IMG/VR virus record: IMGVR_UViG_3300014913_000007
Location: 1 to 64,000 of that record
DNA: 64,000 bases
Origin: a virus
Reading direction: 5' to 3' (one strand)
Part shown: in pieces, positions 1 to 64,000 of the stretch
How positions within the stretch are numbered: position 1 is the stretch's first letter
How the letters are laid out: every line of letters begins with the position of its first letter
The notes under the pieces: model-generated
Databases searched by the model: none
What the model was told of the DNA's origin: nothing
What the model saw: only the letters and a program-made list of their open reading frames with translations
Position numbers and translations under genes: made by a program

Positions 1-22
1 AAGAGGTTATTATGATACTGTT

Positions 23-277
23 TTAACTACCCACCCCCACCTTCTCAATTAAAGACTCCTTCCATAGCTCTATTACCTGTCTAGCTTCATTTAGTTCTTC
101 TAATTGAATCCTGAATGAATCTTCTATCTCTCTAAAATCTTCTTCACAACAATAATCATTCTTGACATGATCTTCGTAACACACATTAAACTCCTCATGT
201 GCTGTTTGTAATACATTTTTAAGTAACTTATATTGTTCCTCTATTCTCCTCTGTGCTATAAATACTATACTACTCAT
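23..277 (-). CDS. small acidic coiled-coil-like protein
   Basis: 84 aa, hypothetical. Mostly charged helix with heptad-like Leu/Ile spacing (EEQYKLLKNVL, LEELNEARQVIELW), so a short coiled coil is likely. It is the last gene of a leftward run: its ATG overlaps the stop of the preceding gene as ATGA, and the site GGAGAGGA sits just upstream. No enzyme motif is visible and I do not recognise a family. Confidence 0.7.
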   Translation of the reverse strand: MSSIVFIAQRRIEEQYKLLKNVLQTAHEEFNVCYEDHVKNDYCCEEDFREIEDSFRIQLEELNEARQVIELWKESLIEKVGVGS

Positions 278-486
278 TTCCTCTCCTCATCAAAATCTAA
301 AACGTCTGAAATTCTTACATCTTCTGGTTCTATGAATTCAATGCCCAAAATCAGCATATTCTTGATAAACTCAAAATCATGCTCTATCATATCCTGCATC
401 TTCTCTATTGCTTCCTTCTTGGAGTCTGCGGTTACTTTCATGTAATCTGAAGCGATAGCGGTAATGTGTACATCAAATTCACTCAT
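274..486 (-). CDS. small protein, possible DpnD/PcfM-like fold
   Basis: 70 aa. The pattern of a beta strand (FDVHITAIASDYMKVTADS) followed by an acidic helix (KKEAIEKMQDMIE) resembles the small phage/plasmid DpnD/PcfM-like proteins and is shared with the next two genes upstream. It overlaps both neighbours by 4 bp, so the genes are translationally coupled. Function unknown; the fold assignment is inference from the strand-then-EEAI-helix pattern. Confidence 0.65.
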   Translation of the reverse strand: MSEFDVHITAIASDYMKVTADSKKEAIEKMQDMIEHDFEFIKNMLILGIEFIEPEDVRISDVLDFDEERK

Positions 487-686
487 TTTCTATCGTCCTC
501 CTCCTCGCTGTAAATCTCTACTTCTACGTCCTCTAATTGTAGACTACCACTATAATCTTTATCTCCTGATATATCTTCTGCTGCATCTACTGCTGACCTT
601 TCATTATCTGCATATACTGTAATAGAATCACATACATAATAACGTCTAATTACTTCTACTTCATACTTCTTCATTGGATTACTCAT
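483..686 (-). CDS. small protein, possible DpnD/PcfM-like fold
   Basis: 67 aa. The order KKYEVEVIRRYYV, then SITVYADNERSAVDAAED, then an acidic tail follows the same strand-helix plan as its neighbours, suggesting tandem duplication. It overlaps the upstream gene by 8 bp. M5 (MKKYEVEV) is an alternative start. Function unknown. Confidence 0.65.
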   Translation of the reverse strand: MSNPMKKYEVEVIRRYYVCDSITVYADNERSAVDAAEDISGDKDYSGSLQLEDVEVEIYSEEEDDRK

Positions 687-891
687 CTATATCTACCTCC
701 TCATCAGGTTGGGTTGCACATTTAATAGCTTCTACTGCTTCTGACATTTCATAGTTGGCGTTAGATAAGTCTGCATCTTCCTCTAGAGCTGCTTTATAAC
801 CTAACTCTAAGGCTTCCTCCTCATTGGCTGCATCTACCTCTACTACTATCCTTGCGGTATATGTATCTTCTACTACTACTTTATATCTCAT
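679..891 (-). CDS. small protein, possible DpnD/PcfM-like fold
   Basis: 70 aa, very acidic. MRYKVVVEDTYTARIVVEV is followed by DAANEEEALELGYKAALEE, the clearest example in this cluster of the strand plus EEEAL-helix pattern. GAGGTAAT precedes the ATG. It lies in one leftward unit with 901-1083, read from the promoter at 1119-1145. Function unknown. Confidence 0.7.
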   Translation of the reverse strand: MRYKVVVEDTYTARIVVEVDAANEEEALELGYKAALEEDADLSNANYEMSEAVEAIKCATQPDEEVDIDE

Positions 892-900
892 ATTACCTCT

Positions 901-1083
901 CTATCCGTAAATTACTTGTTCTGCAAAAGAGATTACAGAAAACCAACAAGAAGAATCATATACTTCTTGGATTCTCTGTATAACATCTTCATCTGGTGCA
1001 TTTTCAGCTACAAACTTTTCTAGTATTTTATGTAGAAAAGCAGTATCTTTACTATTCTCTATGTCAAATAACCTGTTACTCAT
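901..1083 (-). CDS. small hypothetical protein
   Basis: 60 aa, first gene of the leftward unit behind the sigma-28-type promoter 1119-1145, with AAGAGGTAATT before the ATG. The sequence (DTAFLHKILEKFVAENAPDE, CWFSVISFAEQVIYG) looks like two amphipathic helices. No family recognised. Confidence 0.65.
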   Translation of the reverse strand: MSNRLFDIENSKDTAFLHKILEKFVAENAPDEDVIQRIQEVYDSSCWFSVISFAEQVIYG

Positions 1084-1118
1084 AATTACCTCTTTATAAT
1101 AATTAGTTACATATATAC

Positions 1119-1145
1119 TATCGTCATAATCTCAGAAAACTTTAG
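1119..1145 (-). promoter_or_regulatory. sigma-28-type promoter
   Basis: On the minus strand: TAAAGTTT, 11 nt, GACGATAG. It reads into 901-1083 and the genes beyond, with a 35-40 nt leader containing AAGAGGT. One base differs from the -10 element GCCGATAA at each of two positions. Confidence 0.8.
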
Positions 1146-1147
1146 CT

Positions 1148-1450
1148 TTAAATGTACTGATAGTCATCTACTACATTGTCTATTTTTAATCCAGTACCTC
1201 CGAAATCTTCTTCTCCCAATGGAACTACCTTTAACTCTTTATTATCTTCAGTAACGAATATAAAATCATTTATACTGTTATCTGGTTCAAGTATGTAGAG
1301 TATAAAAAACTCAATCAATTCTCTATTATTCCTATTAGTCCAGCCAGTACATCCTTCTCTAAATACTTCAAATAATGAAAAGCGGTCTGTCACCTCAACA
1401 TCTCTTTCAGTTAGCAACTCTACAACTTTTTCTCTAGTATATTTTTTCAT
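1148..1450 (-). CDS. hypothetical protein
   Basis: 100 aa. Starts MKKYTREKVVELLTERDVEV, a helix-turn pattern that could be a small nucleic-acid-binding head, and then becomes acidic. It follows 1453-1971 by only 2 nt and so shares its transcript. The last codons lie next to the promoter of the following unit. No family recognised. Confidence 0.65.
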   Translation of the reverse strand: MKKYTREKVVELLTERDVEVTDRFSLFEVFREGCTGWTNRNNRELIEFFILYILEPDNSINDFIFVTEDNKELKVVPLGEEDFGGTGLKIDNVVDDYQYI

Positions 1451-1452
1451 AA

Positions 1453-1971
1453 TTATTTAATCTCCACTAATTTATTTGTTTTAACACTATAAACTGGATA
1501 TGGTGCTTTTCCTCCCTTAAACCATTCATTACCAAAGCAGAAAGTTTTATATCCATCCTCAACAATACTCCTTAAATGACCTGCTCCTGGCACACAGGGA
1601 GAGCATAATCCTGCATGGGTATAGTATGGAGACTCTGTTATAAAAATATCGCCGTACTCGTCCAATGCTGCGGTATATTCATGATCATCTAAGATGTTAG
1701 ATGGATTATCTGTATAACCTAATTCATGTCCATCATTAAATGATTCTGCACACTCAGAGCAAGTATATTCATTATCTGATTCTTCTGATTCTGCTAATAG
1801 TTCACCACCACATTCAGGGCAAAACGCCTCACCATACTCAGGAGTGAATTCGTTCAATGCCCATTCAATTAAATCAATATAGGGTATAACTCCATATCTA
1901 ATACCAGTCTGTATATCGATATTGGTCTTACCATGTCCATAATCAATTCCAATTCCAATTACCTGTCCCAT
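1453..1971 (-). CDS. zinc-ribbon-containing phage hypothetical protein
   Basis: 172 aa. Residues around 50-80 hold a CPECGG...CSEC pair typical of a zinc ribbon. A second Cys cluster (GLCSPCVPGAGHL) near residue 120 recalls a conserved phage protein with a CSPCxPGA motif. It starts 8 nt after the upstream gene ends, with a GAGGTAATT site before the ATG. Role unknown; structural zinc binding is inferred. Confidence 0.7.
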   Translation of the reverse strand: MGQVIGIGIDYGHGKTNIDIQTGIRYGVIPYIDLIEWALNEFTPEYGEAFCPECGGELLAESEESDNEYTCSECAESFNDGHELGYTDNPSNILDDHEYTAALDEYGDIFITESPYYTHAGLCSPCVPGAGHLRSIVEDGYKTFCFGNEWFKGGKAPYPVYSVKTNKLVEIK

Positions 1972-1979
1972 AATTACCT

Positions 1980-2414
1980 CTAATTTTCAAGTACAATTAA
2001 AGTATCCTTCTCTGCAACATCTGAATCTACCTGCGCTACTGAGATTGTACCTGTACTAAATGCTATTTGTGTATGTTTAACATATCCAGTAAACCTGAAT
2101 ACTCCATCCTGTACCTGAAGCAGTACGCAATCTAAGTTAGGTGAATCATCTTCTGCTCTTAATTCTTCATACTCTTTAGTAACTCCTTCTTCTGTTACTT
2201 CAGTTAAATTTCCACTAACATAATCTGAGACTGCATAATCAAAAGCAGTTATTTCAAACAATCCAGAAATATCGGATTCCATTTTCATTTCTGATAGTTT
2301 ATCTGACATATACTTAATTCTATCAAGTAAATGCTTATCTATTTCCAGTTTATAGCAAATCTCTAAATCATTATATTCATCTTCTATAAATAAATTTCCA
2401 AATACTGTTACCAT
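1980..2414 (-). CDS. hypothetical protein, paralogue of 7327-7731
   Basis: 144 aa, first gene behind the promoter 2458-2484. It shares the order GNL-IED, CYxLE(I/V), DRIKYMSDK, DCVLL, FRFTGYxKHT and FSTG with the protein at 7327-7731, so the two are paralogues. The shared core looks like a beta-rich domain. Function unknown. GAGGTAATT precedes the ATG. Confidence 0.75.
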   Translation of the reverse strand: MVTVFGNLFIEDEYNDLEICYKLEIDKHLLDRIKYMSDKLSEMKMESDISGLFEITAFDYAVSDYVSGNLTEVTEEGVTKEYEELRAEDDSPNLDCVLLQVQDGVFRFTGYVKHTQIAFSTGTISVAQVDSDVAEKDTLIVLEN

Positions 2415-2457
2415 AATTACCTCTTAAAATAATTAAATGTTTTTCTTACATTAATAG

Positions 2458-2484
2458 TATCGTCATTATCTGGGAAAACTTTAG
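2458..2484 (-). promoter_or_regulatory. sigma-28-type promoter
   Basis: Minus strand TAAAGTTT, 11 nt, GACGATAC, upstream of 1980-2414. It abuts the sigma-54-like element at 2503-2527, which points the other way. Confidence 0.8.
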
Positions 2485-2502
2485 AAGTAATCCGATTATT
2501 TA

Positions 2503-2527
2503 TTGGCATGGTTCTTGCTAGATCTAG
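2503..2527 (+). promoter_or_regulatory. sigma-54-like element with TAGATCTAG tail
   Basis: TTGGCATGGTTCTTGCT: GG at 2505-2506 and GC at 2517-2518 are exactly 10 nt apart, as in -24/-12 promoters. It points rightward, so a transcript would be antisense to 2590-3201. It lies inside a 66-bp block repeated at 4140-4206. Confidence 0.6.
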
Positions 2528-2539
2528 ACCCCCGGCCAC

Positions 2540-2575
2540 AAAAAAAGCCCCATAGAACAATCATTCTACAGGGCT
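2540..2575 (-). terminator. intrinsic terminator
   Basis: On the minus strand AGCCCTGTAGAA pairs with TTCTATGGGGCT (two mismatches) around a short loop and is followed by seven T. It lies 15 nt after the stop of 2590-3201. Confidence 0.8.
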
Positions 2576-2589
2576 AAAGAGGTAGTTAA

Positions 2590-3201
2590 TTATCTATTCA
2601 AAAATACCTTTCCATATTCTAGGTAAACATTCTCCTGTGCTTCTATATCTTCTCTTAAACACTCCTCACTCATAGCATAGTCCCACGCCTTCTCTAAGTC
2701 ACTATATAACTCAAGTGATAAGTTAGACCTGAATTCCTCTAATTCGTTCTCCAATTCCTTCAGTAACTTAAAAAGTCTAGGTGTATACCTCCTCCAGATA
2801 TTTGATTCTAAGGACAAGTCCCTAGTATTCTCATGTGAATAATGATTACCAAAATGATTAGTTAGTATGCTTGCTTCCATGCCTTCTGCTTCGATAAGTC
2901 TAATTAAGTGTCTATACTTCCCTTCTGGTAAGTTAGCGTGTTTAATGAATTCTTTCAGCTCTACGTTGGCATTAAAACTAGCTCCATCCCCTTGACTCCA
3001 AAATCCTGAGAATTGAATCTTAACATCATCCATGCCCATGCTCTCTAACTTCTCTTTCCAGTCATCTAGGGTACATTCAAAAATCCACTCACTGTCGTAC
3101 TGGCCTTTGGCTTCTCTTGCCTTTTCCAGTACCTTCTCCTGTGCTTCCTCTGTTAATTCCTCAAACTTATATGTTTCATATTTAATTGTTACTGTTTCCA
3201 T
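2590..3201 (-). CDS. conserved phage protein, antitoxin-like annotation group
   Basis: 203 aa. The start (YKFEELTEEAQEKVLEKARE) and the motif FSGFWSQGDGASF near residue 85 are hallmarks of a protein common in large phages, sometimes annotated as an antitoxin of a stability system; that label is weakly founded. The rest is helical and acidic. Single-gene unit: sigma-28-type promoter 3240-3266 upstream, terminator 2540-2575 downstream. Confidence 0.75.
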   Translation of the reverse strand: METVTIKYETYKFEELTEEAQEKVLEKAREAKGQYDSEWIFECTLDDWKEKLESMGMDDVKIQFSGFWSQGDGASFNANVELKEFIKHANLPEGKYRHLIRLIEAEGMEASILTNHFGNHYSHENTRDLSLESNIWRRYTPRLFKLLKELENELEEFRSNLSLELYSDLEKAWDYAMSEECLREDIEAQENVYLEYGKVFLNR

Positions 3202-3239
3202 AATTACCTCTTATAATTAAACAATCCTCTTATATAGTA

Positions 3240-3266
3240 TATCGTCAGATTCCCAGAAAACTTTAA
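3240..3266 (-). promoter_or_regulatory. sigma-28-type promoter
   Basis: Minus strand TAAAGTTT, 11 nt, GACGATAT, 40 nt upstream of 2590-3201. It touches the stop codon of the preceding gene. Confidence 0.8.
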
Positions 3267-3803
3267 CTATTTCTTAGTAAGCTCCTCAATAGCTTCCTCT
3301 AATTCTTTCTTTGTTACCTCAATGTTTCCATGTACGATAGGTTTTTCAATTAAACATCCTTTTATATAATTCTGTAAAGCTCTAGCGTCTGATTGCATAT
3401 CATTCCACATATTCAGAATTTCCTTATCCTCCTGTGCTTCATGTACTTCACCATATATTAAATATACTACATCCTTACACTGTTCTGATTCTTTAGAAGT
3501 AGTTAATTCCTTTAGTAGTAGCTCCTCATCATCCACCTCTGAAAAATAGTCATATAGTATGTAATCTTTAACAATCTCCTCTACAGAAGGAATATTAGCC
3601 TCACTAAACTTATCTACAAAAGCTGTAGCCTTCTCTTTAGTGTTAAAGTCTGCTATACATGAAGCTAACCCTTCACTTGTTCTAAGGTACACACTGAACA
3701 TATCCGCATCTTTTTCATCACATACTGCCATACTTTCACAAGTATCGTGGTGTACTGCTTCTACTTCTATCTGTACTGTTATCTGTTTGGTATATAAACT
3801 CAT
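3267..3803 (-). CDS. hypothetical acidic protein
   Basis: 178 aa. Begins with a beta-like segment (YTKQITVQIEVEAVHHDTC) and continues as acidic helices ending EVTKKELEEAIEELTKK. It overlaps 3800-4084 by 4 bp, so both are read from the promoter at 4119-4145. No family recognised. Confidence 0.7.
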   Translation of the reverse strand: MSLYTKQITVQIEVEAVHHDTCESMAVCDEKDADMFSVYLRTSEGLASCIADFNTKEKATAFVDKFSEANIPSVEEIVKDYILYDYFSEVDDEELLLKELTTSKESEQCKDVVYLIYGEVHEAQEDKEILNMWNDMQSDARALQNYIKGCLIEKPIVHGNIEVTKKELEEAIEELTKK

Positions 3804-4084
3804 AAAATATCCTCTGTTACAGTAGTCAGGTACTTATTAATAACATAGTATTCTTCTTTTTTTATTTCATCCATTGTAATTGCTTTTGCTATGATACAGC
3901 CACAATCAAACTCTGCCATGTTCTTTTCTTTGGCATCCCACCATTCTCCTTCACCTCTCCAATTCAATACTATAGCTTCTAGTACCTTATCAGCTAAATC
4001 CTTTGTTTCTTCTCTCATTAGAAAACTTGTGGTAAAGGAATACTCACCAGATGTTTCTTCAATTTTACAAAAATAATGTTTCAT
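3800..4084 (-). CDS. hypothetical protein
   Basis: 94 aa. MKHYFCKIEETSGEYSFTTSF is a beta-strand start, followed by a helix and the segment FDCGCIIAKAITMDEIKKEEYY; this resembles a small conserved protein of phages and Gram-negatives of unknown role. First gene of its unit; GAGGTACT lies before the ATG. Confidence 0.65.
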   Translation of the reverse strand: MKHYFCKIEETSGEYSFTTSFLMREETKDLADKVLEAIVLNWRGEGEWWDAKEKNMAEFDCGCIIAKAITMDEIKKEEYYVINKYLTTVTEDIL

Positions 4085-4118
4085 AGTACCTCTTTAATAA
4101 ATTAACTCTCACATATAC

Positions 4119-4145
4119 TATCGTCAGATCCCAGAAATACTTTAG
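4119..4145 (-). promoter_or_regulatory. sigma-28-type promoter
   Basis: Minus strand TAAAGTAT, 11 nt, GACGATAG, reading into 3800-4084. Confidence 0.75.
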
Positions 4146-4206
4146 AAGTAATCCGATTATTTATTGGCATGGTTCTTGCTAGATCTAGACCCCCGGCCAC
4201 AAAAAA
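4140..4206. repeat. 66-bp direct repeat (second copy; first at 2480-2546)
   Basis: The stretch from the end of the promoter box through TCCGATTATTTATTGG, the sigma-54-like element, CCCCCGGCCAC and the A run is identical in both copies. Each copy sits between a leftward promoter and a leftward terminator, so it is an intergenic module rather than part of a gene. Confidence 0.8.
4164..4188 (+). promoter_or_regulatory. sigma-54-like element with TAGATCTAG tail
   Basis: Identical to the 2503-2527 copy: GG at 4166-4167, GC at 4177-4178, ten bases between. Rightward, antisense to 4243-4494. Confidence 0.6.
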
Positions 4207-4231
4207 GACTGCACCATTTCTGGCACAGTCT
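4201..4231 (-). terminator. intrinsic terminator
   Basis: Minus strand AGACTGTGCC pairs over ten positions with GGTGCAGTCT (two wobbles), loop AGAAAT, then six T. It ends the unit 4932-4243. Confidence 0.85.
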
Positions 4232-4242
4232 CCAAGAGGTTA

Positions 4243-4494
4243 TTATGATTGATCTGTTTTCTTTAATTTCAAAAATTCTTTCTTAAAACTGTCCATATCT
4301 GAGTCATTTACCCCATAACTAATTAAAGCAAAATCATCATCTATATACTCATAAACTAACTTTTCTACTTCATCTAAGTTATCACATTCAAGTAAATCGC
4401 TTACAGGTATCTTAGTTACTTGCTGTCCATTTCCTACAAATCCGTCCTCTATCGTCCAAAATATGGCTAAACCATAACCTTTTTCATTACTCAT
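4243..4494 (-). CDS. hypothetical protein
   Basis: 83 aa. Contains GYGLAIFWTIEDGFVGNG and later ELVYEYIDDDFALISYGVND, an alternating strand/helix layout. It starts 9 nt after 4504-4932 ends and shares its transcript, ending at the terminator 4201-4231. No family recognised. Confidence 0.65.
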   Translation of the reverse strand: MSNEKGYGLAIFWTIEDGFVGNGQQVTKIPVSDLLECDNLDEVEKLVYEYIDDDFALISYGVNDSDMDSFKKEFLKLKKTDQS

Positions 4495-4503
4495 AAACTG
4501 TCC

Positions 4504-4932
4504 TTACCAGTATAAACCATTTACCTTAACTTGCTCATAAACATCCCTCTGAAGTTCTGAATAGCCCTCATCGGTATCTAACTCATAATCACTTAGTTCT
4601 ATACCTAAGTCATCTAAATCAAGGGCATCAATTCTTAGAATATCATGTTTATCTACTTTAATTTCCTCAGCATAAAGAGACATACACTCCCCAACCTCAT
4701 TCATAATAATATCGTCTATTTCTTCACGCCTCTCTTCTAATACTGAGTCCCAATCTTTATATTGTTGATCAAAAGTTATCCAGTCCAGTTCACAACTGGC
4801 TCTAATATCACACAGGTGTACTTTCCTGTTAACATCAACCAGAAAACTAGTTACTATCTTATCTAGTTCTGGCATATCTGTCATATTCCAATATCTCTCA
4901 TGCATATGTATTAACTTAAATTCCGGTTTCAT
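4504..4932 (-). CDS. hypothetical acidic protein
   Basis: 142 aa with many Asp/Glu. Starts MKPEFKLIHMHERYW; the middle (WDSVLEERREEIDDIIMNEVGECMSLY) is helical. First gene behind the promoter 4967-4993, with GAGGTAGTT before the ATG. No family recognised. Confidence 0.7.
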   Translation of the reverse strand: MKPEFKLIHMHERYWNMTDMPELDKIVTSFLVDVNRKVHLCDIRASCELDWITFDQQYKDWDSVLEERREEIDDIIMNEVGECMSLYAEEIKVDKHDILRIDALDLDDLGIELSDYELDTDEGYSELQRDVYEQVKVNGLYW

Positions 4933-4966
4933 AACTACCTCTAATTAATTTAGCCTCTATATTATA

Positions 4967-4993
4967 TATCGTCGATATCTCAGAAAACTTTAG
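4967..4993 (-). promoter_or_regulatory. sigma-28-type promoter overlapping an upstream gene end
   Basis: Minus strand TAAAGTTT, 11 nt, GACGATAT. The -35 box also encodes the last residues (AKVF, stop) of 4980-5228, so coding and promoter sequence are shared. Confidence 0.8.
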
Positions 4994-5228
4994 CATCAAA
5001 TAATAAAAATTGCATCATTTCATCAGTTGTAGAACAATCCGTACAAGTTACCTCTGCACTGGGCGCACTGGCTCTAGTTACCTCCACCAAGTCCAGTATG
5101 ATGCCTTCACAGGTAAGGGTAACATCTAAATCAGACTCCTCTGTAATACCGTCTACAGGCTCCACCTCGTACCTAATTTTAACGTCATTCTGAAACTCTA
5201 CTTCTTTTCCATCTATAAATACTTTCAT
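4980..5228 (-). CDS. small beta-rich hypothetical protein
   Basis: 82 aa. Starts MKVFIDGKEVEFQNDVKIRY, like a small beta-grasp or strand-rich domain, with a CTDC pair near residue 65. Its last four codons lie inside the sigma-28-type promoter of the next unit. It follows 5231-5422 by 2 nt in the same unit. Confidence 0.7.
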   Translation of the reverse strand: MKVFIDGKEVEFQNDVKIRYEVEPVDGITEESDLDVTLTCEGIILDLVEVTRASAPSAEVTCTDCSTTDEMMQFLLFDAKVF

Positions 5229-5230
5229 AA

Positions 5231-5422
5231 TTACCTCTTGATTAGTTTATTAACCTTTGCAAACTTCTCAGGAAATCCTGGGAGACTATGCTTCAAAAAT
5301 TTATTCTCTTTTATGATACCTATTGCTTCCTTTAGTGCTTCTTTTTCAGTATTTGCTTTAACATTAGGAATCATTATATTATTGTGAGATCCTTGAGAAA
5401 TCATTACATTATATTTATTCAT
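5231..5422 (-). CDS. small protein, possible DpnD/PcfM-like fold
   Basis: 63 aa. MNKYNVMISQGSHNNIMIPN plus VKANTEKEALKEAIGIIKEN repeats the strand then EKEAL-helix design seen at 274-891, suggesting another member of that small family. First gene behind the promoter 5468-5494; GAGGTAGTT precedes the ATG. Confidence 0.65.
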   Translation of the reverse strand: MNKYNVMISQGSHNNIMIPNVKANTEKEALKEAIGIIKENKFLKHSLPGFPEKFAKVNKLIKR

Positions 5423-5467
5423 AACTACCTCTTAAATAAATCAATTCGTTTATTATTATGTATATAT

Positions 5468-5494
5468 TATCGTCAATATATTAGAAAACTTTAA
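5468..5494 (-). promoter_or_regulatory. sigma-28-type promoter
   Basis: Minus strand TAAAGTTT, 11 nt, GACGATAA, serving 5231-5422. A same-direction sigma-54-like element lies 47 nt further upstream at 5541-5564. Confidence 0.8.
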
Positions 5495-5540
5495 TTATAA
5501 ATAATCTAATTCGTTTATTTAATATAATCTAATTGGATTA

Positions 5541-5564
5541 TAGATCTAGCAATAAACGTGCCAT
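5541..5564 (-). promoter_or_regulatory. sigma-54-like element
   Basis: Minus strand TATGGCACGTTTATTGCTAG with an AGATCTA tail; GG-N10-GC spacing exact, TGGCACG core perfect. It points toward 5231-5422, in tandem with the sigma-28-type site 5468-5494. Confidence 0.6.
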
Positions 5565-5643
5565 AAATAAAGTAATTGTATTATGATTGAAAAATAAATA
5601 ATGAAATAATTATTATAAACAATAAGCATACAAAAAACATAAC

Positions 5644-5832
5644 TTACTCCTTACTTTTAGCTATTACTCTAGCTATGCTCTCTACTATAAAAATAAATCC
5701 CATAGTTACAAAGGTACAAGCAATAGAATCACTACTCAACAAAGAACCAATACATACTAGTAACTGTCCTAATCTAAGCAGTCTATTTTCTATTGATACA
5801 CCTCTTACATACTCTACTAACTTCCTTAACAT
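5644..5832 (-). CDS. small membrane protein
   Basis: 62 aa. A basic start (MLRKLVEYVRG) is followed by two hydrophobic stretches (LGQLLVCIGSLL and CTFVTMGFIFIVESIARVIA), so probably two membrane spans or a hairpin. It follows 5837-6079 by 4 nt. Function unknown. Confidence 0.6.
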   Translation of the reverse strand: MLRKLVEYVRGVSIENRLLRLGQLLVCIGSLLSSDSIACTFVTMGFIFIVESIARVIAKSKE

Positions 5833-5836
5833 TAAA

Positions 5837-6079
5837 TTACTCCTTAACTAGTTTCTTCAAGACAGGAGGGATACAACCTAAAGTCTCCCAACATCTTTCT
5901 ATAAAGTTATCTCCTGCATCATTATAATCCAAGTAAGCATCAGGTACATTAATTTTATCTAGTACAGCTTCAGGATCTAATTCTTTAGGTATCTGTGTGA
6001 ATTGTTGATACCAGCCGTCCGAATCTGACTTCCTTATCTCACTAGTAATGAATTGTTTTCTTAACTCTTTAATATCCAT
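5837..6079 (-). CDS. hypothetical protein
   Basis: 80 aa. MDIKELRKQFITSEIRKSD then FTQIPKELDPEAVLDKINVPD and a Cys-containing C-terminus. It follows the 48-aa membrane gene at 6083-6229 by 3 nt in the operon 6538-5644. No family recognised. Confidence 0.65.
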   Translation of the reverse strand: MDIKELRKQFITSEIRKSDSDGWYQQFTQIPKELDPEAVLDKINVPDAYLDYNDAGDNFIERCWETLGCIPPVLKKLVKE

Positions 6080-6082
6080 AAG

Positions 6083-6229
6083 TTACCCCTCTTTTCTACC
6101 TAATTCATCAAGTTGTTTTTCCATATGTTCTAAATTTTTTATAACGGTATTAAAACCAAACCACCACAGGGCAGCAATTAAACCTCCAATAATAAAAACG
6201 GTTGCCGTAAGGAAAATCACTGGTTCCAT
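6083..6229 (-). CDS. small single-span membrane protein
   Basis: 48 aa. Starts MEPVIFLTATVFIIGGL and continues with small and aromatic residues (IAALWWFGF) before a charged tail (EHMEKQLDELGRKEG): one membrane span with a cytoplasmic helix, like phage small holin-type or spanin-type proteins, though nothing proves that. It starts 3 nt after the preceding gene ends. Confidence 0.6.
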   Translation of the reverse strand: MEPVIFLTATVFIIGGLIAALWWFGFNTVIKNLEHMEKQLDELGRKEG

Positions 6230-6232
6230 AAT

Positions 6233-6538
6233 TTAGCCCTTCAGACTCTTTATAAAATGAACACAGCACTCGTCCTCACTTACCTCTAAATCCTTCCTGA
6301 AGCCTCCCTGACCGCAAGCATCACATTCATAATAGATATGAAGCTTCATATCATCATCTACCAGACATACTTGAAAATCATCATTAACTAGGTAGACACT
6401 ACCTGACAGTTGATTAAAGTGGGGGCGTACTCCTTCGCTAGAGAATCCATCTGGTAAACCATTCTCTTTCATAGCTGTTAGGATGCTTATTAACTCCTCT
6501 AACTCTGTGTATCTATAATCCTCTAAGTTACTTGTCAT
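6233..6538 (-). CDS. hypothetical protein with Cys pair
   Basis: 101 aa. ELEELISILTAMKENGLPDGF is a helix; later CDACGQGG gives a CxxC pair and DECCVHFIK two more Cys, possibly binding zinc. First gene of the operon behind the promoter 6601-6627, GAGGTAATT before the ATG. Confidence 0.65.
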   Translation of the reverse strand: MTSNLEDYRYTELEELISILTAMKENGLPDGFSSEGVRPHFNQLSGSVYLVNDDFQVCLVDDDMKLHIYYECDACGQGGFRKDLEVSEDECCVHFIKSLKG

Positions 6539-6553
6539 AATTACCTCTAAAAT

Positions 6554-6586
6554 AATTAATTGATTAATTGATTAATTGATTAATTC
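6554..6586. repeat. 8-bp tandem repeat (TTAATTGA)
   Basis: About four copies of TTAATTGA in the leader between the promoter 6601-6627 and the ribosome binding site of 6233-6538. Copy-number changes would alter leader length only. Confidence 0.8.
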
Positions 6587-6600
6587 TCATATATACATAA

Positions 6601-6627
6601 TATCGACAGAATCTTGGAAAACTTTAG
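6601..6627 (-). promoter_or_regulatory. sigma-28-type promoter
   Basis: Minus strand TAAAGTTT, 11 nt, GTCGATAT, serving 6233-6538, with a tandem sigma-54-like element upstream at 6649-6671. Confidence 0.8.
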
Positions 6628-6648
6628 GTATTTTTATTTTTTTTCTCT

Positions 6649-6671
6649 AGATCTAGCAAATACCATGCCAA
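6649..6671 (-). promoter_or_regulatory. sigma-54-like element
   Basis: Minus strand TTGGCATGGTATTTGCTAG, AGATCT tail, GG-N10-GC exact. It starts in the T run of the terminator 6670-6703 and points at the promoter 6601-6627. Confidence 0.6.
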
Positions 6672-6703
6672 AAACCCACTAGAGAAACTTTCCTCTAGCG
6701 GGT
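6670..6703 (-). terminator. intrinsic terminator
   Basis: Minus strand ACCCGCTAGAGG pairs with CTCTAGTGGGT, followed by five T; seven nt after the stop of 6710-7126. Confidence 0.8.
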
Positions 6704-6709
6704 AAAACA

Positions 6710-7126
6710 TTAATTAGAACGATAAATTACAAATCCGTCTAGTTCCTCGCATCCTCCATCATAAGAGTTAAGGAAGTGTCCAAGTCCATCGGCTGCTATA
6801 GCATCCTCTACAAGCTCCTCGAAGCTATCCCCTACCATTGACATAATAGCGTCATTAGCCCTCTCACATTGAGGCTGTAAGGCTTCTATAACCTCCTCCC
6901 CGACTCCATCAGGAAGGTAATCAACAATAAAATAAGCATTGAAAGCCCACAAGCTCTCTTTAATGTAAGCTGTAGCCTGTTCCTCTGCTTCCTCATCAGT
7001 AAGTACTGTATACTCTCCATTGTCTGTATCAAATACATTAACTGCATCGGATTCTGTTATATCAAAGGTTTCCAGATCCTCGCCCTCATCCTTGAAGAAT
7101 TTTTTAAGTATTTCTAAATTAGTCAT
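6710..7126 (-). CDS. conserved acidic phage protein
   Basis: 138 aa, strongly acidic. The segment VLTDEEAEEQATAYIKESLW followed by FNAYFIVDYL matches a pattern I associate with hypothetical proteins of large phages. C-terminal GLGHFLNSYDGG suggests a conserved loop. Its ATG overlaps the stop of the 39-aa gene 7123-7242. No known function. Confidence 0.7.
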   Translation of the reverse strand: MTNLEILKKFFKDEGEDLETFDITESDAVNVFDTDNGEYTVLTDEEAEEQATAYIKESLWAFNAYFIVDYLPDGVGEEVIEALQPQCERANDAIMSMVGDSFEELVEDAIAADGLGHFLNSYDGGCEELDGFVIYRSN

Positions 7127-7242
7127 ACTAACCTCTCAAATGCTTTAAATAAATTGATGAATAACTCATCTATTGCGTCTAGCAATGCTAAAAACATATT
7201 ATCTACTGCACTTGTATTTATATTTATATTAACTTCTCTCAT
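7123..7242 (-). CDS. tiny hypothetical protein
   Basis: 39 aa, beginning MREVNININTSAVDNMFLAL and ending in an amphipathic helix (DELFINLFKAFERLV). Supported by GAGAGGT upstream of the ATG, by an ATGA overlap with 6710-7126 and by its position directly behind the promoter 7293-7319. Function unknown. Confidence 0.6.
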   Translation of the reverse strand: MREVNININTSAVDNMFLALLDAIDELFINLFKAFERLV

Positions 7243-7292
7243 TTTAATTTACCTCTCAAATAATCTAATTCGTTTATTTCTTATATTAATAA

Positions 7293-7319
7293 TATCGCCA
7301 GATTCTCAAAATACTTTAG
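7293..7319 (-). promoter_or_regulatory. sigma-28-type promoter
   Basis: Minus strand TAAAGTAT, 11 nt, GGCGATAT, upstream of 7123-7242. Confidence 0.7.
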
Positions 7320-7326
7320 CTTTATT

Positions 7327-7731
7327 TTACATTTCTATGTTTGTAACTATACCTTCTTCTGCTACTTCTGGATCAACTTGACATACAGACAAGAACCCTG
7401 TAGAGAAATGAACATTAGTATGTTTTAAATATCCGGTAAATCTAAACTTACCATCAGAACCATGTAATAAAACACAGTCTAGGCGTTGGCCAGAGTCCTT
7501 ATCAGCTTTAATTTCCTCAAAGTCCTCCAGTGCGGTATCTTCTTCGTAAAGTCCTCCCTTATAACCTGTTAAGTCATATCTGAAGTCTGTAAGCTCATAT
7601 ACATCTAACTCTCTAGCTTTATCTGAAAAGAACTTAATCTTATCTAATAATTCAGCATCTACCTCTAATTCATAACAAAAGGTATCTGTAAAATCACTGT
7701 CCTCTATATGTAAGTTACCAATAATTTTCAT
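7327..7731 (-). CDS. hypothetical protein, paralogue of 1980-2414
   Basis: 134 aa. Aligns by eye with 1980-2414 through GNLHIED, CYELEVD, LLDKIKFFSDKA, LDCVLL, FRFTGYLKHT and HFSTGFLSVCQVD. Likely a duplicated accessory protein. It follows 7733-7945 by 1 nt. Function unknown. Confidence 0.75.
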   Translation of the reverse strand: MKIIGNLHIEDSDFTDTFCYELEVDAELLDKIKFFSDKARELDVYELTDFRYDLTGYKGGLYEEDTALEDFEEIKADKDSGQRLDCVLLHGSDGKFRFTGYLKHTNVHFSTGFLSVCQVDPEVAEEGIVTNIEM

Positions 7732-7732
7732 A

Positions 7733-7945
7733 TTAACTCCTATCCTGGAAATCTTCTAAACCTTCTTCTAGAGTACTGAAATAATGCCCCCAGAAGTAAG
7801 AATCCTTATTACTATCATATACATGAGTAACATAAGGCTCACATCTGCCAGGGAAATGTCTTAATGTTACCTGACAGGATTGATCAACCTCATTCCATCT
7901 ATAGGGTTTACTAGCTACTACTTTATTTCCTTCTTTATCTTTCAT
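7733..7945 (-). CDS. hypothetical protein
   Basis: 70 aa. Includes RWNEVDQSCQVTLRHFPGRC and DSYFWGHYFSTLEEGLEDF, a strand-rich middle and a helical end. Packed 1 nt from its neighbours on both sides. No family recognised. Confidence 0.65.
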   Translation of the reverse strand: MKDKEGNKVVASKPYRWNEVDQSCQVTLRHFPGRCEPYVTHVYDSNKDSYFWGHYFSTLEEGLEDFQDRS

Positions 7946-7946
7946 A

Positions 7947-8174
7947 TTAATCCTCTTTAATACTTAAAATTTCCTGTAACTCTCTCAATATCCCATACCT
8001 TTCAGATACACTACTAGCAAAATTAGAACTGAATGGATTACCATGAAACTGATTTTTTCTAGCTCTCTTAATAGTCATTTCTAGGGTATCTATAATAGCT
8101 TTACATTCATACACATATTGCTTCAATTCCTGTTTATAACTCATTTCTACATATTCTTTAATTCTATTAGCCAT
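7947..8174 (-). CDS. hypothetical helical protein
   Basis: 75 aa: long charged helix (YKQELKQYVYECKAIIDTLE) and a second one at the C-terminus (YGILRELQEILSIKED). First gene of a three-gene unit; only a weak sigma-28-type site (8206-8232) and the sigma-54-like element 8291-8313 point at it. Confidence 0.65.
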   Translation of the reverse strand: MANRIKEYVEMSYKQELKQYVYECKAIIDTLEMTIKRARKNQFHGNPFSSNFASSVSERYGILRELQEILSIKED

Positions 8175-8205
8175 AATTCCACTTTAAATTTGGTTACACC
8201 TATAA

Positions 8206-8232
8206 TATCGGCTGTATTCCATATTACTTGAG
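8206..8232 (-). promoter_or_regulatory. weak sigma-28-type promoter
   Basis: Minus strand has GCCGATA preceded at the usual distance by TCAAGTAA in place of TAAAGTTT. Right place for 7947-8174 but a poor -35 box. Confidence 0.4.
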
Positions 8233-8249
8233 AACTAATCTAATTATTT

Positions 8250-8272
8250 TTGGCATGAAACTTGCTAGATCT
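8250..8272 (+). promoter_or_regulatory. sigma-54-like element
   Basis: TTGGCATGAAACTTGCTAG with AGATCT tail, GG-N10-GC exact. Faces the oppositely oriented element 8291-8313. Confidence 0.55.
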
Positions 8273-8290
8273 AAGTTTTGGGCTTATCTT

Positions 8291-8313
8291 AGATCTAGCA
8301 ATAAGTGTGCCAA
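8291..8313 (-). promoter_or_regulatory. sigma-54-like element
   Basis: Minus strand TTGGCACACTTATTGCTAG with AGATCT tail, GG-N10-GC exact; points toward 7947-8174. Confidence 0.6.
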
Positions 8314-8330
8314 AGTTATTTAAAATAAGC

Positions 8331-8359
8331 CTTAAGTTTTCAAATAAGATGCCGATACT
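8331..8359 (+). promoter_or_regulatory. sigma-28-type promoter without a downstream gene
   Basis: TTAAGTTT, 11 nt, GCCGATAC. It reads right into 570 bp without an open frame, so it would make a non-coding RNA. Confidence 0.65.
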
Positions 8360-8496
8360 GTAATCAGGATACTAATTTTTATTAACGATAGGAATTTATG
8401 GATATTCCATATAATACAATTTTACCACCATAACCAACAACTTACAAGATAATCTACTGATATGAATACACTCTTTCTGTGTAAGAGCATGTCCTT

Positions 8497-8584
8497 AGAA
8501 TGAGCGTTCATTTTAGTGCATTGGCACGATTCTTGCTAGATCAACTAGAATGAATACTCACTCTAAAATGAGCGTTCATTTTTA
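8497..8584. promoter_or_regulatory. cluster of three dyad operators around a sigma-54-like site
   Basis: AATGAGCGTTCATT occurs at 8499-8512 and again at 8567-8580; arms AATGA/TCATT are perfect. A third, looser dyad (AGAATGA-N4-TCACTCT) is at 8547-8564. They flank the sigma-54-like site 8521-8543, as binding sites for a dimeric regulator would. Confidence 0.6.
8521..8543 (+). promoter_or_regulatory. sigma-54-like element, best match
   Basis: TTGGCACG, ATTC, TTGCTA matches the -24/-12 consensus at every informative position. It reads into the non-coding 8560-8880. Confidence 0.7.
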
Positions 8585-8886
8585 AAACAAACATTCCTTT
8601 TACTTTACATACGTCCCAAGACGAGCTGTAGTAGGGATTTCCGAAAATACCCTGGGAGTTTCTACACTACCCCTTCCTAATACAAATGGCCTCTCGGCGC
8701 TGTGAGAATCTGTGATATCATACATAGAAGAGACACCCACCCCTAGCTGTCTTAAAACCTTTATTCGCTAAACCTATGCTTTGAAGATCAAAAGATCGCT
8801 GAAGTTTATAGTTGAGGGCCTAAAAGTCGCTAATCTCGTACTTGTTGGGCCTAAGAAGTCGCTGACTTGAATTAATTTAGGGGAGT

Positions 8887-8909
8887 AATTATTTGCTTTG
8901 CAAATAATT
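8887..8909. repeat. perfect stem-loop, copy 1 (copy 2 at 9812-9834)
   Basis: AATTATTTGC and GCAAATAATT pair perfectly around a 3-nt loop. The flanks GTAGAATT and GTACTAATAT are also shared with copy 2. Both lie just after leftward genes of the same protein family, so a 3' end or stabilising element was probably copied along with a gene. Confidence 0.75.
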
Positions 8910-8934
8910 CTACTTTTATATTAGTACAATTCAG

Positions 8935-9216
8935 TTATACAAATCGTGCAATAAACCAGGTTCTTAGATATTCATCTCTAGAAACTGATAGGTAACAGTG
9001 TTCAAGGCTAGTAAACCTCTGTATAAAATTGTACTTCTGAATGAAGTTTTTCAGGTGAACCGGGGCCACATGGTAATATCCTCCATAACCTTTGTAGAAT
9101 AGTAAATACTTCTTTCCTTCTTCAAGATCATCCACATCCATAGAATTTTCTACATAGTAATACTTATATACTGCTGCACTTATGTCATATACGTCTTGTA
9201 AGATCTGATAATTCAT
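8935..9216 (-). CDS. small W-x-x-x-R family protein
   Basis: 93 aa from the ATG at 9216, chosen because it overlaps the upstream stop as ATGA with AAGG in front; a longer frame begins at 9240. It has LEEGKKYLLFYKGYGG in the middle and ends TWFIARFV, the layout of a family of at least 15 small proteins in 8.9-30 kb. Third gene of the leftward operon 9772-8935. Function unknown. Confidence 0.7.
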   Translation of the reverse strand: MNYQILQDVYDISAAVYKYYYVENSMDVDDLEEGKKYLLFYKGYGGYYHVAPVHLKNFIQKYNFIQRFTSLEHCYLSVSRDEYLRTWFIARFV

Positions 9217-9497
9217 ATATACCTTACCAAAAACCAACATTCACCATAATTACGTAATTCGAACGTAGCTATGCTAAAAGGTCTCTCATTATTAATACCT
9301 CTAAACTTCAAATCTCTACTAAGATGTCCTAGGCCGTCATAGACAACTCTTGCTACTCTATATGTACTTCGTTTTTGAGAGAGGCCATGAAAAATACAAA
9401 CCACATATAAATAAGTCTGCCCTACTTGAAGAGTGTCACTTACAGTGTTTAATGCTTTAGTAACTAAATAATCACCTATCTTGTTGGATACTTCCAT
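9213..9497 (-). CDS. small W-x-x-x-R family protein
   Basis: 94 aa from ATG 9497 (MEVSNKIGDYLVTKALN), placed just after the upstream stop with AGG in front. Middle LQVGQTYLYVVCIFHG, end CWFLVRYI. It resembles 18653-19000 over HNL-VF/PFSxxTF segments. The Arg codon AGG of the terminal motif supplies the ribosome binding site for the next gene. Confidence 0.7.
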   Translation of the reverse strand: MEVSNKIGDYLVTKALNTVSDTLQVGQTYLYVVCIFHGLSQKRSTYRVARVVYDGLGHLSRDLKFRGINNERPFSIATFELRNYGECWFLVRYI

Positions 9498-9499
9498 AC

Positions 9500-9772
9500 T
9501 TACATGAACCTCATAATGAACCAATTAATATTATGTCCTCTCAGTGGTAAATAACCAGGTCTTGATGCATTAAGATACCACATTGCTCCATCACATACAT
9601 GGCTAATATAAATTTCGTCCACTATGTAAGAAAGGCCATAGTAAGAAAAGAGTAAGCATTCCTTGCCTTCGAGTTCTTTCCAAAAATCTGCGGGGAGAGT
9701 ATCAACAAGATCTCCTAATTGATAAGTAGCCTTCTTTTGATAATACTTAAACGTTTCCGTAGTTATCTTCAT
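9500..9772 (-). CDS. small W-x-x-x-R family protein
   Basis: 90 aa. MKITTETFKYYQKKATYQLG, then WKELEGKECLLFSYYGLSYI, ending NWFIMRFM: the family plan of an N-terminal FxxY helix, a G-K-x-Y/C-L-L-F strand and a C-terminal W-F-x-x-R. The ATG lies 8 nt from the -10 element of promoter 9781-9807, so the mRNA is probably leaderless. Confidence 0.75.
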   Translation of the reverse strand: MKITTETFKYYQKKATYQLGDLVDTLPADFWKELEGKECLLFSYYGLSYIVDEIYISHVCDGAMWYLNASRPGYLPLRGHNINWFIMRFM

Positions 9773-9780
9773 AGTAGCAG

Positions 9781-9807
9781 TATCGGCAGTTTGCCAGGAA
9801 ACTTTAG
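9781..9807 (-). promoter_or_regulatory. sigma-28-type promoter
   Basis: Minus strand TAAAGTTT, 11 nt, GCCGATAC; one base off consensus. Leaderless configuration with 9500-9772. Confidence 0.85.
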
Positions 9808-9811
9808 GGGT

Positions 9812-9834
9812 AATTATTTGCTCCGCAAATAATT
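9812..9834. repeat. perfect stem-loop, copy 2
   Basis: AATTATTTGC loop CTC GCAAATAATT-type stem, same flanks as 8887-8909; placed between the stop of 9860-10186 and the promoter 9781-9807. Confidence 0.75.
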
Positions 9835-9859
9835 CTACCTTAATATTAGTACAATCGGG

Positions 9860-10186
9860 TCAAATAACCTCAACAAATATCCATTTCTTACCGTAGTGGT
9901 GTTCCTTTAAGCACATATCATGCTTTCCTGTTCCATATACTCCTGTCCAGTATTCCAGGCCGTGGCCAGCGAAGACTATTGGGTCCGTCTTCCACACTGT
10001 AACTATAGCAAGCACTACTATCTGGTCCTCAGGGGCGGGATCTTCCCAAGCTCCGTACCCTAAGTCATTAACAAGTAAGTACTTCTTATGTAACTTAATA
10101 TCCTCCAGACGTACCCTACTATCATTGAGGCTACGGATGAATCTCTTTATTGAATCGTTCTTTTGATATTCCTTACAATATGGCAT
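9860..10186 (-). CDS. small W-x-x-x-R family protein, divergent
   Basis: 108 aa. RVRLEDIKLHKKYLLVNDLG corresponds to the L-x-x-G-K-x-Y-x-L-x core; the end is KKWIFVEVI, so the Arg of the terminal motif is replaced by Glu. The ATG is about 8 nt beyond the -10 box of 10195-10222, predicting a leaderless mRNA. Function unknown. Confidence 0.7.
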   Translation of the reverse strand: MPYCKEYQKNDSIKRFIRSLNDSRVRLEDIKLHKKYLLVNDLGYGAWEDPAPEDQIVVLAIVTVWKTDPIVFAGHGLEYWTGVYGTGKHDMCLKEHHYGKKWIFVEVI

Positions 10187-10194
10187 ATATACAG

Positions 10195-10222
10195 TATCGG
10201 CATCGGGCGGGAATAACTTTAG
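10195..10222 (-). promoter_or_regulatory. sigma-28-type promoter
   Basis: Minus strand TAAAGTTA, 12 nt, GCCGATAC, directly upstream of 9860-10186. Confidence 0.75.
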
Positions 10223-10234
10223 TTATTTCTTTTT

Positions 10235-10257
10235 TTGGTATGCTTTTTGCTAGATCT
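10235..10257 (+). promoter_or_regulatory. sigma-54-like element
   Basis: TTGGTATGCTTTTTGCTAG with AGATCT tail, GG-N10-GC exact though GGCA is GGTA. Reads antisense into 10256-10579. Confidence 0.5.
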
Positions 10258-10579
10258 ACAGCCAAGCCATAGAGAATTTAATAGATAGAGAAGAAGCTCC
10301 TATTCTATACATAGTTACACTTATTGAATTTAAAGTAGTATTGCCACTATTAAAGAAATACCTGTTATTTGGCGTAGTTGGATGTTCAAGTCTATAAAAA
10401 TCCACGCTGGGAACGAAAACACCTGTATCTGAATGGTCAACAGTTAATATAAACTGATTAGGTACTGCACCTTTATTATGATTCATAGTATATACAACAT
10501 TATTTCCACCTGTAAGTACCGGATGCGTATATGTGCTAGATGTAAAACTTGTTACGCCTTCATTAGTTAGTCTAATCAT
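10256..10579 (-). CDS. fibre-tip-like protein, paralogue of 16196-16519
   Basis: 107 aa. Starts MIRLTNEGVTSFTSSTYTHP and has YTMNHNKGAVPNQF, a beta-rich pattern like C-terminal fibre or receptor-binding domains. The copy at 16196 shares MIRL-NE, FTSS, HP, TG-N-V-Y, NHN-G and the C-terminal W-L. AGGAG is correctly placed before the ATG. A free-standing adhesin-like tip module is inference. Confidence 0.65.
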   Translation of the reverse strand: MIRLTNEGVTSFTSSTYTHPVLTGGNNVVYTMNHNKGAVPNQFILTVDHSDTGVFVPSVDFYRLEHPTTPNNRYFFNSGNTTLNSISVTMYRIGASSLSIKFSMAWL

Positions 10580-10941
10580 TTTATAACTCCTGGTTAAATG
10601 TGTGTCTACTAAATATAAAGTACATTCAAATAAACCAATTGAATTATTATCTATAGTTTATTTAGTATATGTCCACTTGTAAAGGATGATAGTCCATAGA
10701 TAAATAATGTAATTCGATTATTATATAACAATAACTCAATTAGATTATAAATATAAATAAAGGAACTCGATTATTTATGTAAGTGGCTATATTCATTACG
10801 TAGAAACAGGTAAGTATATTATATATGTCAGATAAAATAATGTAATTCGATTATTATAGATTATAATGAAATTAAGCTGTAAAATACGGAAGATATATAA
10901 CTATATCAGATAGTTAAGTACAATATAACAATTCAAATGTA
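10580..10941. other. 362-bp AT-rich intergenic region with dyad repeats
   Basis: No open frame of note. A near-identical 20-bp unit, AATAATGTAATTCGATTATT, occurs around 10699 and 10836; its outer arms AATAAT/ATTATT and centre AATT are palindromic, so it may bind a dimeric protein. Variants (TAATCTAATTCG) occur near 5505 and 7262. Confidence 0.5.
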
Positions 10942-11193
10942 TTATAAGTAATTGAGCACGTACCAAGTCTCTAGATAGTTATCTGTTTTGAACTCGGAAA
11001 AGGTAGCCTTATCAGTATTTAAGACTCTTACACGAGTGCAGGTAGCTCCTGGCGACCAGCTTCGTAACTCCAGGTTACAGATCCTCACTATTCTCTCACC
11101 TGAGTCATGCTTGGTGAACAGTGTATACTTCTTACCACGACTTAGGCTTTTTAGGTTCAATGCCTTAGATGCATATGCGCTGAAATTTCCCAT
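10942..11193 (-). CDS. small W-x-x-x-x-Y family protein
   Basis: 83 aa from ATG 11193; the frame continues upstream to 11502 but only this ATG lies after the promoter. SLSRGKKYTLFTKHDSGERI is the family core and TWYVLNYL the end. The start codon is 8 nt from the -10 box of 11202-11228, so leaderless. Function unknown. Confidence 0.7.
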   Translation of the reverse strand: MGNFSAYASKALNLKSLSRGKKYTLFTKHDSGERIVRICNLELRSWSPGATCTRVRVLNTDKATFSEFKTDNYLETWYVLNYL

Positions 11194-11201
11194 ACTATTA
11201 G

Positions 11202-11228
11202 TATCGGCACAATTCACATAAACTTTAG
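11202..11228 (-). promoter_or_regulatory. sigma-28-type promoter
   Basis: Minus strand TAAAGTTT, 11 nt, GCCGATAC, with a tandem sigma-54-like element upstream (11255-11277). Confidence 0.85.
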
Positions 11229-11254
11229 CTATTTTCTTACAAAAATCTTCTAAT

Positions 11255-11277
11255 AGATCTAGCAAGAACCATGCCAA
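11255..11277 (-). promoter_or_regulatory. sigma-54-like element
   Basis: Minus strand TTGGCATGGTTCTTGCTAG with AGATCT tail, GG-N10-GC exact; tandem with 11202-11228 upstream of 10942-11193. Confidence 0.6.
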
Positions 11278-11821
11278 AATTTTAAGAATAATTTTTTTCA
11301 AAAAGATAGTGGTATTTCGGGGCTTTACCACATTAAATATGTATGTGTAAATATAAATAAATAGGTAAATGACTATGGTACATAGATATCTGAAGATAAA
11401 TAAGTGAAAAAAGTACGTAATATTACTAAATATGAAGGTAAGTAGCGTACAAATATGTACAAATACATATCCCATAGAAGTATGAAAGAGTACATATCCC
11501 ATAGAGAGAAAGGTAAGTAAGATTGGGTAGTTAAGTATAGATAAATATATATCCCATAGTACCTAAATAAGAATTAGTGCTAAAATAGTAGTGGTATAAG
11601 GTGTAAGTAAAGTGGTGTAAAATGGTATAAAGTGGTAAATAAGTAATACAAACCATATAAGTAAGAGGTACATAAATAAGTTAAGTAGATCACTATAAGT
11701 AGATATCTGAAGGTATGTACGTGGAAGGAGAATAGCTTGTAACAGTCTATTACTTACTATAGGTATCTTATATAGGGTGTATAGTTGTAGAGGTATATAA
11801 GGCTATGAACGTTTCAAATGT

Positions 11822-11850
11822 AGATCTCTCCGTGAAGCCCCGACCCTCCC
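11822..11850. repeat. GC-rich repeat, copy 1
   Basis: AGATCTCTCCGTGAAGCCCC and a C/T-rich tail. Related copies are at 12549-12576, 13711-13740 and 14224-14250. Copies 1, 2 and 4 sit 10-35 bp beyond the stop of a leftward gene; copy 3 ends in a T run. Role unknown. Confidence 0.7.
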
Positions 11851-11881
11851 TCTTCTTGTCTAAAGTGTTATACTAGTTAGG

Positions 11882-12079
11882 TTAGATTGTATGTATTAAA
11901 TAGAATCCATAATCTCTAGTTGGCTGTTCTAGATAATGTAACCATTGGCAATGTCTAGTTTCTTCTGTAGTACTACCAATCCTGACCATTAAACTATATA
12001 GTTTACCTTTCTGTAAATCCTCTATTGGGAGTCTATATTCTAATAGATCATTATAAGTATCAATAGTAATAGAAATCAT
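11882..12079 (-). CDS. small family protein (core retained, terminal motif altered)
   Basis: 65 aa. RLPIEDLQKGKLYSLMVRIG matches the family core (I-P-x-E-D-L-x-K-G-K-x-Y-x-L); the end GFYLIHTI is a variant of the terminal W-F-x-x-R motif. No clear ribosome binding site. Function unknown. Confidence 0.55.
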   Translation of the reverse strand: MISITIDTYNDLLEYRLPIEDLQKGKLYSLMVRIGSTTEETRHCQWLHYLEQPTRDYGFYLIHTI

Positions 12080-12131
12080 TTATTTAAATATGTTACATTA
12101 GTAGACATATATTAAGTGTACCATATTCATA

Positions 12132-12160
12132 TTGACAAGTAAACCTCCTTAATATAGAAT
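12132..12160 (+). promoter_or_regulatory. sigma-70-type promoter
   Basis: TTGACA, 17 nt, TAGAAT; the ATG of 12167-12520 is 7 nt downstream, so the mRNA should be leaderless. Confidence 0.75.
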
Positions 12161-12166
12161 ACAGGT

Positions 12167-12520
12167 ATGAGGGAGGATGTATTAAGAAGACAATTAAGAG
12201 ACAGTACAGGTCCAATAGATATCTGGGTAGAGAATGAATTCTTTGAAGCTAACAAACATAGACAAGTACCTGTAGATGTAATACTAGCTAAACTAGAGTC
12301 ATATGACACTAATAAAGGCTATGAGAAGAAAATAAGAATAATGCAAGTAATCTCTAATATAGACTTGAGTACAAGTAAGAAAATAAATGCTAGATACTGT
12401 TCAATACTGGTATGTAACCTGCAGAATCTGGATGATAGAAAATTACTAACCTCTATTATACTCAATATGAATCATCCTTGGTTTGATACTAGAGATACTT
12501 ACTTTATGTATGTTGTTTAA
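12167..12520 (+). CDS. small family protein, longer member
   Basis: 117 aa. NEFFEANKHRQVPVDVILAK matches the family N-terminus (FFEAYKxxxIPxED); the end is TYFMYVV. Basic N-terminal segment. Predicted leaderless from the promoter 12132-12160. The GC-rich repeat 12549-12576 follows. Function unknown. Confidence 0.65.
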   Translation: MREDVLRRQLRDSTGPIDIWVENEFFEANKHRQVPVDVILAKLESYDTNKGYEKKIRIMQVISNIDLSTSKKINARYCSILVCNLQNLDDRKLLTSIILNMNHPWFDTRDTYFMYVV

Positions 12521-12548
12521 TGTATAGACTACAAGGGTAAGAATGATT

Positions 12549-12576
12549 GGATCTCTCCGTGAAGCCCGCCCTTCCC
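12549..12576. repeat. GC-rich repeat, copy 2
   Basis: GGATCTCTCCGTGAAGCCCG plus CCCTTCCC; lies between convergent genes 12167-12520 and 12589-12819. Confidence 0.7.
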
Positions 12577-12588
12577 AGAATCAATTAG

Positions 12589-12819
12589 TTAGCCTCTGAG
12601 TAGAACCTGCAATGCATTGTATACTGGAACATTGGAATAAAACCTAAGATCAAAGTCTATCAATGCCAAGTTAGGAGTTTCTCCTCTTCCAGCCACATAA
12701 TGTTCTGAAACATATAGTTCACACAACCAGAGCTTCCTTGCAATGTCGAACTTTATCTCTATCTTATTTATAAGGCTTGCTGTTAATGTATCTAAAATAT
12801 ATCCATCTACTTCTATCAT
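12589..12819 (-). CDS. hypothetical protein, possible DUF1902/HicB-like fold
   Basis: 76 aa. IKFDIARKLWLCELYVSEHY followed by GETPNLALIDFDLRF fits the strand-strand-helix layout of small HicB-like partial RNase H folds, but without a toxin partner beside it. An AGGAGAT site precedes the ATG. The fold call is a guess. Confidence 0.55.
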   Translation of the reverse strand: MIEVDGYILDTLTASLINKIEIKFDIARKLWLCELYVSEHYVAGRGETPNLALIDFDLRFYSNVPVYNALQVLLRG

Positions 12820-12842
12820 AAGTTAATATCTCCTGGTACTAG

Positions 12843-12869
12843 TATCGGCATATTCTCAGAAAACTTTAG
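12843..12869 (-). promoter_or_regulatory. sigma-28-type promoter
   Basis: Minus strand TAAAGTTT, 11 nt, GCCGATAC; reads into 12589-12819, here with a leader and ribosome binding site. Confidence 0.85.
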
Positions 12870-12922
12870 CTTTATTATATATCCCATAGTTAATTAAGTA
12901 TATTAAGTGTACCATAGTAATA

Positions 12923-12951
12923 TTGACAAGTAAACATAATAAATGTACCAT
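12923..12951 (+). promoter_or_regulatory. sigma-70-type promoter
   Basis: TTGACA, 17 nt, TACCAT, ATG of 12958-13305 seven nt on. The -10 word TACCATAG recurs in other repeats nearby. Confidence 0.7.
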
Positions 12952-12957
12952 AGTGAT

Positions 12958-13305
12958 ATGGAATTACACAAAGGAACAACAAGGTATTGCATACTAACAA
13001 GCAAATACGCTATTAAGATACCTAGCTTGTATAGTTGGGAACTATTTCTTACAGGACTACTGTGTAATATGCAGGAAGTACAGTGGAATACCTTAGATCC
13101 ATTACTATGCCCTGTATTGTTTAAACTTCCCTTAGGCTTTCTTCTAGTTATGCCAAAAGTTAGGATACTAGAAGAAAGACTATCAAACTCTGAGTTTAGT
13201 GTACTTATTAGTAGAAAAGATATATTACTTCCGATAGAAAATAAAAGAAACAGTTTCGGATACCTATCAACTGGGGAACTAGTCGCAATAGACTATGGTA
13301 CCTGA
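12958..13305 (+). CDS. small kinase-like-fold phage protein, no catalytic residues
   Basis: 115 aa from ATG 12958, chosen because it starts 7 nt after the -10 box (a frame opens at 12943). KGTTRYCILTSKYAIKIPS, LFLTGLLCNMQEVQWN, LCPVLFKLPLGFLLVMPKVR and a C-terminal IENKRNSFGYL follow a pattern I know from small phage and prophage proteins that look like a minimal protein-kinase N-lobe (AIK/VMP segments). The catalytic loop is absent, so activity is unlikely. Confidence 0.65.
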   Translation: MELHKGTTRYCILTSKYAIKIPSLYSWELFLTGLLCNMQEVQWNTLDPLLCPVLFKLPLGFLLVMPKVRILEERLSNSEFSVLISRKDILLPIENKRNSFGYLSTGELVAIDYGT

Positions 13306-13316
13306 GAAAGCTTATA

Positions 13317-13368
13317 TTGACAAGTAAAGTAAAGTAAAGTAAAGTAAAGTTAAGTAAGATAATATACT
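13317..13368 (+). promoter_or_regulatory. promoter with GTAAA tandem repeat in the spacer
   Basis: TTGACA at 13317-13322 and TATACT at 13363-13368 are 40 bp apart, separated by five perfect GTAAA units (13324-13348) and two imperfect ones. Sister promoters at 12132 and 12923 have 17 bp. Repeat slippage could move the boxes relative to each other. ATG follows 3 nt after TATACT. Confidence 0.6.
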
Positions 13369-13371
13369 GAT

Positions 13372-13656
13372 ATGAGCATACCATATGATACAGAGCTAGA
13401 TAAAGACTTCTTTGAGGCATACAAAGATAAGCATATACCTTTAGAAGATGTAGAGAGGATGCTAAAAGCTAAGAAAGGAAGGATACTAGCAATATGTAGG
13501 TGGCATAACGTTGCAAATACTAGTCATGGATGTGATGCTTATCCATTAAATTTAAGAAATAAACTTACTAATGAATATATAAGAAGGGATCTTGACTTCC
13601 CTACATTTAAAAAAGATACTCATTTAATAGAGACTTACTTCTTATATGGTATATAA
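13372..13656 (+). CDS. small family protein
   Basis: 94 aa. FFEAYKDKHIPLEDVERMLK is the clearest family N-terminus; the end ETYFLYGI replaces W-F-x-x-R. The ATG almost touches the TATACT box, so either the mRNA is leaderless from a start inside the codon region or the -10 is slightly different. Function unknown. Confidence 0.65.
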   Translation: MSIPYDTELDKDFFEAYKDKHIPLEDVERMLKAKKGRILAICRWHNVANTSHGCDAYPLNLRNKLTNEYIRRDLDFPTFKKDTHLIETYFLYGI

Positions 13657-13710
13657 GGGCTACCTCTATGTAGTATTTAATTAACTCAGTATAATAAGTG
13701 TGTTAGGTGT

Positions 13711-13740
13711 AGAATCTCTCCTGTAGGCCCGGCCCTCTTT
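13711..13740. repeat. GC-rich repeat, copy 3
   Basis: AGAATCTCTCCTGTAGGCCC then GGCCCTC and a T run; the most diverged copy, and the only one that could end rightward transcripts as a terminator. Confidence 0.6.
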
Positions 13741-13744
13741 TTTG

Positions 13745-13775
13745 CTAAAGTTATTTAAAAATATGCCGATATACT
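13745..13775 (+). promoter_or_regulatory. sigma-28-type promoter (duplicated at 53224)
   Basis: TAAAGTTA, 11 nt, GCCGATAT. It lies inside an 80-bp stretch (13745-13824) identical to 53224-53303. ATG of 13780-14007 is close behind, leaderless. Confidence 0.85.
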
Positions 13776-13779
13776 AGAT

Positions 13780-14007
13780 ATGACAAATTGGGATGACGAA
13801 AAGGAGTGTTTAAAAGCTGTTAAAGAAAATGGATGGGCTTTACAGTATGTAAAAAATCAAACTCCAGAAATCTGCTTGGCTGCTGTTAAAGAGGATGCAG
13901 ATGCTTTACGATATGTAAAAACAGTGAATTGTTCCTACGAATTAAAAAATTATGTTTTAAATAACTTAAGGGAGGACCTAATCAAAACTTACCCTTCACA
14001 AATTTGA
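13780..14007 (+). CDS. DUF4116-type repeat protein, short copy
   Basis: 75 aa. After MTNWDDEKE come two 22-residue units of the form CL-AVKENGWALQYVKNQTPEI, the DUF4116 repeat (helical, protein-interaction-like). The first 44 bp of the gene are identical to the five-repeat protein at 53259, so one is a copy of the other with a different repeat number. The role is unknown; such repeats occur in large viruses and intracellular bacteria. Confidence 0.75.
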   Translation: MTNWDDEKECLKAVKENGWALQYVKNQTPEICLAAVKEDADALRYVKTVNCSYELKNYVLNNLREDLIKTYPSQI

Positions 14008-14056
14008 ATATTCCGGGTTCAATCGTTTAATACATATTCCATATAAACATTAAAAC

Positions 14057-14190
14057 CTACTTAAAAGGATGAAGTTTATAGTCAAGTACAAACCATGCAG
14101 GTTTCTTACTATCTTTAGTAGGATCTTCTAAGATACTTAGAGATCATACCTTCAGAAGCTTTAAGATAACCAATAATTTCCTACTGATTA
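14057..14190 (-). pseudogene. decayed member of the W-x-x-x family
   Basis: A leftward frame ends PAWFVLDYKLHPFK, matching the terminal motif of the family, but the upstream part is broken by a stop (TGA) and continues only in another frame. No start or promoter. Read as the remains of a family gene. Confidence 0.35.
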
Positions 14191-14223
14191 CACTTCATAT
14201 GAGGGTATAAACTTTTCAAATGT

Positions 14224-14250
14224 GGATCTCCGTGAAGGCCGATCCTCTCG
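14224..14250. repeat. GC-rich repeat, copy 4
   Basis: GGATCTCCGTGAAGGCC variant; the preceding TTTTCAAATGT is also shared with copy 1 (GTTTCAAATGT). Confidence 0.65.
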
Positions 14251-14259
14251 TGTAATCAA

Positions 14260-14523
14260 CTAGTTAAGGGCTTCTGCTGGTTGTACTCCATCCTGATTAA
14301 TTTCTTTGATTATCTTATCATTTAGTATGAAGAAGAGAGATATGTTTTTATTAGCATATTCAGTTATCTCTTCGCTAGTCCATCCGTCGAACTCACCTGT
14401 GACTGTAGTAGTACCTATACCTGGTAGGTGAGTTGCCTTGTCACTAGGATATGATTTATTAAACTTAAGATCTATTACTTTACCAGAGGGCAGTTTTAGT
14501 TTTAAAACAGTCTTTATATTCAT
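14260..14523 (-). CDS. hypothetical protein
   Basis: 87 aa. MNIKTVLKLKLPSGKVIDLK and VTGEFDGWTSEEITEYANKN: strand-rich start and helical end. It ends next to GC-rich repeat copy 4. No recognisable promoter or family. Confidence 0.55.
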   Translation of the reverse strand: MNIKTVLKLKLPSGKVIDLKFNKSYPSDKATHLPGIGTTTVTGEFDGWTSEEITEYANKNISLFFILNDKIIKEINQDGVQPAEALN

Positions 14524-14632
14524 GTATTATGTATCCTATAATCATTAAGTATATTAAATTAGATTCTTAATATAAATATCACCTACACTTGTCCAGTAGT
14601 TAATAAACATTTAATACATATCCCATAGTTAG

Positions 14633-14899
14633 TTAGATTGCATAGGTTAAGAACCAACCATTGTAGTAGTCCTTAGTATTCACATAAGCTCTAGATCCTC
14701 CTAAAGTCCCGTAATATATACCTGTTATACTTACGTGATCAAGTTTGACTTGATCCATGAAGAAAACCTCTTTGCCTCTGTTGAAGTCAGTATAGAATCT
14801 GCATAACTTAGTACCTAGTGGGATAGCATCTAACTTGCCTAAATCTAACGACATATAGTAATAAGTATAGTAAGTTGATTCGTCGATATTAATGCTCAT
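14633..14899 (-). CDS. small W-F family protein
   Basis: 88 aa. KLDAIPLGTKLCRFYTDFNR corresponds to the core and GWFLTYAI to the terminal motif. The ATG is 8 nt from the -10 box of 14908-14934, predicting a leaderless mRNA. Function unknown. Confidence 0.7.
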   Translation of the reverse strand: MSINIDESTYYTYYYMSLDLGKLDAIPLGTKLCRFYTDFNRGKEVFFMDQVKLDHVSITGIYYGTLGGSRAYVNTKDYYNGWFLTYAI

Positions 14900-14907
14900 A
14901 CTAGGTA

Positions 14908-14934
14908 TATCGGCAGGACCCCAAAAAACTTTAG
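14908..14934 (-). promoter_or_regulatory. sigma-28-type promoter
   Basis: Minus strand TAAAGTTT, 11 nt, GCCGATAT; one base off the sigma-28 consensus. Confidence 0.85.
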
Positions 14935-14961
14935 GAATTTATTATATGTACCATAATTAAA

Positions 14962-14990
14962 TTGACATGTAAACATAATAGAGGTACCAC
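14962..14990 (+). promoter_or_regulatory. sigma-70-type promoter
   Basis: TTGACA, 17 nt, TACCAC. The first ATG (14997) opens only a 7-codon frame, MRRTRRE, upstream of the HNH gene. Confidence 0.65.
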
Positions 14991-15027
14991 AGTGATATGA
15001 GAAGAACAAGGCGAGAGTGAGATTAAA

Positions 15028-15549
15028 GTGATAATTTATATTAAAACAGAACGTCTCTATATTCAAGAAGGACTTCAAAGGTTAGGTTTAGCGTCCCTAA
15101 ATATCTACTACTCTGATGACAGGTGGTTGGCTATTAGAGGACTATCTAAAAGAACTAAACCTTATCTTTGTGCAGGTTGTAATGAAAAAAATAAGAAAAT
15201 ACTTCATTTACATCATAAAACATATGAAAATTTAGGACTACCTAGCGAAATTAGTGATCTAGTCTGGTTATGTAAAAGATGTCATAGAGAAATTCATTTA
15301 TCTAGTCTTGATAATTTATATGAAAATACTAATAAGTTAATAAAATTAGGCAAGAAAATAGAAGAAGCATCGGCTAAAGAACCGAAAAAAACTAAAAAAC
15401 GTAAGAAAATAGAAGCTAAATCAAAAAAGATAAAGAAAAGTAAACACATTATAACTAAGAAACAAACTAGAAGATTGAATAGAAAAAGGAAGTACGCTAG
15501 CAAGTACGATGCCTTACCTATAGGTATAATAAAAGTAAAAAAGAATTAA
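15028..15549 (+). CDS. HNH endonuclease, probable homing type
   Basis: 173 aa with GTG start (no better in-frame codon before the domain). CAGC near residue 50, then LHLHHKTYENLG and LVWLCKRCHREIHL: the two CxxC pairs and HH...H of an HNH nuclease that nicks DNA with one metal ion. The last 70 residues are Lys/Arg-rich, likely for DNA binding. A 7-codon leader frame (14997-15020) precedes it and may limit translation. Free-standing homing endonuclease is inferred. Confidence 0.8.
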   Translation: MIIYIKTERLYIQEGLQRLGLASLNIYYSDDRWLAIRGLSKRTKPYLCAGCNEKNKKILHLHHKTYENLGLPSEISDLVWLCKRCHREIHLSSLDNLYENTNKLIKLGKKIEEASAKEPKKTKKRKKIEAKSKKIKKSKHIITKKQTRRLNRKRKYASKYDALPIGIIKVKKN

Positions 15550-15568
15550 TTAATTAATTAATTAATTA
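15545..15568. repeat. TTAA tandem repeat
   Basis: Six copies of AATT/TTAA directly after the stop of the HNH gene. The rest of 15569-15723 is AT-rich with no frame or clear signal. Confidence 0.7.
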
Positions 15569-15723
15569 TACTACCTATCTAATCATGTAAAAATATAATA
15601 ACCTACCAATGTTATAATAGTAGTCAGAATCATACTAACCACACCTGCTTAATTTGTTCTGCTCCATTCATACTATACTTCTCCCTTAGTATACGTTTAT
15701 TATACTTATGTGTCAAATTAAAG

Positions 15724-15754
15724 CTAAAGTTTTTATAGAATCTGCCGATATACT
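15724..15754 (+). promoter_or_regulatory. sigma-28-type promoter
   Basis: TAAAGTTT, 11 nt, GCCGATAT. The ATG right behind it opens only four codons, so the product is a structured leader or small RNA. Confidence 0.8.
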
Positions 15755-15756
15755 AT

Positions 15757-15866
15757 ATGCAGGTAGACTAGGTTTTACTGTTAAGCTGATCAATAACTAA
15801 TAGTAGAGGGTTCGGATGATGGTAAGTGTAAACCTCCCCTTATACCTGTGCTTTAATTTTGAACAG
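15757..15866 (+). ncRNA. candidate structured small RNA or leader of 15875
   Basis: The 5' end GCAGGTA can pair with TACCTG near 15843, closing a domain that contains GAGGGTT/AAACCTC as an inner stem with one mismatch. The end CTTTAATTTT is U-rich. It lies between a strong sigma-28-type promoter and the gene 15875-16060. Pairing was found by eye only. Confidence 0.4.
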
Positions 15867-15874
15867 AGGAAACC

Positions 15875-16060
15875 ATGCTAAACAAACATTTTAAGAAAGC
15901 GTTTAAAAAACAAATAATGGATTTTTATACTGGAGTAGTAGATTTTAAGATGGATAAGGAGAGTTGGAAATTCTGGGGTGAGTTTATTGCCTTCTATTGT
16001 TTAGTTGTACCCTTTGTAGCTGCCTTTATAGGTTTAGTGTATTACCTAAATAATAATTAA
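15875..16060 (+). CDS. small membrane protein
   Basis: 61 aa. A basic amphipathic N-terminus (FKKAFKKQIMDFY) leads into one or two hydrophobic segments (FIAFYCLVVPFVAAFIGLVY). GAGGAAACC is placed before the ATG. Likely inner-membrane; function unknown. Confidence 0.65.
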   Translation: MLNKHFKKAFKKQIMDFYTGVVDFKMDKESWKFWGEFIAFYCLVVPFVAAFIGLVYYLNNN

Positions 16061-16061
16061 T

Positions 16062-16157
16062 ATGAAAAAGAAAACACCTACATACACAGATGGAAAAGGA
16101 ACTGGAGATAGTAGAGTTATTAGCAATTTTAGAAGAGTTTTTGATCACATATGGTGA
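16062..16157 (+). CDS. possible 31-aa basic peptide
   Basis: Starts MKKKTPTYTDGKGTGDSRVI and ends in FRRVFDHIW. It opens 1 nt after the preceding stop, but the ribosome binding site is poor. Weakly supported. Confidence 0.35.
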   Translation: MKKKTPTYTDGKGTGDSRVISNFRRVFDHIW

Positions 16158-16195
16158 TCATTTAGCTAATATATACTTCTTACCTTTAGTATAAA

Positions 16196-16519
16196 TTATA
16201 GCCAATATAGTTCTATTCTAATATTCCGTGTAACTGATGAAATCCTGTATACTCTTACTTCTGTAGCATTATCATTAGAAACTGCAGCATTAAGAGATGG
16301 TTGCCAATTTCTGTATGCATTAGCACTATCCTGATACATATCCGGTACCTCTAACCAAGAAGTTGTACCATTTTGCATGTGAAGAGTAGATAAGTTCTGT
16401 GGCGATCCTTCATTATGGTTCAGTATATATGGCACGTAGTTTGTTCCTGTTTGTGTGGGGTGACTAAATACACTTGAAGTGAATTTCCTAATAATACTCT
16501 CATTATTTAATCTAATCAT
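16196..16519 (-). CDS. fibre-tip-like protein, paralogue of 10256-10579
   Basis: 107 aa, the same length as its paralogue. MIRLNNESIIRKFTSSVFSH, then YVPYILNHNEGSPQNL and a terminal YWL. GGAGAAGAGGA lies before the ATG. The shared framework with diverged loops is what one expects of receptor-binding tips, but virion location is not shown. Confidence 0.65.
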   Translation of the reverse strand: MIRLNNESIIRKFTSSVFSHPTQTGTNYVPYILNHNEGSPQNLSTLHMQNGTTSWLEVPDMYQDSANAYRNWQPSLNAAVSNDNATEVRVYRISSVTRNIRIELYWL

Positions 16520-16606
16520 CCTCTTCTCCTTAAGTTAATTTATCTACTTACAATAAAGTACAAATTAGTAAGTATATCAAGATATTATGTTTTTTTACTA
16601 AATAAG

Positions 16607-16638
16607 CTAAAGTCTTTTTGAAATCTTGTCGATAGTAT
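16607..16638 (+). promoter_or_regulatory. sigma-28-type promoter
   Basis: TAAAGTCT, 12 nt, GTCGATAG; ATG of 16643-16897 close behind. Confidence 0.65.
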
Positions 16639-16642
16639 ATTT

Positions 16643-16897
16643 ATGAAGATTAGTAGTAAAGTATTTATAGCCCATAAATCTCGTGCTATACCCACAGAGG
16701 AGTTAACTAACTTATCTAAAACTCTAGAAGTTTTACTATATATCAACATAAATAATCAATATGGAATGGAAATAGTTACTGTAGGTACCTCTAAGTATAA
16801 ACATTACGTAAAAATGTGGTGCGCTAGTAGCGGGTTGTTTTTTGAACAGGGCTTATTCTCCTGTCCAGAGTCTTGGTATTGTAGGTATAAGGTGTAA
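16643..16897 (+). CDS. small W-Y-x-R family protein
   Basis: 84 aa. KVFIAHKSRAIPTEELTNLS is the family N-terminus and SWYCRYKV the end. Predicted leaderless from 16607-16638. Followed 10 nt later by 16908-17192. Function unknown. Confidence 0.7.
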   Translation: MKISSKVFIAHKSRAIPTEELTNLSKTLEVLLYININNQYGMEIVTVGTSKYKHYVKMWCASSGLFFEQGLFSCPESWYCRYKV

Positions 16898-16907
16898 TGA
16901 GGTATAA

Positions 16908-17192
16908 ATGATTAATACTGTAGATGGATTTATAGTTAACCTTACCTTAGAAGCTGGCAGGGCACTTCGGAGGGATAAATTGGAGGCTGCTGAGGCTGTA
17001 AAAGGAGATCCAACTGAAGCACTAGACCTGGAAGAAGACGAGCAGGAGAGCGAACCTGAAGAAGAAGAAGTAAAGGTACTACTAGCATTACCGGAACCAG
17101 ATATTACCGAGTCTTATGAGTTATATGATCATAAAGGTAATTTAGTAAAATACTTAAAAACTAGTAATGTTAAGTTAAATACTAGGAGGTAA
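16908..17192 (+). CDS. acidic hypothetical protein
   Basis: 94 aa, with a long acidic middle (DLEEDEQESEPEEEEVKV) between a helical start and a C-terminal strand pair (ESYELYDHKGNLVKYLKT). Co-transcribed with 16643-16897. No family recognised. Confidence 0.65.
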   Translation: MINTVDGFIVNLTLEAGRALRRDKLEAAEAVKGDPTEALDLEEDEQESEPEEEEVKVLLALPEPDITESYELYDHKGNLVKYLKTSNVKLNTRR

Positions 17193-17220
17193 TAAATTTA
17201 TCATTTATTACTGTTAAATA

Positions 17221-17832
17221 CTAAAGTTTGTCTACGTCGTTATACCAATGCTCTTTTTGAATATAGGTTAAAGCCTCTCGCAGGTCTTTGAAACGTTTAC
17301 CTTCCCGTCTACCGTTTGTTACTATACAACATGGTGAATCAACACTAGGCTCATCTAAGTATAGCTTGTACGAAGCAAACTCACTACATGTATGTTCAAA
17401 AATATCAAGAATTACTCTGTCACCTAAATTATTAGTTTTAAACTTCTTAAGATGCGGAACTACTAACTTTAAACTTCTATATACTTTCTCTGTATACTTA
17501 GTATCTCCCCTAGTTAGTGCTATTTGTATACAGCTTTGTCCAGTTTCTGGAAAGTAGCCTGAAGATATTAAGTATAACTGTCTTAATTGTTTCTCTTTTT
17601 CATTATACATTGCCTTAGTTTCAGGATCACCGCATAGTATTAAATCTAAGTCTACTTCTCCAGAATCTATTCTATTGCTAAGAATTATTTCATCTCTTTT
17701 TTCTCTTAGAGTTCTTAGTTTAGTATTTTTTGCAGTTGCTGCTTTCTGTAGTGGAGTGAGTTTACTATAGATGTCATCTATCTCTGTCTCTAGATTTTCT
17801 ATTTTTTCTAATATATTATCTAATTTCTTCAT
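17221..17832 (-). CDS. coiled-coil hypothetical protein
   Basis: 203 aa from ATG 17832, the first after the promoter. Residues 1-60 form a clear coiled coil (LDNILEKIENLETEIDDIYS) and the rest looks like a compact alpha/beta domain. Leaderless by position. Function unknown. Confidence 0.7.
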   Translation of the reverse strand: MKKLDNILEKIENLETEIDDIYSKLTPLQKAATAKNTKLRTLREKRDEIILSNRIDSGEVDLDLILCGDPETKAMYNEKEKQLRQLYLISSGYFPETGQSCIQIALTRGDTKYTEKVYRSLKLVVPHLKKFKTNNLGDRVILDIFEHTCSEFASYKLYLDEPSVDSPCCIVTNGRREGKRFKDLREALTYIQKEHWYNDVDKL

Positions 17833-17840
17833 ATAAGTAT

Positions 17841-17866
17841 TATCGACCAAATTTCAAAAAACTTAA
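17841..17866 (-). promoter_or_regulatory. sigma-28-type promoter, weaker
   Basis: Minus strand TTAAGTTT-like box and GTCGATAA just upstream of the ATG at 17832; the -35 lacks one A. Confidence 0.55.
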
Positions 17867-17873
17867 ACCTTAT

Positions 17874-18140
17874 TTACCAATTTGTAGGTTTAAATACATA
17901 CCAAGTCTTATTGTAACCTTCTCTGTTAAATCTTGAATTCTCTACTATATCCCAACCTTTCTCATCAAATATCGCTCTACTATCAAATTCTGCGTATTTT
18001 CTACCATACTCATCTTTTTTTGTTCCAACATTACTTACAGGTATTAAATATTCCTCATCAGTATTTGGATTTTCCTTCTTAACTAGTAAATAGTAATCCT
18101 TGCCTTCTTTAATCCCACTAAAATACTCTACCTTTCTCAT
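17874..18140 (-). CDS. small W-Y-V-F family protein
   Basis: 88 aa. GIKEGKDYYLLVKKENPN matches the core and TWYVFKPTNW the end. GGAGGATTT is a strong ribosome binding site, and the gene has a roughly 200-nt structured leader, unlike its leaderless relatives. Function unknown. Confidence 0.7.
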   Translation of the reverse strand: MRKVEYFSGIKEGKDYYLLVKKENPNTDEEYLIPVSNVGTKKDEYGRKYAEFDSRAIFDEKGWDIVENSRFNREGYNKTWYVFKPTNW

Positions 18141-18350
18141 AAATCCTCCATAAAATCAGGGGTAGTCCAGGTTTGTATTGTCTAGTAGTAGTCTATTATT
18201 TGCCTCACACTTCAGTACTCATCCACCTGAGTCTTTACCACAGCCCCTGTTAGTCTGAATACCAACGACTGTTCCTTCCATCCTAGCAACATCTACCACT
18301 ATTCAGATTGACCACATACCTAACTGGACTCGACCCGACTAGCTATATAT
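18141..18350 (-). ncRNA. candidate structured 5' leader or small RNA
   Basis: Between promoter 18353-18379 and 17874-18140. By eye: an 8-bp hairpin at 18320-18342 (two wobbles, one mismatch), an 11-of-13 helix between 18249-18261 and 18300-18312 with TCTGAATA/TATTCAGA perfect, and CAGGGG/CCCCTG (18244-18249 with 18157-18162) reaching close to the ribosome binding site. Richer in G+C than its neighbours and without a frame. A regulatory leader is plausible. Confidence 0.5.
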
Positions 18351-18352
18351 AC

Positions 18353-18379
18353 TATCGTCAGTATTTCAGAAAACTTTAG
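18353..18379 (-). promoter_or_regulatory. sigma-28-type promoter
   Basis: Minus strand TAAAGTTT, 11 nt, GACGATAG, 213 nt from the next start codon. Confidence 0.8.
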
Positions 18380-18399
18380 TAAAAAATAAAAAAACAAAA

Positions 18400-18430
18400 C
18401 TAAAGTCTATTTAGCAAGTTGCCGATATTA
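18400..18430 (+). promoter_or_regulatory. sigma-28-type promoter
   Basis: TAAAGTCT, 12 nt, GCCGATAT; divergent from 18353-18379. Confidence 0.7.
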
Positions 18431-18433
18431 ACC

Positions 18434-18637
18434 CTGTTAGAGAATACGTACTCTTTTAATGTTTTACTTGATTGTGAGAAGAAACTATACTCCTTTTATG
18501 AGCTTGATGCTTATCGGTTTAATAGGGATCCTTATGGGTATTTAATTCATATTTGCCCATGTATCCATCACCAGACAAAAGAAATATTAGCAGAAACATT
18601 TAAAGACAGGCCATTAGAAGTTATATTGAATTGGTAA
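18434..18637 (+). CDS. hypothetical protein, possible CTG start
   Basis: 67 aa if started at the CTG at 18434, which is in frame and exactly where leaderless starts occur after this promoter type. The longer frame begins with TTG at 18419 inside the promoter and cannot be on the mRNA. Sequence includes KKLYSFYELDAYRF and ends EVILNW. Function unknown. Confidence 0.5.
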   Translation: MLENTYSFNVLLDCEKKLYSFYELDAYRFNRDPYGYLIHICPCIHHQTKEILAETFKDRPLEVILNW

Positions 18638-18652
18638 AATTATCTGTATACC

Positions 18653-19000
18653 TTAGATTTCTTCCAGGTGCCAGTGCTTAATGTAGCTGGTCAGGAATAG
18701 CTTAAGCCCCGAAAAGAACCTAGCATCACATCTAAAAGTTACATAACTGAAAGGCATTGGATTTTCTCTTGAGAATGTCATGTTTGAAAATACTAAATTA
18801 TGTATTATGGTATATGTTGTGGAATTTCCATTTGGATGGAGAACTAATTTATATCGTTTCCAACATTTAACGTCTTGTATCTCTACTATATTCTTCATAC
18901 TTAAATTAAATAGCATAAAAAGGACAGTCAGTGTTTCTACTAACTGCCCAAACAACCCCATGAAGTCTACTTCAGTTAATGCCTCAACAACATCTATCAA
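18653..19000 (-). CDS. family-related hypothetical protein
   Basis: 115 aa from a TTG; M35 (MKNIVEIQDVKCWKRYKLVL) may be the true start. KRYKLVLHPNGNSTTYTIIH and PFSYVTF resemble the family member at 9213-9497. A leftward TTGACA/TATACT promoter lies at 19061-19088. Function unknown. Confidence 0.5.
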   Translation of the reverse strand: MIDVVEALTEVDFMGLFGQLVETLTVLFMLFNLSMKNIVEIQDVKCWKRYKLVLHPNGNSTTYTIIHNLVFSNMTFSRENPMPFSYVTFRCDARFFSGLKLFLTSYIKHWHLEEI

Positions 19001-19060
19001 ATTTTTGAACTAAATTTATTTTGTATGCATTACTCTTTGTCATTTATTAAGCTCTACAGT

Positions 19061-19088
19061 AGTATATCAGATTACATAAAGTTGTCAA
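19061..19088 (-). promoter_or_regulatory. sigma-70-type promoter
   Basis: Minus strand TTGACA, 16 nt, TATACT, upstream of 18653-19000. Confidence 0.6.
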
Positions 19089-19173
19089 TAGCTTTTCCTA
19101 AGTTTTAATTAAAATACTTACAAACATTTTTATATGTCTATAATTACTTAAATAACTATAGTTCCAGTATCTG

Positions 19174-19202
19174 TTGACATCTTTATAATTCTCAAGTACA
19201 CT
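19174..19202 (+). promoter_or_regulatory. sigma-70-type promoter
   Basis: TTGACA, 17 nt, TACACT; ATG of 19211 eight nt on, leaderless. Confidence 0.65.
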
Positions 19203-19210
19203 AATTCAAT

Positions 19211-19393
19211 ATGGAGTCAATACTGGTACATTTTATGTTTTATTTCATCTTAATCTTCTTCTGTGGTACAGGTGCCTATATCATAGCTAATATGGGAGAT
19301 GAACTACCCTCAGAAAGGTTTTATTTATTTGATGTATTAGGTATTATAGCTGCAATTCTCCTAATACTGCTATTCTTAATCTTCATCTACTAA
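19211..19393 (+). CDS. small two-span membrane protein
   Basis: 60 aa. LVHFMFYFILIFFCGTGAYI and LGIIAAILLILLFLIFIY are two hydrophobic spans joined by an acidic loop (GDELPSERF). It converges with the RuvB-like gene and overlaps its 3' end by 18 bp. Function unknown. Confidence 0.6.
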   Translation: MESILVHFMFYFILIFFCGTGAYIIANMGDELPSERFYLFDVLGIIAAILLILLFLIFIY

Positions 19394-20572
19394 ATCGGGA
19401 TACTCAATCTTAGCCATACTTAAATAATCTAATCCAAAACTAGTAATGTGCCTGCCCCTACCTGTTCGTTCAATTAACCCACGAGACATCAGTGTAGGCT
19501 CTATATTTGACCTGTATTGGTCCTTATCCAATCCTAAACTATCACAGATGGACTGTTCGCCTGCTGGTATCCTTTTTCCCTTACTTTCTCCTCTACTCAG
19601 TAGGAATTGTAATGTCCTCACCTGGGCTAATTTAAGACCATCTGGAAGGTATTTAGCTACAGATATATACTTTAACACTAATTTAAGTGAAATAGTCTTC
19701 ATATCTTCTTCAGTTATCCAATCAGCTTGTCCCTGTTTAGCTAACTGCCTGTAATAACACGAGGCTTCATATACACCCCTCAAAAGATTCTCTCCCATCC
19801 TTGCTACTCCTTGAGAACACTTTCCTAACACCCTAGCAGCTTCATCTTGTAGCTTCAGTCCACGACCAATGGCCATACCTTTAACTATGTCGTACATTTC
19901 TTCATCGGTGTAGTATTCTATCTCAATTTGATTTCCAAACCTAGTCTGAAGTGGGGAAGGTAAATCTCCTAGATCAGTAGTAGCTCCAAAACATGTAAAC
20001 TTAGGAAAATGTATATCGCGCATTTTACCTTTCTCCGCATACTGATATCGAAACTCAAGAAGTATGAGAAGCATAGAAACGATTACGCCTCTATCTAATT
20101 TGTGGATCTCATCAATAAATACCGCTACAGGTTTAATTGGAGCACATGGATTTACCGGGTCTAGAATAGTGCAGATACGCTTACCAGTAGGGTCTATGCA
20201 ACCTGATTCTTTAGTATGACTTACACAACCATTATTACATTTATAGCCATCCCAAGAAAGTTTTTCCTCTAGTATACTAACTAAGATGTCAGGTGTCGGT
20301 ATAGCATCCGGTGTTAGCTTAATGAAGGTGCCTTCCTTCTCAAAGCAACCCATCATTTCTGCTGCTGTTTCCACTCTCCTGGTCTTTCCTGTACCCCCCG
20401 GTCCATAATACATTGTATGAGGTATAGTCACAGGAATACTATCGGGTAAGCATCGGTCTCCTTTATACTTCTTGTATATGTGGGCTAGCATACCTTGAGC
20501 CTTATTTTGAGCTGCTACACCATACTTAATCCTCATCAATCCTTCATCATTTTCATTAAAATCTGGTTTCAT
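19376..20572 (-). CDS. RuvB-like AAA+ Holliday-junction helicase
   Basis: 398 aa. Walker A YGPGGTGKT (57-64), Walker B VFIDEIH (151-157), sensor 1 GATTDLGDLPSPLQTRFG, and a C-terminal winged helix ending GLIERTGRGRHITSFG, which matches the end of RuvB (RTPRGR). RuvB drives branch migration of Holliday junctions together with RuvA; no ruvA is in view. Odd: about 35 residues before Walker B (C112, C116, C125, C134, C143) form a Cys-rich insert not found in cellular RuvB, possibly a zinc site. Promoter 20629-20655. Confidence 0.8.
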   Translation of the reverse strand: MKPDFNENDEGLMRIKYGVAAQNKAQGMLAHIYKKYKGDRCLPDSIPVTIPHTMYYGPGGTGKTRRVETAAEMMGCFEKEGTFIKLTPDAIPTPDILVSILEEKLSWDGYKCNNGCVSHTKESGCIDPTGKRICTILDPVNPCAPIKPVAVFIDEIHKLDRGVIVSMLLILLEFRYQYAEKGKMRDIHFPKFTCFGATTDLGDLPSPLQTRFGNQIEIEYYTDEEMYDIVKGMAIGRGLKLQDEAARVLGKCSQGVARMGENLLRGVYEASCYYRQLAKQGQADWITEEDMKTISLKLVLKYISVAKYLPDGLKLAQVRTLQFLLSRGESKGKRIPAGEQSICDSLGLDKDQYRSNIEPTLMSRGLIERTGRGRHITSFGLDYLSMAKIEYPDLVDED

Positions 20573-20628
20573 CCTGCCTCAAAATAAATAAATTAATCCG
20601 ATTATTATCTTTCTACCTACACTAATAT

Positions 20629-20655
20629 TATCGACTATTTTTAGGAAAACTTTAG
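20629..20655 (-). promoter_or_regulatory. sigma-28-type promoter
   Basis: Minus strand TAAAGTTT, 11 nt, GTCGATAA; one base off consensus. Serves the RuvB-like gene. Confidence 0.8.
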
Positions 20656-20701
20656 TTAAAAGTGATAATATATTGAATAAGTATGTAAGTTATGGTTTAT
20701 A

Positions 20702-23242
20702 CTATATTTTTGAATGCTTAGAATACTTCTTTTCATAGAACTCTTTTCTGCCCTCTGACCAATCTCTAAGCTTATTATTGGGATTTGAATCATCGGTATA
20801 GTCTATTACTACTGCGTACTTCTTTTCAACTGTGAATCTTAGTACTCTACCCACTGTTTGCTCAATACGGGTAGTATTCCCTCCACTGAAAGGTCCAGCC
20901 AGTATTAATGCACTTAAGCTGGGACAATCAAAGCCAGTATCAAACAAAGTATATGTACCACCAATTCCAGCTAGCTCCCCACTTTCAACTTTAAATACGT
21001 CTTCATTTAGTTGTTTATGGTTTACTTTAGTTTGTATAGCTCCCTTGTCTGTAGTTTTAATAGTGTAGGGATAAGATATGTGGATACCACGTTCTAACAA
21101 TTTTTCATATATTATTTTAGCGTGAAGAACCCTAGCGGTACATATGATAGGTTTAAAACCCATACTAATTAACCTTACACAGTCATCTACGATTAAGTTA
21201 TTTCTGACCTCATTGTTACATACCTCGTCTTGCAACTTGTGCATTTTCTTTCTTTTTCGCCACTCTTCCATACTATCTGTAACATCATAGAAAAAAGTAT
21301 TTCCAGTTTCTCTGGTATAAGTTTCTGGTGTTAGTCTTCCAGGAATTTGATTCTCATGTATAGTTACTACAATTTCCCCTAGTAAGGCTGTCATTAGATT
21401 ACTAAGTTCATCACTGGAGTAATGTTCAGGTGTGGCAGACAGTCCATATAATCTTTCAGGAGCCAACTTTAACAGTACAGTTCTATATGTCAATGCAGTA
21501 CTTAAATGACATTCATCAAAAAATATCGTATGAAAAGTATCCTTTAGTGAATCTAAGTCAAATCCTTCCTTGCCTAGTGTCATAAGTGATCCACATGTAA
21601 TAGGTTTAATGATCTTTTTCTTTGCTTTTATTATACCTATTTCTTCATCTGGTATTCCTAATACTTTAGTTACTGTCCTTCTAAATTGAGTTAACAGTCT
21701 ATCCTTCTGTGCTAAAAATAATACTGGACCTTTACCAAGTAACGCCATTGCTATACAAGAAATTACAGTTTTACCACTATTGTGATGTACTGTAAAGTCT
21801 TCTGTTAAATATAGATGATCTTTGTTTAACATGAAACCATAATAGGATCCTTCACCTACTGATTCTACTTTGAATCCAGTCCTTAGCACAGACTTCTTTT
21901 GTTTTCTAGGTACTGCTTGTTTTCTTTTAATTCTTGTAGGTATAATTGAAACTTCACCAGAAATAGAAAGTCTATAGTACTCAACTTGATTTACTATTTT
22001 GATATTTTTATATGCAGCTAAGCCTAAGGATCTTGCTATGAAAGTTATATCGTCTGCCAATCTTTCTGATTTTGACACATATTCAAAGTTTCCATTACCG
22101 AAGTACCCATCAGTATCTATTAATCCAGCTAGGATTTTCAATCTCTCACTATTAGATGCTTTCTTATAAATCTCTGGTATAAACCTGGTGCCACTTTTTG
22201 TTCCCCAAAGATTTAAGTTTTTTAATCTATCTATTAATAGGTTATGTCCTGGGATCCCTGTTTTTATACCTTTTAAACTAGACTTAAAGAAGTAAGTTTT
22301 AGCTTTACCAGTATTAGCATCCTGAATGCTATTTTGGATCAAACAATGCTGTCTGCATAGATCATTAAACATCTTTACTATCTCTTCATCAGCTGTAGTT
22401 ATACTACCTTGACGACAAATTCCTCCATCTCCAAGTAATACACCTAAATGGTAAGGATCTATAGGTAAGGAAGTTGGTAGTTCTTTAAAATTTATTGCTG
22501 CCCTTTTTAGTTTATAATGATGTTTAAAACTATTTGATTTGTCCAAGTAATCATTTACAGAGATATTAATAGTTGTACCTTTAAGTTTTATGTATTTACA
22601 CATATCAACGCCTTTTAGTATTTTCGGCTGTGGGTCTTCTCTTCTGATGCCAGATTGCTCAAGATGAAGTACATGAGATTTATTTACTACAAATGGAGTG
22701 CCTTTTGTTGGTGTAATCTTATACATCTCTTCTTCACCTGAAAATAATTTAAGTACTTCTCTAGGTTTACTATCAGGACCCATTAAAAGGTCTCCAATCT
22801 GTATTTTTTCTACTTTTTTTAGTGTACCATTATACATTAGTATCTCAGTGCCAGGTGCATGGCATCCTGGAGGAGCTTGTATTCTAGCAGTATTATATTG
22901 TAAAAGTTTATTTACCGCATCTCCTTGAAATCCGAATACACCACTTGTATAATTAATTTTTTCAGAAATACTTGATGGAACATTCTCACCAGAGCTTGTA
23001 CTAAAGGTTTTAGTTACGGGTAAGTTATTCTGTGAACACACTCTAATAAGCTCTAACTCTTTTCCACGAGGAATGTAGATAGAATTACCTTCTTTTTTAA
23101 ATAAGTGTAATTTTTCTGGTATTCCTTTATCTTTATTTGCATAAGGTGTTATGTCATAGGTACAGACTGACTTGAAATACTCTTCTAGGTTTGGAGGTAA
23201 TCCTGTGATTCTTAAGCAATTAGATAAATCATAAGAGATCAC
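20702..23242 (-). CDS. superfamily 2 DNA helicase (UvsW-like) containing an intein
   Basis: 846 aa, of which residues 127-488 are an intein; the spliced helicase would be 484 aa. After splicing the P-loop reads APPGSGKT. DECH (576-579), SATP (602-605) and a C-terminal QTVGRVLR are helicase motifs II, III and VI, as in T4 UvsW and related branch-remodelling helicases. Residues 1-120 form an N-terminal DNA-binding-like domain. It follows the SSB-like gene by 17 nt, so replication/recombination genes are grouped. Confidence 0.88.
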   Translation of the reverse strand: MISYDLSNCLRITGLPPNLEEYFKSVCTYDITPYANKDKGIPEKLHLFKKEGNSIYIPRGKELELIRVCSQNNLPVTKTFSTSSGENVPSSISEKINYTSGVFGFQGDAVNKLLQYNTARIQAPPGCHAPGTEILMYNGTLKKVEKIQIGDLLMGPDSKPREVLKLFSGEEEMYKITPTKGTPFVVNKSHVLHLEQSGIRREDPQPKILKGVDMCKYIKLKGTTINISVNDYLDKSNSFKHHYKLKRAAINFKELPTSLPIDPYHLGVLLGDGGICRQGSITTADEEIVKMFNDLCRQHCLIQNSIQDANTGKAKTYFFKSSLKGIKTGIPGHNLLIDRLKNLNLWGTKSGTRFIPEIYKKASNSERLKILAGLIDTDGYFGNGNFEYVSKSERLADDITFIARSLGLAAYKNIKIVNQVEYYRLSISGEVSIIPTRIKRKQAVPRKQKKSVLRTGFKVESVGEGSYYGFMLNKDHLYLTEDFTVHHNSGKTVISCIAMALLGKGPVLFLAQKDRLLTQFRRTVTKVLGIPDEEIGIIKAKKKIIKPITCGSLMTLGKEGFDLDSLKDTFHTIFFDECHLSTALTYRTVLLKLAPERLYGLSATPEHYSSDELSNLMTALLGEIVVTIHENQIPGRLTPETYTRETGNTFFYDVTDSMEEWRKRKKMHKLQDEVCNNEVRNNLIVDDCVRLISMGFKPIICTARVLHAKIIYEKLLERGIHISYPYTIKTTDKGAIQTKVNHKQLNEDVFKVESGELAGIGGTYTLFDTGFDCPSLSALILAGPFSGGNTTRIEQTVGRVLRFTVEKKYAVVIDYTDDSNPNNKLRDWSEGRKEFYEKKYSKHSKI
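21779..22864 (-). other. intein with LAGLIDADG homing endonuclease
   Basis: 362 residues. Begins CHAPGTEILMYNG (Cys1 nucleophile, block A), has FVVNKSHVLHL (block B-like), two LAGLIDADG-type motifs (HLGVLLGDGG and ILAGLIDTDGY), and ends LTEDFTVHHN before Ser+1. All splicing residues are present, so it should be active. It interrupts the Walker A loop between Gly and Ser, a favoured site because disruption kills the host protein. Confidence 0.9.
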
Positions 23243-23259
23243 GGGATTACCTATTCCTA

Positions 23260-24150
23260 TTATACTACCGGATTCTTAGTTACTACAGCATTAGGAAGGC
23301 CAGTACTAGGTGGGGCTTCCGAATAGCTCTCACTGCTTAGTACCTTACCAACATTACTCAACGCAGGTGCTGCTTGTACGGGAGCTGCTGGAGCTGCTTG
23401 TACGGGAGCTGCTGGAGCTGCTTGTACGGGAGCTGCTGGAGCCACTGGGGGTATTTCCTGAACTCTTGAGTTAGTAGCGTTTACTACACTCTCCGCAGCT
23501 AGAGAACCTTGTGGTACAAATACACCATTAGCATTTAACTGACCAGGAACCCAACTATTAGGGTTAGTAGCATCTGCATTAATTAATTTATGATACACAC
23601 CATTAATAGTAGCTAAATCCCCAATACTATATTGAGGAGTTTGAGGTGTCTGAATCTGAGGTGCCTGAGTCTGAGCCGGGACTGGAGCACTCTGAGTAGG
23701 TGCAGATGGTTGTCCACCATTCTGCATAGCATCTCTAAAACGTCTATACGCTTTTACTACTTCGTTATCTGTAATACTTACATCCGTGTACTCCAAGGAC
23801 TTGTAATAAGCTCCTCCCTTACCTTCGACTGCTACCAGCTTCTCAGATCCTTCAACTACTAATTCAACTGAGGAGTATGAATGCCCAGCTAGGGAATTTT
23901 GGTGTTCTTTACAACTTACACGAGTGAGGATTGCTACTATGGGATCTAATTCGGGGTTATTACCTCTTGGGAAGTAAGAACATTGAATTCTTGCTGAAAC
24001 AGCTTCATATTTGCCATTTTTCTTTTCCTTGGCTAGTTTATCTACATAAATATAAAACTGTAAGAAATTTTTATTATTATATTGTTTTTTCTCGGCGGGA
24101 TAAATAACTCTCCCAAAATATGTTTGCTTTGATGCTCTACCGTATGCCAT
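23260..24150 (-). CDS. probable single-stranded-DNA-binding protein
   Basis: 296 aa. The first 150 residues alternate strands in an OB-fold-like way (TYFGRVIYPAEKKQY, LQFYIYVDKLA, RIQCSYFPRG, VELVVEGSEKLVAVEG), followed by a flexible Gln/Pro/Ala tail with a perfect three-fold repeat of AAPVQAAP (about 245-270). Order and position before the helicase fit an SSB, but there is no acidic tip as in bacterial SSB. AGGAGCT precedes the ATG. Confidence 0.55.
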   Translation of the reverse strand: MAYGRASKQTYFGRVIYPAEKKQYNNKNFLQFYIYVDKLAKEKKNGKYEAVSARIQCSYFPRGNNPELDPIVAILTRVSCKEHQNSLAGHSYSSVELVVEGSEKLVAVEGKGGAYYKSLEYTDVSITDNEVVKAYRRFRDAMQNGGQPSAPTQSAPVPAQTQAPQIQTPQTPQYSIGDLATINGVYHKLINADATNPNSWVPGQLNANGVFVPQGSLAAESVVNATNSRVQEIPPVAPAAPVQAAPAAPVQAAPAAPVQAAPALSNVGKVLSSESYSEAPPSTGLPNAVVTKNPVV

Positions 24151-24250
24151 TATTATTAGCTCCTTTAAAAGATTTATTAAACTCTAAAGATATAATACCT
24201 TATTTTTGATTAAGTGTCCATAGTAATAGCAGAAAAAAATTCAGAATTAG

Positions 24251-24281
24251 CTAAAGTATTTCTAAAAACTGACGATAATAA
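24251..24281 (+). promoter_or_regulatory. sigma-28-type promoter
   Basis: TAAAGTAT, 11 nt, GACGATAA, then a leader with AGGAGAG before 24312-24713. Confidence 0.75.
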
Positions 24282-24311
24282 CTATAGTGTTATAGCTTAT
24301 TAGGAGAGATT

Positions 24312-24713
24312 ATGAATAATAAAAAGTTATTAAATATTATAGAAAAGATGTTAACTACTGTAGAATACTGGAAAGCCAATCCAGAGAAGTTAAATGCATT
24401 AGAGGAAGATATACTAGAATTTTTAGATGGATTTGTGGGTAATTTAGACCAAGTTGCAGATCATTATGTAGATTTAATGGATCATTACAGTGATGTATGT
24501 GAGTCTGTAGATGTAATAAGCTCCAGTGTGCCTACATACACTACTACTAAAGAGGATCCACTGAGCACAGTTGTTGGTATGGCCATTGGAGGTGCCTTAG
24601 ATCCTCTTTTAGAAACTAATGAAGTAGTAGAAAAGGAACCACAATTAGAAGATACTCAATCACTTAGTATAGAAGAATTAGAAGATTTAAACACAGGAGA
24701 TATGGATTTTTAA
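24312..24713 (+). CDS. acidic hypothetical protein
   Basis: 133 aa. Helical first half (KKLLNIIEKMLTTVEYWKAN, VADHYVDLMDHYSDV), a short hydrophobic Gly-rich stretch (STVVGMAIGGALDPLL) and an acidic tail. Converges with 24710-25138, overlapping by 4 bp. Function unknown. Confidence 0.65.
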   Translation: MNNKKLLNIIEKMLTTVEYWKANPEKLNALEEDILEFLDGFVGNLDQVADHYVDLMDHYSDVCESVDVISSSVPTYTTTKEDPLSTVVGMAIGGALDPLLETNEVVEKEPQLEDTQSLSIEELEDLNTGDMDF

Positions 24714-25138
24714 AAGTTTTCTAATACTTTTAGTAAGTTATCAAGTGCAAACTCTACCCTAGATTTTGGAAAATGTAATATAAATCCAACTGTTCTTAGA
24801 TTAGGGTGATAGAAAGATACTTCTGTAATACCTGTAGGATCTAGGTCCAATAAGGGTACTATCAAACCTCTAGTTGTTTTCTCTAACGACAACATGCTTC
24901 TAAATACCACAAATCCTCTCGAATCCATGCTTCCAGAACCATCACAAGAAGATACAGTGTAAATATGCCTATGACTATTGATTTTTTTTAAATACGGAAT
25001 TAATATAGGATCTACATCTTCAACCTCTATTGCGTAGTTTAGTGCTTCTAACGCCCTACTTTTTTCCTTAGTTATGCCATAAGTGCCTTGTAACTTCTCT
25101 ATGAATCCATATATCCTTTTTCTATCTATCTCTACCAC
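24710..25138 (-). CDS. TYW3-like protein
   Basis: 142 aa. LKKINSHRHIYTVSSCDGSG resembles the N-terminal INSH-x-Y-T-x-SSCSGR signature of TYW3/Taw3, the methyltransferase step of wybutosine synthesis in tRNA-Phe, and FILHFPKSRVEFALDNLLKV resembles its FILHV-x-x-x-x-x-x-A-x-x-LL segment. It is shorter than cellular TYW3 (about 200 aa) and has no known pathway partners here. A tRNA-modification or fold-only relative are both possible. Confidence 0.45.
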   Translation of the reverse strand: MVEIDRKRIYGFIEKLQGTYGITKEKSRALEALNYAIEVEDVDPILIPYLKKINSHRHIYTVSSCDGSGSMDSRGFVVFRSMLSLEKTTRGLIVPLLDLDPTGITEVSFYHPNLRTVGFILHFPKSRVEFALDNLLKVLENF

Positions 25139-25407
25139 AATATTAAAAACCCATATTTATCAAGTTTCTTTTTCTTAATAAGCTCTAAAGAGTGATAAAT
25201 ATTAAAATCTTCTACTTCAATTGCGTACTCTCTGTGCCTTTTCCATCCCCTAATATTATTTAACAATATATCTTCGGACTTTTCAATATTGTCGGCCAAT
25301 ATTAGAATATTCATTCTAATGCACTCATAAGGCTCCTCATGTGCTTTTATAACAGTGGCCTTAAATAAACTTCTTCCGTATATATCCATACTTCTATATA
25401 ATAACAT
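25132..25407 (-). CDS. hypothetical protein
   Basis: 91 aa. It shares the phrase YAIEVED with the following gene (24710-25138), overlapping it by 7 bp, which hints at a common origin of a short segment or co-function. M7 (MDIYGRSLFK) is an alternative start. Function unknown. Confidence 0.55.
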   Translation of the reverse strand: MLLYRSMDIYGRSLFKATVIKAHEEPYECIRMNILILADNIEKSEDILLNNIRGWKRHREYAIEVEDFNIYHSLELIKKKKLDKYGFLILW

Positions 25408-25432
25408 ACTTATATAAAATATACAAATTTAG

Positions 25433-25463
25433 CTAAAGTTTTCTGAGGATCTGACGATACTAT
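25433..25463 (+). promoter_or_regulatory. sigma-28-type promoter
   Basis: TAAAGTTT, 11 nt, GACGATAC; followed by a leader with AAGGAGAA for 25490-25798. Confidence 0.85.
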
Positions 25464-25489
25464 ACATATAACAATTATAAGGAGAATTT

Positions 25490-25798
25490 ATGCAAGTAGG
25501 TAGACAATTTATTTTCGATACAGCTAAAATTAGTATTATTAAGGATAGATTCGCTGAGATATCTGAGATCAGTGCAGATGGAAAGGAAGTACTATCTTAT
25601 AGGATACTAACCCAACTAACCAAGCCTTCAATAGTTATAAATAGAAAAAGCTTCACCCTTACCTTAGAGATTCTTGAAAGTCTAAGTGCAAAGGTAACGA
25701 AGTTTGAACTGGTAATAACTTGTAAAAATGAACAAGAATTTAAAACTAAGTTAAAGGAATTAAAGTCTTTTACACTTTCTGGCATCTTCACTGCCTAG
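25490..25798 (+). CDS. hypothetical protein
   Basis: 102 aa. Alternating strands (FIFDTAKISIIKDRFAEISE, KVTKFELVITCKNEQEF) with a helix (TLTLEILESLSAK); a compact alpha/beta domain. Single-gene unit. No family recognised. Confidence 0.65.
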   Translation: MQVGRQFIFDTAKISIIKDRFAEISEISADGKEVLSYRILTQLTKPSIVINRKSFTLTLEILESLSAKVTKFELVITCKNEQEFKTKLKELKSFTLSGIFTA

Positions 25799-25916
25799 AA
25801 GTTTGATCCTTTGTTAGTTTTCTGATACGATTCTTGAAAGTTATAATCGAGCGAGTGACTTTTTTAAAAGGGTGGGTAACTCTAAATTCTCTAACTCTTT
25901 TAAAAATATCATTATA

Positions 25917-26162
25917 CTATCCACTTAACACTCCTACAAAAACCTTAAATAGCTCATCTATATCCTCAGACCAACACTTTAAATTTTTTCCTGTTAGGAT
26001 TATACAGGGACTTCTAGTATCAAAGTTTACTAAATAACTTTCTCCAGTATCTAAAGTATATTTTAATACTAAAACTGTCCCACATACTGAAGAAGTTATC
26101 TCAGGGCATGGTAAGTCTAAACAGTCTTCTACTGTTTGGATAAACCTTATCAGTCTATACAT
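25917..26162 (-). CDS. hypothetical protein
   Basis: 81 aa. MYRLIRFIQTVEDCLDLPCP, a central strand pair (GTVLVLKYTLDTGESYLVNF) and a C-terminal helix. Overlaps 26155-26418 by 8 bp. No family recognised. The 115 bp between its end and 25798 hold nothing recognisable. Confidence 0.55.
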   Translation of the reverse strand: MYRLIRFIQTVEDCLDLPCPEITSSVCGTVLVLKYTLDTGESYLVNFDTRSPCIILTGKNLKCWSEDIDELFKVFVGVLSG

Positions 26163-26418
26163 CTCGATTGCTTATCCATTCCAACATACTTATAAAATCA
26201 TCACTCACTCTTTGGTAATAATCTCCTCCTGGATCGGTTATACGTATTTGACGTTCTATATCTTCTTTGATTTGGCGTTTGAACTCTGAACAAATCTTAT
26301 CCCAATTGATTTTTAGTTCTCTGCACACTTCCCCAGGTGCAGCTGTATTTCTATTAATAGCATACCTAAATGCCATTAATAAAATTTGTTCACTTACTTC
26401 AACATTGGATGGAAACAT
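26155..26418 (-). CDS. hypothetical helical protein
   Basis: 87 aa, mostly helical and charged (NWDKICSEFKRQIKEDIERQ). GGAGAACAG lies before the ATG. First gene of a two-gene unit. Function unknown. Confidence 0.6.
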   Translation of the reverse strand: MFPSNVEVSEQILLMAFRYAINRNTAAPGEVCRELKINWDKICSEFKRQIKEDIERQIRITDPGGDYYQRVSDDFISMLEWISNRDV

Positions 26419-26597
26419 TAAGCTGTTCTCCTATTTAATTCTATTCTTATATTTCCCAACTTGATTCATTTTTACTTTATATAAGTATGTCATCTATCTA
26501 AATATACCAGAGTATAGTACCATAGTCAATTAATCTAAAATAAACTTTTGTACTATAGTTATAGTAGTCAATTAACATACAATCAAGGAGTTGTAAT

Positions 26598-26675
26598 ATG
26601 CATATTGCTTATCTTTTAAATATTGCACTAGATGTCTTACTTATAGTTTTACCTACATACTTGCTTTTGTTTTAG
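26598..26675 (+). CDS. possible 25-aa membrane peptide
   Basis: MHIAYLLNIALDVLLIVLPT and LLLF: one hydrophobic helix. AAGGAG is ideally spaced before the ATG, which is the main support. It overlaps the 3' end of the convergent family gene 26672-26893 by 4 bp. Confidence 0.45.
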   Translation: MHIAYLLNIALDVLLIVLPTYLLLF

Positions 26676-26893
26676 AGCATTCTAGTAATAAACCATCCCT
26701 TCCCATATGCATCGGTGCCAACTAAACTTACTAAAGTATCCACATCTTCTTTAGTATATGGGATCATGTCACTATCTACTTCAACTTCCCTACGTTGGAA
26801 AAACATGTAATTACTTCCTTGGGTCAAATTACTACTACTAAGATCTAATGACTTTCTCTTATAAGCTTCAAAAACCTTTTTAGATACCTTCAT
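26672..26893 (-). CDS. small W-F-x-x-R family protein
   Basis: 73 aa from ATG 26893 (MKVSKKVFEAYKRKSLDLSS), chosen for its ATGA overlap with the upstream stop and the GGAG inside the upstream gene's last codons. Ends GWFITRML. Function unknown. Confidence 0.7.
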   Translation of the reverse strand: MKVSKKVFEAYKRKSLDLSSSNLTQGSNYMFFQRREVEVDSDMIPYTKEDVDTLVSLVGTDAYGKGWFITRML

Positions 26894-27111
26894 AGGTACT
26901 CCAAACAGAACCACTGAATATTTGTAGATTCAACTCTAAATAACTTAAGCACTTTATTACCTAACATTGTTTTACAAAAATACTCGTATTTCCCAATCTT
27001 ATAGTTTTTAGTTTTATACAGGAGTAAGTAGTTTCTATACTTTTGTATAGTTTGTTCGGCTAGTCCTACTTGGGAATAATGTATGAAAGTTTCTTTAGAT
27101 ACCTCTGTCAT
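26890..27111 (-). CDS. small W-F family protein
   Basis: 73 aa. SKETFIHYSQVGLAEQTIQK, KYRNYLLLYKTKNYK and WFCLEYL. The family pair 26890/26672 repeats the coupled arrangement seen at 9500/9213/8935. Start overlaps nothing; the ATG is 2 nt after the next upstream stop. Confidence 0.7.
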   Translation of the reverse strand: MTEVSKETFIHYSQVGLAEQTIQKYRNYLLLYKTKNYKIGKYEYFCKTMLGNKVLKLFRVESTNIQWFCLEYL

Positions 27112-27112
27112 T

Positions 27113-27373
27113 TTACTTTGGTTCTAAAACTATAGTTGTAATTTCATTAGAGATAGTTGTAACTTTATTAAAAGATCCTTCGGATAAATTGGTTGTTACT
27201 TTAATATTTCTAGGATCATTTGGATTCTTCTTAATCTCAATTTTTGGTAAAATAGTTATAGATATTCTAGCAGTACCAGTACTAGTCTTTCCTACTCTTC
27301 CATCTTCAGCAGCTCCATCCTGAGCAGTTGATAGAAATAAAATCAATATGAGTAGTGATAGGTATCTTAGCAT
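27113..27373 (-). CDS. exported small protein
   Basis: 86 aa with a signal peptide (MLRYLSLLILILFLSTAQDG, cleavage likely after the AQDGAAE region) and a beta-rich remainder (TARISITILPKIEIKK, ISNEITTIVLEP). Periplasmic or surface location is inferred. It overlaps the upstream gene by 1 bp. Function unknown. Confidence 0.6.
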   Translation of the reverse strand: MLRYLSLLILILFLSTAQDGAAEDGRVGKTSTGTARISITILPKIEIKKNPNDPRNIKVTTNLSEGSFNKVTTISNEITTIVLEPK

Positions 27374-27675
27374 TAATTATCCTTCTCTAGGTTAAATAAC
27401 ATATCTTCAGGTTTAATTCCACAAGCCAGTAAATCTGATGCTTGTACTGGAAATGGTTCTTGTGCTGCCTCTCCATTCTTAAGTCTAATTAATCTCATAC
27501 AAACAGGATGCCATGTGTCCCTAAACTGCTTTCTTATAGCCTTACGTTCCTGTCTACCATACCTTTTAGGTAATCTACTTAGTATAGTGTATCCGGTTAT
27601 TCTTGGATTAGTAGGTGTGTCTTCCCATTGACTATACTTAGCCACAATTTTTTTAATATTTCTCTTACCTATCAT
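27373..27675 (-). CDS. basic hypothetical protein
   Basis: 100 aa, basic N-terminal half (GYTILSRLPKRYGRQERKAI, RKQFRDTWHPVC), possibly nucleic-acid binding. Sits between overlapping neighbours in the operon 28204-26672. No family recognised. Confidence 0.6.
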   Translation of the reverse strand: MIGKRNIKKIVAKYSQWEDTPTNPRITGYTILSRLPKRYGRQERKAIRKQFRDTWHPVCMRLIRLKNGEAAQEPFPVQASDLLACGIKPEDMLFNLEKDN

Positions 27676-27979
27676 TTAAAAACTCCGTGAAATACTCATC
27701 TTCTAATAAATCTGTTCTATCCATACCCATACCCTGTAAAATAGTCTCATCAGCACACTTTAAACACGTATAACAACTAACTGGACTACCATCTAAAAAG
27801 CACGACTCATAGATTGCTTTGGATCCTTTCAGTATGTTCAGTCCTTTTTCCTTACATATACAACATTCCTGATCTTTCCTAGTTTTAACTAACCTTAATT
27901 TATAGTGTAATTCATATTCACTAGGCTCAAATACTCCGCGATCTAAGTAAAAACTATCTTTAAAAAGTTGCTTATACAT
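27665..27979 (-). CDS. Cys-rich, probable zinc-binding protein
   Basis: 104 aa. CCICKEKG, then CFLDGSPVSCYTCLKC give two CxxC pairs spaced like a zinc finger. Starts 1 nt before 27980-28204 ends. Function unknown. Confidence 0.6.
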   Translation of the reverse strand: MYKQLFKDSFYLDRGVFEPSEYELHYKLRLVKTRKDQECCICKEKGLNILKGSKAIYESCFLDGSPVSCYTCLKCADETILQGMGMDRTDLLEDEYFTEFLNDR

Positions 27980-28204
27980 TTAAAAACGCTCTAGCATTAT
28001 TTTATACCTTTTGGTCCCGAATAATCTTTTGAATCGAATGCGAATTATAAAATGTTTTGGATACTGTGTCAGTTCGACATAGAGTGGACCTAACGACCAA
28101 TACATTTCAGTTTCTGAGATACCAAACCTGGACGAGAAAGACATATGACCTATCTCAGGGTAGTCGTTGTTACCACAATTATCTTCACTTAATATTATAC
28201 TCAT
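27980..28204 (-). CDS. hypothetical protein
   Basis: 74 aa. SFSSRFGISETEMYWSLGPL and FIIRIRFKRLFGTKRYKIML: strand-rich with a basic end. A TATACT box lies 7 nt upstream of the ATG, so it may be leaderless. First gene of its leftward operon. Confidence 0.55.
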   Translation of the reverse strand: MSIILSEDNCGNNDYPEIGHMSFSSRFGISETEMYWSLGPLYVELTQYPKHFIIRIRFKRLFGTKRYKIMLERF

Positions 28205-28257
28205 ATGAACTAGTATAACACATTAAGGTAGAATAGTGCAATCTCAAAATTACTCTT

Positions 28258-28286
28258 TTGACTGAGACATGCAGAAATGTTATAAT
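28258..28286 (+). promoter_or_regulatory. sigma-70-type promoter
   Basis: TTGACT, 17 nt, TATAAT: one mismatch to the host consensus. Drives the SemiSWEET-like gene 28327. Confidence 0.8.
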
Positions 28287-28326
28287 ATATTTAAGTGAAC
28301 TTTAGTAATAAAATAGTGATATCGAA

Positions 28327-28584
28327 ATGTTGAGAGATGTAATTGGTTGGTCTGGATTGGTTATTCTATTAGTCTGTAATATTCCACAGGTGATCACCTC
28401 AATAAAAACCAATAGTTTCGAGGGGTTGTCAATCTTGTCAGCCATATTAAAACTAGTTGGATTTATCTTATTATTAACTTATATTCTGATGGATTCAAAC
28501 TCCCAAATGCCCTTAGCACTTAACTACTTTTTGAACTCATTTGCTGTAGCCTGGATCATATATCTCTATTATAAAAAGAAATAG
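28327..28584 (+). CDS. SemiSWEET-like (PQ-loop) transporter
   Basis: 85 aa, three hydrophobic helices. IGWSGLVILLVCNIPQVITS carries the PQ dipeptide that gives the PQ-loop family its name, followed by I-K-T-x-S-x-x-G-L-S. Bacterial SemiSWEETs are half-size sugar carriers that work as dimers in the inner membrane. The length and topology fit. A second copy is at 40654. Substrate unknown. Confidence 0.8.
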   Translation: MLRDVIGWSGLVILLVCNIPQVITSIKTNSFEGLSILSAILKLVGFILLLTYILMDSNSQMPLALNYFLNSFAVAWIIYLYYKKK

Positions 28585-28616
28585 CTAAAGCTTATGGCCA
28601 GTTTTGTCGATATACT
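28585..28616 (+). promoter_or_regulatory. sigma-28-type promoter
   Basis: TAAAGCTT, 12 nt, GTCGATAT, right after the SemiSWEET stop; serves 28644. Confidence 0.65.
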
Positions 28617-28643
28617 AATTAGTAAACAGTTTATGGAGATACT

Positions 28644-28856
28644 ATGAAATTAAGTGAACTATTTTCTAAACATAATACTAACCCGTTCCTAAAAGCAAAA
28701 CTTAAAATACATGTTACCTTAGATAATGGAGAAGCTCTGAGAAAGGGCTGTATTAGCGACTTATTGATAGATAAGGGTGATGGTACTTACCACTTTGAAA
28801 GAAACAATGTAGCCTGTACAGTGAACGCAGATGAGATAAAACTAATAGATGCCTAG
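28644..28856 (+). CDS. hypothetical protein
   Basis: 70 aa. KLKIHVTLDNGEALRKGCIS and a beta-rich remainder. ATGGAGATACT gives a ribosome binding site. It overlaps 28849-29127 by 8 bp. Function unknown. Confidence 0.6.
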   Translation: MKLSELFSKHNTNPFLKAKLKIHVTLDNGEALRKGCISDLLIDKGDGTYHFERNNVACTVNADEIKLIDA

Positions 28857-29127
28857 CTTATATTATGTAAAAGAGCAAATAGAGATTGATGAGCACGTTT
28901 TTGACGAGTGGATGGAGTTTTCAGGTGTAGAGGAATTACTTAACTTCTCTGGTAGCTTCGCAGTGTTTATTCATCAAGAAAGAGAGTTAATGGCTGGATC
29001 AGGAGCGCAAGCAATTTGGGAAGAAGAAGCTTATCTCATATTGGAGTGTGCTACCAAGGAGAGAGTAGATTTAAATATTGTTGACATGTTCCAGTATCTA
29101 GACTGCTTCCTAGTAAGGAGAGTTTAA
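28849..29127 (+). CDS. small family protein (terminal LVRRV)
   Basis: 92 aa. EIDEHVFDEWMEFSGVEELL, a strand core (GSFAVFIHQERE) and the end YLDCFLVRRV follow the family plan, with C-F in place of W-F. Coupled to 28644-28856. Function unknown. Confidence 0.6.
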   Translation: MPSLYYVKEQIEIDEHVFDEWMEFSGVEELLNFSGSFAVFIHQERELMAGSGAQAIWEEEAYLILECATKERVDLNIVDMFQYLDCFLVRRV

Positions 29128-29128
29128 C

Positions 29129-29530
29129 TTACCAGGTATCTTTTACTTCCTCTATAGTGTAGTTAATAAATAAGTCAGAGTATTTGGATATATCATACGT
29201 CTTCTTTTTTACCTTTCTAAATATTATTCTATAACACTCCCTAACTTCTTCCTCTTTCATTCTATTTTCTACCTCAGTAGTATAAGCTAAAAAGTATTGG
29301 AGGTATTCATCATTGATATCGAACTCACAATCAGCTACAGGGTTTTTAATGAGTATGCTAGAAAGACCTACTTCCCTCGCAAATGCATTAACCATTCTTC
29401 TTAGTATGTTGATTAAATGCTCAGTCCTTATGTCATTTAAACATAATTGATTTCCATGATGATCCTCATGAATTATCTCATTTTTATCTACAAATTCTAT
29501 CTTATCTACCACTTGTATACTCTCTTCCAT
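29129..29530 (-). CDS. hypothetical protein
   Basis: 133 aa, helical and charged (RTEHLINILRRMVNAFAREV; ENRMKEEEVRECYRIIFRKV). Starts 17 nt after the small frame 29548-29697. No family recognised. Confidence 0.6.
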   Translation of the reverse strand: MEESIQVVDKIEFVDKNEIIHEDHHGNQLCLNDIRTEHLINILRRMVNAFAREVGLSSILIKNPVADCEFDINDEYLQYFLAYTTEVENRMKEEEVRECYRIIFRKVKKKTYDISKYSDLFINYTIEEVKDTW

Positions 29531-29547
29531 TATCCATTATATGTTTC

Positions 29548-29697
29548 CTATACTACTGGAACGATAAAATATTGTTTATCGTTTTCCACTTCAGAAACTG
29601 TTCCAACTATATCCCTAGCACTCAGATCTGTTACTATACACAACTTAAACTCACCTTTTAGGCTCCTAGACACAAAAAGTTGCTCTTCAAATAGCAA
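29548..29697 (-). CDS. possible 49-aa protein with TTG start
   Basis: Starts TTG (LLFEEQLFVSRSLKG) with GAGGGA 5-10 nt upstream inside the end of 29658-29900, and ends YFIVPVV. The strand-rich sequence looks protein-like and fills a gap in the operon, but no ATG is available. Confidence 0.35.
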   Translation of the reverse strand: MLFEEQLFVSRSLKGEFKLCIVTDLSARDIVGTVSEVENDKQYFIVPVV

Positions 29698-29900
29698 GTA
29701 GTTCCCTCCCGCTTCATAACATCTTCAGGGATGAACTCTATACTTCTTTCCTTCCAGTCTGCAAACTCCTTGGAAGTTATTAGTCCATAGCCCTTCTCTT
29801 CGAGCTTCAGCTCCTCTACTAGATCATATACCTTCTTAGCAGGTATCTTAATTTCCTCTGCTAGATCCTGGTAGTGTCTTTGTTTCATCGTTGTAGTCAT
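29658..29900 (-). CDS. small protein with helix-turn-helix-like start
   Basis: 80 aa from ATG 29900 with AAGGAA upstream (frame opens at 29918). HYQDLAEEIKIPAKKVYDLV resembles a helix-turn-helix, followed by an L-E-E-K-G-Y-G-L-I wing-like segment; possible DNA binding. Second gene after 29915-30055. Confidence 0.55.
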   Translation of the reverse strand: MTTTMKQRHYQDLAEEIKIPAKKVYDLVEELKLEEKGYGLITSKEFADWKERSIEFIPEDVMKREGTTCYLKSNFLCLGA

Positions 29901-29914
29901 GTCATAGTTCCTTA

Positions 29915-30055
29915 TCAATCTTTGGGCTTAATGTCTAAAGATGCCAGAAATATTAATAAAATACCTCCAATCCCATAATACCAAGCTGCTGCAATAGTAA
30001 GTGTTATTAAGTATATAGCTTTAAAAGGTCTAATTACTAGTGTTAATTTATTCAT
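29915..30055 (-). CDS. small membrane protein
   Basis: 46 aa. A basic start (MNKLTLVIRPFKAIYLITLT) runs into AAAWYYGIGGILLIFLASL: one or two spans. GGAGAAAG precedes the ATG; directly behind promoter 30090-30116. Function unknown. Confidence 0.6.
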   Translation of the reverse strand: MNKLTLVIRPFKAIYLITLTIAAAWYYGIGGILLIFLASLDIKPKD

Positions 30056-30089
30056 GATAACTTTCTCCATTTTTAAGTCTCATATTATA

Positions 30090-30116
30090 TATCGTCATAT
30101 TTTCAGAAAACTTTAG
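30090..30116 (-). promoter_or_regulatory. sigma-28-type promoter
   Basis: Minus strand TAAAGTTT, 11 nt, GACGATAT; back-to-back with the rightward promoter 30138-30168. Confidence 0.85.
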
Positions 30117-30137
30117 TAGAAAAATAATTAAATACTT

Positions 30138-30168
30138 CTAAAGTTTTTTAATAACCAGCCGATAATAC
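30138..30168 (+). promoter_or_regulatory. sigma-28-type promoter, perfect match
   Basis: TAAAGTTT, 11 nt, GCCGATAA: identical to the FliA consensus in every position. ATG of 30173-30562 lies 8 nt beyond the box. Confidence 0.9.
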
Positions 30169-30172
30169 TCTT

Positions 30173-30562
30173 ATGGTTTGGGACTATTTAGATGAAACAA
30201 GAGAACAAAAAAGAAAGTTAATTGCCCTCTATAGAGAGCTTAACACTGACTGTGTAGCTTTTAATGATATACTGTTTGACTTCAAACATCAGTATATAAT
30301 AGCCTATGTACTTGATTCTGCAGTAAATACTCAAACAGTGCGGATAATTCAGTCAGCTGCCAAAAGTGACCTACCAATTCTTTATACTAAAAAGGCTCAA
30401 CTAAAACATACAGGTAAAGTCTTTCTAGCAAAAGCAACCCTAAGAACAGCCACACATCGTGGAGATCATTCAATTATTGATTTCGAAATGGGAGGCATTA
30501 GTATGATAAAGGTAAGTGACTATAATTATGGTAAAAGTTGGAGAGTGTATAGAGCAGTATAA
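30173..30562 (+). CDS. W-x-x-x-R family-related protein
   Basis: 129 aa, the longest relative. Helical start (ETREQKRKLIALYRELNTDC), strand core with DHSIIDFEMGGISMIKV, and end YGKSWRVYRAV. Leaderless from a perfect sigma-28-type promoter. Function unknown. Confidence 0.65.
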   Translation: MVWDYLDETREQKRKLIALYRELNTDCVAFNDILFDFKHQYIIAYVLDSAVNTQTVRIIQSAAKSDLPILYTKKAQLKHTGKVFLAKATLRTATHRGDHSIIDFEMGGISMIKVSDYNYGKSWRVYRAV

Positions 30563-30577
30563 AAAGTAAAAAAATAG

Positions 30578-30610
30578 CTAAAGTTTTTAAGGAATCTTCC
30601 GATAAATTAT
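30578..30610 (+). promoter_or_regulatory. sigma-28-type promoter
   Basis: TAAAGTTT, 11 nt, TCCGATAA; reads into the operon starting at 30626. Confidence 0.85.
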
Positions 30611-30625
30611 ACAGGAGATAAAACT

Positions 30626-30928
30626 ATGAAAGAAGTATTTACAGTAGAATTGCAAGAGACTATAAATTGCACAGAGGACTGTCGTAATGGTTGCTCATCT
30701 GAAAACCATTATACTGTGGATTGGGTTGAAAATCAATTAAGTTCATACAACATTGAACTAGAGACGGATGATGAAGGAAGAATCTTAAATACTCCTGAAG
30801 AGATTAAAACCAGGATAGAAGAGAAGCAAGAAGGTCTTAGTGAGTATTATGAGGTGGAACTATCCGAGGACGGCTTCTGTGGAGATTTAAAAAATGGAAA
30901 CACTATAATAGGATCAATTTTATATTAA
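30626..30928 (+). CDS. hypothetical acidic protein with Cys cluster
   Basis: 100 aa. CTEDCRNGCSSENHY gives three close Cys near residue 16; the rest is acidic. AGGAGATAAA precedes the ATG. First gene of an operon that runs through 33080. Function unknown. Confidence 0.65.
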   Translation: MKEVFTVELQETINCTEDCRNGCSSENHYTVDWVENQLSSYNIELETDDEGRILNTPEEIKTRIEEKQEGLSEYYEVELSEDGFCGDLKNGNTIIGSILY

Positions 30929-30941
30929 ACAGGACAGACTT

Positions 30942-32162
30942 ATGACCGCTATACTTGAATGTGTTGTAGAAAACATTATGGGAATTGATAATGTAAACCT
31001 AGACCTAAACGGTCAGAACCTAACTATAGGTGGAAAGAATGGAGAAGGTAAGACAGGATTACTATCTGCAATACTTATGGCTCTAGGTGGTGGTAAGTTT
31101 ATTCCAGAAGATCCAGTTAAGCACGGAGCAGAGAAGGGTACAGTAACCCTGAAGACAGATGAATTCCTAGTAACTCTTAATGTAAAAACAGATAGAAGTG
31201 CAGATCTTGTAGTGAGGTCTCTAGATGGTGAGAAACTTAAGTCTCCTCAGTCTATCTTAAATGCTGCCTTCGGTAAGCTAGCTTTTGAGCCTGGAATCTT
31301 TATTACTTCTAGTGAGGAGAAGAAGATTGAACTTTTAGCTGAGTATCTTGACATTGATATTAAAAGCTACGAAAATAACGAAGCGAATCTATATCAAAAA
31401 AGGAGAGATTTAGGTAGAGACCTAGACAAGCAGAAAAAAGTCTTTGAAAGTCTAACAGAGTTTAAGAATGTACCTGAAAAAGTTATATCAGTAACTAAAC
31501 TATCTCAAGAACTTAAAGCTAATCAAGAATTTAATTCAAATATTGATTCTAAGTTGGCACAGTTAAAGGTTAAACAAACTGATAGAAAAAACACCTTAAA
31601 ACAGTTAGAAGAACTGCAAGTAAAGCTGGAGAAGGAAGAAAAAGAAATTAAAAAACTAAAGAAGTTTACTGTGGTTGAGAAGAGACCAGTGGATGCTTTA
31701 GTTGAGCAGATAGCAAACGCAGAGGAGATCAACTCTCAAGTTAATGCTAACACTATTAAAGCTGATGCTCAAGTCGCACTGGACAAGGTAACTAAGCAAC
31801 ATAAGAAAGCAGATGGAGATTTGGAGAAAGCAAGGAAAGAGTATAAAAAGGTACTAGATGAAGCTAAACTACCTCTTAAAGGTCTAGTCATTGAAGATGG
31901 TAAGGTATTCTTTAATAAGGTGCCCTTCTCTCAACTTAGTGAGTCTGAACAGTGGAAGATCTCTATGTCAATAGGTTATGGTCTTAATCCTAAAGGTATT
32001 ATGATTATGCGTAGTATGGGAGGGTTGGACTGTGATAGTAGGGAGGAGATGCGTAAACTTGCTAAGAAGTTGAAAGTTCAATTACTGTTAGAAGTAATTG
32101 ACACTCCAGATGATGTTCAAATAGTAATTAAAGAAGGAAAGGTATTCCAGGATAAAAGATAA
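30942..32162 (+). CDS. SMC/RecF-type ATPase
   Basis: 406 aa. Walker A GGKNGEGKTGLL (30-38), a long Lys/Glu coiled coil (about 170-300) and a C-terminal half with SQLSESEQWKISMS in the ABC-signature position and IMIMRSMGGLD where Walker B should be (the usual acidic pair is reduced to one Asp). This is the RecF/Rad50-like layout used in DNA repair or replication; many large phages have a short version. Its exact role, and whether it hydrolyses ATP, are open. Confidence 0.75.
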   Translation: MTAILECVVENIMGIDNVNLDLNGQNLTIGGKNGEGKTGLLSAILMALGGGKFIPEDPVKHGAEKGTVTLKTDEFLVTLNVKTDRSADLVVRSLDGEKLKSPQSILNAAFGKLAFEPGIFITSSEEKKIELLAEYLDIDIKSYENNEANLYQKRRDLGRDLDKQKKVFESLTEFKNVPEKVISVTKLSQELKANQEFNSNIDSKLAQLKVKQTDRKNTLKQLEELQVKLEKEEKEIKKLKKFTVVEKRPVDALVEQIANAEEINSQVNANTIKADAQVALDKVTKQHKKADGDLEKARKEYKKVLDEAKLPLKGLVIEDGKVFFNKVPFSQLSESEQWKISMSIGYGLNPKGIMIMRSMGGLDCDSREEMRKLAKKLKVQLLLEVIDTPDDVQIVIKEGKVFQDKR

Positions 32163-32422
32163 TGAGTAGTACTAAACGAGCAATTAGAAAAGCAGTAACC
32201 TCGTGGTTTGGTATGGAAAGTCCTAATGGTACTTATTTCTTTAACCTAACTAGAGTAAAAAGCTCAGCATCTTATGGTACTATGACTTTAAAAGACTTCG
32301 AAGAAGTAACAGAAAAGCAGATTGATGAATTAACTGAAGCTATCTGGGAGGAACTTATAGCAGAAGTCAGAGGAAATGAAAGTCTAGATTTGGACCTTAA
32401 AAAATCCATGTGGCCAAAGTAA
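32162..32422 (+). CDS. hypothetical protein
   Basis: 86 aa. Overlaps the ATPase stop by 1 bp, so translation is coupled. SSTKRAIRKAVTSWFGMESP then acidic helices (EVTEKQIDELTEAIWEELIA). Function unknown. Confidence 0.65.
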   Translation: MSSTKRAIRKAVTSWFGMESPNGTYFFNLTRVKSSASYGTMTLKDFEEVTEKQIDELTEAIWEELIAEVRGNESLDLDLKKSMWPK

Positions 32423-32438
32423 CTGGAGAACTACTTAA

Positions 32439-32693
32439 ATGTCAAGCAAGATACTAGCCAAATTTAAAGCAGAGGAAAAAGCATTTAAAAAGAAGCAACT
32501 AAAGAAGAAACAAGAACTTGTACACAATATGTATAAAGATCTACTTCCTGAGCAACAAGAATTCTTAAATAAAGTTTTTAAAGTAAATTATCCTAAATGT
32601 AAAACTAAAGATGTAGATAATGTCTTGGCATTAATGGAAAGAACTATTAAAAAAACATTGAAAAGGCTAGTCCTTTGTTGGCAAACATATTAA
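32439..32693 (+). CDS. small basic helical protein
   Basis: 84 aa, Lys-rich coiled-coil start (LAKFKAEEKAFKKKQLKKKQ), then LLPEQQEFLNKVFKVNYPKC. Co-transcribed with the ATPase. Function unknown. Confidence 0.6.
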   Translation: MSSKILAKFKAEEKAFKKKQLKKKQELVHNMYKDLLPEQQEFLNKVFKVNYPKCKTKDVDNVLALMERTIKKTLKRLVLCWQTY

Positions 32694-32711
32694 GAAATTT
32701 TGAGGAAATAG

Positions 32712-33080
32712 ATGAAGGATAAACATACAAAGCACTTTAACCTAGCTAAAAGATTAGCTAAAAAGTCTAATCATCCTAGATATCAAATGAGCTGTGTAAT
32801 AGTGAAAGGAAACACTATAATAAGTACTGGGTATAATCAGCTCAAAACGCACCCCAAATCCCCTCACAAGTGGAACATGATACATGCTGAGTTTGCTGCC
32901 GTTTTAGGCACTCCTGCTGCCCAGTTACGAGGATCTACAGTGTATGTATACAGAGAGCTTAAGAACGGAGAATCAGCTCTAGCGAAGCCTTGTAAGTCCT
33001 GTATGAAGATGCTTTCTGATTGTGAAATTAGTAGAGTTTTTTATTCAACAGCTAATGGATACGACAGTATTGAATATTAG
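32712..33080 (+). CDS. cytidine/deoxycytidylate deaminase-family protein
   Basis: 122 aa. H58-A59-E60 and P93-C94-x-x-C97 form the zinc-dependent deaminase site (HAE plus PCxxC), with CVIVKGNTIISTGYNQLKTH upstream. The family converts dCMP to dUMP, feeding thymidylate synthesis (ThyX at 58246), or deaminates free cytidine or nucleic acid. It is slightly shorter than phage dCMP deaminases and lacks an obvious allosteric insert. Confidence 0.8.
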   Translation: MKDKHTKHFNLAKRLAKKSNHPRYQMSCVIVKGNTIISTGYNQLKTHPKSPHKWNMIHAEFAAVLGTPAAQLRGSTVYVYRELKNGESALAKPCKSCMKMLSDCEISRVFYSTANGYDSIEY

Positions 33081-33091
33081 TTAAAATAAAG

Positions 33092-33123
33092 CTAAAGTTT
33101 TATTATAAAGTGACGATATTACT
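33092..33123 (+). promoter_or_regulatory. sigma-28-type promoter
   Basis: TAAAGTTT, 11 nt, GACGATAT, ATG of 33127 ten nt beyond. Confidence 0.8.
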
Positions 33124-33126
33124 ATT

Positions 33127-33426
33127 ATGACAGATTTTACATTTGATGCCTCATATGTCTCTGTACTTCCTGCTAGATGTAAGGATGAAGTCTCAGTAGA
33201 AGTTAGTGGTGCAGACGAAGACGAAATAATGAATCAGATTGATATAGGAAATGCAATAAATCATTACGGAGAGTCAGATATACTTGGTAAAATGGGAGCT
33301 TCTACAGTAGTCTCAGAATCTGATATAGGAGACTTGTTATCTGAAATGGAGACTGGAGACATTCTAGATTATGTAGGTATATCAGAAATAGAAGAATGGT
33401 TAAGAAATAAAGGATTACTAATTTAG
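33127..33426 (+). CDS. acidic hypothetical protein
   Basis: 99 aa with repeated Asp/Glu-Ile motifs (ADEDEIMNQIDIGNAI; SESDIGDLLSEMETGDILDY), suggesting short internal repeats. Predicted leaderless. Function unknown. Confidence 0.6.
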   Translation: MTDFTFDASYVSVLPARCKDEVSVEVSGADEDEIMNQIDIGNAINHYGESDILGKMGASTVVSESDIGDLLSEMETGDILDYVGISEIEEWLRNKGLLI

Positions 33427-33441
33427 TATAGTAGGACAGAT

Positions 33442-33545
33442 ATGAAACCTCCAAAATAAAAGATTCAGAAGCAACTGAATTTGATTCTAACGATCAATAT
33501 CGTTCTAAATGCGAATATAATATTAAACTTATGGAAAAAGAGTAA
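33442..33545 (+). pseudogene. small gene needing a frameshift
   Basis: ATG with GGACAG upstream gives MKPPK then stops; the next frame continues KDSEATEFDSNDQYRSKCEY and ends EKE, stopping just before the next ATG. An extra A in the AAAA run would join them. Either a decayed gene, a programmed frameshift or a sequence error. Confidence 0.35.
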
Positions 33546-33546
33546 C

Positions 33547-34434
33547 ATGTCAATACAAAGCCTATCCATAGTAGTTCCTAATAAGAAATGTATTAATAAA
33601 TGTAAGTTCTGTGTATCTAGAATGCATGATGCAGATGAATATGAGAATATGATTACAGGCAGGAATTTATACTTTGACCGATATATGAGTGATTTCATAC
33701 AACGATTGGAATATGCTAGAGATAATGGATGTCAGACTGTAATCCTTACCGGAGATACTGAGCCTCAACAGAACTGGGAGTTCTTAAAACTGTTTGCTAT
33801 CTTTAATAAGATGTCTAAGAATCCTTTCAAGCAGGTGGAGATGCAAACCTCTGGGACTCTCCTAGATGATGGCTATTTGTACTTCTTAAGACACCATGTA
33901 GGAGTTACTACTATAGCTCTATCTACTGCTAATGTATTCAACCAAGAAAAGAACTTTGAAATACAGCAAACCCCTGAGAAATATCAATTTGATGTTGACT
34001 ATCTTTGTAGCAGAATAAAAACCTATAGATTTACCTTAAGAATCTGTTTGAACATGACTAACACGTATCAAACTAAAGCTGGATATCCACACCCTGAAGA
34101 TTATTTTAATAAAGTCGAAGAGCTAGGTGGAAACCAGATCACTTTTAGAAAGATGTATACTTCTGGCAATGACACTAATCAAGATCATTGGATTGATAGT
34201 CATCAGTTCGAGGAGGGATTTTTTAAAGAGATAGCAACTTTTATTAAAACTGGGGGTAGTTTACTTAGAGTACTAGATTATGGTCAGCTGTGTTACTCGG
34301 TAAAGGGGATGTCTACTGTAGTAGACGATGATTGTATGTCTCAGATACCAAAAAAAGATTTAAAGTATCTTATTTTAAGACCTGATTGTAAATTATACTC
34401 TCAGTGGGATGATAAGGGAAGTTTAATATTTTAA
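33547..34434 (+). CDS. radical SAM protein of unknown substrate
   Basis: 295 aa from ATG 33547 (frame opens at 33481, but earlier codons overlap another small frame). KKCINKCKFCVSR is the CxxxCxxC motif that binds a 4Fe-4S cluster and SAM; VILTGDTEPQQNW corresponds to the GGE-like motif, and VEMQTSGTLLDDGYLYFL is typical of the barrel. C-terminal CKLYSQW has no second cluster pattern. The reaction cannot be told; rSAM enzymes in phages modify tRNA, nucleotides or peptides. Confidence 0.75.
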   Translation: MSIQSLSIVVPNKKCINKCKFCVSRMHDADEYENMITGRNLYFDRYMSDFIQRLEYARDNGCQTVILTGDTEPQQNWEFLKLFAIFNKMSKNPFKQVEMQTSGTLLDDGYLYFLRHHVGVTTIALSTANVFNQEKNFEIQQTPEKYQFDVDYLCSRIKTYRFTLRICLNMTNTYQTKAGYPHPEDYFNKVEELGGNQITFRKMYTSGNDTNQDHWIDSHQFEEGFFKEIATFIKTGGSLLRVLDYGQLCYSVKGMSTVVDDDCMSQIPKKDLKYLILRPDCKLYSQWDDKGSLIF

Positions 34435-34443
34435 AGGAATGTT

Positions 34444-34623
34444 ATGAATATAAAATTAAAAATAACTAGAGCTGCTGCTATAGCTAAAATAGTAACTATG
34501 GTTGTAAAATCTAAAGATAGCTTTATAGAAAACTTATTGGCTTATATTTTTAGAGATACTTCCTATACTTTTAACATAGTTATTAGGGAGCGTGATAATG
34601 AAACTCTAAAGGAGTTAGAATAG
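34444..34623 (+). CDS. small hypothetical protein
   Basis: 59 aa: MNIKLKITRAAAIAKIVTMV, FIENLLAYIF, YTFNIVIRERDNETL. Strand-helix-strand. AAGGAATGTT lies upstream and it is co-transcribed with the radical SAM gene. Function unknown. Confidence 0.55.
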   Translation: MNIKLKITRAAAIAKIVTMVVKSKDSFIENLLAYIFRDTSYTFNIVIRERDNETLKELE

Positions 34624-34781
34624 TGGTAAAAAGGTATACTGAAGAATTGAAAGAACTGCTTATTGCTATGATATTGGGTAATATCTCTATCTGGATATCT
34701 CATGACCTATCAGGGTTTGAATGGTTACGTGCAAACTATCGGTATACCTGTAGTTATACTTTATCTTATTATTCAATGTAA
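34623..34781 (+). CDS. possible 52-aa protein with GTG start
   Basis: Starts GTG overlapping the previous stop (TAGTG), MVKRYTEELKELLIAMILGN, ending YTLSYYSM. AAAGGAG lies 10 nt upstream. Hydrophobic middle; function unknown. Confidence 0.45.
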   Translation: MVKRYTEELKELLIAMILGNISIWISHDLSGFEWLRANYRYTCSYTLSYYSM

Positions 34782-34795
34782 AGCAAAGAGGTACA

Positions 34796-35047
34796 ATGGT
34801 ATTTAAAAAAGAAGATTTCTATCCCTGTGAGATATGTGGTAGAAAAACACATAATAATTTAGTTATGGACATTCCTTGCTCAATATGTGACGATAATACG
34901 GTTGAGTGCTGTATTTATTGTGTGAATAGTAATCATCCATTACTGGAGGCATGTTATGTATGTGAACAAATGGCAGACGATTTACTATACCAGGAACAGT
35001 TGGAGAAACTGGAAGCAGCAAAAAAGAAAAGAAGGAAAAAGAAATGA
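34796..35047 (+). CDS. multi-zinc-finger small protein
   Basis: 83 aa with four CxxC pairs (CEICGRK, CSICDDN, CCIYCVN, CYVCEQM), so probably two zinc sites, then a Lys/Arg tail. AGAGGT precedes the ATG. Nucleic-acid or protein binding is inferred. Confidence 0.65.
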   Translation: MVFKKEDFYPCEICGRKTHNNLVMDIPCSICDDNTVECCIYCVNSNHPLLEACYVCEQMADDLLYQEQLEKLEAAKKKRRKKK

Positions 35048-35056
35048 GTGCTATCT

Positions 35057-35842
35057 TTAAGTAGTCTTATTTAATCTCCACTTACGGGTTTTTATTGAGG
35101 AGCTAGTCCTTGTTAATTTCTTCTCTAATTCGGCTATGGTTAGTTCTTCAGACAAAATTAAGAGGTCTTCCCAACCTTCCCACGTTTTACAAGAGTATAG
35201 TCTTCTATTTGCAGTTCTTTTCCAATTTTTAAGCTTTAGGTATGCGTTATGCTTACGATCTAAACAAGTACAACAGTTTGCATATAGTAGCTCAGAAAAT
35301 TTAACAGCTGCTTCATCGTATATACAGATGTTGTAAGCGTCATCTCTAACATTCCTGGATATGTTTAACTCTATTCCTATAACATCTATTAGAGTACCTA
35401 CTAAGTACTCCTTTAATCTTTCTGACTTGGTACATAGGGACATAAAGGCCCTGTTATTAGAAGTTATTCCTAAGGAACCATCTCCATCATATATCCCTCT
35501 AAGATAGTCTGGTTGAAACTTTACTACAGGTGGAGTAATTGTCTCACTTTTTCTGCCTACTGGTATAAATGGAGTAAAATACTTCTTTAAAAAGTCTTTT
35601 GTATTAATATTAATTGCTACACTTTTGTAATCTTTTTTAAAGTTTGTATCTCTAGTTCTATAGTACTTGGTAACATGTACAATAGGACTCAGGATTTCTT
35701 CTATTTTATTTATAACATCTAAATCTCTAATAGATATCTCTAGGGATAGCTTATATTTATCTTTATCCTTAAACTTATAAAGACTTCCATCAGTTTGAAA
35801 TAAACCCAGTAAGTACAGATGGTTATTATCTAATAGTCTCAT
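35057..35842 (-). CDS. free-standing LAGLIDADG homing endonuclease
   Basis: 261 aa from ATG 35842, 10 nt beyond a TATAAT box. Two LAGLIDADG motifs, LLGLFQTDGSL near residue 9 and LRGIYDGDGSL near 120, each with a catalytic Asp, mark a monomeric enzyme. The C-terminus (TIAELEKKLTRTSSSIKTRK) is a helix-turn-helix. It lies beside rtcB but splits no gene, so it spreads as an independent mobile gene. Own sigma-70-type promoter 35853-35881. Confidence 0.85.
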   Translation of the reverse strand: MRLLDNNHLYLLGLFQTDGSLYKFKDKDKYKLSLEISIRDLDVINKIEEILSPIVHVTKYYRTRDTNFKKDYKSVAININTKDFLKKYFTPFIPVGRKSETITPPVVKFQPDYLRGIYDGDGSLGITSNNRAFMSLCTKSERLKEYLVGTLIDVIGIELNISRNVRDDAYNICIYDEAAVKFSELLYANCCTCLDRKHNAYLKLKNWKRTANRRLYSCKTWEGWEDLLILSEELTIAELEKKLTRTSSSIKTRKWRLNKTT

Positions 35843-35852
35843 AATAGTAAAT

Positions 35853-35881
35853 ATTATAGCAAATTTAAACATTTTTGTTAA
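35853..35881 (-). promoter_or_regulatory. sigma-70-type promoter
   Basis: Minus strand TTAACA, 17 nt, TATAAT; leaderless for the homing endonuclease. Confidence 0.7.
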
Positions 35882-35886
35882 ATTTA

Positions 35887-35916
35887 CTAAAGTTTTGTGA
35901 TATACTGGTCGATACT
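35887..35916 (+). promoter_or_regulatory. sigma-28-type promoter
   Basis: TAAAGTTT, 12 nt, GTCGATAC; serves rtcB. Confidence 0.75.
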
Positions 35917-35945
35917 AACTATAGGATTTAAAATTAGAGAATAGT

Positions 35946-37133
35946 ATGACAGTTTTTAAGTTTAAAAAAGACAATATGAAAGTCCCATGTTTTATATGGC
36001 ACAATATGCGAACTTTTGATAAACAGGCATTGCAGCAAATAATTACTGCATCTAAATTACCTTTCATATTCCATCACACCTGTGTAATGGCTGACGGGCA
36101 CAAAGGGTATTCATTACCTATAGGAGGCGTAGTGGCCTGCTTAGGAGTAGTGTCTCCAGCTATGGTAGGTTTCGACCAAGGATGCGGTATGTTAGCTGTG
36201 AAAACAGGAATAAAGATTACTGAATTGAATAGAGAACTGTTAATTCGAATAAAAAAGTTAATAGAAACCCATGTTCCAGTAGGATTAGGTACTTATAACC
36301 AAACTCCACAGGAGTGGGAGGGATTTAACAATACACCAGATGATGTGGTAATTCAGAAACAACTACAATCTGCACGTTTCCAGTTGGGATCACTTGGATC
36401 GAATAATCACTTTTTAGAGATACAATCAGGTTCTGATGGTTACATTTGGTATATGATTCACTCTGGAAGTAGAAATCTAGGACATAAAGTAGCTACCCAC
36501 TACAACAAACTGGCCTTAAATTTAAATAAAAAATGGCATTCAGATATAAAAAGATTAAAAGGTGATGAACCTATGTCTTTCTTACCAGTAGACACTCAAG
36601 AAGGAGTGGATTTTATAACAGCTCTAGATTTTACATTAAAGTTCGCTCAAGCTAGTAGAGAGAATATGTCTAATAAGATTCAAGGTTGTATTACACAGGT
36701 ACTTAAATGTACATTTGAAAAACCTATAAATATACACCATAACTATGCAGCTCTAGAGAATCATTATGGTAAAAACGTTTGGGTACATCGGAAAGGGGCT
36801 ACTTCTGCTAAGAAAGGGCAATTGGGAATCATACCTGGATCTCAAGGCACTAAATCTTTTATAGTTAGAGGAAAGGGAAGTCAGGAGTCATTCACTTCCT
36901 GTAGTCACGGAGCTGGGAGAATTCTTGGAAGAAAGAAAGCAAAACAAACACTAAAGTTAAATGAAGAGTTGAAATTACTAGAAGATAAGGGAATCTTACA
37001 TTCAATAAAATCCAAGGCTAACTTGGATGAGTCACCTTCCGCTTACAAAGACATAGATATAGTCATGAAAGCGCAAAAAGACTTGGTAGATATAGTTGTA
37101 GAATTATCCCCTTTAGCAGTAGTTAAGGGCTAA
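35946..37133 (+). CDS. rtcB: RNA ligase RtcB
   Basis: 395 aa. MADGHKGYSLPIGGV, GFDQGCGM (C80 metal ligand), HSGSRNLGH, INIHHNYAALENHYG, HRKGATSAKKG and CSHGAGR (H321 is the guanylylated His) are all present. RtcB joins RNA 2',3'-cyclic-phosphate ends to 5'-OH ends with GTP and manganese, repairing tRNAs cut by host anticodon nucleases. Full length and intact. Next to the CCA-adding enzyme and nucleotidyltransferase it forms an RNA-repair group. Confidence 0.95.
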   Translation: MTVFKFKKDNMKVPCFIWHNMRTFDKQALQQIITASKLPFIFHHTCVMADGHKGYSLPIGGVVACLGVVSPAMVGFDQGCGMLAVKTGIKITELNRELLIRIKKLIETHVPVGLGTYNQTPQEWEGFNNTPDDVVIQKQLQSARFQLGSLGSNNHFLEIQSGSDGYIWYMIHSGSRNLGHKVATHYNKLALNLNKKWHSDIKRLKGDEPMSFLPVDTQEGVDFITALDFTLKFAQASRENMSNKIQGCITQVLKCTFEKPINIHHNYAALENHYGKNVWVHRKGATSAKKGQLGIIPGSQGTKSFIVRGKGSQESFTSCSHGAGRILGRKKAKQTLKLNEELKLLEDKGILHSIKSKANLDESPSAYKDIDIVMKAQKDLVDIVVELSPLAVVKG

Positions 37134-37134
37134 T

Positions 37135-37317
37135 TTAATCTGAAACATCCTCAAAGCAAGTACATTGATAATACAAACTTGGATCTACCTCTCCAGTTTC
37201 TTCGTTATACATCCAGGGCCTACCAACTTCTTTTGGGTATCCACATTTTTCACATTTATCTAGATAGCCAAAGAATACAACACTATTGTATAACTTAGTC
37301 AAAAATAATTTTATCAT
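37135..37317 (-). CDS. small Cys-containing protein
   Basis: 60 aa. CEKCGYPKEVGRPW and YYQCTCFEDVSD supply four Cys in zinc-ribbon order. Convergent with rtcB (1 nt apart). A TATACT box lies about 8 nt before the ATG. Function unknown. Confidence 0.5.
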   Translation of the reverse strand: MIKLFLTKLYNSVVFFGYLDKCEKCGYPKEVGRPWMYNEETGEVDPSLYYQCTCFEDVSD

Positions 37318-37335
37318 TAACTTAGTATATCAGAG

Positions 37336-38040
37336 TTAAGCTAGAGGATCAACTGCTATGTCCATTGCTGCCTCTGTGATAGTTTCTAAAACTCTCATAC
37401 AATTACCAAGCTTTTTAGCTCTTAGACATTCCTCTACTTCTCGTAATTTATTACTGAAGTTTATAAATCCTAAGGTTCCAGTAAATCCTATTAAACTATG
37501 AGTTAACCTTGCTGCTTTATCCCAATTACCTAAATCTACTGCCCTTCTGATTCTATACAGTTCAGTAGGTAAGTCCTCCTTACGAAGGTTTATAAGTTCT
37601 ATAAGTTTTTCAGGTAGATTATCAAGGTCTCCAGAGGTTGCATAGGTACATACTGTAAGATTCTTAGGCTCTACTTCAAGTTGCGGGAAGGCAGTTTTTA
37701 GAACTTCAAATAAATTCTTGTTTTCTAAAGGTTTATTTAGTACACCAGTAAATCCACGCTTTAGGTACTTTTTATTATCCAACTCAGCGGTCCAAGCTAT
37801 TATAGGACTAGTAACTCCTGCTTTTTTAGAGGCTCTTACTACACTTTCACCTGATGCGCCTCCTAATTGTAAGTCTACAAATGCTATGTCAAACTGTTTA
37901 GTAACTAACTGTTCTAATGCTTCTTTTGCGTTATCCACTTCCATTACTAAGGCCCCCATAGCACTTAGACGTTCTTCTAGGACGACCCTATTTACTTCGA
38001 TATCGTCTACTATTAGTACTCTCTTGTCATCTATTCGCAT
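37336..38040 (-). CDS. response regulator receiver plus HPt phosphotransfer protein
   Basis: 234 aa. Residues 5-120 are a receiver domain: acidic pair D12/D13, phospho-acceptor D56 (IAFVDLQLGG), T84 (AWTAE) and K103 (LNKPL). Residues 140-230 are an HPt domain with H181 in ARLTHSLIGFTGTLGF. So it can take a phosphate from a kinase and pass it on to another receiver. No output domain. Its likely partner is the hybrid kinase at 43864. Leaderless from 38049-38076. Confidence 0.88.
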   Translation of the reverse strand: MRIDDKRVLIVDDIEVNRVVLEERLSAMGALVMEVDNAKEALEQLVTKQFDIAFVDLQLGGASGESVVRASKKAGVTSPIIAWTAELDNKKYLKRGFTGVLNKPLENKNLFEVLKTAFPQLEVEPKNLTVCTYATSGDLDNLPEKLIELINLRKEDLPTELYRIRRAVDLGNWDKAARLTHSLIGFTGTLGFINFSNKLREVEECLRAKKLGNCMRVLETITEAAMDIAVDPLA

Positions 38041-38048
38041 AAGTATAG

Positions 38049-38076
38049 TATCGACAGCTTTGAAAAAAAACTTTAG
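38049..38076 (-). promoter_or_regulatory. sigma-28-type promoter
   Basis: Minus strand TAAAGTTT, 12 nt, GTCGATAC, ATG of the REC-HPt gene about 8 nt beyond. Confidence 0.75.
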
Positions 38077-38080
38077 ATGT

Positions 38081-38109
38081 TTGTAAAAATTAATTTAATG
38101 ATGTATACT
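38081..38109 (+). promoter_or_regulatory. sigma-70-type promoter
   Basis: TTGTAA, 17 nt, TATACT; ATG at 38116 leaderless. Confidence 0.6.
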
Positions 38110-38115
38110 AAAAGT

Positions 38116-38397
38116 ATGGAATTAGATAGCTTAATTCAAAAAATGATCGAGATAGAGCTTAATAAAACAAGTAGTATTCCTTGGTACTTAGCTTCATATT
38201 TCCTGAAATTAAATCCAGGAGTTTCACTATTTCATAGTAATGAAGGTGACAGTCTAACCAGGGAGTTAAGCTATAACACAGTCACAAACGAAATAGACTA
38301 TATTTTGTGGAACAAGAACAAGTACCTAGATAAGGGATCTTTAAATCACTTCCCTTTAGCGACAAGTACATATAGATTACTTAAAACTAAACAATAA
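38116..38397 (+). CDS. hypothetical protein
   Basis: 93 aa from ATG 38116 (frame opens at 38077 inside promoter sequence). Contains SIPWYLASYFLKLNPGVSLF and TVTNEIDYILWNKNKYL. Alpha/beta, no family recognised. Confidence 0.6.
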   Translation: MELDSLIQKMIEIELNKTSSIPWYLASYFLKLNPGVSLFHSNEGDSLTRELSYNTVTNEIDYILWNKNKYLDKGSLNHFPLATSTYRLLKTKQ

Positions 38398-38401
38398 ATA
38401 G

Positions 38402-38433
38402 CTAAAGCTTTAGAGGGTCAGCGACGATATACT
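38402..38433 (+). promoter_or_regulatory. sigma-28-type promoter
   Basis: TAAAGCTT, 12 nt, GACGATAT; ATG of cca follows within 7 nt. Confidence 0.7.
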
Positions 38434-38436
38434 GGT

Positions 38437-39771
38437 ATGGAACTTGAAAAAGTATTAAAATTACCTAATATACTCACCTTAAAAAAGATATTAGGTGTAA
38501 CTGCTGATTTACACCTAGTAGGTGGAGCTGTACGTGACATTCTTCTAGATAGAACCCCTAAAGACTTCGACTTTGCCACAGCTCTAACACCTGATGAAAT
38601 GATTCACATGCTTCAGATCAATTCAATAAGATGGATTCCGGTAGGTATTAGACGAGGTACGCTTGCTATAGTAATTAAGGGCGAAGTGTTTGAAGTTACA
38701 ACTTTTAGAGATCCTAGTCAAGAAACACAATTTACTAGCTCTATTGAAGAAGATCTCCCAGCTAGAGATTTTACAATTAATGCCATAGCTATCTCATTAA
38801 ATACTGGTAAATTAGTGGATCCTTTTAGGGGTGAAGAAGACTTAAAAAATAATGTGCTCAAAGCTGTAGGGAATCCAGAGAGGCGGTTTATGGAAGATCC
38901 TCACAGGATTTTAAGAATGCTACGGTTTGGTATAGGTCAAAATAGAAAAGTTGATCAAAAAACTAAAGTAACCGCCTATAAACTAGCTACATTAGTGGAA
39001 GGAATAAGTATTGAAAGAATAAGAGATGAGTTATCAAAAATACTAATAACCGATAATGCTTCAGAGGCATTTAAAGAACTTCTGGAAATGGGAATTCTTA
39101 ATATGTTCATACCTGAGCTTGTCTCTACTGTAAATATAAAACAAAATAAATGGCACTTATGGGACGTTTTTACACATATATTAAAAGTAGTAGATCTATG
39201 TCCAAAAGATAAGATAACTAGATTAGCAGCACTACTACATGATGTAGGTAAACCTCTATGCATATCTGAAGATGAAAATGGTAGGCACTTCCTGGAACAT
39301 GAGACTGTCAGTGCGAAGCTAGCAGAAGTTGTACTTAAGAGGCTTAAATTTCCAAGCAGGGAGATTGCAGAAGTAGTTACCTTGATACGAGAACACATGC
39401 GACCCATAGAGAACTGTAAGGGAAAAGCTATACGTAAAACTATGGTGAAGGTAGGAGATTTATTTCCAAAGTGGTTGGATCATAAGAAAGCTGACAAACT
39501 TGGTGGAATTAAAGGTTTAGATCCTGAAGCATTTGAAGTAGAGTGGAATGCGTTTTTAGCTAAAGTTACCCAAGAGCAGGAGAGGAAGCAAACTAGTAAG
39601 TTTGATAGTCTGGAAATATCTGGTAGAGATATTATGGCATTAGGAGTAGCTCAGGGACCTAATGTAGGAATTATCCTTTCAAAGCTGCAAGAGATAGTTA
39701 TAGATGATCCAGATTTTAATCAAAGAAGAGTGTTGATAGTCTTAGCTAGGAGAATTATCAATGGTCAGTAA
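38437..39771 (+). CDS. cca: CCA-adding tRNA nucleotidyltransferase with HD domain
   Basis: 444 aa. LVGGAVRDILLDRTPKDFDF (class II head with catalytic DxD), EVTTFRDPS, DLPARDFTINAIA, GKLVDPFRGEEDL and ERRFMEDPHRILRMLRF are the full set of class II CCA-enzyme motifs. The C-terminal half has LLHDVGKP and HE, an HD phosphohydrolase domain, as in bacterial CCA enzymes. It rebuilds tRNA 3' CCA ends. Overlaps the next gene by 11 bp. Confidence 0.93.
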   Translation: MELEKVLKLPNILTLKKILGVTADLHLVGGAVRDILLDRTPKDFDFATALTPDEMIHMLQINSIRWIPVGIRRGTLAIVIKGEVFEVTTFRDPSQETQFTSSIEEDLPARDFTINAIAISLNTGKLVDPFRGEEDLKNNVLKAVGNPERRFMEDPHRILRMLRFGIGQNRKVDQKTKVTAYKLATLVEGISIERIRDELSKILITDNASEAFKELLEMGILNMFIPELVSTVNIKQNKWHLWDVFTHILKVVDLCPKDKITRLAALLHDVGKPLCISEDENGRHFLEHETVSAKLAEVVLKRLKFPSREIAEVVTLIREHMRPIENCKGKAIRKTMVKVGDLFPKWLDHKKADKLGGIKGLDPEAFEVEWNAFLAKVTQEQERKQTSKFDSLEISGRDIMALGVAQGPNVGIILSKLQEIVIDDPDFNQRRVLIVLARRIINGQ

Positions 39772-40651
39772 TATAAAGTTACTCCACGATAAAAAGTTAA
39801 TTACTCCTCCTAAATTCTTAGTAAAGAACGTACATTATGAAACTATTATAGGATCTATGGCTTATGGAGTGAATAAGGACGATTCTGATTATGATGTTTA
39901 CGGTATATGTATACCTCCTAAGGATATAGTGTTCCCGCATTTACAGGGAATTATACCAGAATTTGATGACTCTTATATCAAATTCGATCAGTGGCAAGAA
40001 CATCATATAATTGATGACAGTACTTCTAGGGAGTATGATTTTACAGTTTATAATGTGGTGAAGTTTTTCAAACTTGCCTCAAAATGTGTACCAAACATAG
40101 TTGATTCTCTTTTCACTCCTACTAACTGTGTATTACATCTGAGTAGGGTAGGTAATATAATCAGGGAGGATAGAAAACTATTTCTATGTAAGAAGATCTA
40201 TCATTCATACAGTGGATACGCATATCAGCAGTTGAGTAAGGCTAAAAAAGGTTCTAATAAAAGCAATCCTAAAAGGAAAAAAAGTATAGAAACTTATGGA
40301 TATGACGCAAAATTCTGCTATCATATTATTAGATTGGTAAACCAGGCAGAACAAATGTTAGTAGAGGGAGATTTAGATCTTCAGGCTAGTAGAAAGCAAT
40401 TAATGTCTGTAAGGAATGGAGAGTGGACTTTCGAACAAATAGAAGATTACTTTGAAAGTATTAGAATTAAGCTTTCTAACTTATATCAAACTTCTAATGC
40501 TTTGCCTGAAAAGATACAAAAAACTAAAATTAAAAATCTCCTATTAAAAGTTCTTGAAGAGAATTATGGATCAATAGATCAATGTGTTAAGATTTTAGAC
40601 AAAGATACTACTATTTTAAATCAAATACAAGAATTACTAAAAGGTAGGTAA
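39761..40651 (+). CDS. nucleotidyltransferase (COG3541-like)
   Basis: 296 aa. IIGSMAYGVNKDDSDYDVYG has the GS motif and the DxD metal site of the nucleotidyltransferase fold; the downstream YDAKFCYHIIRLVNQAEQML is typical of the YcgL-like group seen in phages next to RNA-repair genes. The substrate is unknown; being coupled to cca suggests an RNA end. Confidence 0.8.
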   Translation: MVSNIKLLHDKKLITPPKFLVKNVHYETIIGSMAYGVNKDDSDYDVYGICIPPKDIVFPHLQGIIPEFDDSYIKFDQWQEHHIIDDSTSREYDFTVYNVVKFFKLASKCVPNIVDSLFTPTNCVLHLSRVGNIIREDRKLFLCKKIYHSYSGYAYQQLSKAKKGSNKSNPKRKKSIETYGYDAKFCYHIIRLVNQAEQMLVEGDLDLQASRKQLMSVRNGEWTFEQIEDYFESIRIKLSNLYQTSNALPEKIQKTKIKNLLLKVLEENYGSIDQCVKILDKDTTILNQIQELLKGR

Positions 40652-40653
40652 GT

Positions 40654-40917
40654 ATGCATGATCTTATAACAGAGATAATCGGTTGGATAGGAGCTGGATT
40701 ACTAAGTTTATGTGGAGTTCCTCAGCTAATAAAAACATATAAAACAAAAACAACTAAAGGATTATCTTTCGGTATGTTACTTTGTTGGCTGTTAGGTGAA
40801 ATATTTATGGTAACTTATATTATATTGACAGCCTTCGAATGGCCATTACTAGTTAACTTCTCTACGAATATTCTAATAGTCGCCCTAACGGTTATATTGT
40901 ATATTAGGTATAAATAA
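40654..40917 (+). CDS. SemiSWEET-like (PQ-loop) transporter, second copy
   Basis: 87 aa, three membrane helices. IGAGLLSLCGVPQLIKTYKT then TTKGLSFGMLLCW: the PQ-loop followed by the K-T-x-x-x-x-G-L-S strand. Related to 28327 but not a recent copy. It is 2 nt after the nucleotidyltransferase, so co-transcribed with RNA-repair genes. Substrate unknown. Confidence 0.8.
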   Translation: MHDLITEIIGWIGAGLLSLCGVPQLIKTYKTKTTKGLSFGMLLCWLLGEIFMVTYIILTAFEWPLLVNFSTNILIVALTVILYIRYK

Positions 40918-40934
40918 ATAAATAAATAAATAAA
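40913..40934. repeat. ATAA/TAAA tandem repeat
   Basis: Five 4-bp units immediately after the SemiSWEET stop, between convergent genes. Confidence 0.7.
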
Positions 40935-40936
40935 CT

Positions 40937-41428
40937 CTAAGAATAGGTAAGCTTTTCTACAATCAAAGGTATTTCATTTACAGTCTCAGGAAATTTGCGC
41001 TTTTTAGTCCTAACTAGTAACTTGACGGCCTCTTCTCCAGTGGCTGTAAAACTATGTAACGTCTTTACTATGAACATACCTGTAAACTGCCTAACCTGTA
41101 CAAGTGCTTCTACGGCCTTCATACTAGGTCTATATTTGTCTAGATCGGTTTTACTTCTGAAGATTCTATAATCTGCTATATCAAATATATTTGCCAATTC
41201 TTTTGCTCTTTTTATACCAATCCTTTCCTTAGATTCTAACCTACGCAGGGCAGAAACTCTCTTAATTCCTAACAAATTAGCTAATTGGTGTACATTCCAG
41301 CCTTTTGTGACTCTAAAAGCCTTTATTATGTAACCACTAAAGGGCTTTCCTTGCAACTTCTCCGTTGATATTAAATCCCAAGGAGTATTATGAACTAAAT
41401 TACGTTTATCGTCCAATCTAAGGATCAT
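40937..41428 (-). CDS. XRE-type helix-turn-helix regulator
   Basis: 163 aa. IIKAFRVTKGWNVHQLANLLGI and RVSALRRLESKER form a Cro/C1-type helix-turn-helix at residues 30-65, followed by a helical C-terminus. Possible repressor in the lysis/lysogeny or timing control. It overlaps the membrane gene 41425-41667 by 4 bp. Confidence 0.7.
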   Translation of the reverse strand: MILRLDDKRNLVHNTPWDLISTEKLQGKPFSGYIIKAFRVTKGWNVHQLANLLGIKRVSALRRLESKERIGIKRAKELANIFDIADYRIFRSKTDLDKYRPSMKAVEALVQVRQFTGMFIVKTLHSFTATGEEAVKLLVRTKKRKFPETVNEIPLIVEKLTYS

Positions 41429-41667
41429 CTTTCAGGTTTACACACTAGTACAGGTCTGATGAGTAGAATCCACATCCAAAACAAAACAAATGCCTTACCA
41501 TAAGTCAAAATGGGTAATCCAAAATCTGCCATTGTAAAATTCCAACCAAATTTAAATAACAAAGGAATACCAAGAACAAGGCTACCCATAACAAATAAAA
41601 ATAGTAGAGTATATACTAATATCAGCACTATCTCTAGTAAAGTAAAAATTACCTCGTCTCTTTCCAT
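41425..41667 (-). CDS. small membrane protein
   Basis: 80 aa from ATG 41667 with GGGGAAAAG upstream (frame opens at 41679). Hydrophobic spans IFTLLEIVLILVYTLLFLFV and later AFVLFWMWILLIRPVLV: two to three helices. Function unknown. Confidence 0.6.
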   Translation of the reverse strand: MERDEVIFTLLEIVLILVYTLLFLFVMGSLVLGIPLLFKFGWNFTMADFGLPILTYGKAFVLFWMWILLIRPVLVCKPER

Positions 41668-41876
41668 TCTTTTCCCCAAACTTCAAAACAAGTCCTTAAA
41701 CCATTATTAAGTGTCTTAATTGGTCTAGATTTAATAACTCTAGAAATTCTAAATATAGCCTTATTGCCTCCACCTAATTTGATCTGTATTACTTTTCCAG
41801 GTAAAAACTTACTGGGTGTGGCTGTATTGAATAGGATTCTCTCTCCGCTTAGATTGCAAATAATTCTTTCTAACAT
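41649..41876 (-). CDS. small basic beta-rich protein
   Basis: 75 aa. ILFNTATPSKFLPGKVIQIK and KAIFRISRVIKSRPIKTL read like a small barrel. AAGGAGGATTT before the ATG is the strongest ribosome binding site in this region. Function unknown. Confidence 0.65.
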   Translation of the reverse strand: MLERIICNLSGERILFNTATPSKFLPGKVIQIKLGGGNKAIFRISRVIKSRPIKTLNNGLRTCFEVWGKEWKETR

Positions 41877-41943
41877 AAATCCTCCTTACTTAAGTATCTA
41901 CTTAAATTATTATAGACTTTTTCAACTTTTACGTCAATAGCTC

Positions 41944-41972
41944 TTGCTATATTAATAAAAAAATGCTATTCT
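41944..41972 (+). promoter_or_regulatory. sigma-70-type promoter
   Basis: TTGCTA, 17 nt, TATTCT, 50 nt before rpsB; no sigma-28-type box is present. Confidence 0.5.
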
Positions 41973-42023
41973 TAATAAGAATTAATTTTAACACTAAAAT
42001 AACCATGTGCAGGAAATTTAAAA

Positions 42024-42908
42024 ATGATTAATACTAACGCAGATACCTTTGAAACTACTAAAAAAGTAAACAAAAAAGCTCTTAGAAGAAAAGAAAGAGA
42101 AAGAAGACAAGCAGAAAAAAGAGCAAAAGAGAATTTGGTCTATAAACGTATCAGTATTAAAACTATGCTAGAAAATGGTGCCCATTTCGGTCATGACAAG
42201 CAGTATTGGAATCCAAAAATGGCAGTAAACCTGTACGGAACTCGAAATGATGTACATGTTATTAATCTTAGAAGAACATTAGAACTTTGGGCGAGGGTGG
42301 ATGAGTTGATTACTAAGGAAACCGCAAAAGGTAAAACTATTTTATTTGTAGGTACTAAGCAAGCAGCCCGTGATATAGTCCAAAAAGAAGCTGAAAGATG
42401 TGGGTTTTTCTACATGACACACAAATGGCCTGGAGGAGTACTTACTAACTTTAACACTATTAGAAGCTCTATTAAACGAATGGTGGACTTAGAAAAGTTT
42501 ATAAAAAAGGTAGAATCACCAAAATCAAGAATTAAAATAGGTAAAAAAGAACTACTATTTAAACATAGAGAGCTAGAAAAGTTGCAAAAAGTGTTTGACG
42601 GTGTACGAGAAATGAAGGAACTTCCTGATATGGTATTCGTTGTAGATGCCATAGAAGATCGTATTGCTATCACCGAAGCAAGAAAACTCGCTATTCCAGT
42701 AATAGGTTTGGCAGATTCTAATGTGGACCCAAGCCTGTTAGATTATCCAATTCCTGCTAATGATGATGCACGAGGAACAATAAACCTCTTCGTGTCCAAC
42801 GTTGCTGAATCTGCACTAACTGGAAGAAGGATGTACCAAGAAAAGATGGATAAAATAGCCATTGAAAATGCAGAAAAAGCAGAAAACATTATTAAAAACT
42901 TAGAATAG
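42024..42908 (+). CDS. rpsB: ribosomal protein uS2
   Basis: 294 aa. ISIKTMLENGAHFGH, YWNPKM, INLRRTLELW, GKTILFVGTKQAARD, WPGGVLTNFNTIRSSIKRM, LPDMVFVVDAIEDRIAITEA, IPVIGLADSNVDP and IPANDDA line up with bacterial S2 from end to end. S2 is added late to the small subunit and recruits S1, which governs mRNA choice. Odd: a basic 40-residue N-terminal extension (LRRKERERRQAEKRAKEN) absent in cellular S2. Single-gene unit with AGGAAA before the ATG. Confidence 0.93.
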   Translation: MINTNADTFETTKKVNKKALRRKERERRQAEKRAKENLVYKRISIKTMLENGAHFGHDKQYWNPKMAVNLYGTRNDVHVINLRRTLELWARVDELITKETAKGKTILFVGTKQAARDIVQKEAERCGFFYMTHKWPGGVLTNFNTIRSSIKRMVDLEKFIKKVESPKSRIKIGKKELLFKHRELEKLQKVFDGVREMKELPDMVFVVDAIEDRIAITEARKLAIPVIGLADSNVDPSLLDYPIPANDDARGTINLFVSNVAESALTGRRMYQEKMDKIAIENAEKAENIIKNLE

Positions 42909-42977
42909 AAGTATAAAACCTAATAAATACATATAACTAAGTATAAACAAAATAAATAAATTAATTACATTATTTAC

Positions 42978-43009
42978 CTAAAGTTTTCCAAGATTCTGTC
43001 GATAATACT
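42978..43009 (+). promoter_or_regulatory. sigma-28-type promoter
   Basis: TAAAGTTT, 11 nt, GTCGATAA; one base off consensus. Drives 43048 and the kinase. Confidence 0.85.
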
Positions 43010-43047
43010 ATTAAGCGAAACAAACAACTTTAAGGAGTTTAATAGTA

Positions 43048-43836
43048 ATGATAAACCGTATAACAAGTATTCTTAAATACAATAACTTACAAAACTCAGA
43101 TAGTATACTCCAGGAACAGAGAGATCCTATTAAAACATCTGATAGATATAATAAAATAGATCACTTAGATATCATTGAAAAATTTAACCAACATGGTTGG
43201 TACATAGTAGACTATCAACAGTTAAAACCTCAAAAAAATGAACGTAGTAAGTATGTTAGGTGGCTGGCAACTTATCAAAATATTGATTTCCAACCTGCTG
43301 GAGAAGAAGCTATTCCACAGATACTTCATCAGGGCAGTCACGATGGTACTAAACCTTTCATACTAAATTATGGTTTATTTAATGTATCCAAACTAAACAG
43401 TGTTGTGGTGGGAGAAAAATCCTTCTCTCCAGTATATCAGAAACATGTTGGAGATGTTCCAGAAGATTTTGAAAGTGCTATGAAGTCTGTAGTAGTGGAA
43501 GTAACTGAATCTATCATATCCACTGTCAAAATGTTTCAGTCTAAAGTATTGTCTGAGGCCCAGGTTAGTGAGTTTGTTCAAGAAGCTTCAGCAATTAGAT
43601 TCTCTCCTGACAAGTATAGCATACCTAATCCAGAATTGTTTTCTATTGGAAGTACTGATAGTCTTTGGTCACTGTTTAATCAAGTACAAAAAAAACTAAC
43701 TTCAGCAGATAGTCTTAAAGTAACTATAAAAAATAGCGGAAAGACTAGAAAAGCCAAACCTCTAAATAATATAGAAGCCTGTATGTGTTTAAAGAAAGAA
43801 CTCTGGAATCTAACTTTAGGCTATCTAGTTAAATAA
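43048..43836 (+). CDS. DUF932-like protein
   Basis: 262 aa. The layout (DRYNKIDHLDIIEKFNQHGW, KYVRWLATYQNIDF, AIPQILHQGSHDGTKPF, NYGLFNVSKLNSVVVG) follows DUF932 proteins common on plasmids and phages, whose function is unknown. TAAGGAGTTT precedes the ATG. It is cotranscribed with the histidine kinase 28 nt downstream. Confidence 0.7.
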   Translation: MINRITSILKYNNLQNSDSILQEQRDPIKTSDRYNKIDHLDIIEKFNQHGWYIVDYQQLKPQKNERSKYVRWLATYQNIDFQPAGEEAIPQILHQGSHDGTKPFILNYGLFNVSKLNSVVVGEKSFSPVYQKHVGDVPEDFESAMKSVVVEVTESIISTVKMFQSKVLSEAQVSEFVQEASAIRFSPDKYSIPNPELFSIGSTDSLWSLFNQVQKKLTSADSLKVTIKNSGKTRKAKPLNNIEACMCLKKELWNLTLGYLVK

Positions 43837-43863
43837 TTTACTATTTTAGGAAGATATCTTAAA

Positions 43864-45450
43864 ATGAAACACATTAAAGATAAGTGTATATCAATATTAA
43901 ATAAATTTAAGGGCAACCCAAATGTAAACTTCAATCCCTTAGACTTTACTCCCAATCCAATTATAGATATTGATTTAAAAGGTAACATTATATATTTGAA
44001 TCCAAACATACAAGAACTATTTCCATCACTATCGCAAGAATCTTTAAGTCATCCATACTTAGAGGATATAGTGAAATGGTTAAGAATGGTACAAAATGAT
44101 ATGTATGCAAAACCACACACTAAATCATGGTTTAGAGAAGTGAAGGTTGATAGTCAATATTATGAACAAGTATTTCAAAAAACACAGAAATCAGGAATAA
44201 CTAGAATATATGGAACCAATATAAGTAAAAAAGTAAATAAGCTTAACAAACTGACTGAGGAAAGGAACCAAGCAAACGAATTAACTAAGTTAAAAAGTGA
44301 GTTCATAGCTAATATGAGTCATGAAATTAGAACTCCTATGAGTGGTATTATAGGAATTGCCGACATTCTACTTGAAACAGATCTAACAAAAAGTCAAAAT
44401 AGTTACTTAGCAATGCTAAAAGACTCTTCTAAACATCTTTTATTTATACTTAATGATTTGCTGGATCTCTCAAAAGCAGAAACTGGCAAATTGGAGGTTC
44501 TAAAAGAAAAATTTAACTTTAATAAATCTATCGGACACTTGGTAGCTCAATTTAAAGTTACTGCTGAGGAAAAAAATCTACAATTTGAGACAACTATAGA
44601 CTCGAATATACCTAAAGAATTGGTTGGTGATTCTGTAAGACTTACACAGATACTGATTAACTTGTTAGGTAATGCTTTTAAGTTCACTCCTGAGAGTGGA
44701 AGTGTATTATTAGAAGTATTGATAGAAAAAGAATTAAAAGATTCAATAATTCTTCAATTTAAAGTACAAGACTCCGGTATTGGAATACCCCTAAATAAAC
44801 AAAAAGATATACTAAAAGCATTTATTCAAGCAGACAGTTCAGTTACCAAGAAATATGGAGGTACTGGATTAGGATTAGCTATTACTAGTTCCCTGTTGGA
44901 GTTAATGGATTCTAGCCTAAAATTAGTAAGTACTGAAGGTAACGGATCAACTTTTTCCTTCTCACTCAAAGTATTGAAACCTGAAAAAAAAGATAAGGAA
45001 GTACCAGTAAATAATGAAGACTTGAAAAAAATACTAAATAAAGCAAAAACGGTTAAAAATACATATGACATATTGATTGTGGAAGATGATGAAGTTAATA
45101 AAAAGATAGCAAACTATGTCCTCGCAGAGGCAGGACATACAGTTAAAACTGCATCAAATGGTTTGGAGTGCATGGAATTAGTAAAGAAACATGTATTTGA
45201 CTTAATACTGATGGACTGTCAAATGCCTGAAATGGACGGATTTGAAGCTGTAACTGCAATACGTCAAAGGGAACGTATACTAGGTGTAAGAGTACCTATT
45301 ATAGCCCTTACAGCCCTTGCTATGAAAGATGATAAAGACAAATGCCTTGAAGTGGGTATGGATGTATATATTAGAAAGCCATTCGAAAAGGTTAAGCTAC
45401 TTAAGATGATAGAAAAATTAATTGAAAAATCTAGAAAAATTGACAAATAG
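43864..45450 (+). CDS. cytosolic hybrid histidine kinase (PAS-HisKA-HATPase-REC)
   Basis: 528 aa, no membrane segment. Residues 26-120 look like PAS (PNPIIDIDLKGNIIYLNP); H-box FIANMSHEIRTPMSGI with H153; N-box LINLLGNAFKFTP; G1 VQDSGIGI and G2 GGTGLGLAI; then a receiver (DILIVEDDEV, phospho-acceptor D451 in LILMDCQMPEMDGF, T/K at ALTA and IRKPF). It can autophosphorylate and pass phosphate H153 to D451 and on to an HPt, such as the REC-HPt protein at 37336. All catalytic residues are intact. Confidence 0.92.
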   Translation: MKHIKDKCISILNKFKGNPNVNFNPLDFTPNPIIDIDLKGNIIYLNPNIQELFPSLSQESLSHPYLEDIVKWLRMVQNDMYAKPHTKSWFREVKVDSQYYEQVFQKTQKSGITRIYGTNISKKVNKLNKLTEERNQANELTKLKSEFIANMSHEIRTPMSGIIGIADILLETDLTKSQNSYLAMLKDSSKHLLFILNDLLDLSKAETGKLEVLKEKFNFNKSIGHLVAQFKVTAEEKNLQFETTIDSNIPKELVGDSVRLTQILINLLGNAFKFTPESGSVLLEVLIEKELKDSIILQFKVQDSGIGIPLNKQKDILKAFIQADSSVTKKYGGTGLGLAITSSLLELMDSSLKLVSTEGNGSTFSFSLKVLKPEKKDKEVPVNNEDLKKILNKAKTVKNTYDILIVEDDEVNKKIANYVLAEAGHTVKTASNGLECMELVKKHVFDLILMDCQMPEMDGFEAVTAIRQRERILGVRVPIIALTALAMKDDKDKCLEVGMDVYIRKPFEKVKLLKMIEKLIEKSRKIDK

Positions 45451-45468
45451 CTTATAATTTAGTATACT
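45440..45468 (+). promoter_or_regulatory. sigma-70-type promoter
   Basis: TTGACA, 17 nt, TATACT: near-perfect. The -35 lies in the last codons of the kinase gene. Serves the RNA ligase. Confidence 0.85.
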
Positions 45469-45501
45469 ATTGAATAATAACTTATTACTCAGGAGTATAC
45501 T

Positions 45502-46650
45502 ATGTCCAACTTTTCAGCGCCCGTAGTAGAATTCACTATTGAAAAACACCCCAATGCCGACTTACTCTCTATAGCACACGTAGAAGGATGGCAATGTATT
45601 GTAAAGACTGCAGATTTTAAAAATGAAACATTAGGTGTATATGTACCCTTAGACGCTGTAGCAGATAAGGATCATCCTCTACTTGACTTCATGAACGGAA
45701 AGAAGGTAAAAACTATAAAGCTTAGAAAAGTAATCTCTCAAGGTATCTTACTTCCATTGTCCACTGTGGAAAAGTTCGTAAGAAGTAAGGGGTACCAGGA
45801 GACCCTCCAGGTAGGAGATGATTTACATACACTTCTAGAGCTTAAAAAGTGGGAGCCTGTATTTAAGCCTCAAGGACTAAATGTCTCTGGTGGTAGTGAG
45901 GCTTACCTAGAATCTCCTGGATGGATGGGTAAGTATACTGACATAGAAAATTGGAATAATCACCCTAATACAATAAAAGAGGGAGAAATAGTGAGTATTA
46001 CCGAAAAGTTACACGGATCCAGTGCAAGATACGGAATCGTGGATGGTGAATTCTACGTAGGTTCTAGGAATAGAATTTTAAGGTTAGATCCATACATCTC
46101 AAGAATGGATCAACGTAAATGGGATTCACGACCTTTCTTTCAAAGATTCAAGGATTTTATATTGAGAAAGAAAGTTAAACTTACTACACCTAGGGAAACA
46201 GTCTGGACTAAGATAGCTAGAAAACAAGGAATACGTAGTAAACTAAGGTATTTATCCTTTAACTTTGCGGAAGGTGGTAATGTAGCTATTTACGGTGAAA
46301 TAGTTGGTCCTGGGGTACAGGATCTTGAATACGGACTAGAGGAAGTAGATCTATACCTTTACGATATAAGAATTGAAGGTAGGAGTGGAGATAAATACAT
46401 AAGTCCTCCAGAGTTTAGGGAAATGGCAGGTAATATCAAGCTAAAAACTGTACCACTATTGAAGGAAGGCCCTTTCGAATTAGCTGATTTGGAGCTTAGG
46501 AAGGGTAAAGACACTATTAATACTAAGCATGTGCGAGAAGGTATCGTTATAGAGCCTACAAAGCTTCAGTTTGACAAGGGATTAGGTAGGGTAATACTTA
46601 AGAGGGTATCAGAAAATTACCTTCTTAGAAAGAATGGGACTGACTATTAA
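45502..46650 (+). CDS. RNA ligase (Rnl5/DRB0094-like)
   Basis: 382 aa. Residues 1-120 form an OB-like domain (FTIEKHPNADLLSIAHVEGW); the nucleotidyltransferase domain follows with nucleophile K169 in ITEKLHGSSARYG, then FYVGSRN (motif III-like), NVAIYGEIVGPG (motif IIIa/IV) and EGIVIEP plus ILKRVS (motif V). This is the ATP-dependent ligase group typified by Deinococcus RnlA/DRB0094, which seals 3'-OH/5'-phosphate nicks in RNA. It complements RtcB, which joins other ends. Confidence 0.85.
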   Translation: MSNFSAPVVEFTIEKHPNADLLSIAHVEGWQCIVKTADFKNETLGVYVPLDAVADKDHPLLDFMNGKKVKTIKLRKVISQGILLPLSTVEKFVRSKGYQETLQVGDDLHTLLELKKWEPVFKPQGLNVSGGSEAYLESPGWMGKYTDIENWNNHPNTIKEGEIVSITEKLHGSSARYGIVDGEFYVGSRNRILRLDPYISRMDQRKWDSRPFFQRFKDFILRKKVKLTTPRETVWTKIARKQGIRSKLRYLSFNFAEGGNVAIYGEIVGPGVQDLEYGLEEVDLYLYDIRIEGRSGDKYISPPEFREMAGNIKLKTVPLLKEGPFELADLELRKGKDTINTKHVREGIVIEPTKLQFDKGLGRVILKRVSENYLLRKNGTDY

Positions 46651-46946
46651 TGACTGATAAAAAGATACCACTAATCTATGGACATAATTCAGTAGGTGTT
46701 GACAGAGGTATAGCCATAAGAATTAGAACTGAATCAGATTACATATCTAAGCTGTGTAAGATGTTTGAGCAGAACTTTGATGCTAGAACTAACCAACTAA
46801 TAAGTGCTTATAATAAAGTAGAGAATATTAAGGATAAACTTGAAGAATTGAAAAGATTACTTAAGACTGGAGCACCTCAAAAGGATATAGATAGTCTTGT
46901 AAGTAATTTACGTGCTAATATTAAAGATGCAGAGGACCTAATATAA
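46650..46946 (+). CDS. hypothetical coiled-coil protein
   Basis: 98 aa. Second half is a coiled coil (NKVENIKDKLEELKRLLKTG). Overlaps the ligase stop by 1 bp and the next start by 1 bp, so the three are translationally coupled. Function unknown. Confidence 0.65.
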   Translation: MTDKKIPLIYGHNSVGVDRGIAIRIRTESDYISKLCKMFEQNFDARTNQLISAYNKVENIKDKLEELKRLLKTGAPQKDIDSLVSNLRANIKDAEDLI

Positions 46947-47248
46947 TGAGTGACAACGGATATAAAAAAGAAAAGCTGGACTATAGTTCTTTAGCCAGTA
47001 AAGCCTTCCACAATAAAGATGATGGAGCATTATTCAAAGAAATGCGTATACTTATAGAGAGTAGTAATAAACTTGACAAGTCAAAAATGGGAGAATTTGA
47101 GCAGGTTGAAATAGATAAGCACTTTATAGATTTACTTCAAAACGTCTTCATACCTAGATTACTTGAGAATAATGAACTAGTTACAGATAAATGTGCTGGT
47201 GACCTTTCTTGCTTCATACATGAACTATTTGACGAATTTAACAAATAA
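46946..47248 (+). CDS. hypothetical helical protein
   Basis: 100 aa, helical, with AFHNKDDGALFKEMRILIES and a Cys-containing end. Coupled to 46650-46946. Function unknown. Confidence 0.6.
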   Translation: MSDNGYKKEKLDYSSLASKAFHNKDDGALFKEMRILIESSNKLDKSKMGEFEQVEIDKHFIDLLQNVFIPRLLENNELVTDKCAGDLSCFIHELFDEFNK

Positions 47249-47373
47249 TTACTTGCTATTTCCTTAAAATATTGATATACTTATAATAGGTTATGATTTA
47301 ACTAATTTATTTTAAATTAGATGATGCGGATTGGACTATTTTAAATAGGAGACAAGCAATATAGAAGACAGGA

Positions 47374-47390
47374 GTTAATTATAAATTAAC
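47374..47390 (+). promoter_or_regulatory. hairpin between ribosome binding site and start of the sigma factor
   Basis: GTTAATT and AATTAAC pair perfectly around ATA; the AGGAG overlaps the 5' arm and the GTG start follows the 3' arm. A second perfect hairpin (CTAATTT/AAATTAG) is further up the leader near 47307-47324. Translation of the sigma factor may be damped. Confidence 0.5.
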
Positions 47391-48488
47391 GTGATCAAAA
47401 CAGATACTATAACTAAAACACCTAAAAAGTCAAAAAAATCAACTACTAAAACAAAAAGCAAAACAAAACCAACTAAAAAAGTAACTAAATCTACTAAGAA
47501 AACTGATTATAAATTTGTAAATTACTTTCAATCAGAACCTCAACTAGACGAAATAACACATAAATCTGACCCAGAAGATATCCTTAATGCTTATGAAAGA
47601 ATTATATGGGTTACAGCTAAAAAACACTACAAAATGGGAAGAACATCTACCGAACTAGAGGATTTAATCGCTCAAGGTCAATTAGGTGTGTGTGAAGCTA
47701 TAAAAAGATACAAAAACCCAAACACTAGACCAAGATATAAATTTCACATGCTATGTTTATATAATATACGTGATTATATCTTTAAGTATTGTATCCGTAA
47801 TGTAAATCAATTAAAAACTCCTGTTTACATTCAAAGAGAACTAATGCATGTAGCTCAAATATTTCAATTAATGAATAACCAAACAGTGGCAGAAGCTATC
47901 TTAAAGAGAGAAGGTCCGTCTACTGAAAGTGAAATAATAGCATTCATCTATGATGAAGATGAAAGATTGCCTTTAAAATCAAAAACTTTTATAAAGAAGC
48001 AGATTAATAAAAAAGTAAATAAAAAAGAATTCGAACAAATATATAATGGAATTATAAGTCATGAATTAGGAAGTAGACACTCCTATGTAAAAAATAATTT
48101 AAGTGATGTTGGGAAAATACTACATATTAAAGAAAAAATTTGGTACACTTTTAAAAGTAATAATATGAAATATGAAAGAGGAATTAAACTTATCCTCTCT
48201 GCTAAACAATCTCAAGACTCATTAGATGCTGCAATACACTCACCCATACCAAAGGAAGTAATAGAACAAAACGTAGCACAAAAACAATTAATAGATCATG
48301 GATCTAAGATATGTGGTAAATTAAACTTTAGAATACTATTTGAAAATAAGTGCATGGATATGAACTATGCAGAAATATCTAAAACACACAATATTAAAAA
48401 AAACATGGTAACGGATATAATCAAAAAATCTATAAAATTATTGCAAAAAGATCCAGTGTTCCAAGAAATGTTTAAGGAGCTATTTTAA
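47391..48488 (+). CDS. phage-encoded sigma-70-family factor
   Basis: 365 aa, GTG start. After a Lys/Thr-rich tail (1-38) come sigma region 2 (about 62-137: LNAYERIIWVTAKKHYKMGR, DLIAQGQLGVCEAIKRY, MLCLYNIRDYIFKYC) and a C-terminal region-4-like helix-turn-helix (MNYAEISKTHNIKKNMVTDI). The middle is longer than in simple group 4 factors. It probably directs host RNA polymerase to a phage promoter class; the sigma-28-type motif is the obvious candidate. Confidence 0.75.
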   Translation: MIKTDTITKTPKKSKKSTTKTKSKTKPTKKVTKSTKKTDYKFVNYFQSEPQLDEITHKSDPEDILNAYERIIWVTAKKHYKMGRTSTELEDLIAQGQLGVCEAIKRYKNPNTRPRYKFHMLCLYNIRDYIFKYCIRNVNQLKTPVYIQRELMHVAQIFQLMNNQTVAEAILKREGPSTESEIIAFIYDEDERLPLKSKTFIKKQINKKVNKKEFEQIYNGIISHELGSRHSYVKNNLSDVGKILHIKEKIWYTFKSNNMKYERGIKLILSAKQSQDSLDAAIHSPIPKEVIEQNVAQKQLIDHGSKICGKLNFRILFENKCMDMNYAEISKTHNIKKNMVTDIIKKSIKLLQKDPVFQEMFKELF

Positions 48489-49507
48489 TGACAGTGACTA
48501 TATTAGAGGTTGGAGATCCAGCTATTCCTGTAGTAAATGCGGATTACCTAGATCCAGTAACCGACACTGAAATGACCTTCCCAACTCAAGGTATAGTTGG
48601 TACAGTATTAAAAAGTGAAACTTATGGTAATTATGTAGAAAGTGATGAACCTATCTATCAATATCTATTAACTTTTGACCCTCCCGTCGAGACGACAGCA
48701 GATGTAGTCACAGCCGACGATGATGGAATAGAAACTTCTAACCAGCAGCTATTTACAGCATCTGAAATATGGTTTTCAGATGTGGACTTAGGATTATCGG
48801 ATGAAGTAGACCCTTTCGAATTGGATAGTCAGGCTATTCAAAATACAATAGATGAAGGTAAACAGAGGTCCACAGCTAATTTATCTACAGTTCAAAGTAT
48901 AAGTGCATCTGTAGGGCAGGAGGATGTAGTAAATACTTCTGATTATGGAGGGCCAGATATATTGGCCTCTTCAGATACATTAACTGCCTTAGTTGGAACA
49001 TTAGATAATATTGAGGATGTAAATGGGAAAACAAGTGATGAAATAGACAACCAAGCTTACAAATATGAGAAAGAAGCTAGCAGTGTTGCAGACAACTCCG
49101 ATATCTTTGCTGAGTATGTAGATAATTTATACTCACAGAGGCAAGTGGAGCAAGAAAAGGAGGATGAGAGACATCGATATTCTGAGCAAGGTGCAGAACA
49201 GCAACAACAAGCAGACGTAGAAGATGCTCAAAACTCGAAGGAATATTATGATGCACACATAGACTTAGGACATTTGGAAAATCCTTTCACACTAACTGAA
49301 AATTTTGATGAGTATAACCTATCAGAGGAGGCTGAAGAGACTCTACTAGATTCCATTGAGGAAGTAGTTAATAATCTAAATAGTAGCTTATTAGGACCCG
49401 ATGATCCAGCTCCTACACTTTTTACAATAGAAAGAACTACTAGCACTGTACAACCAGAACCAGAATCAACTAGTTACCCTACATCTCCAGAAGAAGCAGA
49501 AGAATAG
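48488..49507 (+). CDS. acidic hypothetical protein
   Basis: 339 aa, rich in Asp/Glu, Thr and Ser, with a Glu/Gln helix (RQVEQEKEDERHRYSEQGAE). It starts inside the sigma factor stop (TAATG), so the two are made together. Could be a sigma partner or a structural protein; no motif decides. Confidence 0.6.
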   Translation: MTVTILEVGDPAIPVVNADYLDPVTDTEMTFPTQGIVGTVLKSETYGNYVESDEPIYQYLLTFDPPVETTADVVTADDDGIETSNQQLFTASEIWFSDVDLGLSDEVDPFELDSQAIQNTIDEGKQRSTANLSTVQSISASVGQEDVVNTSDYGGPDILASSDTLTALVGTLDNIEDVNGKTSDEIDNQAYKYEKEASSVADNSDIFAEYVDNLYSQRQVEQEKEDERHRYSEQGAEQQQQADVEDAQNSKEYYDAHIDLGHLENPFTLTENFDEYNLSEEAEETLLDSIEEVVNNLNSSLLGPDDPAPTLFTIERTTSTVQPEPESTSYPTSPEEAEE

Positions 49508-49528
49508 TCATTCTATTTTGTAAAAAAA

Positions 49529-49560
49529 ATTAAAGTTATACATAATAAATGTCGATACTA
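49529..49560 (+). promoter_or_regulatory. sigma-28-type promoter
   Basis: TAAAGTTA, 12 nt, GTCGATAC; ATG of 49565 about 8 nt beyond. Confidence 0.7.
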
Positions 49561-49564
49561 ACGT

Positions 49565-50536
49565 ATGGACATAATAAAGAACATACAAGTACCGACTGGA
49601 AACATACTTATAGTATCTGGAGATAAAGGAAACTTAGAATTCCTATCTATTGGGGATTACGGAAAAGAAGCCAATTTGAAGTGTGACGCTTTGGGACTAA
49701 CTAGGGAAATAGGTAAGGTCCAACACGTTGAAATGTTACCACTATCTGAAAAGTGGGTAATAACTGTGTCAACTCAATATGGTTGCTCGATGAACTGTAC
49801 ATTTTGTGATGTACCTAAGGTTGGTCCTGGTATAAATGTGACTCTCGATGATCTTATCCAACAAATATCACTAGGTTTAGGGCTACATCCTGAAGTGAAA
49901 AGTGGGAAAAGATTGAACGTTCACTATGCCAGGATGGGGGAACCTACCTTTAATCCTGAAGTTCTAAGATCAGCCTATGCATTACAACTATTACTAAAGG
50001 ATTTTGATACTGTTCACCCAGTTGTATCCACTATGATGCCCAAAAATAATAAATTCTTAAAGAAATTTCTAAATGAGTGGATGTATATAAAGAATGAAAT
50101 TTTTCAGGGGGAGGCTGGCCTACAGTTGAGTTTAAATAGTACCTGTGAGCAAGAAAGAAAACTAATGTTCTCTGGTAATTCTTTAAGTCTATCAGATATT
50201 TCAGATGTAGTTTCAGCTTATAGACCTAAAGGTAGAAAGATTACACTAAATTTTGCTGTTGCAGACTACACTATAGATCCGAGTGTACTATTGAAATATT
50301 TTGATCCTAAATACTTTATAATAAAACTTACACCTATGCATAAAACTCATACTGCCTTAAAGAACAGTATAAAAACTAATGGAGATTACACAACTTTTTA
50401 TCCATATAAACAACACGAAAAAACACTTAAGTCTGTTGGATATGATGTATTAGTATTTATAGCATCTGTAGAAGAGGACCTAGGTAGAATAACTTGTGGT
50501 AATGCTATACTATCAGGATCTACTCCAGATTACTAA
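49565..50536 (+). CDS. RlmN/Cfr-like radical SAM methylase homologue
   Basis: 323 aa. QYGCSMNCTFCDVPKVGPG has the CxxxCxxC cluster (C74, C78, C81); MGEPTFN matches the GMGEP motif of RlmN/Cfr, and DLGRITCGNAIL near residue 312 matches the C-terminal methyl-carrying Cys (C355 in E. coli RlmN). RlmN methylates A2503 of 23S rRNA and some tRNAs. The second catalytic Cys (C118) is Thr67 here (VITVSTQYGC), so the standard mechanism may not work. Leaderless promoter 49529-49560. Confidence 0.75.
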   Translation: MDIIKNIQVPTGNILIVSGDKGNLEFLSIGDYGKEANLKCDALGLTREIGKVQHVEMLPLSEKWVITVSTQYGCSMNCTFCDVPKVGPGINVTLDDLIQQISLGLGLHPEVKSGKRLNVHYARMGEPTFNPEVLRSAYALQLLLKDFDTVHPVVSTMMPKNNKFLKKFLNEWMYIKNEIFQGEAGLQLSLNSTCEQERKLMFSGNSLSLSDISDVVSAYRPKGRKITLNFAVADYTIDPSVLLKYFDPKYFIIKLTPMHKTHTALKNSIKTNGDYTTFYPYKQHEKTLKSVGYDVLVFIASVEEDLGRITCGNAILSGSTPDY

Positions 50537-50567
50537 AAAAAGAGGAAGAAATTTCTTTCTCCCTCTT
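50535..50567 (-). terminator. intrinsic terminator
   Basis: Minus strand AAGAGGGAGAAA pairs with TTTCTTCCTCTT (one bulge) and is followed by seven T; between convergent genes, so it may serve both. Confidence 0.7.
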
Positions 50568-50589
50568 AAATACCTTGCCTTTTTTAAGA

Positions 50590-51459
50590 CTAGAACTTTT
50601 TAATAGATGTTCTCTTCCATTTATTTGTCTCGACTGCCACATAAATAAAGTCATCATCAAGAACCAAAGATCCTGAGATTCCTGTATCTGTTTCTGAGGC
50701 TGGAACTGAACCACCCTCTAACACTGTTAAACCTTCAACAACAAGATCACCTGTCACGGCGAGATTTCCACCTATATAACCTGCTTGATTACCAATAATT
50801 CCACCTGGAACATTATCAGCAAACAAAGTAGCGACAGCTATGTCATCTGCTAAATTACTTCCTACAGATACATCTCTCTCAACTTTGCAAGACATAATAT
50901 AAGGGGCAGCTCCAGCACTGGTAAATTCAGTTACTGGAATTGTAAATGAACATAGAGTTAATTCATCCTGGTCTGCAGCCCCTACTGAAAGAGTCTGAGT
51001 CTTAGATAATACTAAGGCTCCTGCTGATGGATCATCACCTAGTTCAAAAATGTCATAAGTTAAATCAAATTTAACGGATGCTGGGCCATTTGCTTTAGGA
51101 GCGTAGAACATTCTAACCTGGATATCAGCTGCTGGCTGAGCGGGTACCGAAAATGAAAATCTAAAAGATGTATCAACAGTATCCTCCATAATAATAACGT
51201 CTAAATGACCTAAAGTATCTCCAACCGTACCACTAACATTAGAAACGTCATCAATCATTACGATACCACTGGCTACTGAATAGTCAATACCCGACAGTTC
51301 GTTATCGATTCCTTCTAATATAGTCTGTACGTCACCACCTGAAACTATGGTTAAAGTAGAATCATCTACCTCAACTCCTGATGCAGCTAGAACTTCCTCT
51401 GCCCAATCACTTCCTGTCCAACGTACTGCACGTCTTTGATTAGCTGTAAAATTAATCAT
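50590..51459 (-). CDS. fibre-like structural protein
   Basis: 289 aa. N-terminal TANQRRAVRWTGSDWAEEVL, beta-rich middle, and LAVTGDLVVEGLTVLEGGSV followed by LVLDDDFIYVAVETNKWKRT, the 'L-Y-V-x-x-x-x-x-W-K-R' ending common in tail fibre and virion proteins. Likely on the virion surface. No chaperone or collagen repeats. A single leftward gene flanked by rightward ones. Confidence 0.7.
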   Translation of the reverse strand: MINFTANQRRAVRWTGSDWAEEVLAASGVEVDDSTLTIVSGGDVQTILEGIDNELSGIDYSVASGIVMIDDVSNVSGTVGDTLGHLDVIIMEDTVDTSFRFSFSVPAQPAADIQVRMFYAPKANGPASVKFDLTYDIFELGDDPSAGALVLSKTQTLSVGAADQDELTLCSFTIPVTEFTSAGAAPYIMSCKVERDVSVGSNLADDIAVATLFADNVPGGIIGNQAGYIGGNLAVTGDLVVEGLTVLEGGSVPASETDTGISGSLVLDDDFIYVAVETNKWKRTSIKKF

Positions 51460-51577
51460 AGAATTTATACCTCATGCATGTTTTTTACTAAAGCTTATAG
51501 TAATAAGTAAAAATAGAGCTATTTCATACTTATCAAAGGTTATATAGTACTAAAATAACTTTATAATTTCTAGATAA

Positions 51578-51606
51578 TTGCTTCCTATACAAAAATATGC
51601 TACAAT
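51578..51606 (+). promoter_or_regulatory. sigma-70-type promoter
   Basis: TTGCTT, 17 nt, TACAAT. An AAGGAG follows but lies 38 nt from the ATG of 51655. Confidence 0.65.
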
Positions 51607-51654
51607 ATACTTAAGGAGCAATATCAAGTACATAAGTACCTGATACAACTAACT

Positions 51655-52176
51655 ATGCCTAAAATAGAAGGAATATATCTCCGTAAGGACTTAAAAGAGT
51701 ATATTACAGAATCTTTTGTAAAAAGATACTCTATTAATTTAAATAATTGGATAGAACCTTTTGCCTACTGGGATCAGTATAATCAAAGTGTACTAAGTAA
51801 TGGATCTGTTCCTGATGGTACGTATGTATTACTTGGTAACGTAAAATATCCAAGCGTAAATAAACTGTCTTTTCATAATATCTATCAGTTTAATGTTGTT
51901 AGATTATTAGGAAGTGATGTCACTTTCTCTGGGAACTTTAATGAATACGTAGGTTTATCTAAATCAGTTCCACTGAGACCAGTGTTTCCTCTATTTAAGC
52001 TAGATCAAGCACGTTCCTTCAATAAGGCGAGAAATGTATTTATAAGAGAGTTAAACAAACCTTTGACTCATTTAGAATTAAATGCTAAGATAGAACAAGC
52101 AAAACCAGGATCTATAACGGATAAATTATATAGATTAAGATTAGCTTTAGAAACCGATATACTTAAGGAGAAATAA
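51655..52176 (+). CDS. hypothetical, possibly structural protein
   Basis: 173 aa. Helical start, central beta stretch (GTYVLLGNVKYPSVNKLSFH), helical basic end. Paired with 52179. No good ribosome binding site next to the ATG. Virion role is a guess from the neighbours. Confidence 0.6.
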   Translation: MPKIEGIYLRKDLKEYITESFVKRYSINLNNWIEPFAYWDQYNQSVLSNGSVPDGTYVLLGNVKYPSVNKLSFHNIYQFNVVRLLGSDVTFSGNFNEYVGLSKSVPLRPVFPLFKLDQARSFNKARNVFIRELNKPLTHLELNAKIEQAKPGSITDKLYRLRLALETDILKEK

Positions 52177-52178
52177 CA

Positions 52179-52418
52179 ATGGCAACAGATGTAGAAGTTT
52201 TAACAGTAGGTGTTTCAGTTGAGAGTCCTACTTTTGATAGTGATTTAGCACTTGCTATACAAACTGCTATACTAGATTTAGGATCACCTTTTGATACTTC
52301 ATTTGATATAGTTTCAATTACGCCCCTTCCAGGAGGAGGAAGAGCTAAGATAGCGGGGGATTCTAATGAAGCAAAAACTGTTAAATTACAAAGATATACA
52401 GTAATAGTACAGGCTTAA
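52179..52418 (+). CDS. hypothetical small beta protein
   Basis: 79 aa: VEVLTVGVSVESPTFDSDLA, ITPLPGGGRAKIAG, VKLQRYTVIVQA. AAGGAGAAATAAC precedes the ATG. Looks like a single small beta domain. Function unknown. Confidence 0.65.
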   Translation: MATDVEVLTVGVSVESPTFDSDLALAIQTAILDLGSPFDTSFDIVSITPLPGGGRAKIAGDSNEAKTVKLQRYTVIVQA

Positions 52419-53041
52419 AGACTATCTACATATTCTTGTACTGTGATGTAGGGAAATGGGTATGTAATTCCCTTACTATATGCCCATTTTTCTAAAGCTT
52501 CCTCGGAGTTTAGACCTTTCTTAGAACAATTAACTACTCTACTTACCGGAACTAACATTATTCCATTACTAGTTAGTACATATTCTAATTGAAAGGCATC
52601 CTTAGCCCTGTGATTATATCCTTGAAGAGGTACTTTAGAGTAGGCACATTTCCAATCATATCTTTCTAATAAGGTACAAACATCCATATTATCGAATACA
52701 ATGTTTTCAGTGCTCATTTGCTTGTAGAACTTCTTATTCTTAAATCCTGTAGATTCTTTACCTGAATGCGATAAGTTCCACTGGTCATTGTAAAGTCTGT
52801 GATTGATGGAAAGTCTTCTATAACAAGACCTACATAATCCTTTAGCCCAATGTCTGTATTTTTCAAAAGAGTTTCTTGTTTTGCACAGGGAACAACAAAC
52901 AGCTGAATTACTGTTCCAAGGTCCCTCACAGTAAAAGTCACCATGAAAGTATTTCTCTCTCTCCGACATATCTACACTATTATTCACTTTCCACCTCCCA
53001 GTGAGTCTTCCTAATCTATTTCTTCTTGCGACATCTTCCAT
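52415..53041 (-). CDS. zinc-finger and degenerate-HNH endonuclease-like protein
   Basis: 208 aa. CSLCKTRNSFEKYRHWAKGL and CRSC form a zinc ribbon at about 50-75; WKCAYSKVPLQGYN and FQLEYVLTSNGIMLVPVSRV follow the order of phage HNH proteins (C-x-x-S/T-G-x-x-L, L-D-R, N-G-x-x-x-N-x-x-x-V-x-x-x-x-N-x-x-K), but the catalytic Asp/His positions are replaced. Probably a decayed homing endonuclease or one turned regulator. Confidence 0.6.
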   Translation of the reverse strand: MEDVARRNRLGRLTGRWKVNNSVDMSEREKYFHGDFYCEGPWNSNSAVCCSLCKTRNSFEKYRHWAKGLCRSCYRRLSINHRLYNDQWNLSHSGKESTGFKNKKFYKQMSTENIVFDNMDVCTLLERYDWKCAYSKVPLQGYNHRAKDAFQLEYVLTSNGIMLVPVSRVVNCSKKGLNSEEALEKWAYSKGITYPFPYITVQEYVDSL

Positions 53042-53223
53042 TCAAAATTATCTATTGTTGCATTATTATATCTATTATCCATACATATACCATAGTACAG
53101 ACTGTGGGACATAATAAAAAAATGTAGTCGCAAAAGTGAAAAAGTCCTAGTATTTTTATGTAAAATGAATAACTATAATAGGTTATAATATACCTACTAA
53201 ATTAACTTATTACATAAATATAC

Positions 53224-53254
53224 CTAAAGTTATTTAAAAATATGCCGATATACT
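53224..53254 (+). promoter_or_regulatory. sigma-28-type promoter (copy of 13745)
   Basis: TAAAGTTA, 11 nt, GCCGATAT in the 80-bp block identical to 13745-13824. Almost the only sigma-28-type site in the right-hand third. Confidence 0.85.
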
Positions 53255-53258
53255 AGAT

Positions 53259-53684
53259 ATGACAAATTGGGATGACGAAAAGGAGTGTTTAAAAGCTGTT
53301 AAACGGGATGGATTTGCTTTAAAGTATGTAGAGAATCAAACTCCAGAAATCTGCCTAGAAGCTGTTAAACAATGTGGACAAAGCTTAGAATATGTAAAAA
53401 GCCAAACTCCAGAAATCGGCCTAATTGCTGTTAAAGAAAATGGATGGGCCTTAGAATATGTAAAAAACCAAACTCCAGAAATCTGCCTAGAAGCTGTTAA
53501 ACAATGTGGACAAAGCTTAGAATATGTAAAAAGCCAAACTCCAGAAATCTGCTTGGCTGCTGTTAAAGAAAATGAATGGGCTTTACAGCATGTAAATAAG
53601 AAATTTTATACTTCAGATTTAAAAGCATTTATTTTAACTAGTTATGATAAAAAAGTTACTTTAAACTATTTTGAGTTTATATAA
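53259..53684 (+). CDS. DUF4116-type repeat protein, long copy
   Basis: 141 aa: MTNWDDEKE, then five 22-residue units (CLEAVKQCGQSLEYVKSQTPEI form) and a short tail. Units 2 (53352-53417) and 4 (53484-53549) are identical over 66 bp, showing recent expansion in blocks of two. DUF4116 repeats are helical and occur in amoeba-associated bacteria and large viruses; function unknown. Leaderless. Confidence 0.8.
   Translation: MTNWDDEKECLKAVKRDGFALKYVENQTPEICLEAVKQCGQSLEYVKSQTPEIGLIAVKENGWALEYVKNQTPEICLEAVKQCGQSLEYVKSQTPEICLAAVKENEWALQHVNKKFYTSDLKAFILTSYDKKVTLNYFEFI
53286..53609 (+). repeat. five 66-bp tandem repeats inside 53259-53684
   Basis: Period 66 bp, in frame. Units 1, 3 and 5 form one subtype (NGWAL/FAL), units 2 and 4 another (CGQSL), so a two-unit block was duplicated. 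Confidence 0.85.
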
Positions 53685-53700
53685 ATTTGTTAATTAATTG

Positions 53701-53729
53701 TTGTATATTTTTACAAAATAGTGTAAAAT
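53701..53729 (+). promoter_or_regulatory. sigma-70-type promoter
   Basis: TTGTAT, 17 nt, TAAAAT, upstream of dam. Confidence 0.6.
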
Positions 53730-53757
53730 AGAAATATTAATATTATATAGGAATAAT

Positions 53758-54756
53758 ATGTCTGATCCCTTAAAAGCATTTATTAAAATCCCAGGTGGGA
53801 AACGTAAATCTATACCTTATCTAGTAAAAAACCTACCTAAGAACTATTTCAAAGAAGACTATACTTATGTGGAACCCTTCCTAGGTGGTGGTAGTTTCGG
53901 TCTGCACCTTCTTAATATAAAATTGGAACAAAATAAACTAGATATAGGTAAGATAAATAAGTCTAATGGAGAACAGGATCCTAAGATAGCCTTTAAGGTA
54001 AAAAAATTAATACAAGATAACTTCTTATTTAATGAAAAGAATCCTGACATCTTTAACTTATGGATGCATACTATGTATGATGCCCCAGAATTACTAGAAT
54101 ATTATATGGACTTACTATCTAAACACTCAGAAAAAGAATTTTATACTAAAAGAGGAATCTTTAATACCATAAAGGATCCTAAACCACTAATGAATGGCAA
54201 TTGTTTTAATTATCTTTACAACACAATACTTAAAAGTGCTCTATTCTTATACTTAGATAAACATTGCTTTAATGGTCTTATAAGGTATAATAAAAATGGA
54301 GACTTTAATAGTCCATGTGGTAAATATAGGACTGTTCAAAAGGTGGATGGACGGAACATGTTAAACCTATATACACTAACTCAAGCTAGTGACCTCACAC
54401 TTGAGAATCTTGATTTCCAGGAATATATAGAATACCTATTCGAAGAGAAACTAATTACTAACAACAAGAAAATATTAGTCTATTTCGATCCCCCTTATGT
54501 ACCTCTTACACCTACTTCTAACTTTACGGAGTATAATCCAGCCGGATTTGGACAATATGACCAGATTAGGTTAAAATCAATGATAGATTACTTAACTAGT
54601 ATAAATGTTAAGATAATGTTGTCTAATTCATCTGCCAGGTGGGTTTATGATACTTATAAAGATTATAATATCCAAGAAGTAGCTGTAGCCAGGTCTATCA
54701 ATTCAGTGGGGGCTGGTAGGGGGAAAATTAAGGAACTTTTAATTACAAATTATTAA
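53758..54756 (+). CDS. dam: DNA adenine-N6 methyltransferase, Dam/D12 class
   Basis: 332 aa. KIPGGKRKSIPYLV (motif X), YVEPFLGGGSFG (SAM motif I), DKHCFNGLIRYN and FDPPYVPL (DPPY, 244-247) with the FTEYNPAGFGQYDQIRL segment. These are the alpha-class adenine methylase motifs of Dam and DpnIIA. The likely target is GATC, judged from class. No restriction partner is nearby, so self-protection or gene regulation are possible; all the sigma-54-like elements carry GATC. Confidence 0.9.
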   Translation: MSDPLKAFIKIPGGKRKSIPYLVKNLPKNYFKEDYTYVEPFLGGGSFGLHLLNIKLEQNKLDIGKINKSNGEQDPKIAFKVKKLIQDNFLFNEKNPDIFNLWMHTMYDAPELLEYYMDLLSKHSEKEFYTKRGIFNTIKDPKPLMNGNCFNYLYNTILKSALFLYLDKHCFNGLIRYNKNGDFNSPCGKYRTVQKVDGRNMLNLYTLTQASDLTLENLDFQEYIEYLFEEKLITNNKKILVYFDPPYVPLTPTSNFTEYNPAGFGQYDQIRLKSMIDYLTSINVKIMLSNSSARWVYDTYKDYNIQEVAVARSINSVGAGRGKIKELLITNY

Positions 54757-54766
54757 GGAATACTTT

Positions 54767-54931
54767 ATGAACTTAGAGATACTTGAGTTACTCGTATTGG
54801 CACAATCTATTGTTTTATTATTAATTATACTTAAGATTACTAAGATAGAAAACACAAATATTATTAAAGATGCGTTAAAGGACGTTAAAATTAAAAGAAA
54901 AAAGAAAAAAAGAAGAAAAAAGAATAAATAA
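54767..54931 (+). CDS. small membrane protein with basic tail
   Basis: 54 aa. A hydrophobic start (LEILELLVLAQSIVLLLIIL) leads into a Lys/Arg tail (KRKKKKRRKK). AAGGAATACTTT precedes the ATG and it overlaps the next gene by 1 bp (TAATG). Function unknown. Confidence 0.6.
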   Translation: MNLEILELLVLAQSIVLLLIILKITKIENTNIIKDALKDVKIKRKKKKRRKKNK

Positions 54932-56364
54932 TGAGTAAAATCTTACCACAAAATGAGCATCAATTAGATATATGTGGAGACTCCATCTTCGGTAGGGTGG
55001 GGTTCTCTGTCACGTTAGACAGTCTACTGATGCTTTCTAACTCTATAGCTAATTACTGTGCCCACTATAATATTAATAATATATACTTCGGGTATGACTC
55101 TTCTACGTGGGGTAAGCTTTTTGTGGAAGAAGTGTTGGCTAACAGGTTACATAACTTAGGGTATCAAATAACCTTAATTGATGGTAGTTGTCCTATTTTT
55201 CAATTAAGTTGGACTGTAAAACAACAAACAGAGTTAACTAAAGGTTCTAAGGATACACTAGGAATATATGTAGGTACTGACTCATCTTACCCAGACAATC
55301 TCTCTATACATTTTAGAAATAGTGAAGGCTTCCCCTTAACCGAAAGCGAGGTGGCTACAATAGTCTCACATTCAGCAAGTACAGCAGCACTGTTAGAATG
55401 TCCCGAAGATGATTCCCTTAAGATAGATCTCAGTGAATATTCAAAATATTTATTAAAACTGAGACTATTTCCCAAGTCTGGATTAAAATCTTCTGGAAAA
55501 ATAAATATAGATACAATGTTTGGCTCATCTGAAACCTTAGTAGATGAAGTTGTAAAGCATTTCTCACTTTCTGGAGACATTTTCAATAGAGCAACAGTAC
55601 CTAATAGAATTGTAAATTACCTACCTATACCCACTGGGAGCTTCTTAAAATGGAAGCTAGATAAGTGTCAGTATCACTTCGCTATTGATGGGGATGGGGA
55701 TTCAGTAGGAGTTTTAGATCCTGTGCAAGAATTAGAGATCAGTCCTAGTAGTCTCTACATGATATTTATTAAATACTTAGTTGAGATTAAAAAGAAGAAA
55801 GGAACTATCTATATATCTAAAGCACTAAGTGATCGGGTAGCTGTAGTTGCAAAACATTATGGACTAAGAGTAAAGTGGGTAGATTCCGGGGTGGATGGCT
55901 TCTCTCAGGCATTACGAAGAAGTGATAAGAGATCAGCTCTAATGTATGGAGATGAGACTGGTGGATTCTGGTTTAAAGGGGATACCCCTGATAGGAACAG
56001 TATACTAACTATTCTAATATTAGTCTCTGCCTGTAATAGGTTTAATAAATCTCCAGGACAGTTAGTTGATGTAATAACTGATGAGCTATTAGATTCAAGC
56101 TATCATTTTAACTTTTTGGAAGTATCTAACCAATTTATAAGTAAAAGTAAGCTAGAAAAACTTCTAATAAAAGAACTATCACCTACTAAACAAGAACTTG
56201 GAAATACATCAGTTCTTAGGACAAGCAATGATGGCAAAATAGTAATAATAGATAAGAAAAAATATAAGTCTACTATAGTACTTATTGAGTCTATAGATGA
56301 TGCCGAAGTAAGGAATATAACTGACTACATTGATAAGGTAGGTTATAATGCTAGCAAAACTTAG
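54931..56364 (+). CDS. phosphohexomutase homologue, altered active site
   Basis: 477 aa. FAIDGDGDSVGVLD is the metal loop (DGDGDR in active enzymes, Arg to Ser here), GDETGGFWFKGDTPDRNSIL the sugar-binding loop (GEmSGH...D), and GYDSSTWGKLFVEEV the N-terminal G-x-D-x-R-x-S-S-like segment. The phosphoserine TASHNP loop appears as YVGTDSSYPDNLS, without the usual HN. So the fold of phosphoglucomutase/phosphomannomutase with changed chemistry; it may act on surface sugars or DNA sugars. Confidence 0.75.
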   Translation: MSKILPQNEHQLDICGDSIFGRVGFSVTLDSLLMLSNSIANYCAHYNINNIYFGYDSSTWGKLFVEEVLANRLHNLGYQITLIDGSCPIFQLSWTVKQQTELTKGSKDTLGIYVGTDSSYPDNLSIHFRNSEGFPLTESEVATIVSHSASTAALLECPEDDSLKIDLSEYSKYLLKLRLFPKSGLKSSGKINIDTMFGSSETLVDEVVKHFSLSGDIFNRATVPNRIVNYLPIPTGSFLKWKLDKCQYHFAIDGDGDSVGVLDPVQELEISPSSLYMIFIKYLVEIKKKKGTIYISKALSDRVAVVAKHYGLRVKWVDSGVDGFSQALRRSDKRSALMYGDETGGFWFKGDTPDRNSILTILILVSACNRFNKSPGQLVDVITDELLDSSYHFNFLEVSNQFISKSKLEKLLIKELSPTKQELGNTSVLRTSNDGKIVIIDKKKYKSTIVLIESIDDAEVRNITDYIDKVGYNASKT

Positions 56365-56881
56365 TATACTAGTCTGTACTCTAATTCTGGCCACTGCTTG
56401 TATCGCAGAAGGAGTCCCTCCCTGTTATAATAAGGTTGATTGGGAAACTTCTCAGTACTCACATAAGAGTAGGGGAGAAGTAATCTTATATAAAGTACCA
56501 ACTAATTATGATATCAGTCCTACAAATCTTGCCTGTATAACAGTATTAGCATTAATAGAACTGAGAAAAAATGTACCTAATAGTATGGTAGTAGGTCTTA
56601 TAACTGAGGACTTTAGGCAAGCATTTATTGTTAAGTGGTCTATAGCTGATAACATGTTTGTACTTTTGGAGGTTTACATTCCAGAGAATCAAATATCTAG
56701 TCAAAGTAAGTTTACGGTGTATCCTAATCCTCTTAAGAGAATTCGGGAACTAATGGTAGTGAGTAGATTTCCTACTCCAGATGAGCTTCCTCCACAATTC
56801 AAGAAGAAATTTAAAACTAACTACATGGTTACATCTGTAAGCCACATGAAGTCCTTATTTAATCCCGACGAAATCTACTAA
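56348..56881 (+). CDS. exported protein or lipoprotein
   Basis: 177 aa. Signal peptide MLAKLSILVCTLILATACIA; the ATAC is a weak lipobox, otherwise type I cleavage. The mature part is alpha/beta without known motifs. It overlaps the mutase gene by 17 bp. Function unknown. Confidence 0.65.
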   Translation: MLAKLSILVCTLILATACIAEGVPPCYNKVDWETSQYSHKSRGEVILYKVPTNYDISPTNLACITVLALIELRKNVPNSMVVGLITEDFRQAFIVKWSIADNMFVLLEVYIPENQISSQSKFTVYPNPLKRIRELMVVSRFPTPDELPPQFKKKFKTNYMVTSVSHMKSLFNPDEIY

Positions 56882-57733
56882 ATGAAACATCAATATAAGA
56901 TACAAAAAATGTTAGAATTAATACGGCCTGGATTATTGAAGGAATTAATAAGCAATGATGCCTCTATTTGCGGAGGTACTTGGACATCTTTATACTCAAA
57001 CACTAAAGTAAATGATCTTGATATATTTTTTAAAAATGTAGTTGATTATGTAAGTATGAAAATTTACATGTCAGTTAATACGACTAATTATACTCATTCT
57101 TTTGAATCTATAAATGCAGTAAGTTATCTGGACAATTTTTCAGGAAAAAAGATACAACTTATCAAAAAAAGGTATGGAGATACTACAGAAATTATAAATG
57201 AGTTTGATTTTATTTGTTGCATGTGTGGGTACTCCTTTAAAGAAGAGAAGATGTACTACCATGAAGATTTTATGAAACAAGCTAAGGATAAAAGAGTACA
57301 CTATAATTACAAATCGACTTCTGGAGTTATAGGTACGTTAATAAGAGTACAAAAGTATTCAGCTAGAGGCTTTGTAGTCAATCCTATAGACGTTACTAAG
57401 ATAGCACTTAAAGTTAATGAACTAAATTTTAATACCTTCCAAGATCTTTTAGACGAAGTAGAGTCCTATATTTACTACTTAGATAATGGTAAGACTTTAA
57501 AAGTACTCAAAGTACACAGAGATGAAGAGTTCTCTATTCCAAAGTTCCTAGAGTTGGTATCTAAGGTAGAGCATTCGGATATTATTAGGGATGATACTAC
57601 CCTGTGGGGAGATCCTGAGATACCTAACTGGGGAAAAGGTTTCAAAGGAGAAGTAGAAAAGCAGATATTAGAAGAAGTATACAAGAAAAAAGAAGTAGAA
57701 ATGAGTACAGATAACCCAAACATACCTTTTTAG
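56882..57733 (+). CDS. nucleotidyltransferase-fold protein
   Basis: 283 aa. ASICGGTWTSLYSNTKVNDL and DIFF give GG plus DxD, the signature of the nucleotidyltransferase fold, and FDFICCMCGYSF contributes the third acidic position. Similar proteins appear in large phages with no known substrate. It starts right at the preceding stop (TAAATG). Confidence 0.65.
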   Translation: MKHQYKIQKMLELIRPGLLKELISNDASICGGTWTSLYSNTKVNDLDIFFKNVVDYVSMKIYMSVNTTNYTHSFESINAVSYLDNFSGKKIQLIKKRYGDTTEIINEFDFICCMCGYSFKEEKMYYHEDFMKQAKDKRVHYNYKSTSGVIGTLIRVQKYSARGFVVNPIDVTKIALKVNELNFNTFQDLLDEVESYIYYLDNGKTLKVLKVHRDEEFSIPKFLELVSKVEHSDIIRDDTTLWGDPEIPNWGKGFKGEVEKQILEEVYKKKEVEMSTDNPNIPF

Positions 57734-57739
57734 GAGCAT

Positions 57740-58246
57740 ATGTTTTACGATAAAAATTATATTAATATTAAAAAGATTAAACTACTGTGGATAACTAATC
57801 AATATGATGGTCCACTTTCAGGAGTGTGTATCTACAAATATCGACTGTGCTATTTCGATATGTGTATCTGGGGAGGATATGAACCACTTGTAATCGACAC
57901 TGACATGTATAATAAATTACATGCCTTTATGAAAACCTCACCAAATGCTTTTAAATTTCCAGCTTATGAAAATGGCTTTAGAGATGTTTGTTTTCATATG
58001 AAGATAGACGGTACTATGGAAAACTTTTACTATGATGGTGAGGATGATAGTTTTAGTATGTCTATTCCCAGGATACATAACTTATACAAGCTATCACTAA
58101 AGCAATTCTTATTACAATCTTATATTGCATTACAATTTAGATTTAATAGAGAGAAATACTACAGGTTAAATACTAAGTATAATGTTAAAAACGAGTTTAT
58201 GGAAAGTGTAAATAAAGATAATTTTATATGTAAAATAGGATATTAA
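57740..58246 (+). CDS. hypothetical protein
   Basis: 168 aa. Strand-rich with many aromatic residues (LSGVCIYKYRLCYFDMCIWG; MENFYYDGEDDSFSMS). TAGGAGCAT precedes the ATG, and it ends 1 bp inside thyX. Function unknown. Confidence 0.65.
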   Translation: MFYDKNYINIKKIKLLWITNQYDGPLSGVCIYKYRLCYFDMCIWGGYEPLVIDTDMYNKLHAFMKTSPNAFKFPAYENGFRDVCFHMKIDGTMENFYYDGEDDSFSMSIPRIHNLYKLSLKQFLLQSYIALQFRFNREKYYRLNTKYNVKNEFMESVNKDNFICKIGY

Positions 58247-59112
58247 TGAAAGAAATTAAGGTACTAGATAAAGGATTTGTACGTCTTGTAGATCATATGG
58301 GAGATGACGCTGCCATAGTACAGATGGCCAGGACATCTTATGGAAAGGGTACTAAAACTATAAATGAAGATAAAGGTCTTATAAGGTATCTAATGAGACA
58401 TAAACATACTTCACCTTTCGAATCTTGTGAATTTAAGTTCCATATGAAGTTGCCAATTTTCGTGGCTCGGCAGATGATTCGACATAGGACTGCCTCCGTA
58501 AATGAGATCTCGGCTAGGTACTCAGAACTACCTGCAGAATACTACATACCTGGAAAAGATAGAATTGTAGCTCAATCCACATCTAATAAACAATGCAGTT
58601 CGGCTAACCGACTCGGAGATATGGGAAAATTTATAACTAGTTTCGATGCCGAAGCTGGAAAAGCACACCTTCTCTACTCAGATAGACTGTCTTTAGGTCT
58701 AACTAGGGAAATTGCCAGGGTAAATCTACCCCTTTCCACTTATACAGAGTGGTATTGGAAGATGGATTTGCATAACTTATTGCATTTTCTGAAACTTAGG
58801 CTGCATCCACATGCTCAGTGGGAGATCAGAGTATACGCTGAGGCGATTTATGAATTAATAAAACCAATAGTACCAGATACTTGTGAAGCTTTTGAAGATT
58901 ATATTCTAAACGCTACTCATCTAACTTCCATAGATACTGAAGCTCTAAGTGTATTATTAACTGAGATCCTTAATGGACAGGTAACTGAGGACAATAAGTT
59001 CAAGACTACTTTAAATAAAATAGCAACTGCACATTTTAACAATAGTAGAGAAAAAACAGAGTTTATCAGTAAAATTAATAAACTATTTAAAAGCTCTAAA
59101 AAGAATAAATAA
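58246..59112 (+). CDS. thyX: flavin-dependent thymidylate synthase ThyX
   Basis: 288 aa. MIRHRTASVNEISARYSEL (residues 78-96) contains the ThyX motif RHRxxSxxxxSxRY; HTSPFESCEFKFH and NLLHFLKLRLHPHAQWEIR complete the fold. It makes dTMP from dUMP using FAD, NADPH and methylene-folate. The dCMP-deaminase-like protein at 32712 could supply dUMP. Slightly longer than bacterial ThyX (about 230 aa) through a C-terminal extension. Confidence 0.95.
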   Translation: MKEIKVLDKGFVRLVDHMGDDAAIVQMARTSYGKGTKTINEDKGLIRYLMRHKHTSPFESCEFKFHMKLPIFVARQMIRHRTASVNEISARYSELPAEYYIPGKDRIVAQSTSNKQCSSANRLGDMGKFITSFDAEAGKAHLLYSDRLSLGLTREIARVNLPLSTYTEWYWKMDLHNLLHFLKLRLHPHAQWEIRVYAEAIYELIKPIVPDTCEAFEDYILNATHLTSIDTEALSVLLTEILNGQVTEDNKFKTTLNKIATAHFNNSREKTEFISKINKLFKSSKKNK

Positions 59113-59134
59113 TTTACTCAAAGGAGAAATACTT

Positions 59135-59860
59135 ATGACTTATAAAGGTATAGCTTGCTTCGCTGCTTTAAACCCTAAATTCCCTACTAGGAGAGTTTTA
59201 AAGGCTTTTCCAAAAGGTCTAGAGAAGCCTTGCACAGCTATTTTATATGAACTATTTGGGAATGATTGGACATTTGTAAAAAAGTTTTGTTCAAAGTTCA
59301 GTGACAGAGATCATTGTATTGAATGGCACTTATGTTTTAGAAATCCAATATCAATCTCAGAAATGAAACTGAGAATAGACGAGATACTTACGAATATGCA
59401 AATCTATGGAAATGCTAATACAAAGTTCATTGTATGTCCGGTGCTAGAAGATGACTGCTCTAATGTACAATTTAAAAGAATATACAAAAAACTGAAAAAG
59501 AATTATGACTTTTTAATTGTTAGAAATCCTTGTATGGGTGAGGATAGTATTAAATTTTGTGATTTTGAAGAACATCATGGGAAAACACCTAAATATAAAA
59601 AAAGAAAGAATAAAAGAATCTACAATCCTGATGGAGTGTCTGTAGACTTTGAAGACGGTGATAAATACTTTAACAGGTTCAGTGTTGATCAATTTAAACA
59701 AGTAGTCAATGATGATTTGTTCATGTGGATTATCTGGTATGCCCCACTTCAAGGTTTTAAAAATTGCTCAGGTTGGACAGATAAGCCACCTATTGAAAAA
59801 CGGAAGTATAAAATATCTGGAAAAGCAATAAGAGGTATGAGAAGTTTACTAGAAGATTGA
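59135..59860 (+). CDS. hypothetical protein
   Basis: 241 aa. Alpha/beta with KFIVCPVLEDDCSNVQFKRI, KKNYDFLIVRNPCMGEDSIK and a Lys-rich KTPKYKKRKNKRIYNPDG; a nucleotide-binding or nuclease role cannot be shown. AAGGAGAAATACTT precedes the ATG. Confidence 0.6.
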   Translation: MTYKGIACFAALNPKFPTRRVLKAFPKGLEKPCTAILYELFGNDWTFVKKFCSKFSDRDHCIEWHLCFRNPISISEMKLRIDEILTNMQIYGNANTKFIVCPVLEDDCSNVQFKRIYKKLKKNYDFLIVRNPCMGEDSIKFCDFEEHHGKTPKYKKRKNKRIYNPDGVSVDFEDGDKYFNRFSVDQFKQVVNDDLFMWIIWYAPLQGFKNCSGWTDKPPIEKRKYKISGKAIRGMRSLLED

Positions 59861-59895
59861 ATATTTAATACTGTAATATCATAGCTTTATATATC

Positions 59896-59924
59896 TTGAA
59901 TAGTAACAAAAGATATGATATACT
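59896..59924 (+). promoter_or_regulatory. sigma-70-type promoter
   Basis: TTGAAT, 17 nt, TATACT, upstream of the Rad52-like gene. Confidence 0.75.
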
Positions 59925-59957
59925 AATTAATAATAGATTTAAATAAGGAGTAATCTT

Positions 59958-60560
59958 ATGTCAGGAACGGTGGAAATAATAGATAGTAAAATAGATAATC
60001 CAATATTAGAAAAATTGACTGCCAAATTTGAAGAAAGTTCCCTAAAAAAGAAGGGCAAATTTTCTTATATACCTGAACCTTTGGTTAGAGAAAGACTTCA
60101 GGAAGTTTTGGGCTTTAACTGGAGCTTTGAAATTACTTCAGAGACTAATACTCTTTTTAAAAATAATGAAGCTGTTGTAATCCGTGGAAAACTAACTGCA
60201 TACCTTCCTAGTGGTAGAGTAGTAGTTAGAGAAGGTTATGGTGGAGCACTTAGGGATAACGGAATGTCTGCGGGAGATCCTCAAAAAAGTGCAGCTTCAA
60301 ATGCGCTTAAGAAAGCAGCTTACTTATTAGGAGTTGGGTCCTACTTAGGAACAGATGGTTTAGAGAGTCAAGATGATACTACTAGTTGGGGAAGCTCTAA
60401 TAGCTCTGGTTATGGTTCTAACAACGCTTCTGGTAATTCTGGGTGGGGAGCAGGCCCTGCACCTGGTTCAACGGCTGCTCCAACTGCTCCAGCTGCTCCG
60501 GTACAAGAGGCCCCAGTTCCAACACCTGGTTCAACGGGTGGTACTCCTAGTGGTTGGTAA
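59958..60560 (+). CDS. Rad52/22-type single-strand annealing protein
   Basis: 200 aa. GKFSYIPEPLVRERLQEVLG, FNWSFEI, VVREGYGGALRDNGMSAGDP and AASNALKKAAYLLGVGSYLG match the Rad52 family N-terminal domain, which anneals homologous single strands. The last 60 residues are a flexible Gly/Ser/Pro/Ala tail, probably for binding SSB, and resemble the tail of the SSB-like protein at 23260. TAAGGAGTAATCTT precedes the ATG. Confidence 0.85.
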   Translation: MSGTVEIIDSKIDNPILEKLTAKFEESSLKKKGKFSYIPEPLVRERLQEVLGFNWSFEITSETNTLFKNNEAVVIRGKLTAYLPSGRVVVREGYGGALRDNGMSAGDPQKSAASNALKKAAYLLGVGSYLGTDGLESQDDTTSWGSSNSSGYGSNNASGNSGWGAGPAPGSTAAPTAPAAPVQEAPVPTPGSTGGTPSGW

Positions 60561-60587
60561 TTCCTTTTAATTTGGGAGAAAATTCCT

Positions 60588-62393
60588 TTGAAAGTAAGAA
60601 AAACCTACATTAGAAACTTATCCAAAACAATTAAAATAATTGAAACTGAGACTAAAAAAGAAGTATCCACTGACTTAACTACACTAGAAACAGATATTTC
60701 AGAAATAACTTATAAATCTTGGGTACTAGAAACTTACATCGTAGGTATCAATGAGGTCTTTGATCTAGTGTTAACTTATTCAAAGAATGAGGAGGAAGCT
60801 ACAGCTCTAAAAAACGACTTGTTTAGAGAAACTATAAAGATAAATCCCTACCTAGATCCAAATGACTTGTATATAGATGTAAATCAAATTACACTAACTA
60901 AAACTCCAAATCAACTAGTAGAGTCTAAACATTGGAAAACAAATGAAGATACCTCTAATATACCTATTATATCTGACTTCCACAAATACTTTGAAATGTC
61001 TAAACAAGTTAGAGGACACGACCATTCAGTAGAAACTGCGTTCAGTGAAGTTCTTAACATGGGTATAAAAATAAGAATATTTAACAAAAAAATTAGGGAC
61101 TCACTTGTATTTGGATTTGACCCTAAATCAGAGCAAGCTGTTAAATATCATACTATTGTAACGTGTGTAGATAGCCTACATGATCTTCTTACACTAATAA
61201 AAAGTGATCCTAATAAGAAACAAATACCCTTCTCACATATTTTGGAAGATCTGTTTAACTGGTCTATATTGCATAATCCTTTTCTTGATTTAAAGATCAA
61301 AGATATTAAGAAGATAAACAAAACTACTAAAGAGTTTGTCCAAGCAGTAGGTAAGGAAGATACTAAAGAAGTTACCAAAAAAGGCAGAACACATATAAGC
61401 CAAGTACCTAGAGAGGAGATACTAGCTTTAGAGGAAACACTATTAAGTCAGATATTCGGGCAAGATACTGCAGTAAAAGCCGTATCTGATGCCTATAAGA
61501 GAGCCTTTAGTGGAGTTAAGAATCCTACTTCTCCAATAGGGTGCTTCCTGCTCTATGGAGGAACTAGTACTGGTAAAACTGAGTTAGCTAGAGTGTTAGG
61601 TAAACTGCTAACGAAGAGCCATAGAGGGCTTATAAAGATACCTTGTAATACCCTCCAGGCTGCCCACAGTGTGGCTACGTTGATCGGTGCCCCTCCAGGG
61701 TATGTAGGCTACGAAGATGGCTGTCTGGCCGAAAATATGAAGGATAGCAGCTTCAAGGTGGTACTCTTCGATGAGCTAGATAAGGCTCACCCTAATATAT
61801 ACGATCTAGTACTTGAGATGATAGAAGAAGGTAAACTTTTAATCTCTAATGGTGAGGTACTAGATTTTACTCAATGTCTAATACTATTTACCAGTAACAT
61901 GGGTCAGCAGGCAGCTCAAAAGGGTACTTCTAAGAGTGGATTCTCCTCTAACATAGGAAATAAAGATAAGCTAAAAGCAGATGAGTACTTAAGGATTATA
62001 GAGAGAGACATAAAGCCTGAGTTCCTGGCTAGGTTAAACGGAAAATTCTACTTTCCAGATTTAAGTGATGAAACTCTAGAAAAAACAGGGAGAAGATACT
62101 TAGAAATAAGAACTGAACACCTTAAACAGAATAAAATTCACTTTTCATACCCTGATGCCTTACCTGAGGTAGTTCTAGAACGCTGTAGTACAGCGAACCC
62201 AAAGGGATTTCATGCTAGAGAGTTAAACAATTATATAGAATCTGAAATAATACAGAAGTTAGGTAACTATATGATTAGATCGGAGCTTACAGGGAAACGT
62301 AATGTATCCATAGGGTTATCTGTAACACCTACTGGTTACACTTTTAGGAAGAAAGCTAAGAAAGTAGAGAAAAGAACTAAAAAGAAAGATTGA
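60588..62393 (+). CDS. ClpA/ClpB-type AAA+ unfoldase, single ATPase ring
   Basis: 601 aa with a TTG start behind GGGAG. A novel helical N-terminal half (1-280) is followed by one AAA+ module: Walker A YGGTSTGKTE (323-332), pore loop GAPPGYVGYEDG (367-378), Walker B VVLFDELDKAHP (391-402), sensor FTSNMG. This is most like the second ring of ClpB/ClpA. There is no P-loop for a ClpP docking tripeptide that I can identify, so unfolding without proteolysis is likely. Phage role perhaps assembly or host-protein remodelling. Confidence 0.8.
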   Translation: MKVRKTYIRNLSKTIKIIETETKKEVSTDLTTLETDISEITYKSWVLETYIVGINEVFDLVLTYSKNEEEATALKNDLFRETIKINPYLDPNDLYIDVNQITLTKTPNQLVESKHWKTNEDTSNIPIISDFHKYFEMSKQVRGHDHSVETAFSEVLNMGIKIRIFNKKIRDSLVFGFDPKSEQAVKYHTIVTCVDSLHDLLTLIKSDPNKKQIPFSHILEDLFNWSILHNPFLDLKIKDIKKINKTTKEFVQAVGKEDTKEVTKKGRTHISQVPREEILALEETLLSQIFGQDTAVKAVSDAYKRAFSGVKNPTSPIGCFLLYGGTSTGKTELARVLGKLLTKSHRGLIKIPCNTLQAAHSVATLIGAPPGYVGYEDGCLAENMKDSSFKVVLFDELDKAHPNIYDLVLEMIEEGKLLISNGEVLDFTQCLILFTSNMGQQAAQKGTSKSGFSSNIGNKDKLKADEYLRIIERDIKPEFLARLNGKFYFPDLSDETLEKTGRRYLEIRTEHLKQNKIHFSYPDALPEVVLERCSTANPKGFHARELNNYIESEIIQKLGNYMIRSELTGKRNVSIGLSVTPTGYTFRKKAKKVEKRTKKKD

Positions 62394-62418
62394 AAATAAC
62401 CTCAACCTGTGGTATAAT
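62390..62418 (+). promoter_or_regulatory. sigma-70-type promoter
   Basis: TTGAAA, 17 nt, TATAAT; overlaps the end of the Clp gene, serves 62447. Confidence 0.8.
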
Positions 62419-62446
62419 ATACTTATAATTAATGTAGGAGTCAATT

Positions 62447-63211
62447 ATGCCATATATACTACCAGAAGATAGAAAAAAATTCGATAAGACTATTCTAAAG
62501 TTAGCTAAGAAGTTACGAAAATTCAAAGGCAAGGAGAAGTACACTAGAACTTCCAGTGTAATCTTAGACACGTTCTTGCAGTTTTACAATTACCAGTTTC
62601 GCTATGCAGACATAAATGAAATTATGGGTGTACTTACATGCGCTCTAGAAGAGTGGATGCGAAGGAAGGACGGGGTTGAAGGTTATACAGATAATTCAAC
62701 TGTGTTCGGAGAGGCTTTAATACCTTACGGAGGTGAATACGACTTAATTGAAGAACTTTCTGATTTGCTGAAATGTAACACATCACTATCAGGAACAGCT
62801 GGAAATTTCAACTACTGTATAACAAAGCTTCTTACTGAAGTGTTTTCACCTCTTGACAAATTAACTGCAGTAGATCGTGAGGAAGTACCTAGTATACTAG
62901 CTACAGTACGTGGATTTTTCTATGACAATTATGCAATACCCTACGAAGATACTAAGGTAGATATGAATGGAGATGTATTTTATTCCAAGGAAAAAAGGTC
63001 AGTAAAAAAGAAAATTCAAAAAGAATTTAAACAGCAAGTAGAAGAGAATCTAGGTAAACAGATAGAATTATGCGGTGAGGCTTTTAGAGACGTAGATCTG
63101 GACGAAATTGATGAGCCTGATCCCACCTGGAAAGATATAGCCATTATTTTAGGCTCTACTATTTTCTTAGCTGGATTAGTAACTATGTCAATTCTTAACG
63201 CAGTATTTTAA
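62447..63211 (+). CDS. tail-anchored membrane protein
   Basis: 254 aa, helical and basic, with a single hydrophobic C-terminal span (IAIILGSTIFLAGLVTMSIL). The bulk should face the cytoplasm. TAGGAGTCAATT precedes the ATG. Function unknown. Confidence 0.65.
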   Translation: MPYILPEDRKKFDKTILKLAKKLRKFKGKEKYTRTSSVILDTFLQFYNYQFRYADINEIMGVLTCALEEWMRRKDGVEGYTDNSTVFGEALIPYGGEYDLIEELSDLLKCNTSLSGTAGNFNYCITKLLTEVFSPLDKLTAVDREEVPSILATVRGFFYDNYAIPYEDTKVDMNGDVFYSKEKRSVKKKIQKEFKQQVEENLGKQIELCGEAFRDVDLDEIDEPDPTWKDIAIILGSTIFLAGLVTMSILNAVF

Positions 63212-63224
63212 TTACCGAAGTATA

Positions 63225-63515
63225 ATGAATAAAAAGCAAATAGAAAAACACATTAAATTCGCTCAACGGTATGGTGGAAATCCTATAACTGCATCTGGAA
63301 TATTACCTAAGAACGGCAGATTTTATGGATTAGATCCTGCATATGAACTACCTGAGCCTACTACAAAAACACATAAAGAACAACAACTGGAAAACATAGA
63401 GGGAACCTTTCAAGAAGTTGAAAATTTTGAGAGTAAACTACGTAGAGATGCTACTAAAAAGGCAAATAAAACTATTTTAGATTCAATTGTAGGTAGTATA
63501 ACAACTAGTGAATAA
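63225..63515 (+). CDS. hypothetical protein, possibly structural
   Basis: 96 aa. FAQRYGGNPITASGILPKNG and HKEQQLENIEGTFQEVENFE. It shares the phrase QLE-IE-TF-E with the next gene, suggesting related pieces. Overlaps it by 8 bp. Confidence 0.6.
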   Translation: MNKKQIEKHIKFAQRYGGNPITASGILPKNGRFYGLDPAYELPEPTTKTHKEQQLENIEGTFQEVENFESKLRRDATKKANKTILDSIVGSITTSE

Positions 63516-63825
63516 AGTAAAACAATTAGAAGAAATAGAAAACACATTTAAGGAGATAGATGCAGTACTAGATCCTAATAAGTCTTTAGTATCTAACAGT
63601 GACTTTCTCACTATGCAGCAACTAAACGCAACTATATCAAATTATGACTCTGGTATTAGTCTAGATACTAATAATGTAATTACTAACAGAATGGAACCGG
63701 AGGAATTTGTGCTCCCAAATGTTAGGCCAGCCTGCCCAATAACTGGTCAAATGTATGTTGATCCAGGTCTTGATGAGTTGTGGATCTATATGTACTCTGA
63801 ATGGAAAAAGGTCAATCTTAGTTGA
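63508..63825 (+). CDS. tail/neck-like structural protein
   Basis: 105 aa with GTG start. CPITGQMYVDPGLDELWIYM ending EWKKVNLS matches the 'G-x-x-Y-x-D-x-x-x-x-x-L-W-x-Y-x-x-x-x-W-x-x-V' pattern found in phage fibre and virion proteins (compare 50590-51459). Virion component by inference. Confidence 0.6.
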   Translation: MNKVKQLEEIENTFKEIDAVLDPNKSLVSNSDFLTMQQLNATISNYDSGISLDTNNVITNRMEPEEFVLPNVRPACPITGQMYVDPGLDELWIYMYSEWKKVNLS

Positions 63826-63856
63826 CATTCAATGTAATATAGGTTAAAATACAATT

Positions 63857-64000
63857 ATGGGAAAAAATAAAATACCACTAGATAAACAAATTGATACATG
63901 CAATAGAAGAATTCAAGGACATTTAAATAATCCTAATTCTAATCCAGAAAGATTATTTAGATTGCTTGAAAGACTCGCTAAATTAGAAAATCTCGTACCT
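63857..64000 (+). CDS. partial hypothetical protein, runs off the window
   Basis: First 48 codons (MGKNKIPLDKQIDTCNRRIQ...). Helical and basic; open to the end of the window. Preceded by a TAAAAT-like box rather than a ribosome binding site. Confidence 0.55.
   Translation, partial: MGKNKIPLDKQIDTCNRRIQGHLNNPNSNPERLFRLLERLAKLENLVP

Follow-up and report, generated by a model that had tools for sequence, protein, structure and literature searches.

The left arm of this phage carries a recurrent two-box motif in front of its genes, which raises the question of what these sites are and which sigma factor reads them. In a relaxed scan for TAAAGTTT-N11/12-GNCGATA, 36 sites are found in the window (the whole 64-kb stretch of DNA that was analysed; Table 1) and a 37th at 153176, outside the window on the same 153,389-bp contig. 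Within the window the strict pattern TAAAGTTTN{11,12}GHCGATA occurs 20 times, compared with none in 100 dinucleotide shuffles. When a weight matrix was run on the whole contig, the comparison with shuffled sequence that an earlier note on this DNA had called for, 35 of the 37 sites scored at least 22.9 bits, whereas the best score in five shuffled genomes was 19.4 bits. The roughly 35 shared sites claimed in that note are therefore real, with 36 in the window and 35 above every shuffle, and its coordinates are correct to within one base. The perfect FliA consensus that it placed at 30138-30168 is found at 30139-30164, which together with the following A reads TAAAGTTT-N11-GCCGATAA, and the one-base misses are confirmed at 9781, 11202, 12843, 14908, 15725, 20629 and 42979.

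The sites lie mostly between ORFs (34/37), in an arm of which only 14% is non-coding, and 31 of the 37 have a same-strand gene start nearby, in agreement with the intergenic, gene-oriented placement described earlier. The network was also called genome-wide, and this has to be corrected, since the sites stop at 53 kb and the strict pattern is not found in the remaining 89 kb of the contig, where 153176 is the sole relaxed copy. The FliA-type sites thus form a network of the left arm, roughly a third of the contig, where alone they precede genes, and not of the genome.

Table 1. Predicted sigma-28-type promoters in the window, with the phage sigma-factor gene and its putative promoter. SD, Shine-Dalgarno.
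Position	Strand	Feature	Spacer	Downstream gene or remark
1119..1144	-	Sigma-28-type promoter	N11	SD-led gene
2458..2483	-	Sigma-28-type promoter	N11	SD-led, 1980-2414
3240..3265	-	Sigma-28-type promoter	N11	SD-led, 2590-3201
4119..4144	-	Sigma-28-type promoter	N11 (TAAAGTAT)	SD-led, 3800-4084
4967..4992	-	Sigma-28-type promoter	N11	SD-led, 4504-4932
5468..5493	-	Sigma-28-type promoter	N11	SD-led, 5231-5422
6601..6626	-	Sigma-28-type promoter	N11	SD-led, 6233-6538
7293..7318	-	Sigma-28-type promoter	N11	Sole nearby downstream ORF is 39 aa
8206..8231	-	Weaker sigma-28-type site, 17.4 bits		7947-8174
8332..8357	+	Sigma-28-type promoter	N11	Downstream ORF not found
9781..9806	-	Sigma-28-type promoter		Near-leaderless, 9500-9772
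10195..10221	-	Sigma-28-type promoter	N12	Near-leaderless, 9860-10186
11202..11227	-	Sigma-28-type promoter		Near-leaderless 83-aa start within longer mechanical ORF
12843..12868	-	Sigma-28-type promoter	N11	SD-led, 12589-12819
13746..13771	+	Sigma-28-type promoter		Near-leaderless, 13780-14007, short copy of DUF4116 gene (53259)
14908..14933	-	Sigma-28-type promoter		Near-leaderless, 14633-14899
15725..15750	+	Sigma-28-type promoter		15875-16060
16608..16634	+	Sigma-28-type promoter	N12	Near-leaderless, 16643-16897
17841..17866	-	Sigma-28-type promoter		Near-leaderless, 203 aa, 17221-17832
18353..18378	-	Sigma-28-type promoter		Divergent partner of 18401
18401..18427	+	Sigma-28-type promoter	N12	Divergent partner of 18353
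20629..20654	-	Sigma-28-type promoter		RuvB/AAA gene, 19376-20572
24252..24277	+	Sigma-28-type promoter		SD-led, 24312-24713
25434..25459	+	Sigma-28-type promoter		SD-led, 25490-25798
28586..28612	+	Sigma-28-type promoter	N12	SD-led, 28644-28856
30090..30115	-	Sigma-28-type promoter		Divergent partner of 30139
30139..30164	+	Perfect FliA consensus		Near-leaderless, 30173-30562
30579..30604	+	Sigma-28-type promoter (TCCGATA)		SD-led, 30626-30928
33093..33118	+	Sigma-28-type promoter		Near-leaderless, 33127-33426
34737..34763	-	Weaker sigma-28-type site, 17.1 bits, doubtful
35888..35914	+	Sigma-28-type promoter	N12	RtcB gene, 35946-37133
38049..38075	-	Sigma-28-type promoter	N12	Near-leaderless receiver+Hpt gene, 37336-38040
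38403..38429	+	Sigma-28-type promoter	N12	Near-leaderless CCA-adding enzyme, 38437-39771
42979..43004	+	Sigma-28-type promoter		Gene run 43048-47248 (DUF932, hybrid histidine kinase, RNA ligase)
47253..47281	+	Putative sigma70-like promoter TTGCTA-N17-TATACT, by eye		Directly 5' of sigma gene
47391..48488	+	Predicted sigma-70-family factor, 365 aa, outside FliA class		Only sigma found in phage
49531..49557	+	Sigma-28-type promoter	N12	Near-leaderless radical-SAM gene, 49565-50536
53225..53250	+	Sigma-28-type promoter		Near-leaderless DUF4116 gene, 53259-53684; left arm's last site

The FliA consensus of Escherichia coli is TAAAGTTT-N11-GCCGATAA (PMC2859248), as the earlier note had it. Among the 37 sites, positions 1, 3, 4 and 5 of the −35 box (T, A, A and G) are invariant, position 2 is A in 34, and the TTT positions are kept in 35, 30 and 31. 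The sites match the GCCGATAA −10 box in its core, with CGATA invariant and G in 35/37, and are loose at two positions: the second base is C in 15, A in 12, T in nine and G in one, and the eighth is A in only seven. The spacer is 11 nt in 28 sites and 12 nt in nine. Exact copies of the strict consensus number three at most in the sampled bacterial genomes, which makes the phage unusually consensus-like. Both this closer agreement with the consensus and the variable second and rarely A eighth bases were counted against reading by host FliA.

An ATG follows CGATA at +8 in 12 of the 37 sites and at +7 in two, and the +8 peak has a binomial p of about 2e-12. This phasing fits a start near 6 bp after the −10 octamer, where the start of E. 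coli aer has been mapped (PMC2859248). About 14 mRNAs are thus predicted to begin at the AUG or within 1–2 nt of it and are probably leaderless or nearly so.

A distant relative of 260 kb (G001; protein identity 23–56%) has 34 sites of at least 20 bits, against a shuffle maximum of 15, nearly all with an N12 spacer. Searches for further relatives with the sigma factor, glycosyltransferase and DNA polymerase as queries found G001 and G002 alone, and no viral contig has the longer spacer consensus in common with them. In unrelated IMG/VR phages, sigma-28-type sites form blocks that either precede small genes or surround rIIA, which in T4 is expressed early. Taken together, the boxes, spacing, position, orientation, fixed ATG distance, conservation in the relative and recurrence in unrelated phages make the prediction that the sites are sigma-28-class promoters a well-supported one. 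That the motif is instead a dispersed repeat or operator is highly improbable: some copies are indeed duplicated with their surroundings (2458 and 4119 have 30 nt upstream in common, and 13746, 53225 and 153176 share one gene start), yet spacer and flanks vary around two boxes at conserved spacing, and the motif points towards genes at a fixed ATG distance in this phage and is found in both the remote relative and unrelated phages.

Given the observed sites, their statistics, placement, conservation and ATG phasing, it is likely that the left-arm sites are early promoters read by the host sigma-28 (FliA) holoenzyme. On entry, host RNA polymerase with FliA would transcribe the left arm, mostly from one promoter per small gene or short run of early-type genes. 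The left arm contains small ORFs and RNA-repair genes; the right arm contains DNA polymerase, helicase and very large structural-type proteins. Sigma70-like TTGACA-N17-TATAxT and TATACTAT motifs are found in the right arm and tRNA arrays, which would be served by host sigma70 and/or the phage sigma. We infer FliA as the reader, the early timing and the need for a FliA-active (motile or attack-phase-like) host. The same sites in unrelated phages suggest that infection starts through the host motility sigma factor. Moreover, TTGAC occurs inside the spacer in 26 of 132 viral sites (1.2 expected), mostly with a correctly placed sigma70-like −10 box, as expected if host holoenzymes read the viral sites.

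The earlier note left the choice between host FliA and a phage sigma factor with FliA specificity, and the evidence favours host FliA. Judged by its sequence matches, sigma 47391 belongs to the sigma-70 family, with regions 2 and 4 recognisable (TIGR02937, 2e-8, residues 62–353; phrog_351, 1.4e-9); its score lies under the Pfam r2 cut-off. Its nearest matches are RpoD/SigA or the general sigma-70 superfamily and not FliA. It scores 16.9 bits with NCBIfam FliA_WhiG (TIGR02479; cut-off 189.6) and 13.5 bits with the FliA model NF005413 (PRK06986; cut-off 201); in the PDB SigA/RpoD is best (1e-6) and FliA weakest among the matches listed. Fold comparison did not separate the SigA, FliA and SigB classes (TM ∼0.2). 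A Sigma70_r4 match at 151073 was rejected as a second sigma; lying within an HNH/homing endonuclease gene, it is taken as the DNA-binding part of that endonuclease.

Sigma 47391 might nevertheless have converged on FliA-like specificity and read the sites as middle promoters, after first being made from a sigma70-type promoter. Its gene seems by eye to have such a promoter of its own, the two ends of a sigma factor are present in its predicted model, and in G001 an ortholog accompanies the same promoter class; the presence of a phage sigma and this co-occurrence were both counted against host FliA. We nonetheless consider convergence unlikely in view of the missing FliA kinship, the different candidate motifs for this factor in the right arm (TATACTAT / TGTACTATA) and the same sites in unrelated phages without a detectable sigma. 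Region 2 is undetectable in 13 of 19 such contigs, many of which are fragments, so that absence of the gene there is weak evidence.

Less probable still is a non-motility host factor of the sigma-28 group, with WhiG-type factors and chlamydial sigma28 as models, which would tie infection to developmental state and not to flagella. Such factors share a common promoter and serve other programmes in some bacteria, and in Bdellovibrio bacteriovorus most genes of the attack phase, including non-flagellar ones, are driven by FliA (PMC3627812). Against this, the consensus serves flagellar and chemotaxis genes in most bacteria that have it, and nothing points specifically to a non-motile host. Returning to host FliA, the tie to motility drawn in the earlier note is likewise something that we infer, because sigma-28-group factors also run non-motility programmes.

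Bdellovibrionota are an attractive but unproven host candidate. The attack-phase FliA promoter of Bdellovibrio is TTAAG-N16-CCGATA (PMC3627812). The tRNA array first pointed to this group (best hit 99.6 bits), but the score of a Verrucomicrobiales genome is nearly equal (93.3 bits); Pseudomonadota reach 83.3 bits. The phage S2 is ∼35–45% identical to S2 in every group sampled, and the phage histidine kinase has matches of ∼33–45% identity in many phyla in the genome scan. The exact consensus is present in 24 of 114 Bdellovibrionota and 13 of 120 Pseudomonadota, singling out no phylum, and the loose TWAAGN15-16CCGATA pattern is noisy in bacterial genomes. Clear sites were not found in Bdellovibrio phage phi1422.

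The usual assumption is that phage early genes rely on the host housekeeping sigma, and a literature search of open-licence papers found no phage with FliA-type promoters. The recurrence of the sites in unrelated contigs suggests a general strategy. Tentatively, large phages may follow a widespread, unreported strategy of gating their early programme on host sigma28, with expression only in FliA-dominated cells (swarmers, Bdellovibrionota attack phase); overlapping sigma28/sigma70 promoters would serve some of them as a hedge, and the present lineage would add near-leaderless mRNAs and its own ribosomal protein S2. If so, infection would depend on cell state (motile or not) via transcription and not via receptors. 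This would provide a testable mechanism for such dependence and, for uncultured phages, a new handle on their hosts.

Among known systems, T4-type phages have early promoters read by host sigma and late promoters read by a phage sigma. Our phage resembles them in its many singly promoted small early genes, an AT-rich motif in the other arm and one phage sigma, and differs in that its early promoters would be of the sigma28 and not the sigma70 class; any late class is putative. Phages with FliA/SigF/SigG-like sigmas, such as Bacillus phages, are likewise tied to an alternative-sigma programme, but bring the sigma themselves, whereas here it is the promoters, and not the phage sigma, that belong to the alternative class. 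With the FliA promoters of E. coli and Salmonella the sites share the TAAAGTTT-N11-GCCGATAA boxes and spacing (PMC2859248); unlike these they are phage-borne, number dozens, mostly one per small gene, and have common 12-nt spacers, a variable −10 second base and many near-leaderless genes. The attack-phase regulon of B. bacteriovorus also uses sigma28 promoters globally, beyond flagella, and its N16 spacing is that of the relative G001 (PMC3627812), but it is cellular, and the phage itself has mostly N15 with TAAAG.

The window, the left 64 kb of a 153,389 bp virus contig (G000), contains 20 matches to the strict pattern TAAAGTTTN{11,12}GHCGATA; 100 dinucleotide shuffles contain none. The other 89 kb of G000, examined as loci L002–L006, has no match. 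Relaxing the pattern raises the count in G000 to 37, with 36 sites falling in the interval 1119-53250; TAAAGTTT and G-N-CGATA are conserved in them. The base immediately 5' of TAAAGTTT is C in 32 of the 37, and an A/T-rich stretch lies upstream. The earlier note had read such sites as a network of flagellar (sigma28, FliA-type) promoters; its coordinates and one-base misses were correct on re-scan, and the weight matrix that it had proposed, built on the relaxed-scan sites, gives 35 sites at or above 22.9 bits against a peak of 19.4 in five shuffled genomes. Because the matrix was trained on the very sites that it scores, the evidence lies in the shuffles and in a relative rather than in the fit.

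Two related records were found, and no others: IMGVR_UViG_3300037851_000542 (G001, 260 kb) and G002, which is 140 kb long and belongs to the same lineage. G001 has counterparts of 62 G000 genes at about 23–56% identity, and under the G000 matrix it contains 34 sites of at least 20 bits, against a maximum of 15.0 in shuffled sequence; as in G000, most of them lie in one arm (5–65 kb). Their spacer is nearly always 12 rather than 11 and the GTTT is looser. The promoter class is therefore kept across a large divergence, while the spacer and the tail of the −35 box shift.

In G000, 34 of the 37 sites fall for the most part outside ORFs, although non-coding sequence makes up only 14% of the left arm; for 31, a gene on the same strand starts close by. 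Two downstream layouts are seen. The first covers 23 sites: the gene start, if one is found, is farther off, and most of these have a Shine–Dalgarno-like sequence (typically AGAGGTAATTATG) behind a leader tens of bases long. At the other 14 an ATG begins downstream of CGATA, at a distance of 8 nt in 12 sites and of 7 nt in two; for the peak at +8 the binomial probability is about 2e-12. One duplicated DUF4116 gene accounts for three of the 14, which brings the independent count to 12; the three promoter-plus-gene starts of these DUF4116-repeat proteins are near-identical (table). For the CCA-adding enzyme, the ATG at 38437 is very likely the true start, since no alternative in-frame start occurs before codon 54 and the catalytic domain begins at residue 26. 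Given this spacing, and given that the E. coli aer sigma28 transcript starts 6 bp past the −10 octamer (PMC2859248), the mRNAs of the 14 sites are predicted to lack a leader or to carry one of 1–2 nt. No clear ORF lies downstream of the promoters at 8332-8357 (+) and 18353-18427, which possibly drive small RNAs.

The phage also encodes ribosomal protein S2 (42024-42908, +; PF00318, 2.5e-74), with an ortholog in G001 (67368-68297, about 32–34% identity); two papers on viral ribosomal proteins make no mention of uS2 in their main text. Since S1 binding in E. coli requires S2 and leaderless mRNAs can dispense with S1 (PMC3296737), a link between the phage S2 and the near-leaderless genes is conceivable. 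Two genes behind sigma28-type promoters encode a hybrid histidine kinase (HisKA–HATPase–receiver; 43864-45450, +) and a receiver–Hpt protein (37336-38040, −), possibly forming a phage-encoded phosphorelay.

Sigma70-like sites number 18 in the intergenic sequence of the right arm (0.8 expected) and nine in the left arm (1.2 expected). Several of the right-arm sites precede tRNA arrays, with TTGAC[AT]-N17-TATAGT at 75.7, 85.4 and 89.9 kb. The right arms of both G000 and G001 are enriched in a TATACTAT/TGTACTAT motif. The phage thus uses at least two promoter classes, divided by genome arm. The left arm contains many short ORFs, an RNA ligase, RtcB and the CCA enzyme; the right arm contains DNA polymerase, helicase, ribonucleotide reductase and very large structural-type proteins. 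From this gene content the left arm would be early. The right arm also carries 23 tRNA genes; none was found in G001. The helicase gene 20702-23242 (−) is split by an intein-like insertion (Hom_end_hint and LAGLIDADG). An 819-residue PhoH-like protein is encoded at L005:14696-17155 (G000 138296-140755); profiles annotated as terminase large subunit, DNA primase and helicase loader match its residues 264–649, which may likewise be an intein, since the same kind of profiles match the intein part of 20702-23242.

Blocks of sites recur in several IMG/VR contigs with little protein similarity to G000 (table; all pattern-scan counts are lower bounds). Two blocks surround a T4-type rIIA gene. In T4, rIIA is an early gene, and this location thus supports early timing of the promoter class. 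The primase of G003, another IMG/VR phage contig, has its closest match in Bdellovibrio phage phi1422 (35% over the full length, E 1e-150), which is also matched by the G003 helicase and other replication genes. Among 132 distinct IMG/VR sites, 26 have TTGAC within the spacer (about 1.2 expected), most with a TATAAT-like hexamer 16–18 nt downstream. These look like overlapping sigma28/sigma70 promoters, an arrangement that was unexpected.

Positions and contigs of recurrent features
Feature	Location	Detail
tRNA genes	L002:12211-13618	
tRNA genes	L003:1754-2261	
tRNA genes	L003:6757-6907	
tRNA genes	L003:8694-9258	
DUF4116 promoter-plus-gene start	13746-14007	
DUF4116 promoter-plus-gene start	53225-53684	
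DUF4116 promoter-plus-gene start	G000 153176 to contig end	right end of contig
Site block	IMG/VR contig G008	at least 11 sites in 35 kb
Site block	IMG/VR contig G010	at least 11 strong sites in a 5 kb stretch, in most cases one for each small gene
Site block	IMG/VR contig G005	at least 8 sites around T4-type rIIA gene
Site block	IMG/VR contig G012	at least 6 sites around T4-type rIIA gene
TTGAC-in-spacer sites	IMG/VR loci L029-L148	e.g. L060, L066, L067, L112

On entry, the left arm would be transcribed by the host's RNA polymerase in complex with a sigma28-group factor, and we consider this host holoenzyme its probable reader. The main rival, that the sites are read by the phage's own sigma factor, seems unlikely. 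Its candidate, 47391-48488, is a sigma-70-family protein (phrog_351) and the sole Sigma70_r2 match in G000. Against the PDB it matches RpoD/SigA at 1e-6, with FliA the weakest among the matches listed; against NCBIfam it scores 34 bits for the sigma-70 superfamily and 16.9 for FliA_WhiG (cut-off 189.6). The FliA score lowers the case for a FliA identity, not that for a capacity to bind sigma28-type sites. The AlphaFold prediction made from a two-sequence alignment (mean pLDDT 69) consists of helices only; it resembles sigma factors in general, without separating sigma classes. Inspection by eye places a TTGCTA-N17-TATACT promoter immediately 5' of the gene. Sigma70 region 2 was not detected in 13 of 19 site-bearing IMG/VR contigs with little similarity to G000, several of them short.

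As hosts, Bdellovibrionota are no more than a lead. Bdellovibrio phage phi1422 has no clear sigma28-type sites. The tRNA and S2 comparisons of G000 do not discriminate between candidate host groups. Of the four Bdellovibrionota genomes sampled, three give mostly N16 with a loose pattern (32 N16, 11 N15), and Vibrio gives mostly N15, though many of the loose matches are due to chance. In B. bacteriovorus, FliA is the attack-phase master and its promoter is TTAAG-N16-CCGATA (PMC3627812), the spacing of the G001 sites, whereas those of G000 are mostly N15. No phage with a sigma28-type promoter network was found among open-licence papers. Phages are known to draw on host sigma factors; what would be new here is that the sigma is the flagellar one, and that it is used at network scale.

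Follow-up and report, generated by a model that had tools for sequence, protein, structure and literature searches.

Gene and genomic setting

The DNA analysed here, referred to as the window, comprises bases 1-64000 of a 153,389-bp linear IMG/VR virus record (IMGVR_UViG_3300014913_000007), which is probably a fragment because no end repeats were found. A single gene for ribosomal protein uS2 lies in the middle of the contig, and the features at the gene and directly downstream of it are as follows.

42024..42908, +, phage uS2 coding sequence, 294 aa, ATG start (open reading frame; PF00318; TIGR01011; AlphaFold2 and Foldseek)
42150..42827, +, uS2 core, residues 43-268 (TIGR01011 match; 32/35 invariant columns)
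43048..43836, +, DUF932 protein, the next gene downstream (PF06067, E 4e-11)

The first-pass annotation had proposed a full-length uS2 gene at this position, and profile searches bore this out. The open reading frame is as described there; it matched Pfam PF00318 (Ribosomal_S2) over the whole profile (1-216/216) with 249.6 bits (E 2.5e-74, cut-off 26.1), and it exceeded the cut-off of the NCBIfam equivalog TIGR01011 (rpsB_bact; 262.4 bits against 76.3). A sequence search of the PDB returned exclusively ribosomal S2 chains among the matches listed (best E 5e-65). For comparison, 25 bacterial S2 sequences served as the reference set both for invariant columns and for a tree. The phage protein retained 32 of the 35 core columns invariant across this set, and its three departures were conservative (I70L, A92V and R134K), while its core identity to each of the sampled sequences ranged from 36 to 46%. 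By its sequence, the product of 42024-42908 is thus a full-length, bacterial-type uS2.

The annotation had also placed the gene in a phage. The record encodes a phage-type DNA polymerase, a DnaB helicase, a UvsX-like recombinase, an exonuclease, a ribonucleotide reductase (RNR) and PhoH, with further matches to RuvC, dUTPase, an endolysin and a lytic tail protein. The replication, nucleotide-metabolism and lysis genes agree with a phage context, with the reservation that neither a terminase nor a portal or major capsid gene could be recognised in the linear 153,389-bp record. Two very long open frames of 2464 and 1780 residues, adjoined by a frame of 938 residues, occupy contig positions 122450-135565 (L118) and presumably encode virion or tail proteins. 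The uS2 gene sits mid-contig, is flanked on either side by phage genes and has the codon usage of the genome (GC3 of 0.259, compared with 0.266 +/- 0.045), and for these reasons we conclude, subject to the same reservation about terminase and capsid genes, that it belongs to the virus genome and not to a host flank or a contaminant. The combination of typical codon usage with high divergence suggests a gene that has been long resident yet constrained. No tsf gene was found among the open reading frames around uS2, and the absence of an rpsB-tsf context is what would be expected of a captured gene. An alternative genetic code gave no clear gain in open-reading-frame cover of the window over table 11.

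Proteins similar to the DUF932 protein occur in Flavobacterium and Roseobacter phages. It is followed by a hybrid histidine kinase with a receiver domain (43864-45450, +), and a separate receiver-Hpt protein is encoded at 37339-38040 (-); together, the two constitute parts of a phosphorelay. Uncultured phages of 735 kb also have a kinase that resembles the hybrid one. The gene at 47391-48488 (+) showed a weak match to the sigma-70 family along most of its length and could encode a divergent phage sigma factor. A motif resembling GTCGATACT (at most one mismatch) was counted 25 times on both strands of the window against 8.75 expected, for example at 35908, 38047, 42998 and 49551. Several copies lie just 5' of genes and none precedes uS2; the motif is a possible phage promoter.

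Translation and RNA-repair genes

Several genes for RNA ligation and tRNA maturation or repair surround uS2 in the window.

35946..37133, +, RtcB RNA ligase (phrog_1075, E 1.9e-99)
38437..39771, +, CCA-adding enzyme / tRNA nucleotidyltransferase (PF01743, PF12627)
39761..40651, +, RlaP-like nucleotidyltransferase, RNA repair (PF10127, E 2.7e-19)
45502..46650, +, RNA ligase (PF09414, E 6e-22; PF21189, phage OB-fold)

The same record carries 23 tRNA genes for many amino acids at 76-93 kb of the contig (L005 12111-13518 and L006 1554-9058), none of them inside the window, and a protein with an RF-1 domain is also encoded outside the window. Profile searches of the phage record detected no bS21, no S1-domain protein and no bL12. 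Phages are known to use tRNA repair against defences that target translation (PMC7824862). A radical SAM protein at 49565-50536 (+) has weak local similarity to the RlmN/Cfr rRNA methyltransferases. Adjoining the RNA-repair genes, a small protein at 40654-40917 (+) is, by sequence and size, probably a PQ-loop membrane protein, which is unusual in a phage.

Translation start and N-terminal extension

The family matches of uS2 start at residue 43 (NCBIfam) or residue 48 (Pfam), and the part that precedes them was examined together with the start site.

42011..42014, +, Shine-Dalgarno-like AGGA, 9 nt 5' of the uS2 ATG (sequence)
42024..42149, +, basic N-terminal extension, residues 1-42 (family-match starts; 15 K/R, 6 D/E; AlphaFold2)

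Inspection of the upstream sequence by eye found no Shine-Dalgarno site before Met48. Shine-Dalgarno-like sites precede 24 of the 37 window genes, with 3.7 expected from shuffling, and because such sites are common in the window and one stands before the upstream ATG, this ATG is probably the true start. Taking the NCBIfam match as the boundary, the extension comprises 42 residues, of which 15 are lysine or arginine and six aspartate or glutamate, so that the extra basic N-terminus of 40 residues proposed earlier was recovered at nearly the same length. AlphaFold2 predicted residues 5-42 as a single helix with moderate confidence (pLDDT about 52-85). Rfam gave no match to an rpsB leader RNA at the gene, and the folding of the region upstream of it was ordinary (z 0.42).

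Predicted structure and S1-docking residues

The structure of the phage uS2 was predicted with AlphaFold2 from an alignment of S2 sequences from viral-contig loci, giving a model with a mean pLDDT of 88.4 and a pTM of 0.79. Foldseek matched the model to S2 chains of 30S subunits in the PDB, mostly with target-normalised TM scores of 0.92-0.97 and an rmsd of 1.1-1.7 A, and the second match was the S2-S1 crystal structure 4toi. According to the model, the phage protein has the uS2 fold, with a globular domain and a coiled coil. No structural match was obtained in BFVD, a collection of predicted viral protein structures, at E 0.001.

The coiled-coil domain of S2 can recruit S1 (PMC3296737), and the S1- and zinc-binding residues of E. 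coli S2 have been mapped in the S2-S1 structure (PMC4288201). Alignment with the E. coli protein placed the corresponding features of the phage uS2 as follows.

42183..42194, +, HFGH motif, residues 54-57, with the equivalents of H15, F16 (S1 contact) and H18 (zinc) (alignment)
42234..42236, +, Y71, equivalent to E. coli F32, an S1 stacking residue (alignment; PMC4288201)
42417..42629, +, coiled-coil domain, residues 132-202, equivalent to E. coli S2 93-159 (alignment; domain limits from PMC3296737)
42714..42767, +, D231 and N246-D247-D248, equivalent to E. coli D188, N203, D204 and D205 (zinc, S1 contact) (alignment)

All four zinc ligands are kept (H57, D231, D247 and D248 for H18, D188, D204 and D205), and the S1 contacts H15, F16 and N203 are identical (H54, F55 and N246). 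F32 is replaced by tyrosine, and directly after the N246-D247-D248 stretch, R250-G251 takes the place of I207-R208, so that R208 corresponds to a glycine. R208 forms a salt bridge whose S1 partner could be mutated with little effect in the published assay (PMC4288201). Loss of S1 contacts had been named in the first-pass annotation among the observations that would speak against its reading; apart from F32 to Y and R208 to G, the docking residues are kept. The coiled coil exceeds that of E. coli S2 by four residues in the alignment, and the model contains two helices within it (143-164 and 174-194).

Relatives and origin of the phage uS2

Viral contigs were searched for a sister uS2 with a single-sequence query, alignment queries and the patterns YPIPANDDA and [RK]W[LP]GGxLTN. 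In these searches, which may have missed records very close to the present one, no other uS2 of a phage lineage was found in INPHARED, among the IMG/VR matches examined, in BFVD or in open-access papers, in keeping with the earlier expectation of few or no further cases. Nine INPHARED records gave an S2 match, each at most 45% identical to the phage protein, and the six examined closely all look bacterial. An rpsB-tsf neighbourhood was annotated or readable in the Salmonella, the Acinetobacter and two faecal records, and the S2 proteins of Pseudomonas phage Y1 and Enterococcus phage Efs 1-1-1 are typical of the named host genus. The IMG/VR matches lay in prophage host flanks or at contig ends, accompanied by tsf if the contig extended further, or their S2 closely resembled a bacterial one. 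Among virus records that share relatives of RtcB (46) or NrdA (17), which are distant and mostly fragments, none of the 63 held an S2, and a DnaB query for relatives of the phage returned none.

These searches also uncovered contamination of phage collections: bacterial chromosomal rpsB is present in four INPHARED records (L011, L012, L013 and L016) and probably in two more (L010 and L014), with tsf adjoining rpsB where this was checked, as in Acinetobacter phage MD-2021a. Separately, two small proteins of the window (13780-14007 and 53259-53684, both +) are 76% and 57% identical to those of 85 kb virus contigs (L032, L033, L035 and L043), which otherwise have little in common with the uS2 phage.

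In a tree with the 25 bacterial S2 sequences, which were sampled without Patescibacteria, Cyanobacteria, Spirochaetota and some other groups, the phage uS2 fell inside no sampled group, and its branch was long, with about 2.5 changes per site. Assignment of a host by this tree was therefore abandoned. The motifs HKWPGG and YPIPANDDA had raised the possibility of a Patescibacteria-like or Bacteroidota-like origin; the frequent Shine-Dalgarno sites of the window disfavour a Bacteroidota host.

Proposed role of the phage uS2

uS2 determines the binding of S1 to the 30S subunit, and in many bacteria it is S1 that determines which mRNAs are initiated. By bringing a uS2 of its own, a phage could rewrite this choice at the root. 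We propose, as the probable reading, that the gene encodes a functional uS2 that is made in infection and replaces host uS2 in the 30S subunit, with its helix and coiled coil suited to phage translation. Once expressed, the phage protein would take the place of host uS2, most likely in subunits then under assembly. As the zinc pocket and the S1-docking face are kept, the hybrid 30S should still be able to recruit host S1. The phage-specific parts, namely the basic N-terminal helix and the longer coiled coil, would make extra contacts with RNA or protein at the back of the 30S; the resulting ribosome may suit phage messages or work after host shut-off.

Several lines of evidence point to such a role. 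From sequence and model come the equivalog membership, the predicted match to ribosome-bound S2, the conserved columns and the retained zinc ligands and S1 face; the putative Shine-Dalgarno site, the typical codon usage and the investment of the genome in translation genes are consistent with it. By analogy, the entry of phage bS21 and bL12 into E. coli ribosomes, as given in the main text of PMC6375957, offers a precedent. The glycine that replaces the salt-bridge residue R208 counts against the role. uS2 is also outside the list of dynamic proteins in that main text, so that its exchange on completed ribosomes is harder to argue for. The further idea that the helix and the coiled coil change how S1 and mRNA are held, creating a 30S class of its own whose hybrid ribosomes prefer phage messages, is tentative, and the bias toward phage messages is the weakest and a rather doubtful step of the proposed mechanism.

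Other explanations have to be weighed against replacement of host uS2 with a benefit to phage translation. The phage copy might be a spare part, restoring a normal 30S without message preference where shut-off or defence during infection leads to the loss or degradation of host uS2 or the 30S, or to an attack on either, with an incidental N-terminus. The conserved core fits such a function, as do the nearby tRNA-repair genes (RtcB, RNA ligase, CCA enzyme and RlaP), whose use against translation-targeting defences is documented (PMC7824862); the 42-residue extension, predicted to be helical, resembles an added feature instead, and we regard the spare part as unlikely. Alternatively, the protein could act off the ribosome, as a regulator or decoy that binds free host S1 or the rpsB-tsf leader and lowers host initiation or the synthesis of S2 and EF-Ts, with little of it in ribosomes. 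The E. coli S1-S2 complex does form off the ribosome and regulates rpsB-tsf (PMC3296737), the S1-binding face is retained and the phage has no S1 of its own, but S1 binding alone would not explain why nearly all invariant columns are kept in the core and coiled coil, which makes this function rather improbable.

Very unlikely is a mere passenger or artefact, in which a bacterial rpsB was acquired recently, the assembly is chimeric or the contig does not come from a phage. The unidentified terminase, portal and capsid genes would agree with it, and so would the other S2 matches examined in phage collections, which are pieces of bacterial chromosomes and indicate that contamination is common. 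Yet this gene lies mid-contig between phage genes with no tsf neighbour, its codon usage fits the genome, its identity to each of the sampled bacterial S2 proteins stays below 47%, and DnaB, UvsX, a phage-type polymerase, RNR, PhoH and lysin/tail matches are on its contig. Bacterial contamination as the source of this uS2 was rejected on the basis of position, codon usage and divergence.

The case extends the list of phage ribosomal proteins to one of the ribosome core that is not among the loosely bound proteins, and it is relevant to the route by which phages introduce such proteins into ribosomes, whether by exchange or by new assembly. If hybrid ribosomes did prefer phage messages, phage uS2 would be the first case of a ribosomal protein from a phage that acts through the S1 dock.

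Comparison with known systems

Fourteen ribosomal proteins in viruses are reported in the main text of PMC6375957, which describes the incorporation of phage bS21 and bL12 into ribosomes when expressed in E. coli, lists bS21, bL12, bL9, bL31 and bL33 as loosely bound, dynamic proteins and does not name uS2. The translation genes of huge phages include S1, S4, S21, L7/L12, IF1, IF3 and tRNAs, and phage bS21 bears basic N-terminal extensions (PMC7162821). Phage PhiMa05 encodes bS1, bL21, bL27, bL33, uL11 and uL1 (PMC13157829). No report of a phage uS2 was found in the open-access literature searched.

The phage protein shares with bacterial uS2 (rpsB) the full-length fold, the zinc pocket, the S1-docking face and the conserved core, and differs in being phage-borne and apart from tsf, with a basic N-terminal helix of 42 residues and four additional residues in the coiled coil. 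Like phage bS21 and bL12, it is a phage version of a ribosomal protein that presumably substitutes for the one of the host (PMC9723584, PMC7162821 and the main text of PMC6375957), and it resembles bS21 in its basic N-terminal extension (PMC7162821). It differs from these two in its larger size, its place in the structural core, its role as the S1 dock and its absence from the loosely exchanged proteins listed in the main text of PMC6375957. PhiMa05 similarly carries ribosomal proteins beyond the loosely exchanged set, but its six are partly clustered and do not include uS2, whereas a single one is present here (PMC13157829). As in the huge phages, a ribosomal protein gene accompanies a large load of tRNA and RNA-repair genes; uS2 is absent from their list (PMC7162821), and S1, S21 and L12 were not found in the uS2 phage. 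The uS2 described here is therefore an additional example of a known habit, the encoding of ribosomal proteins by phages, and not a new kind of system.
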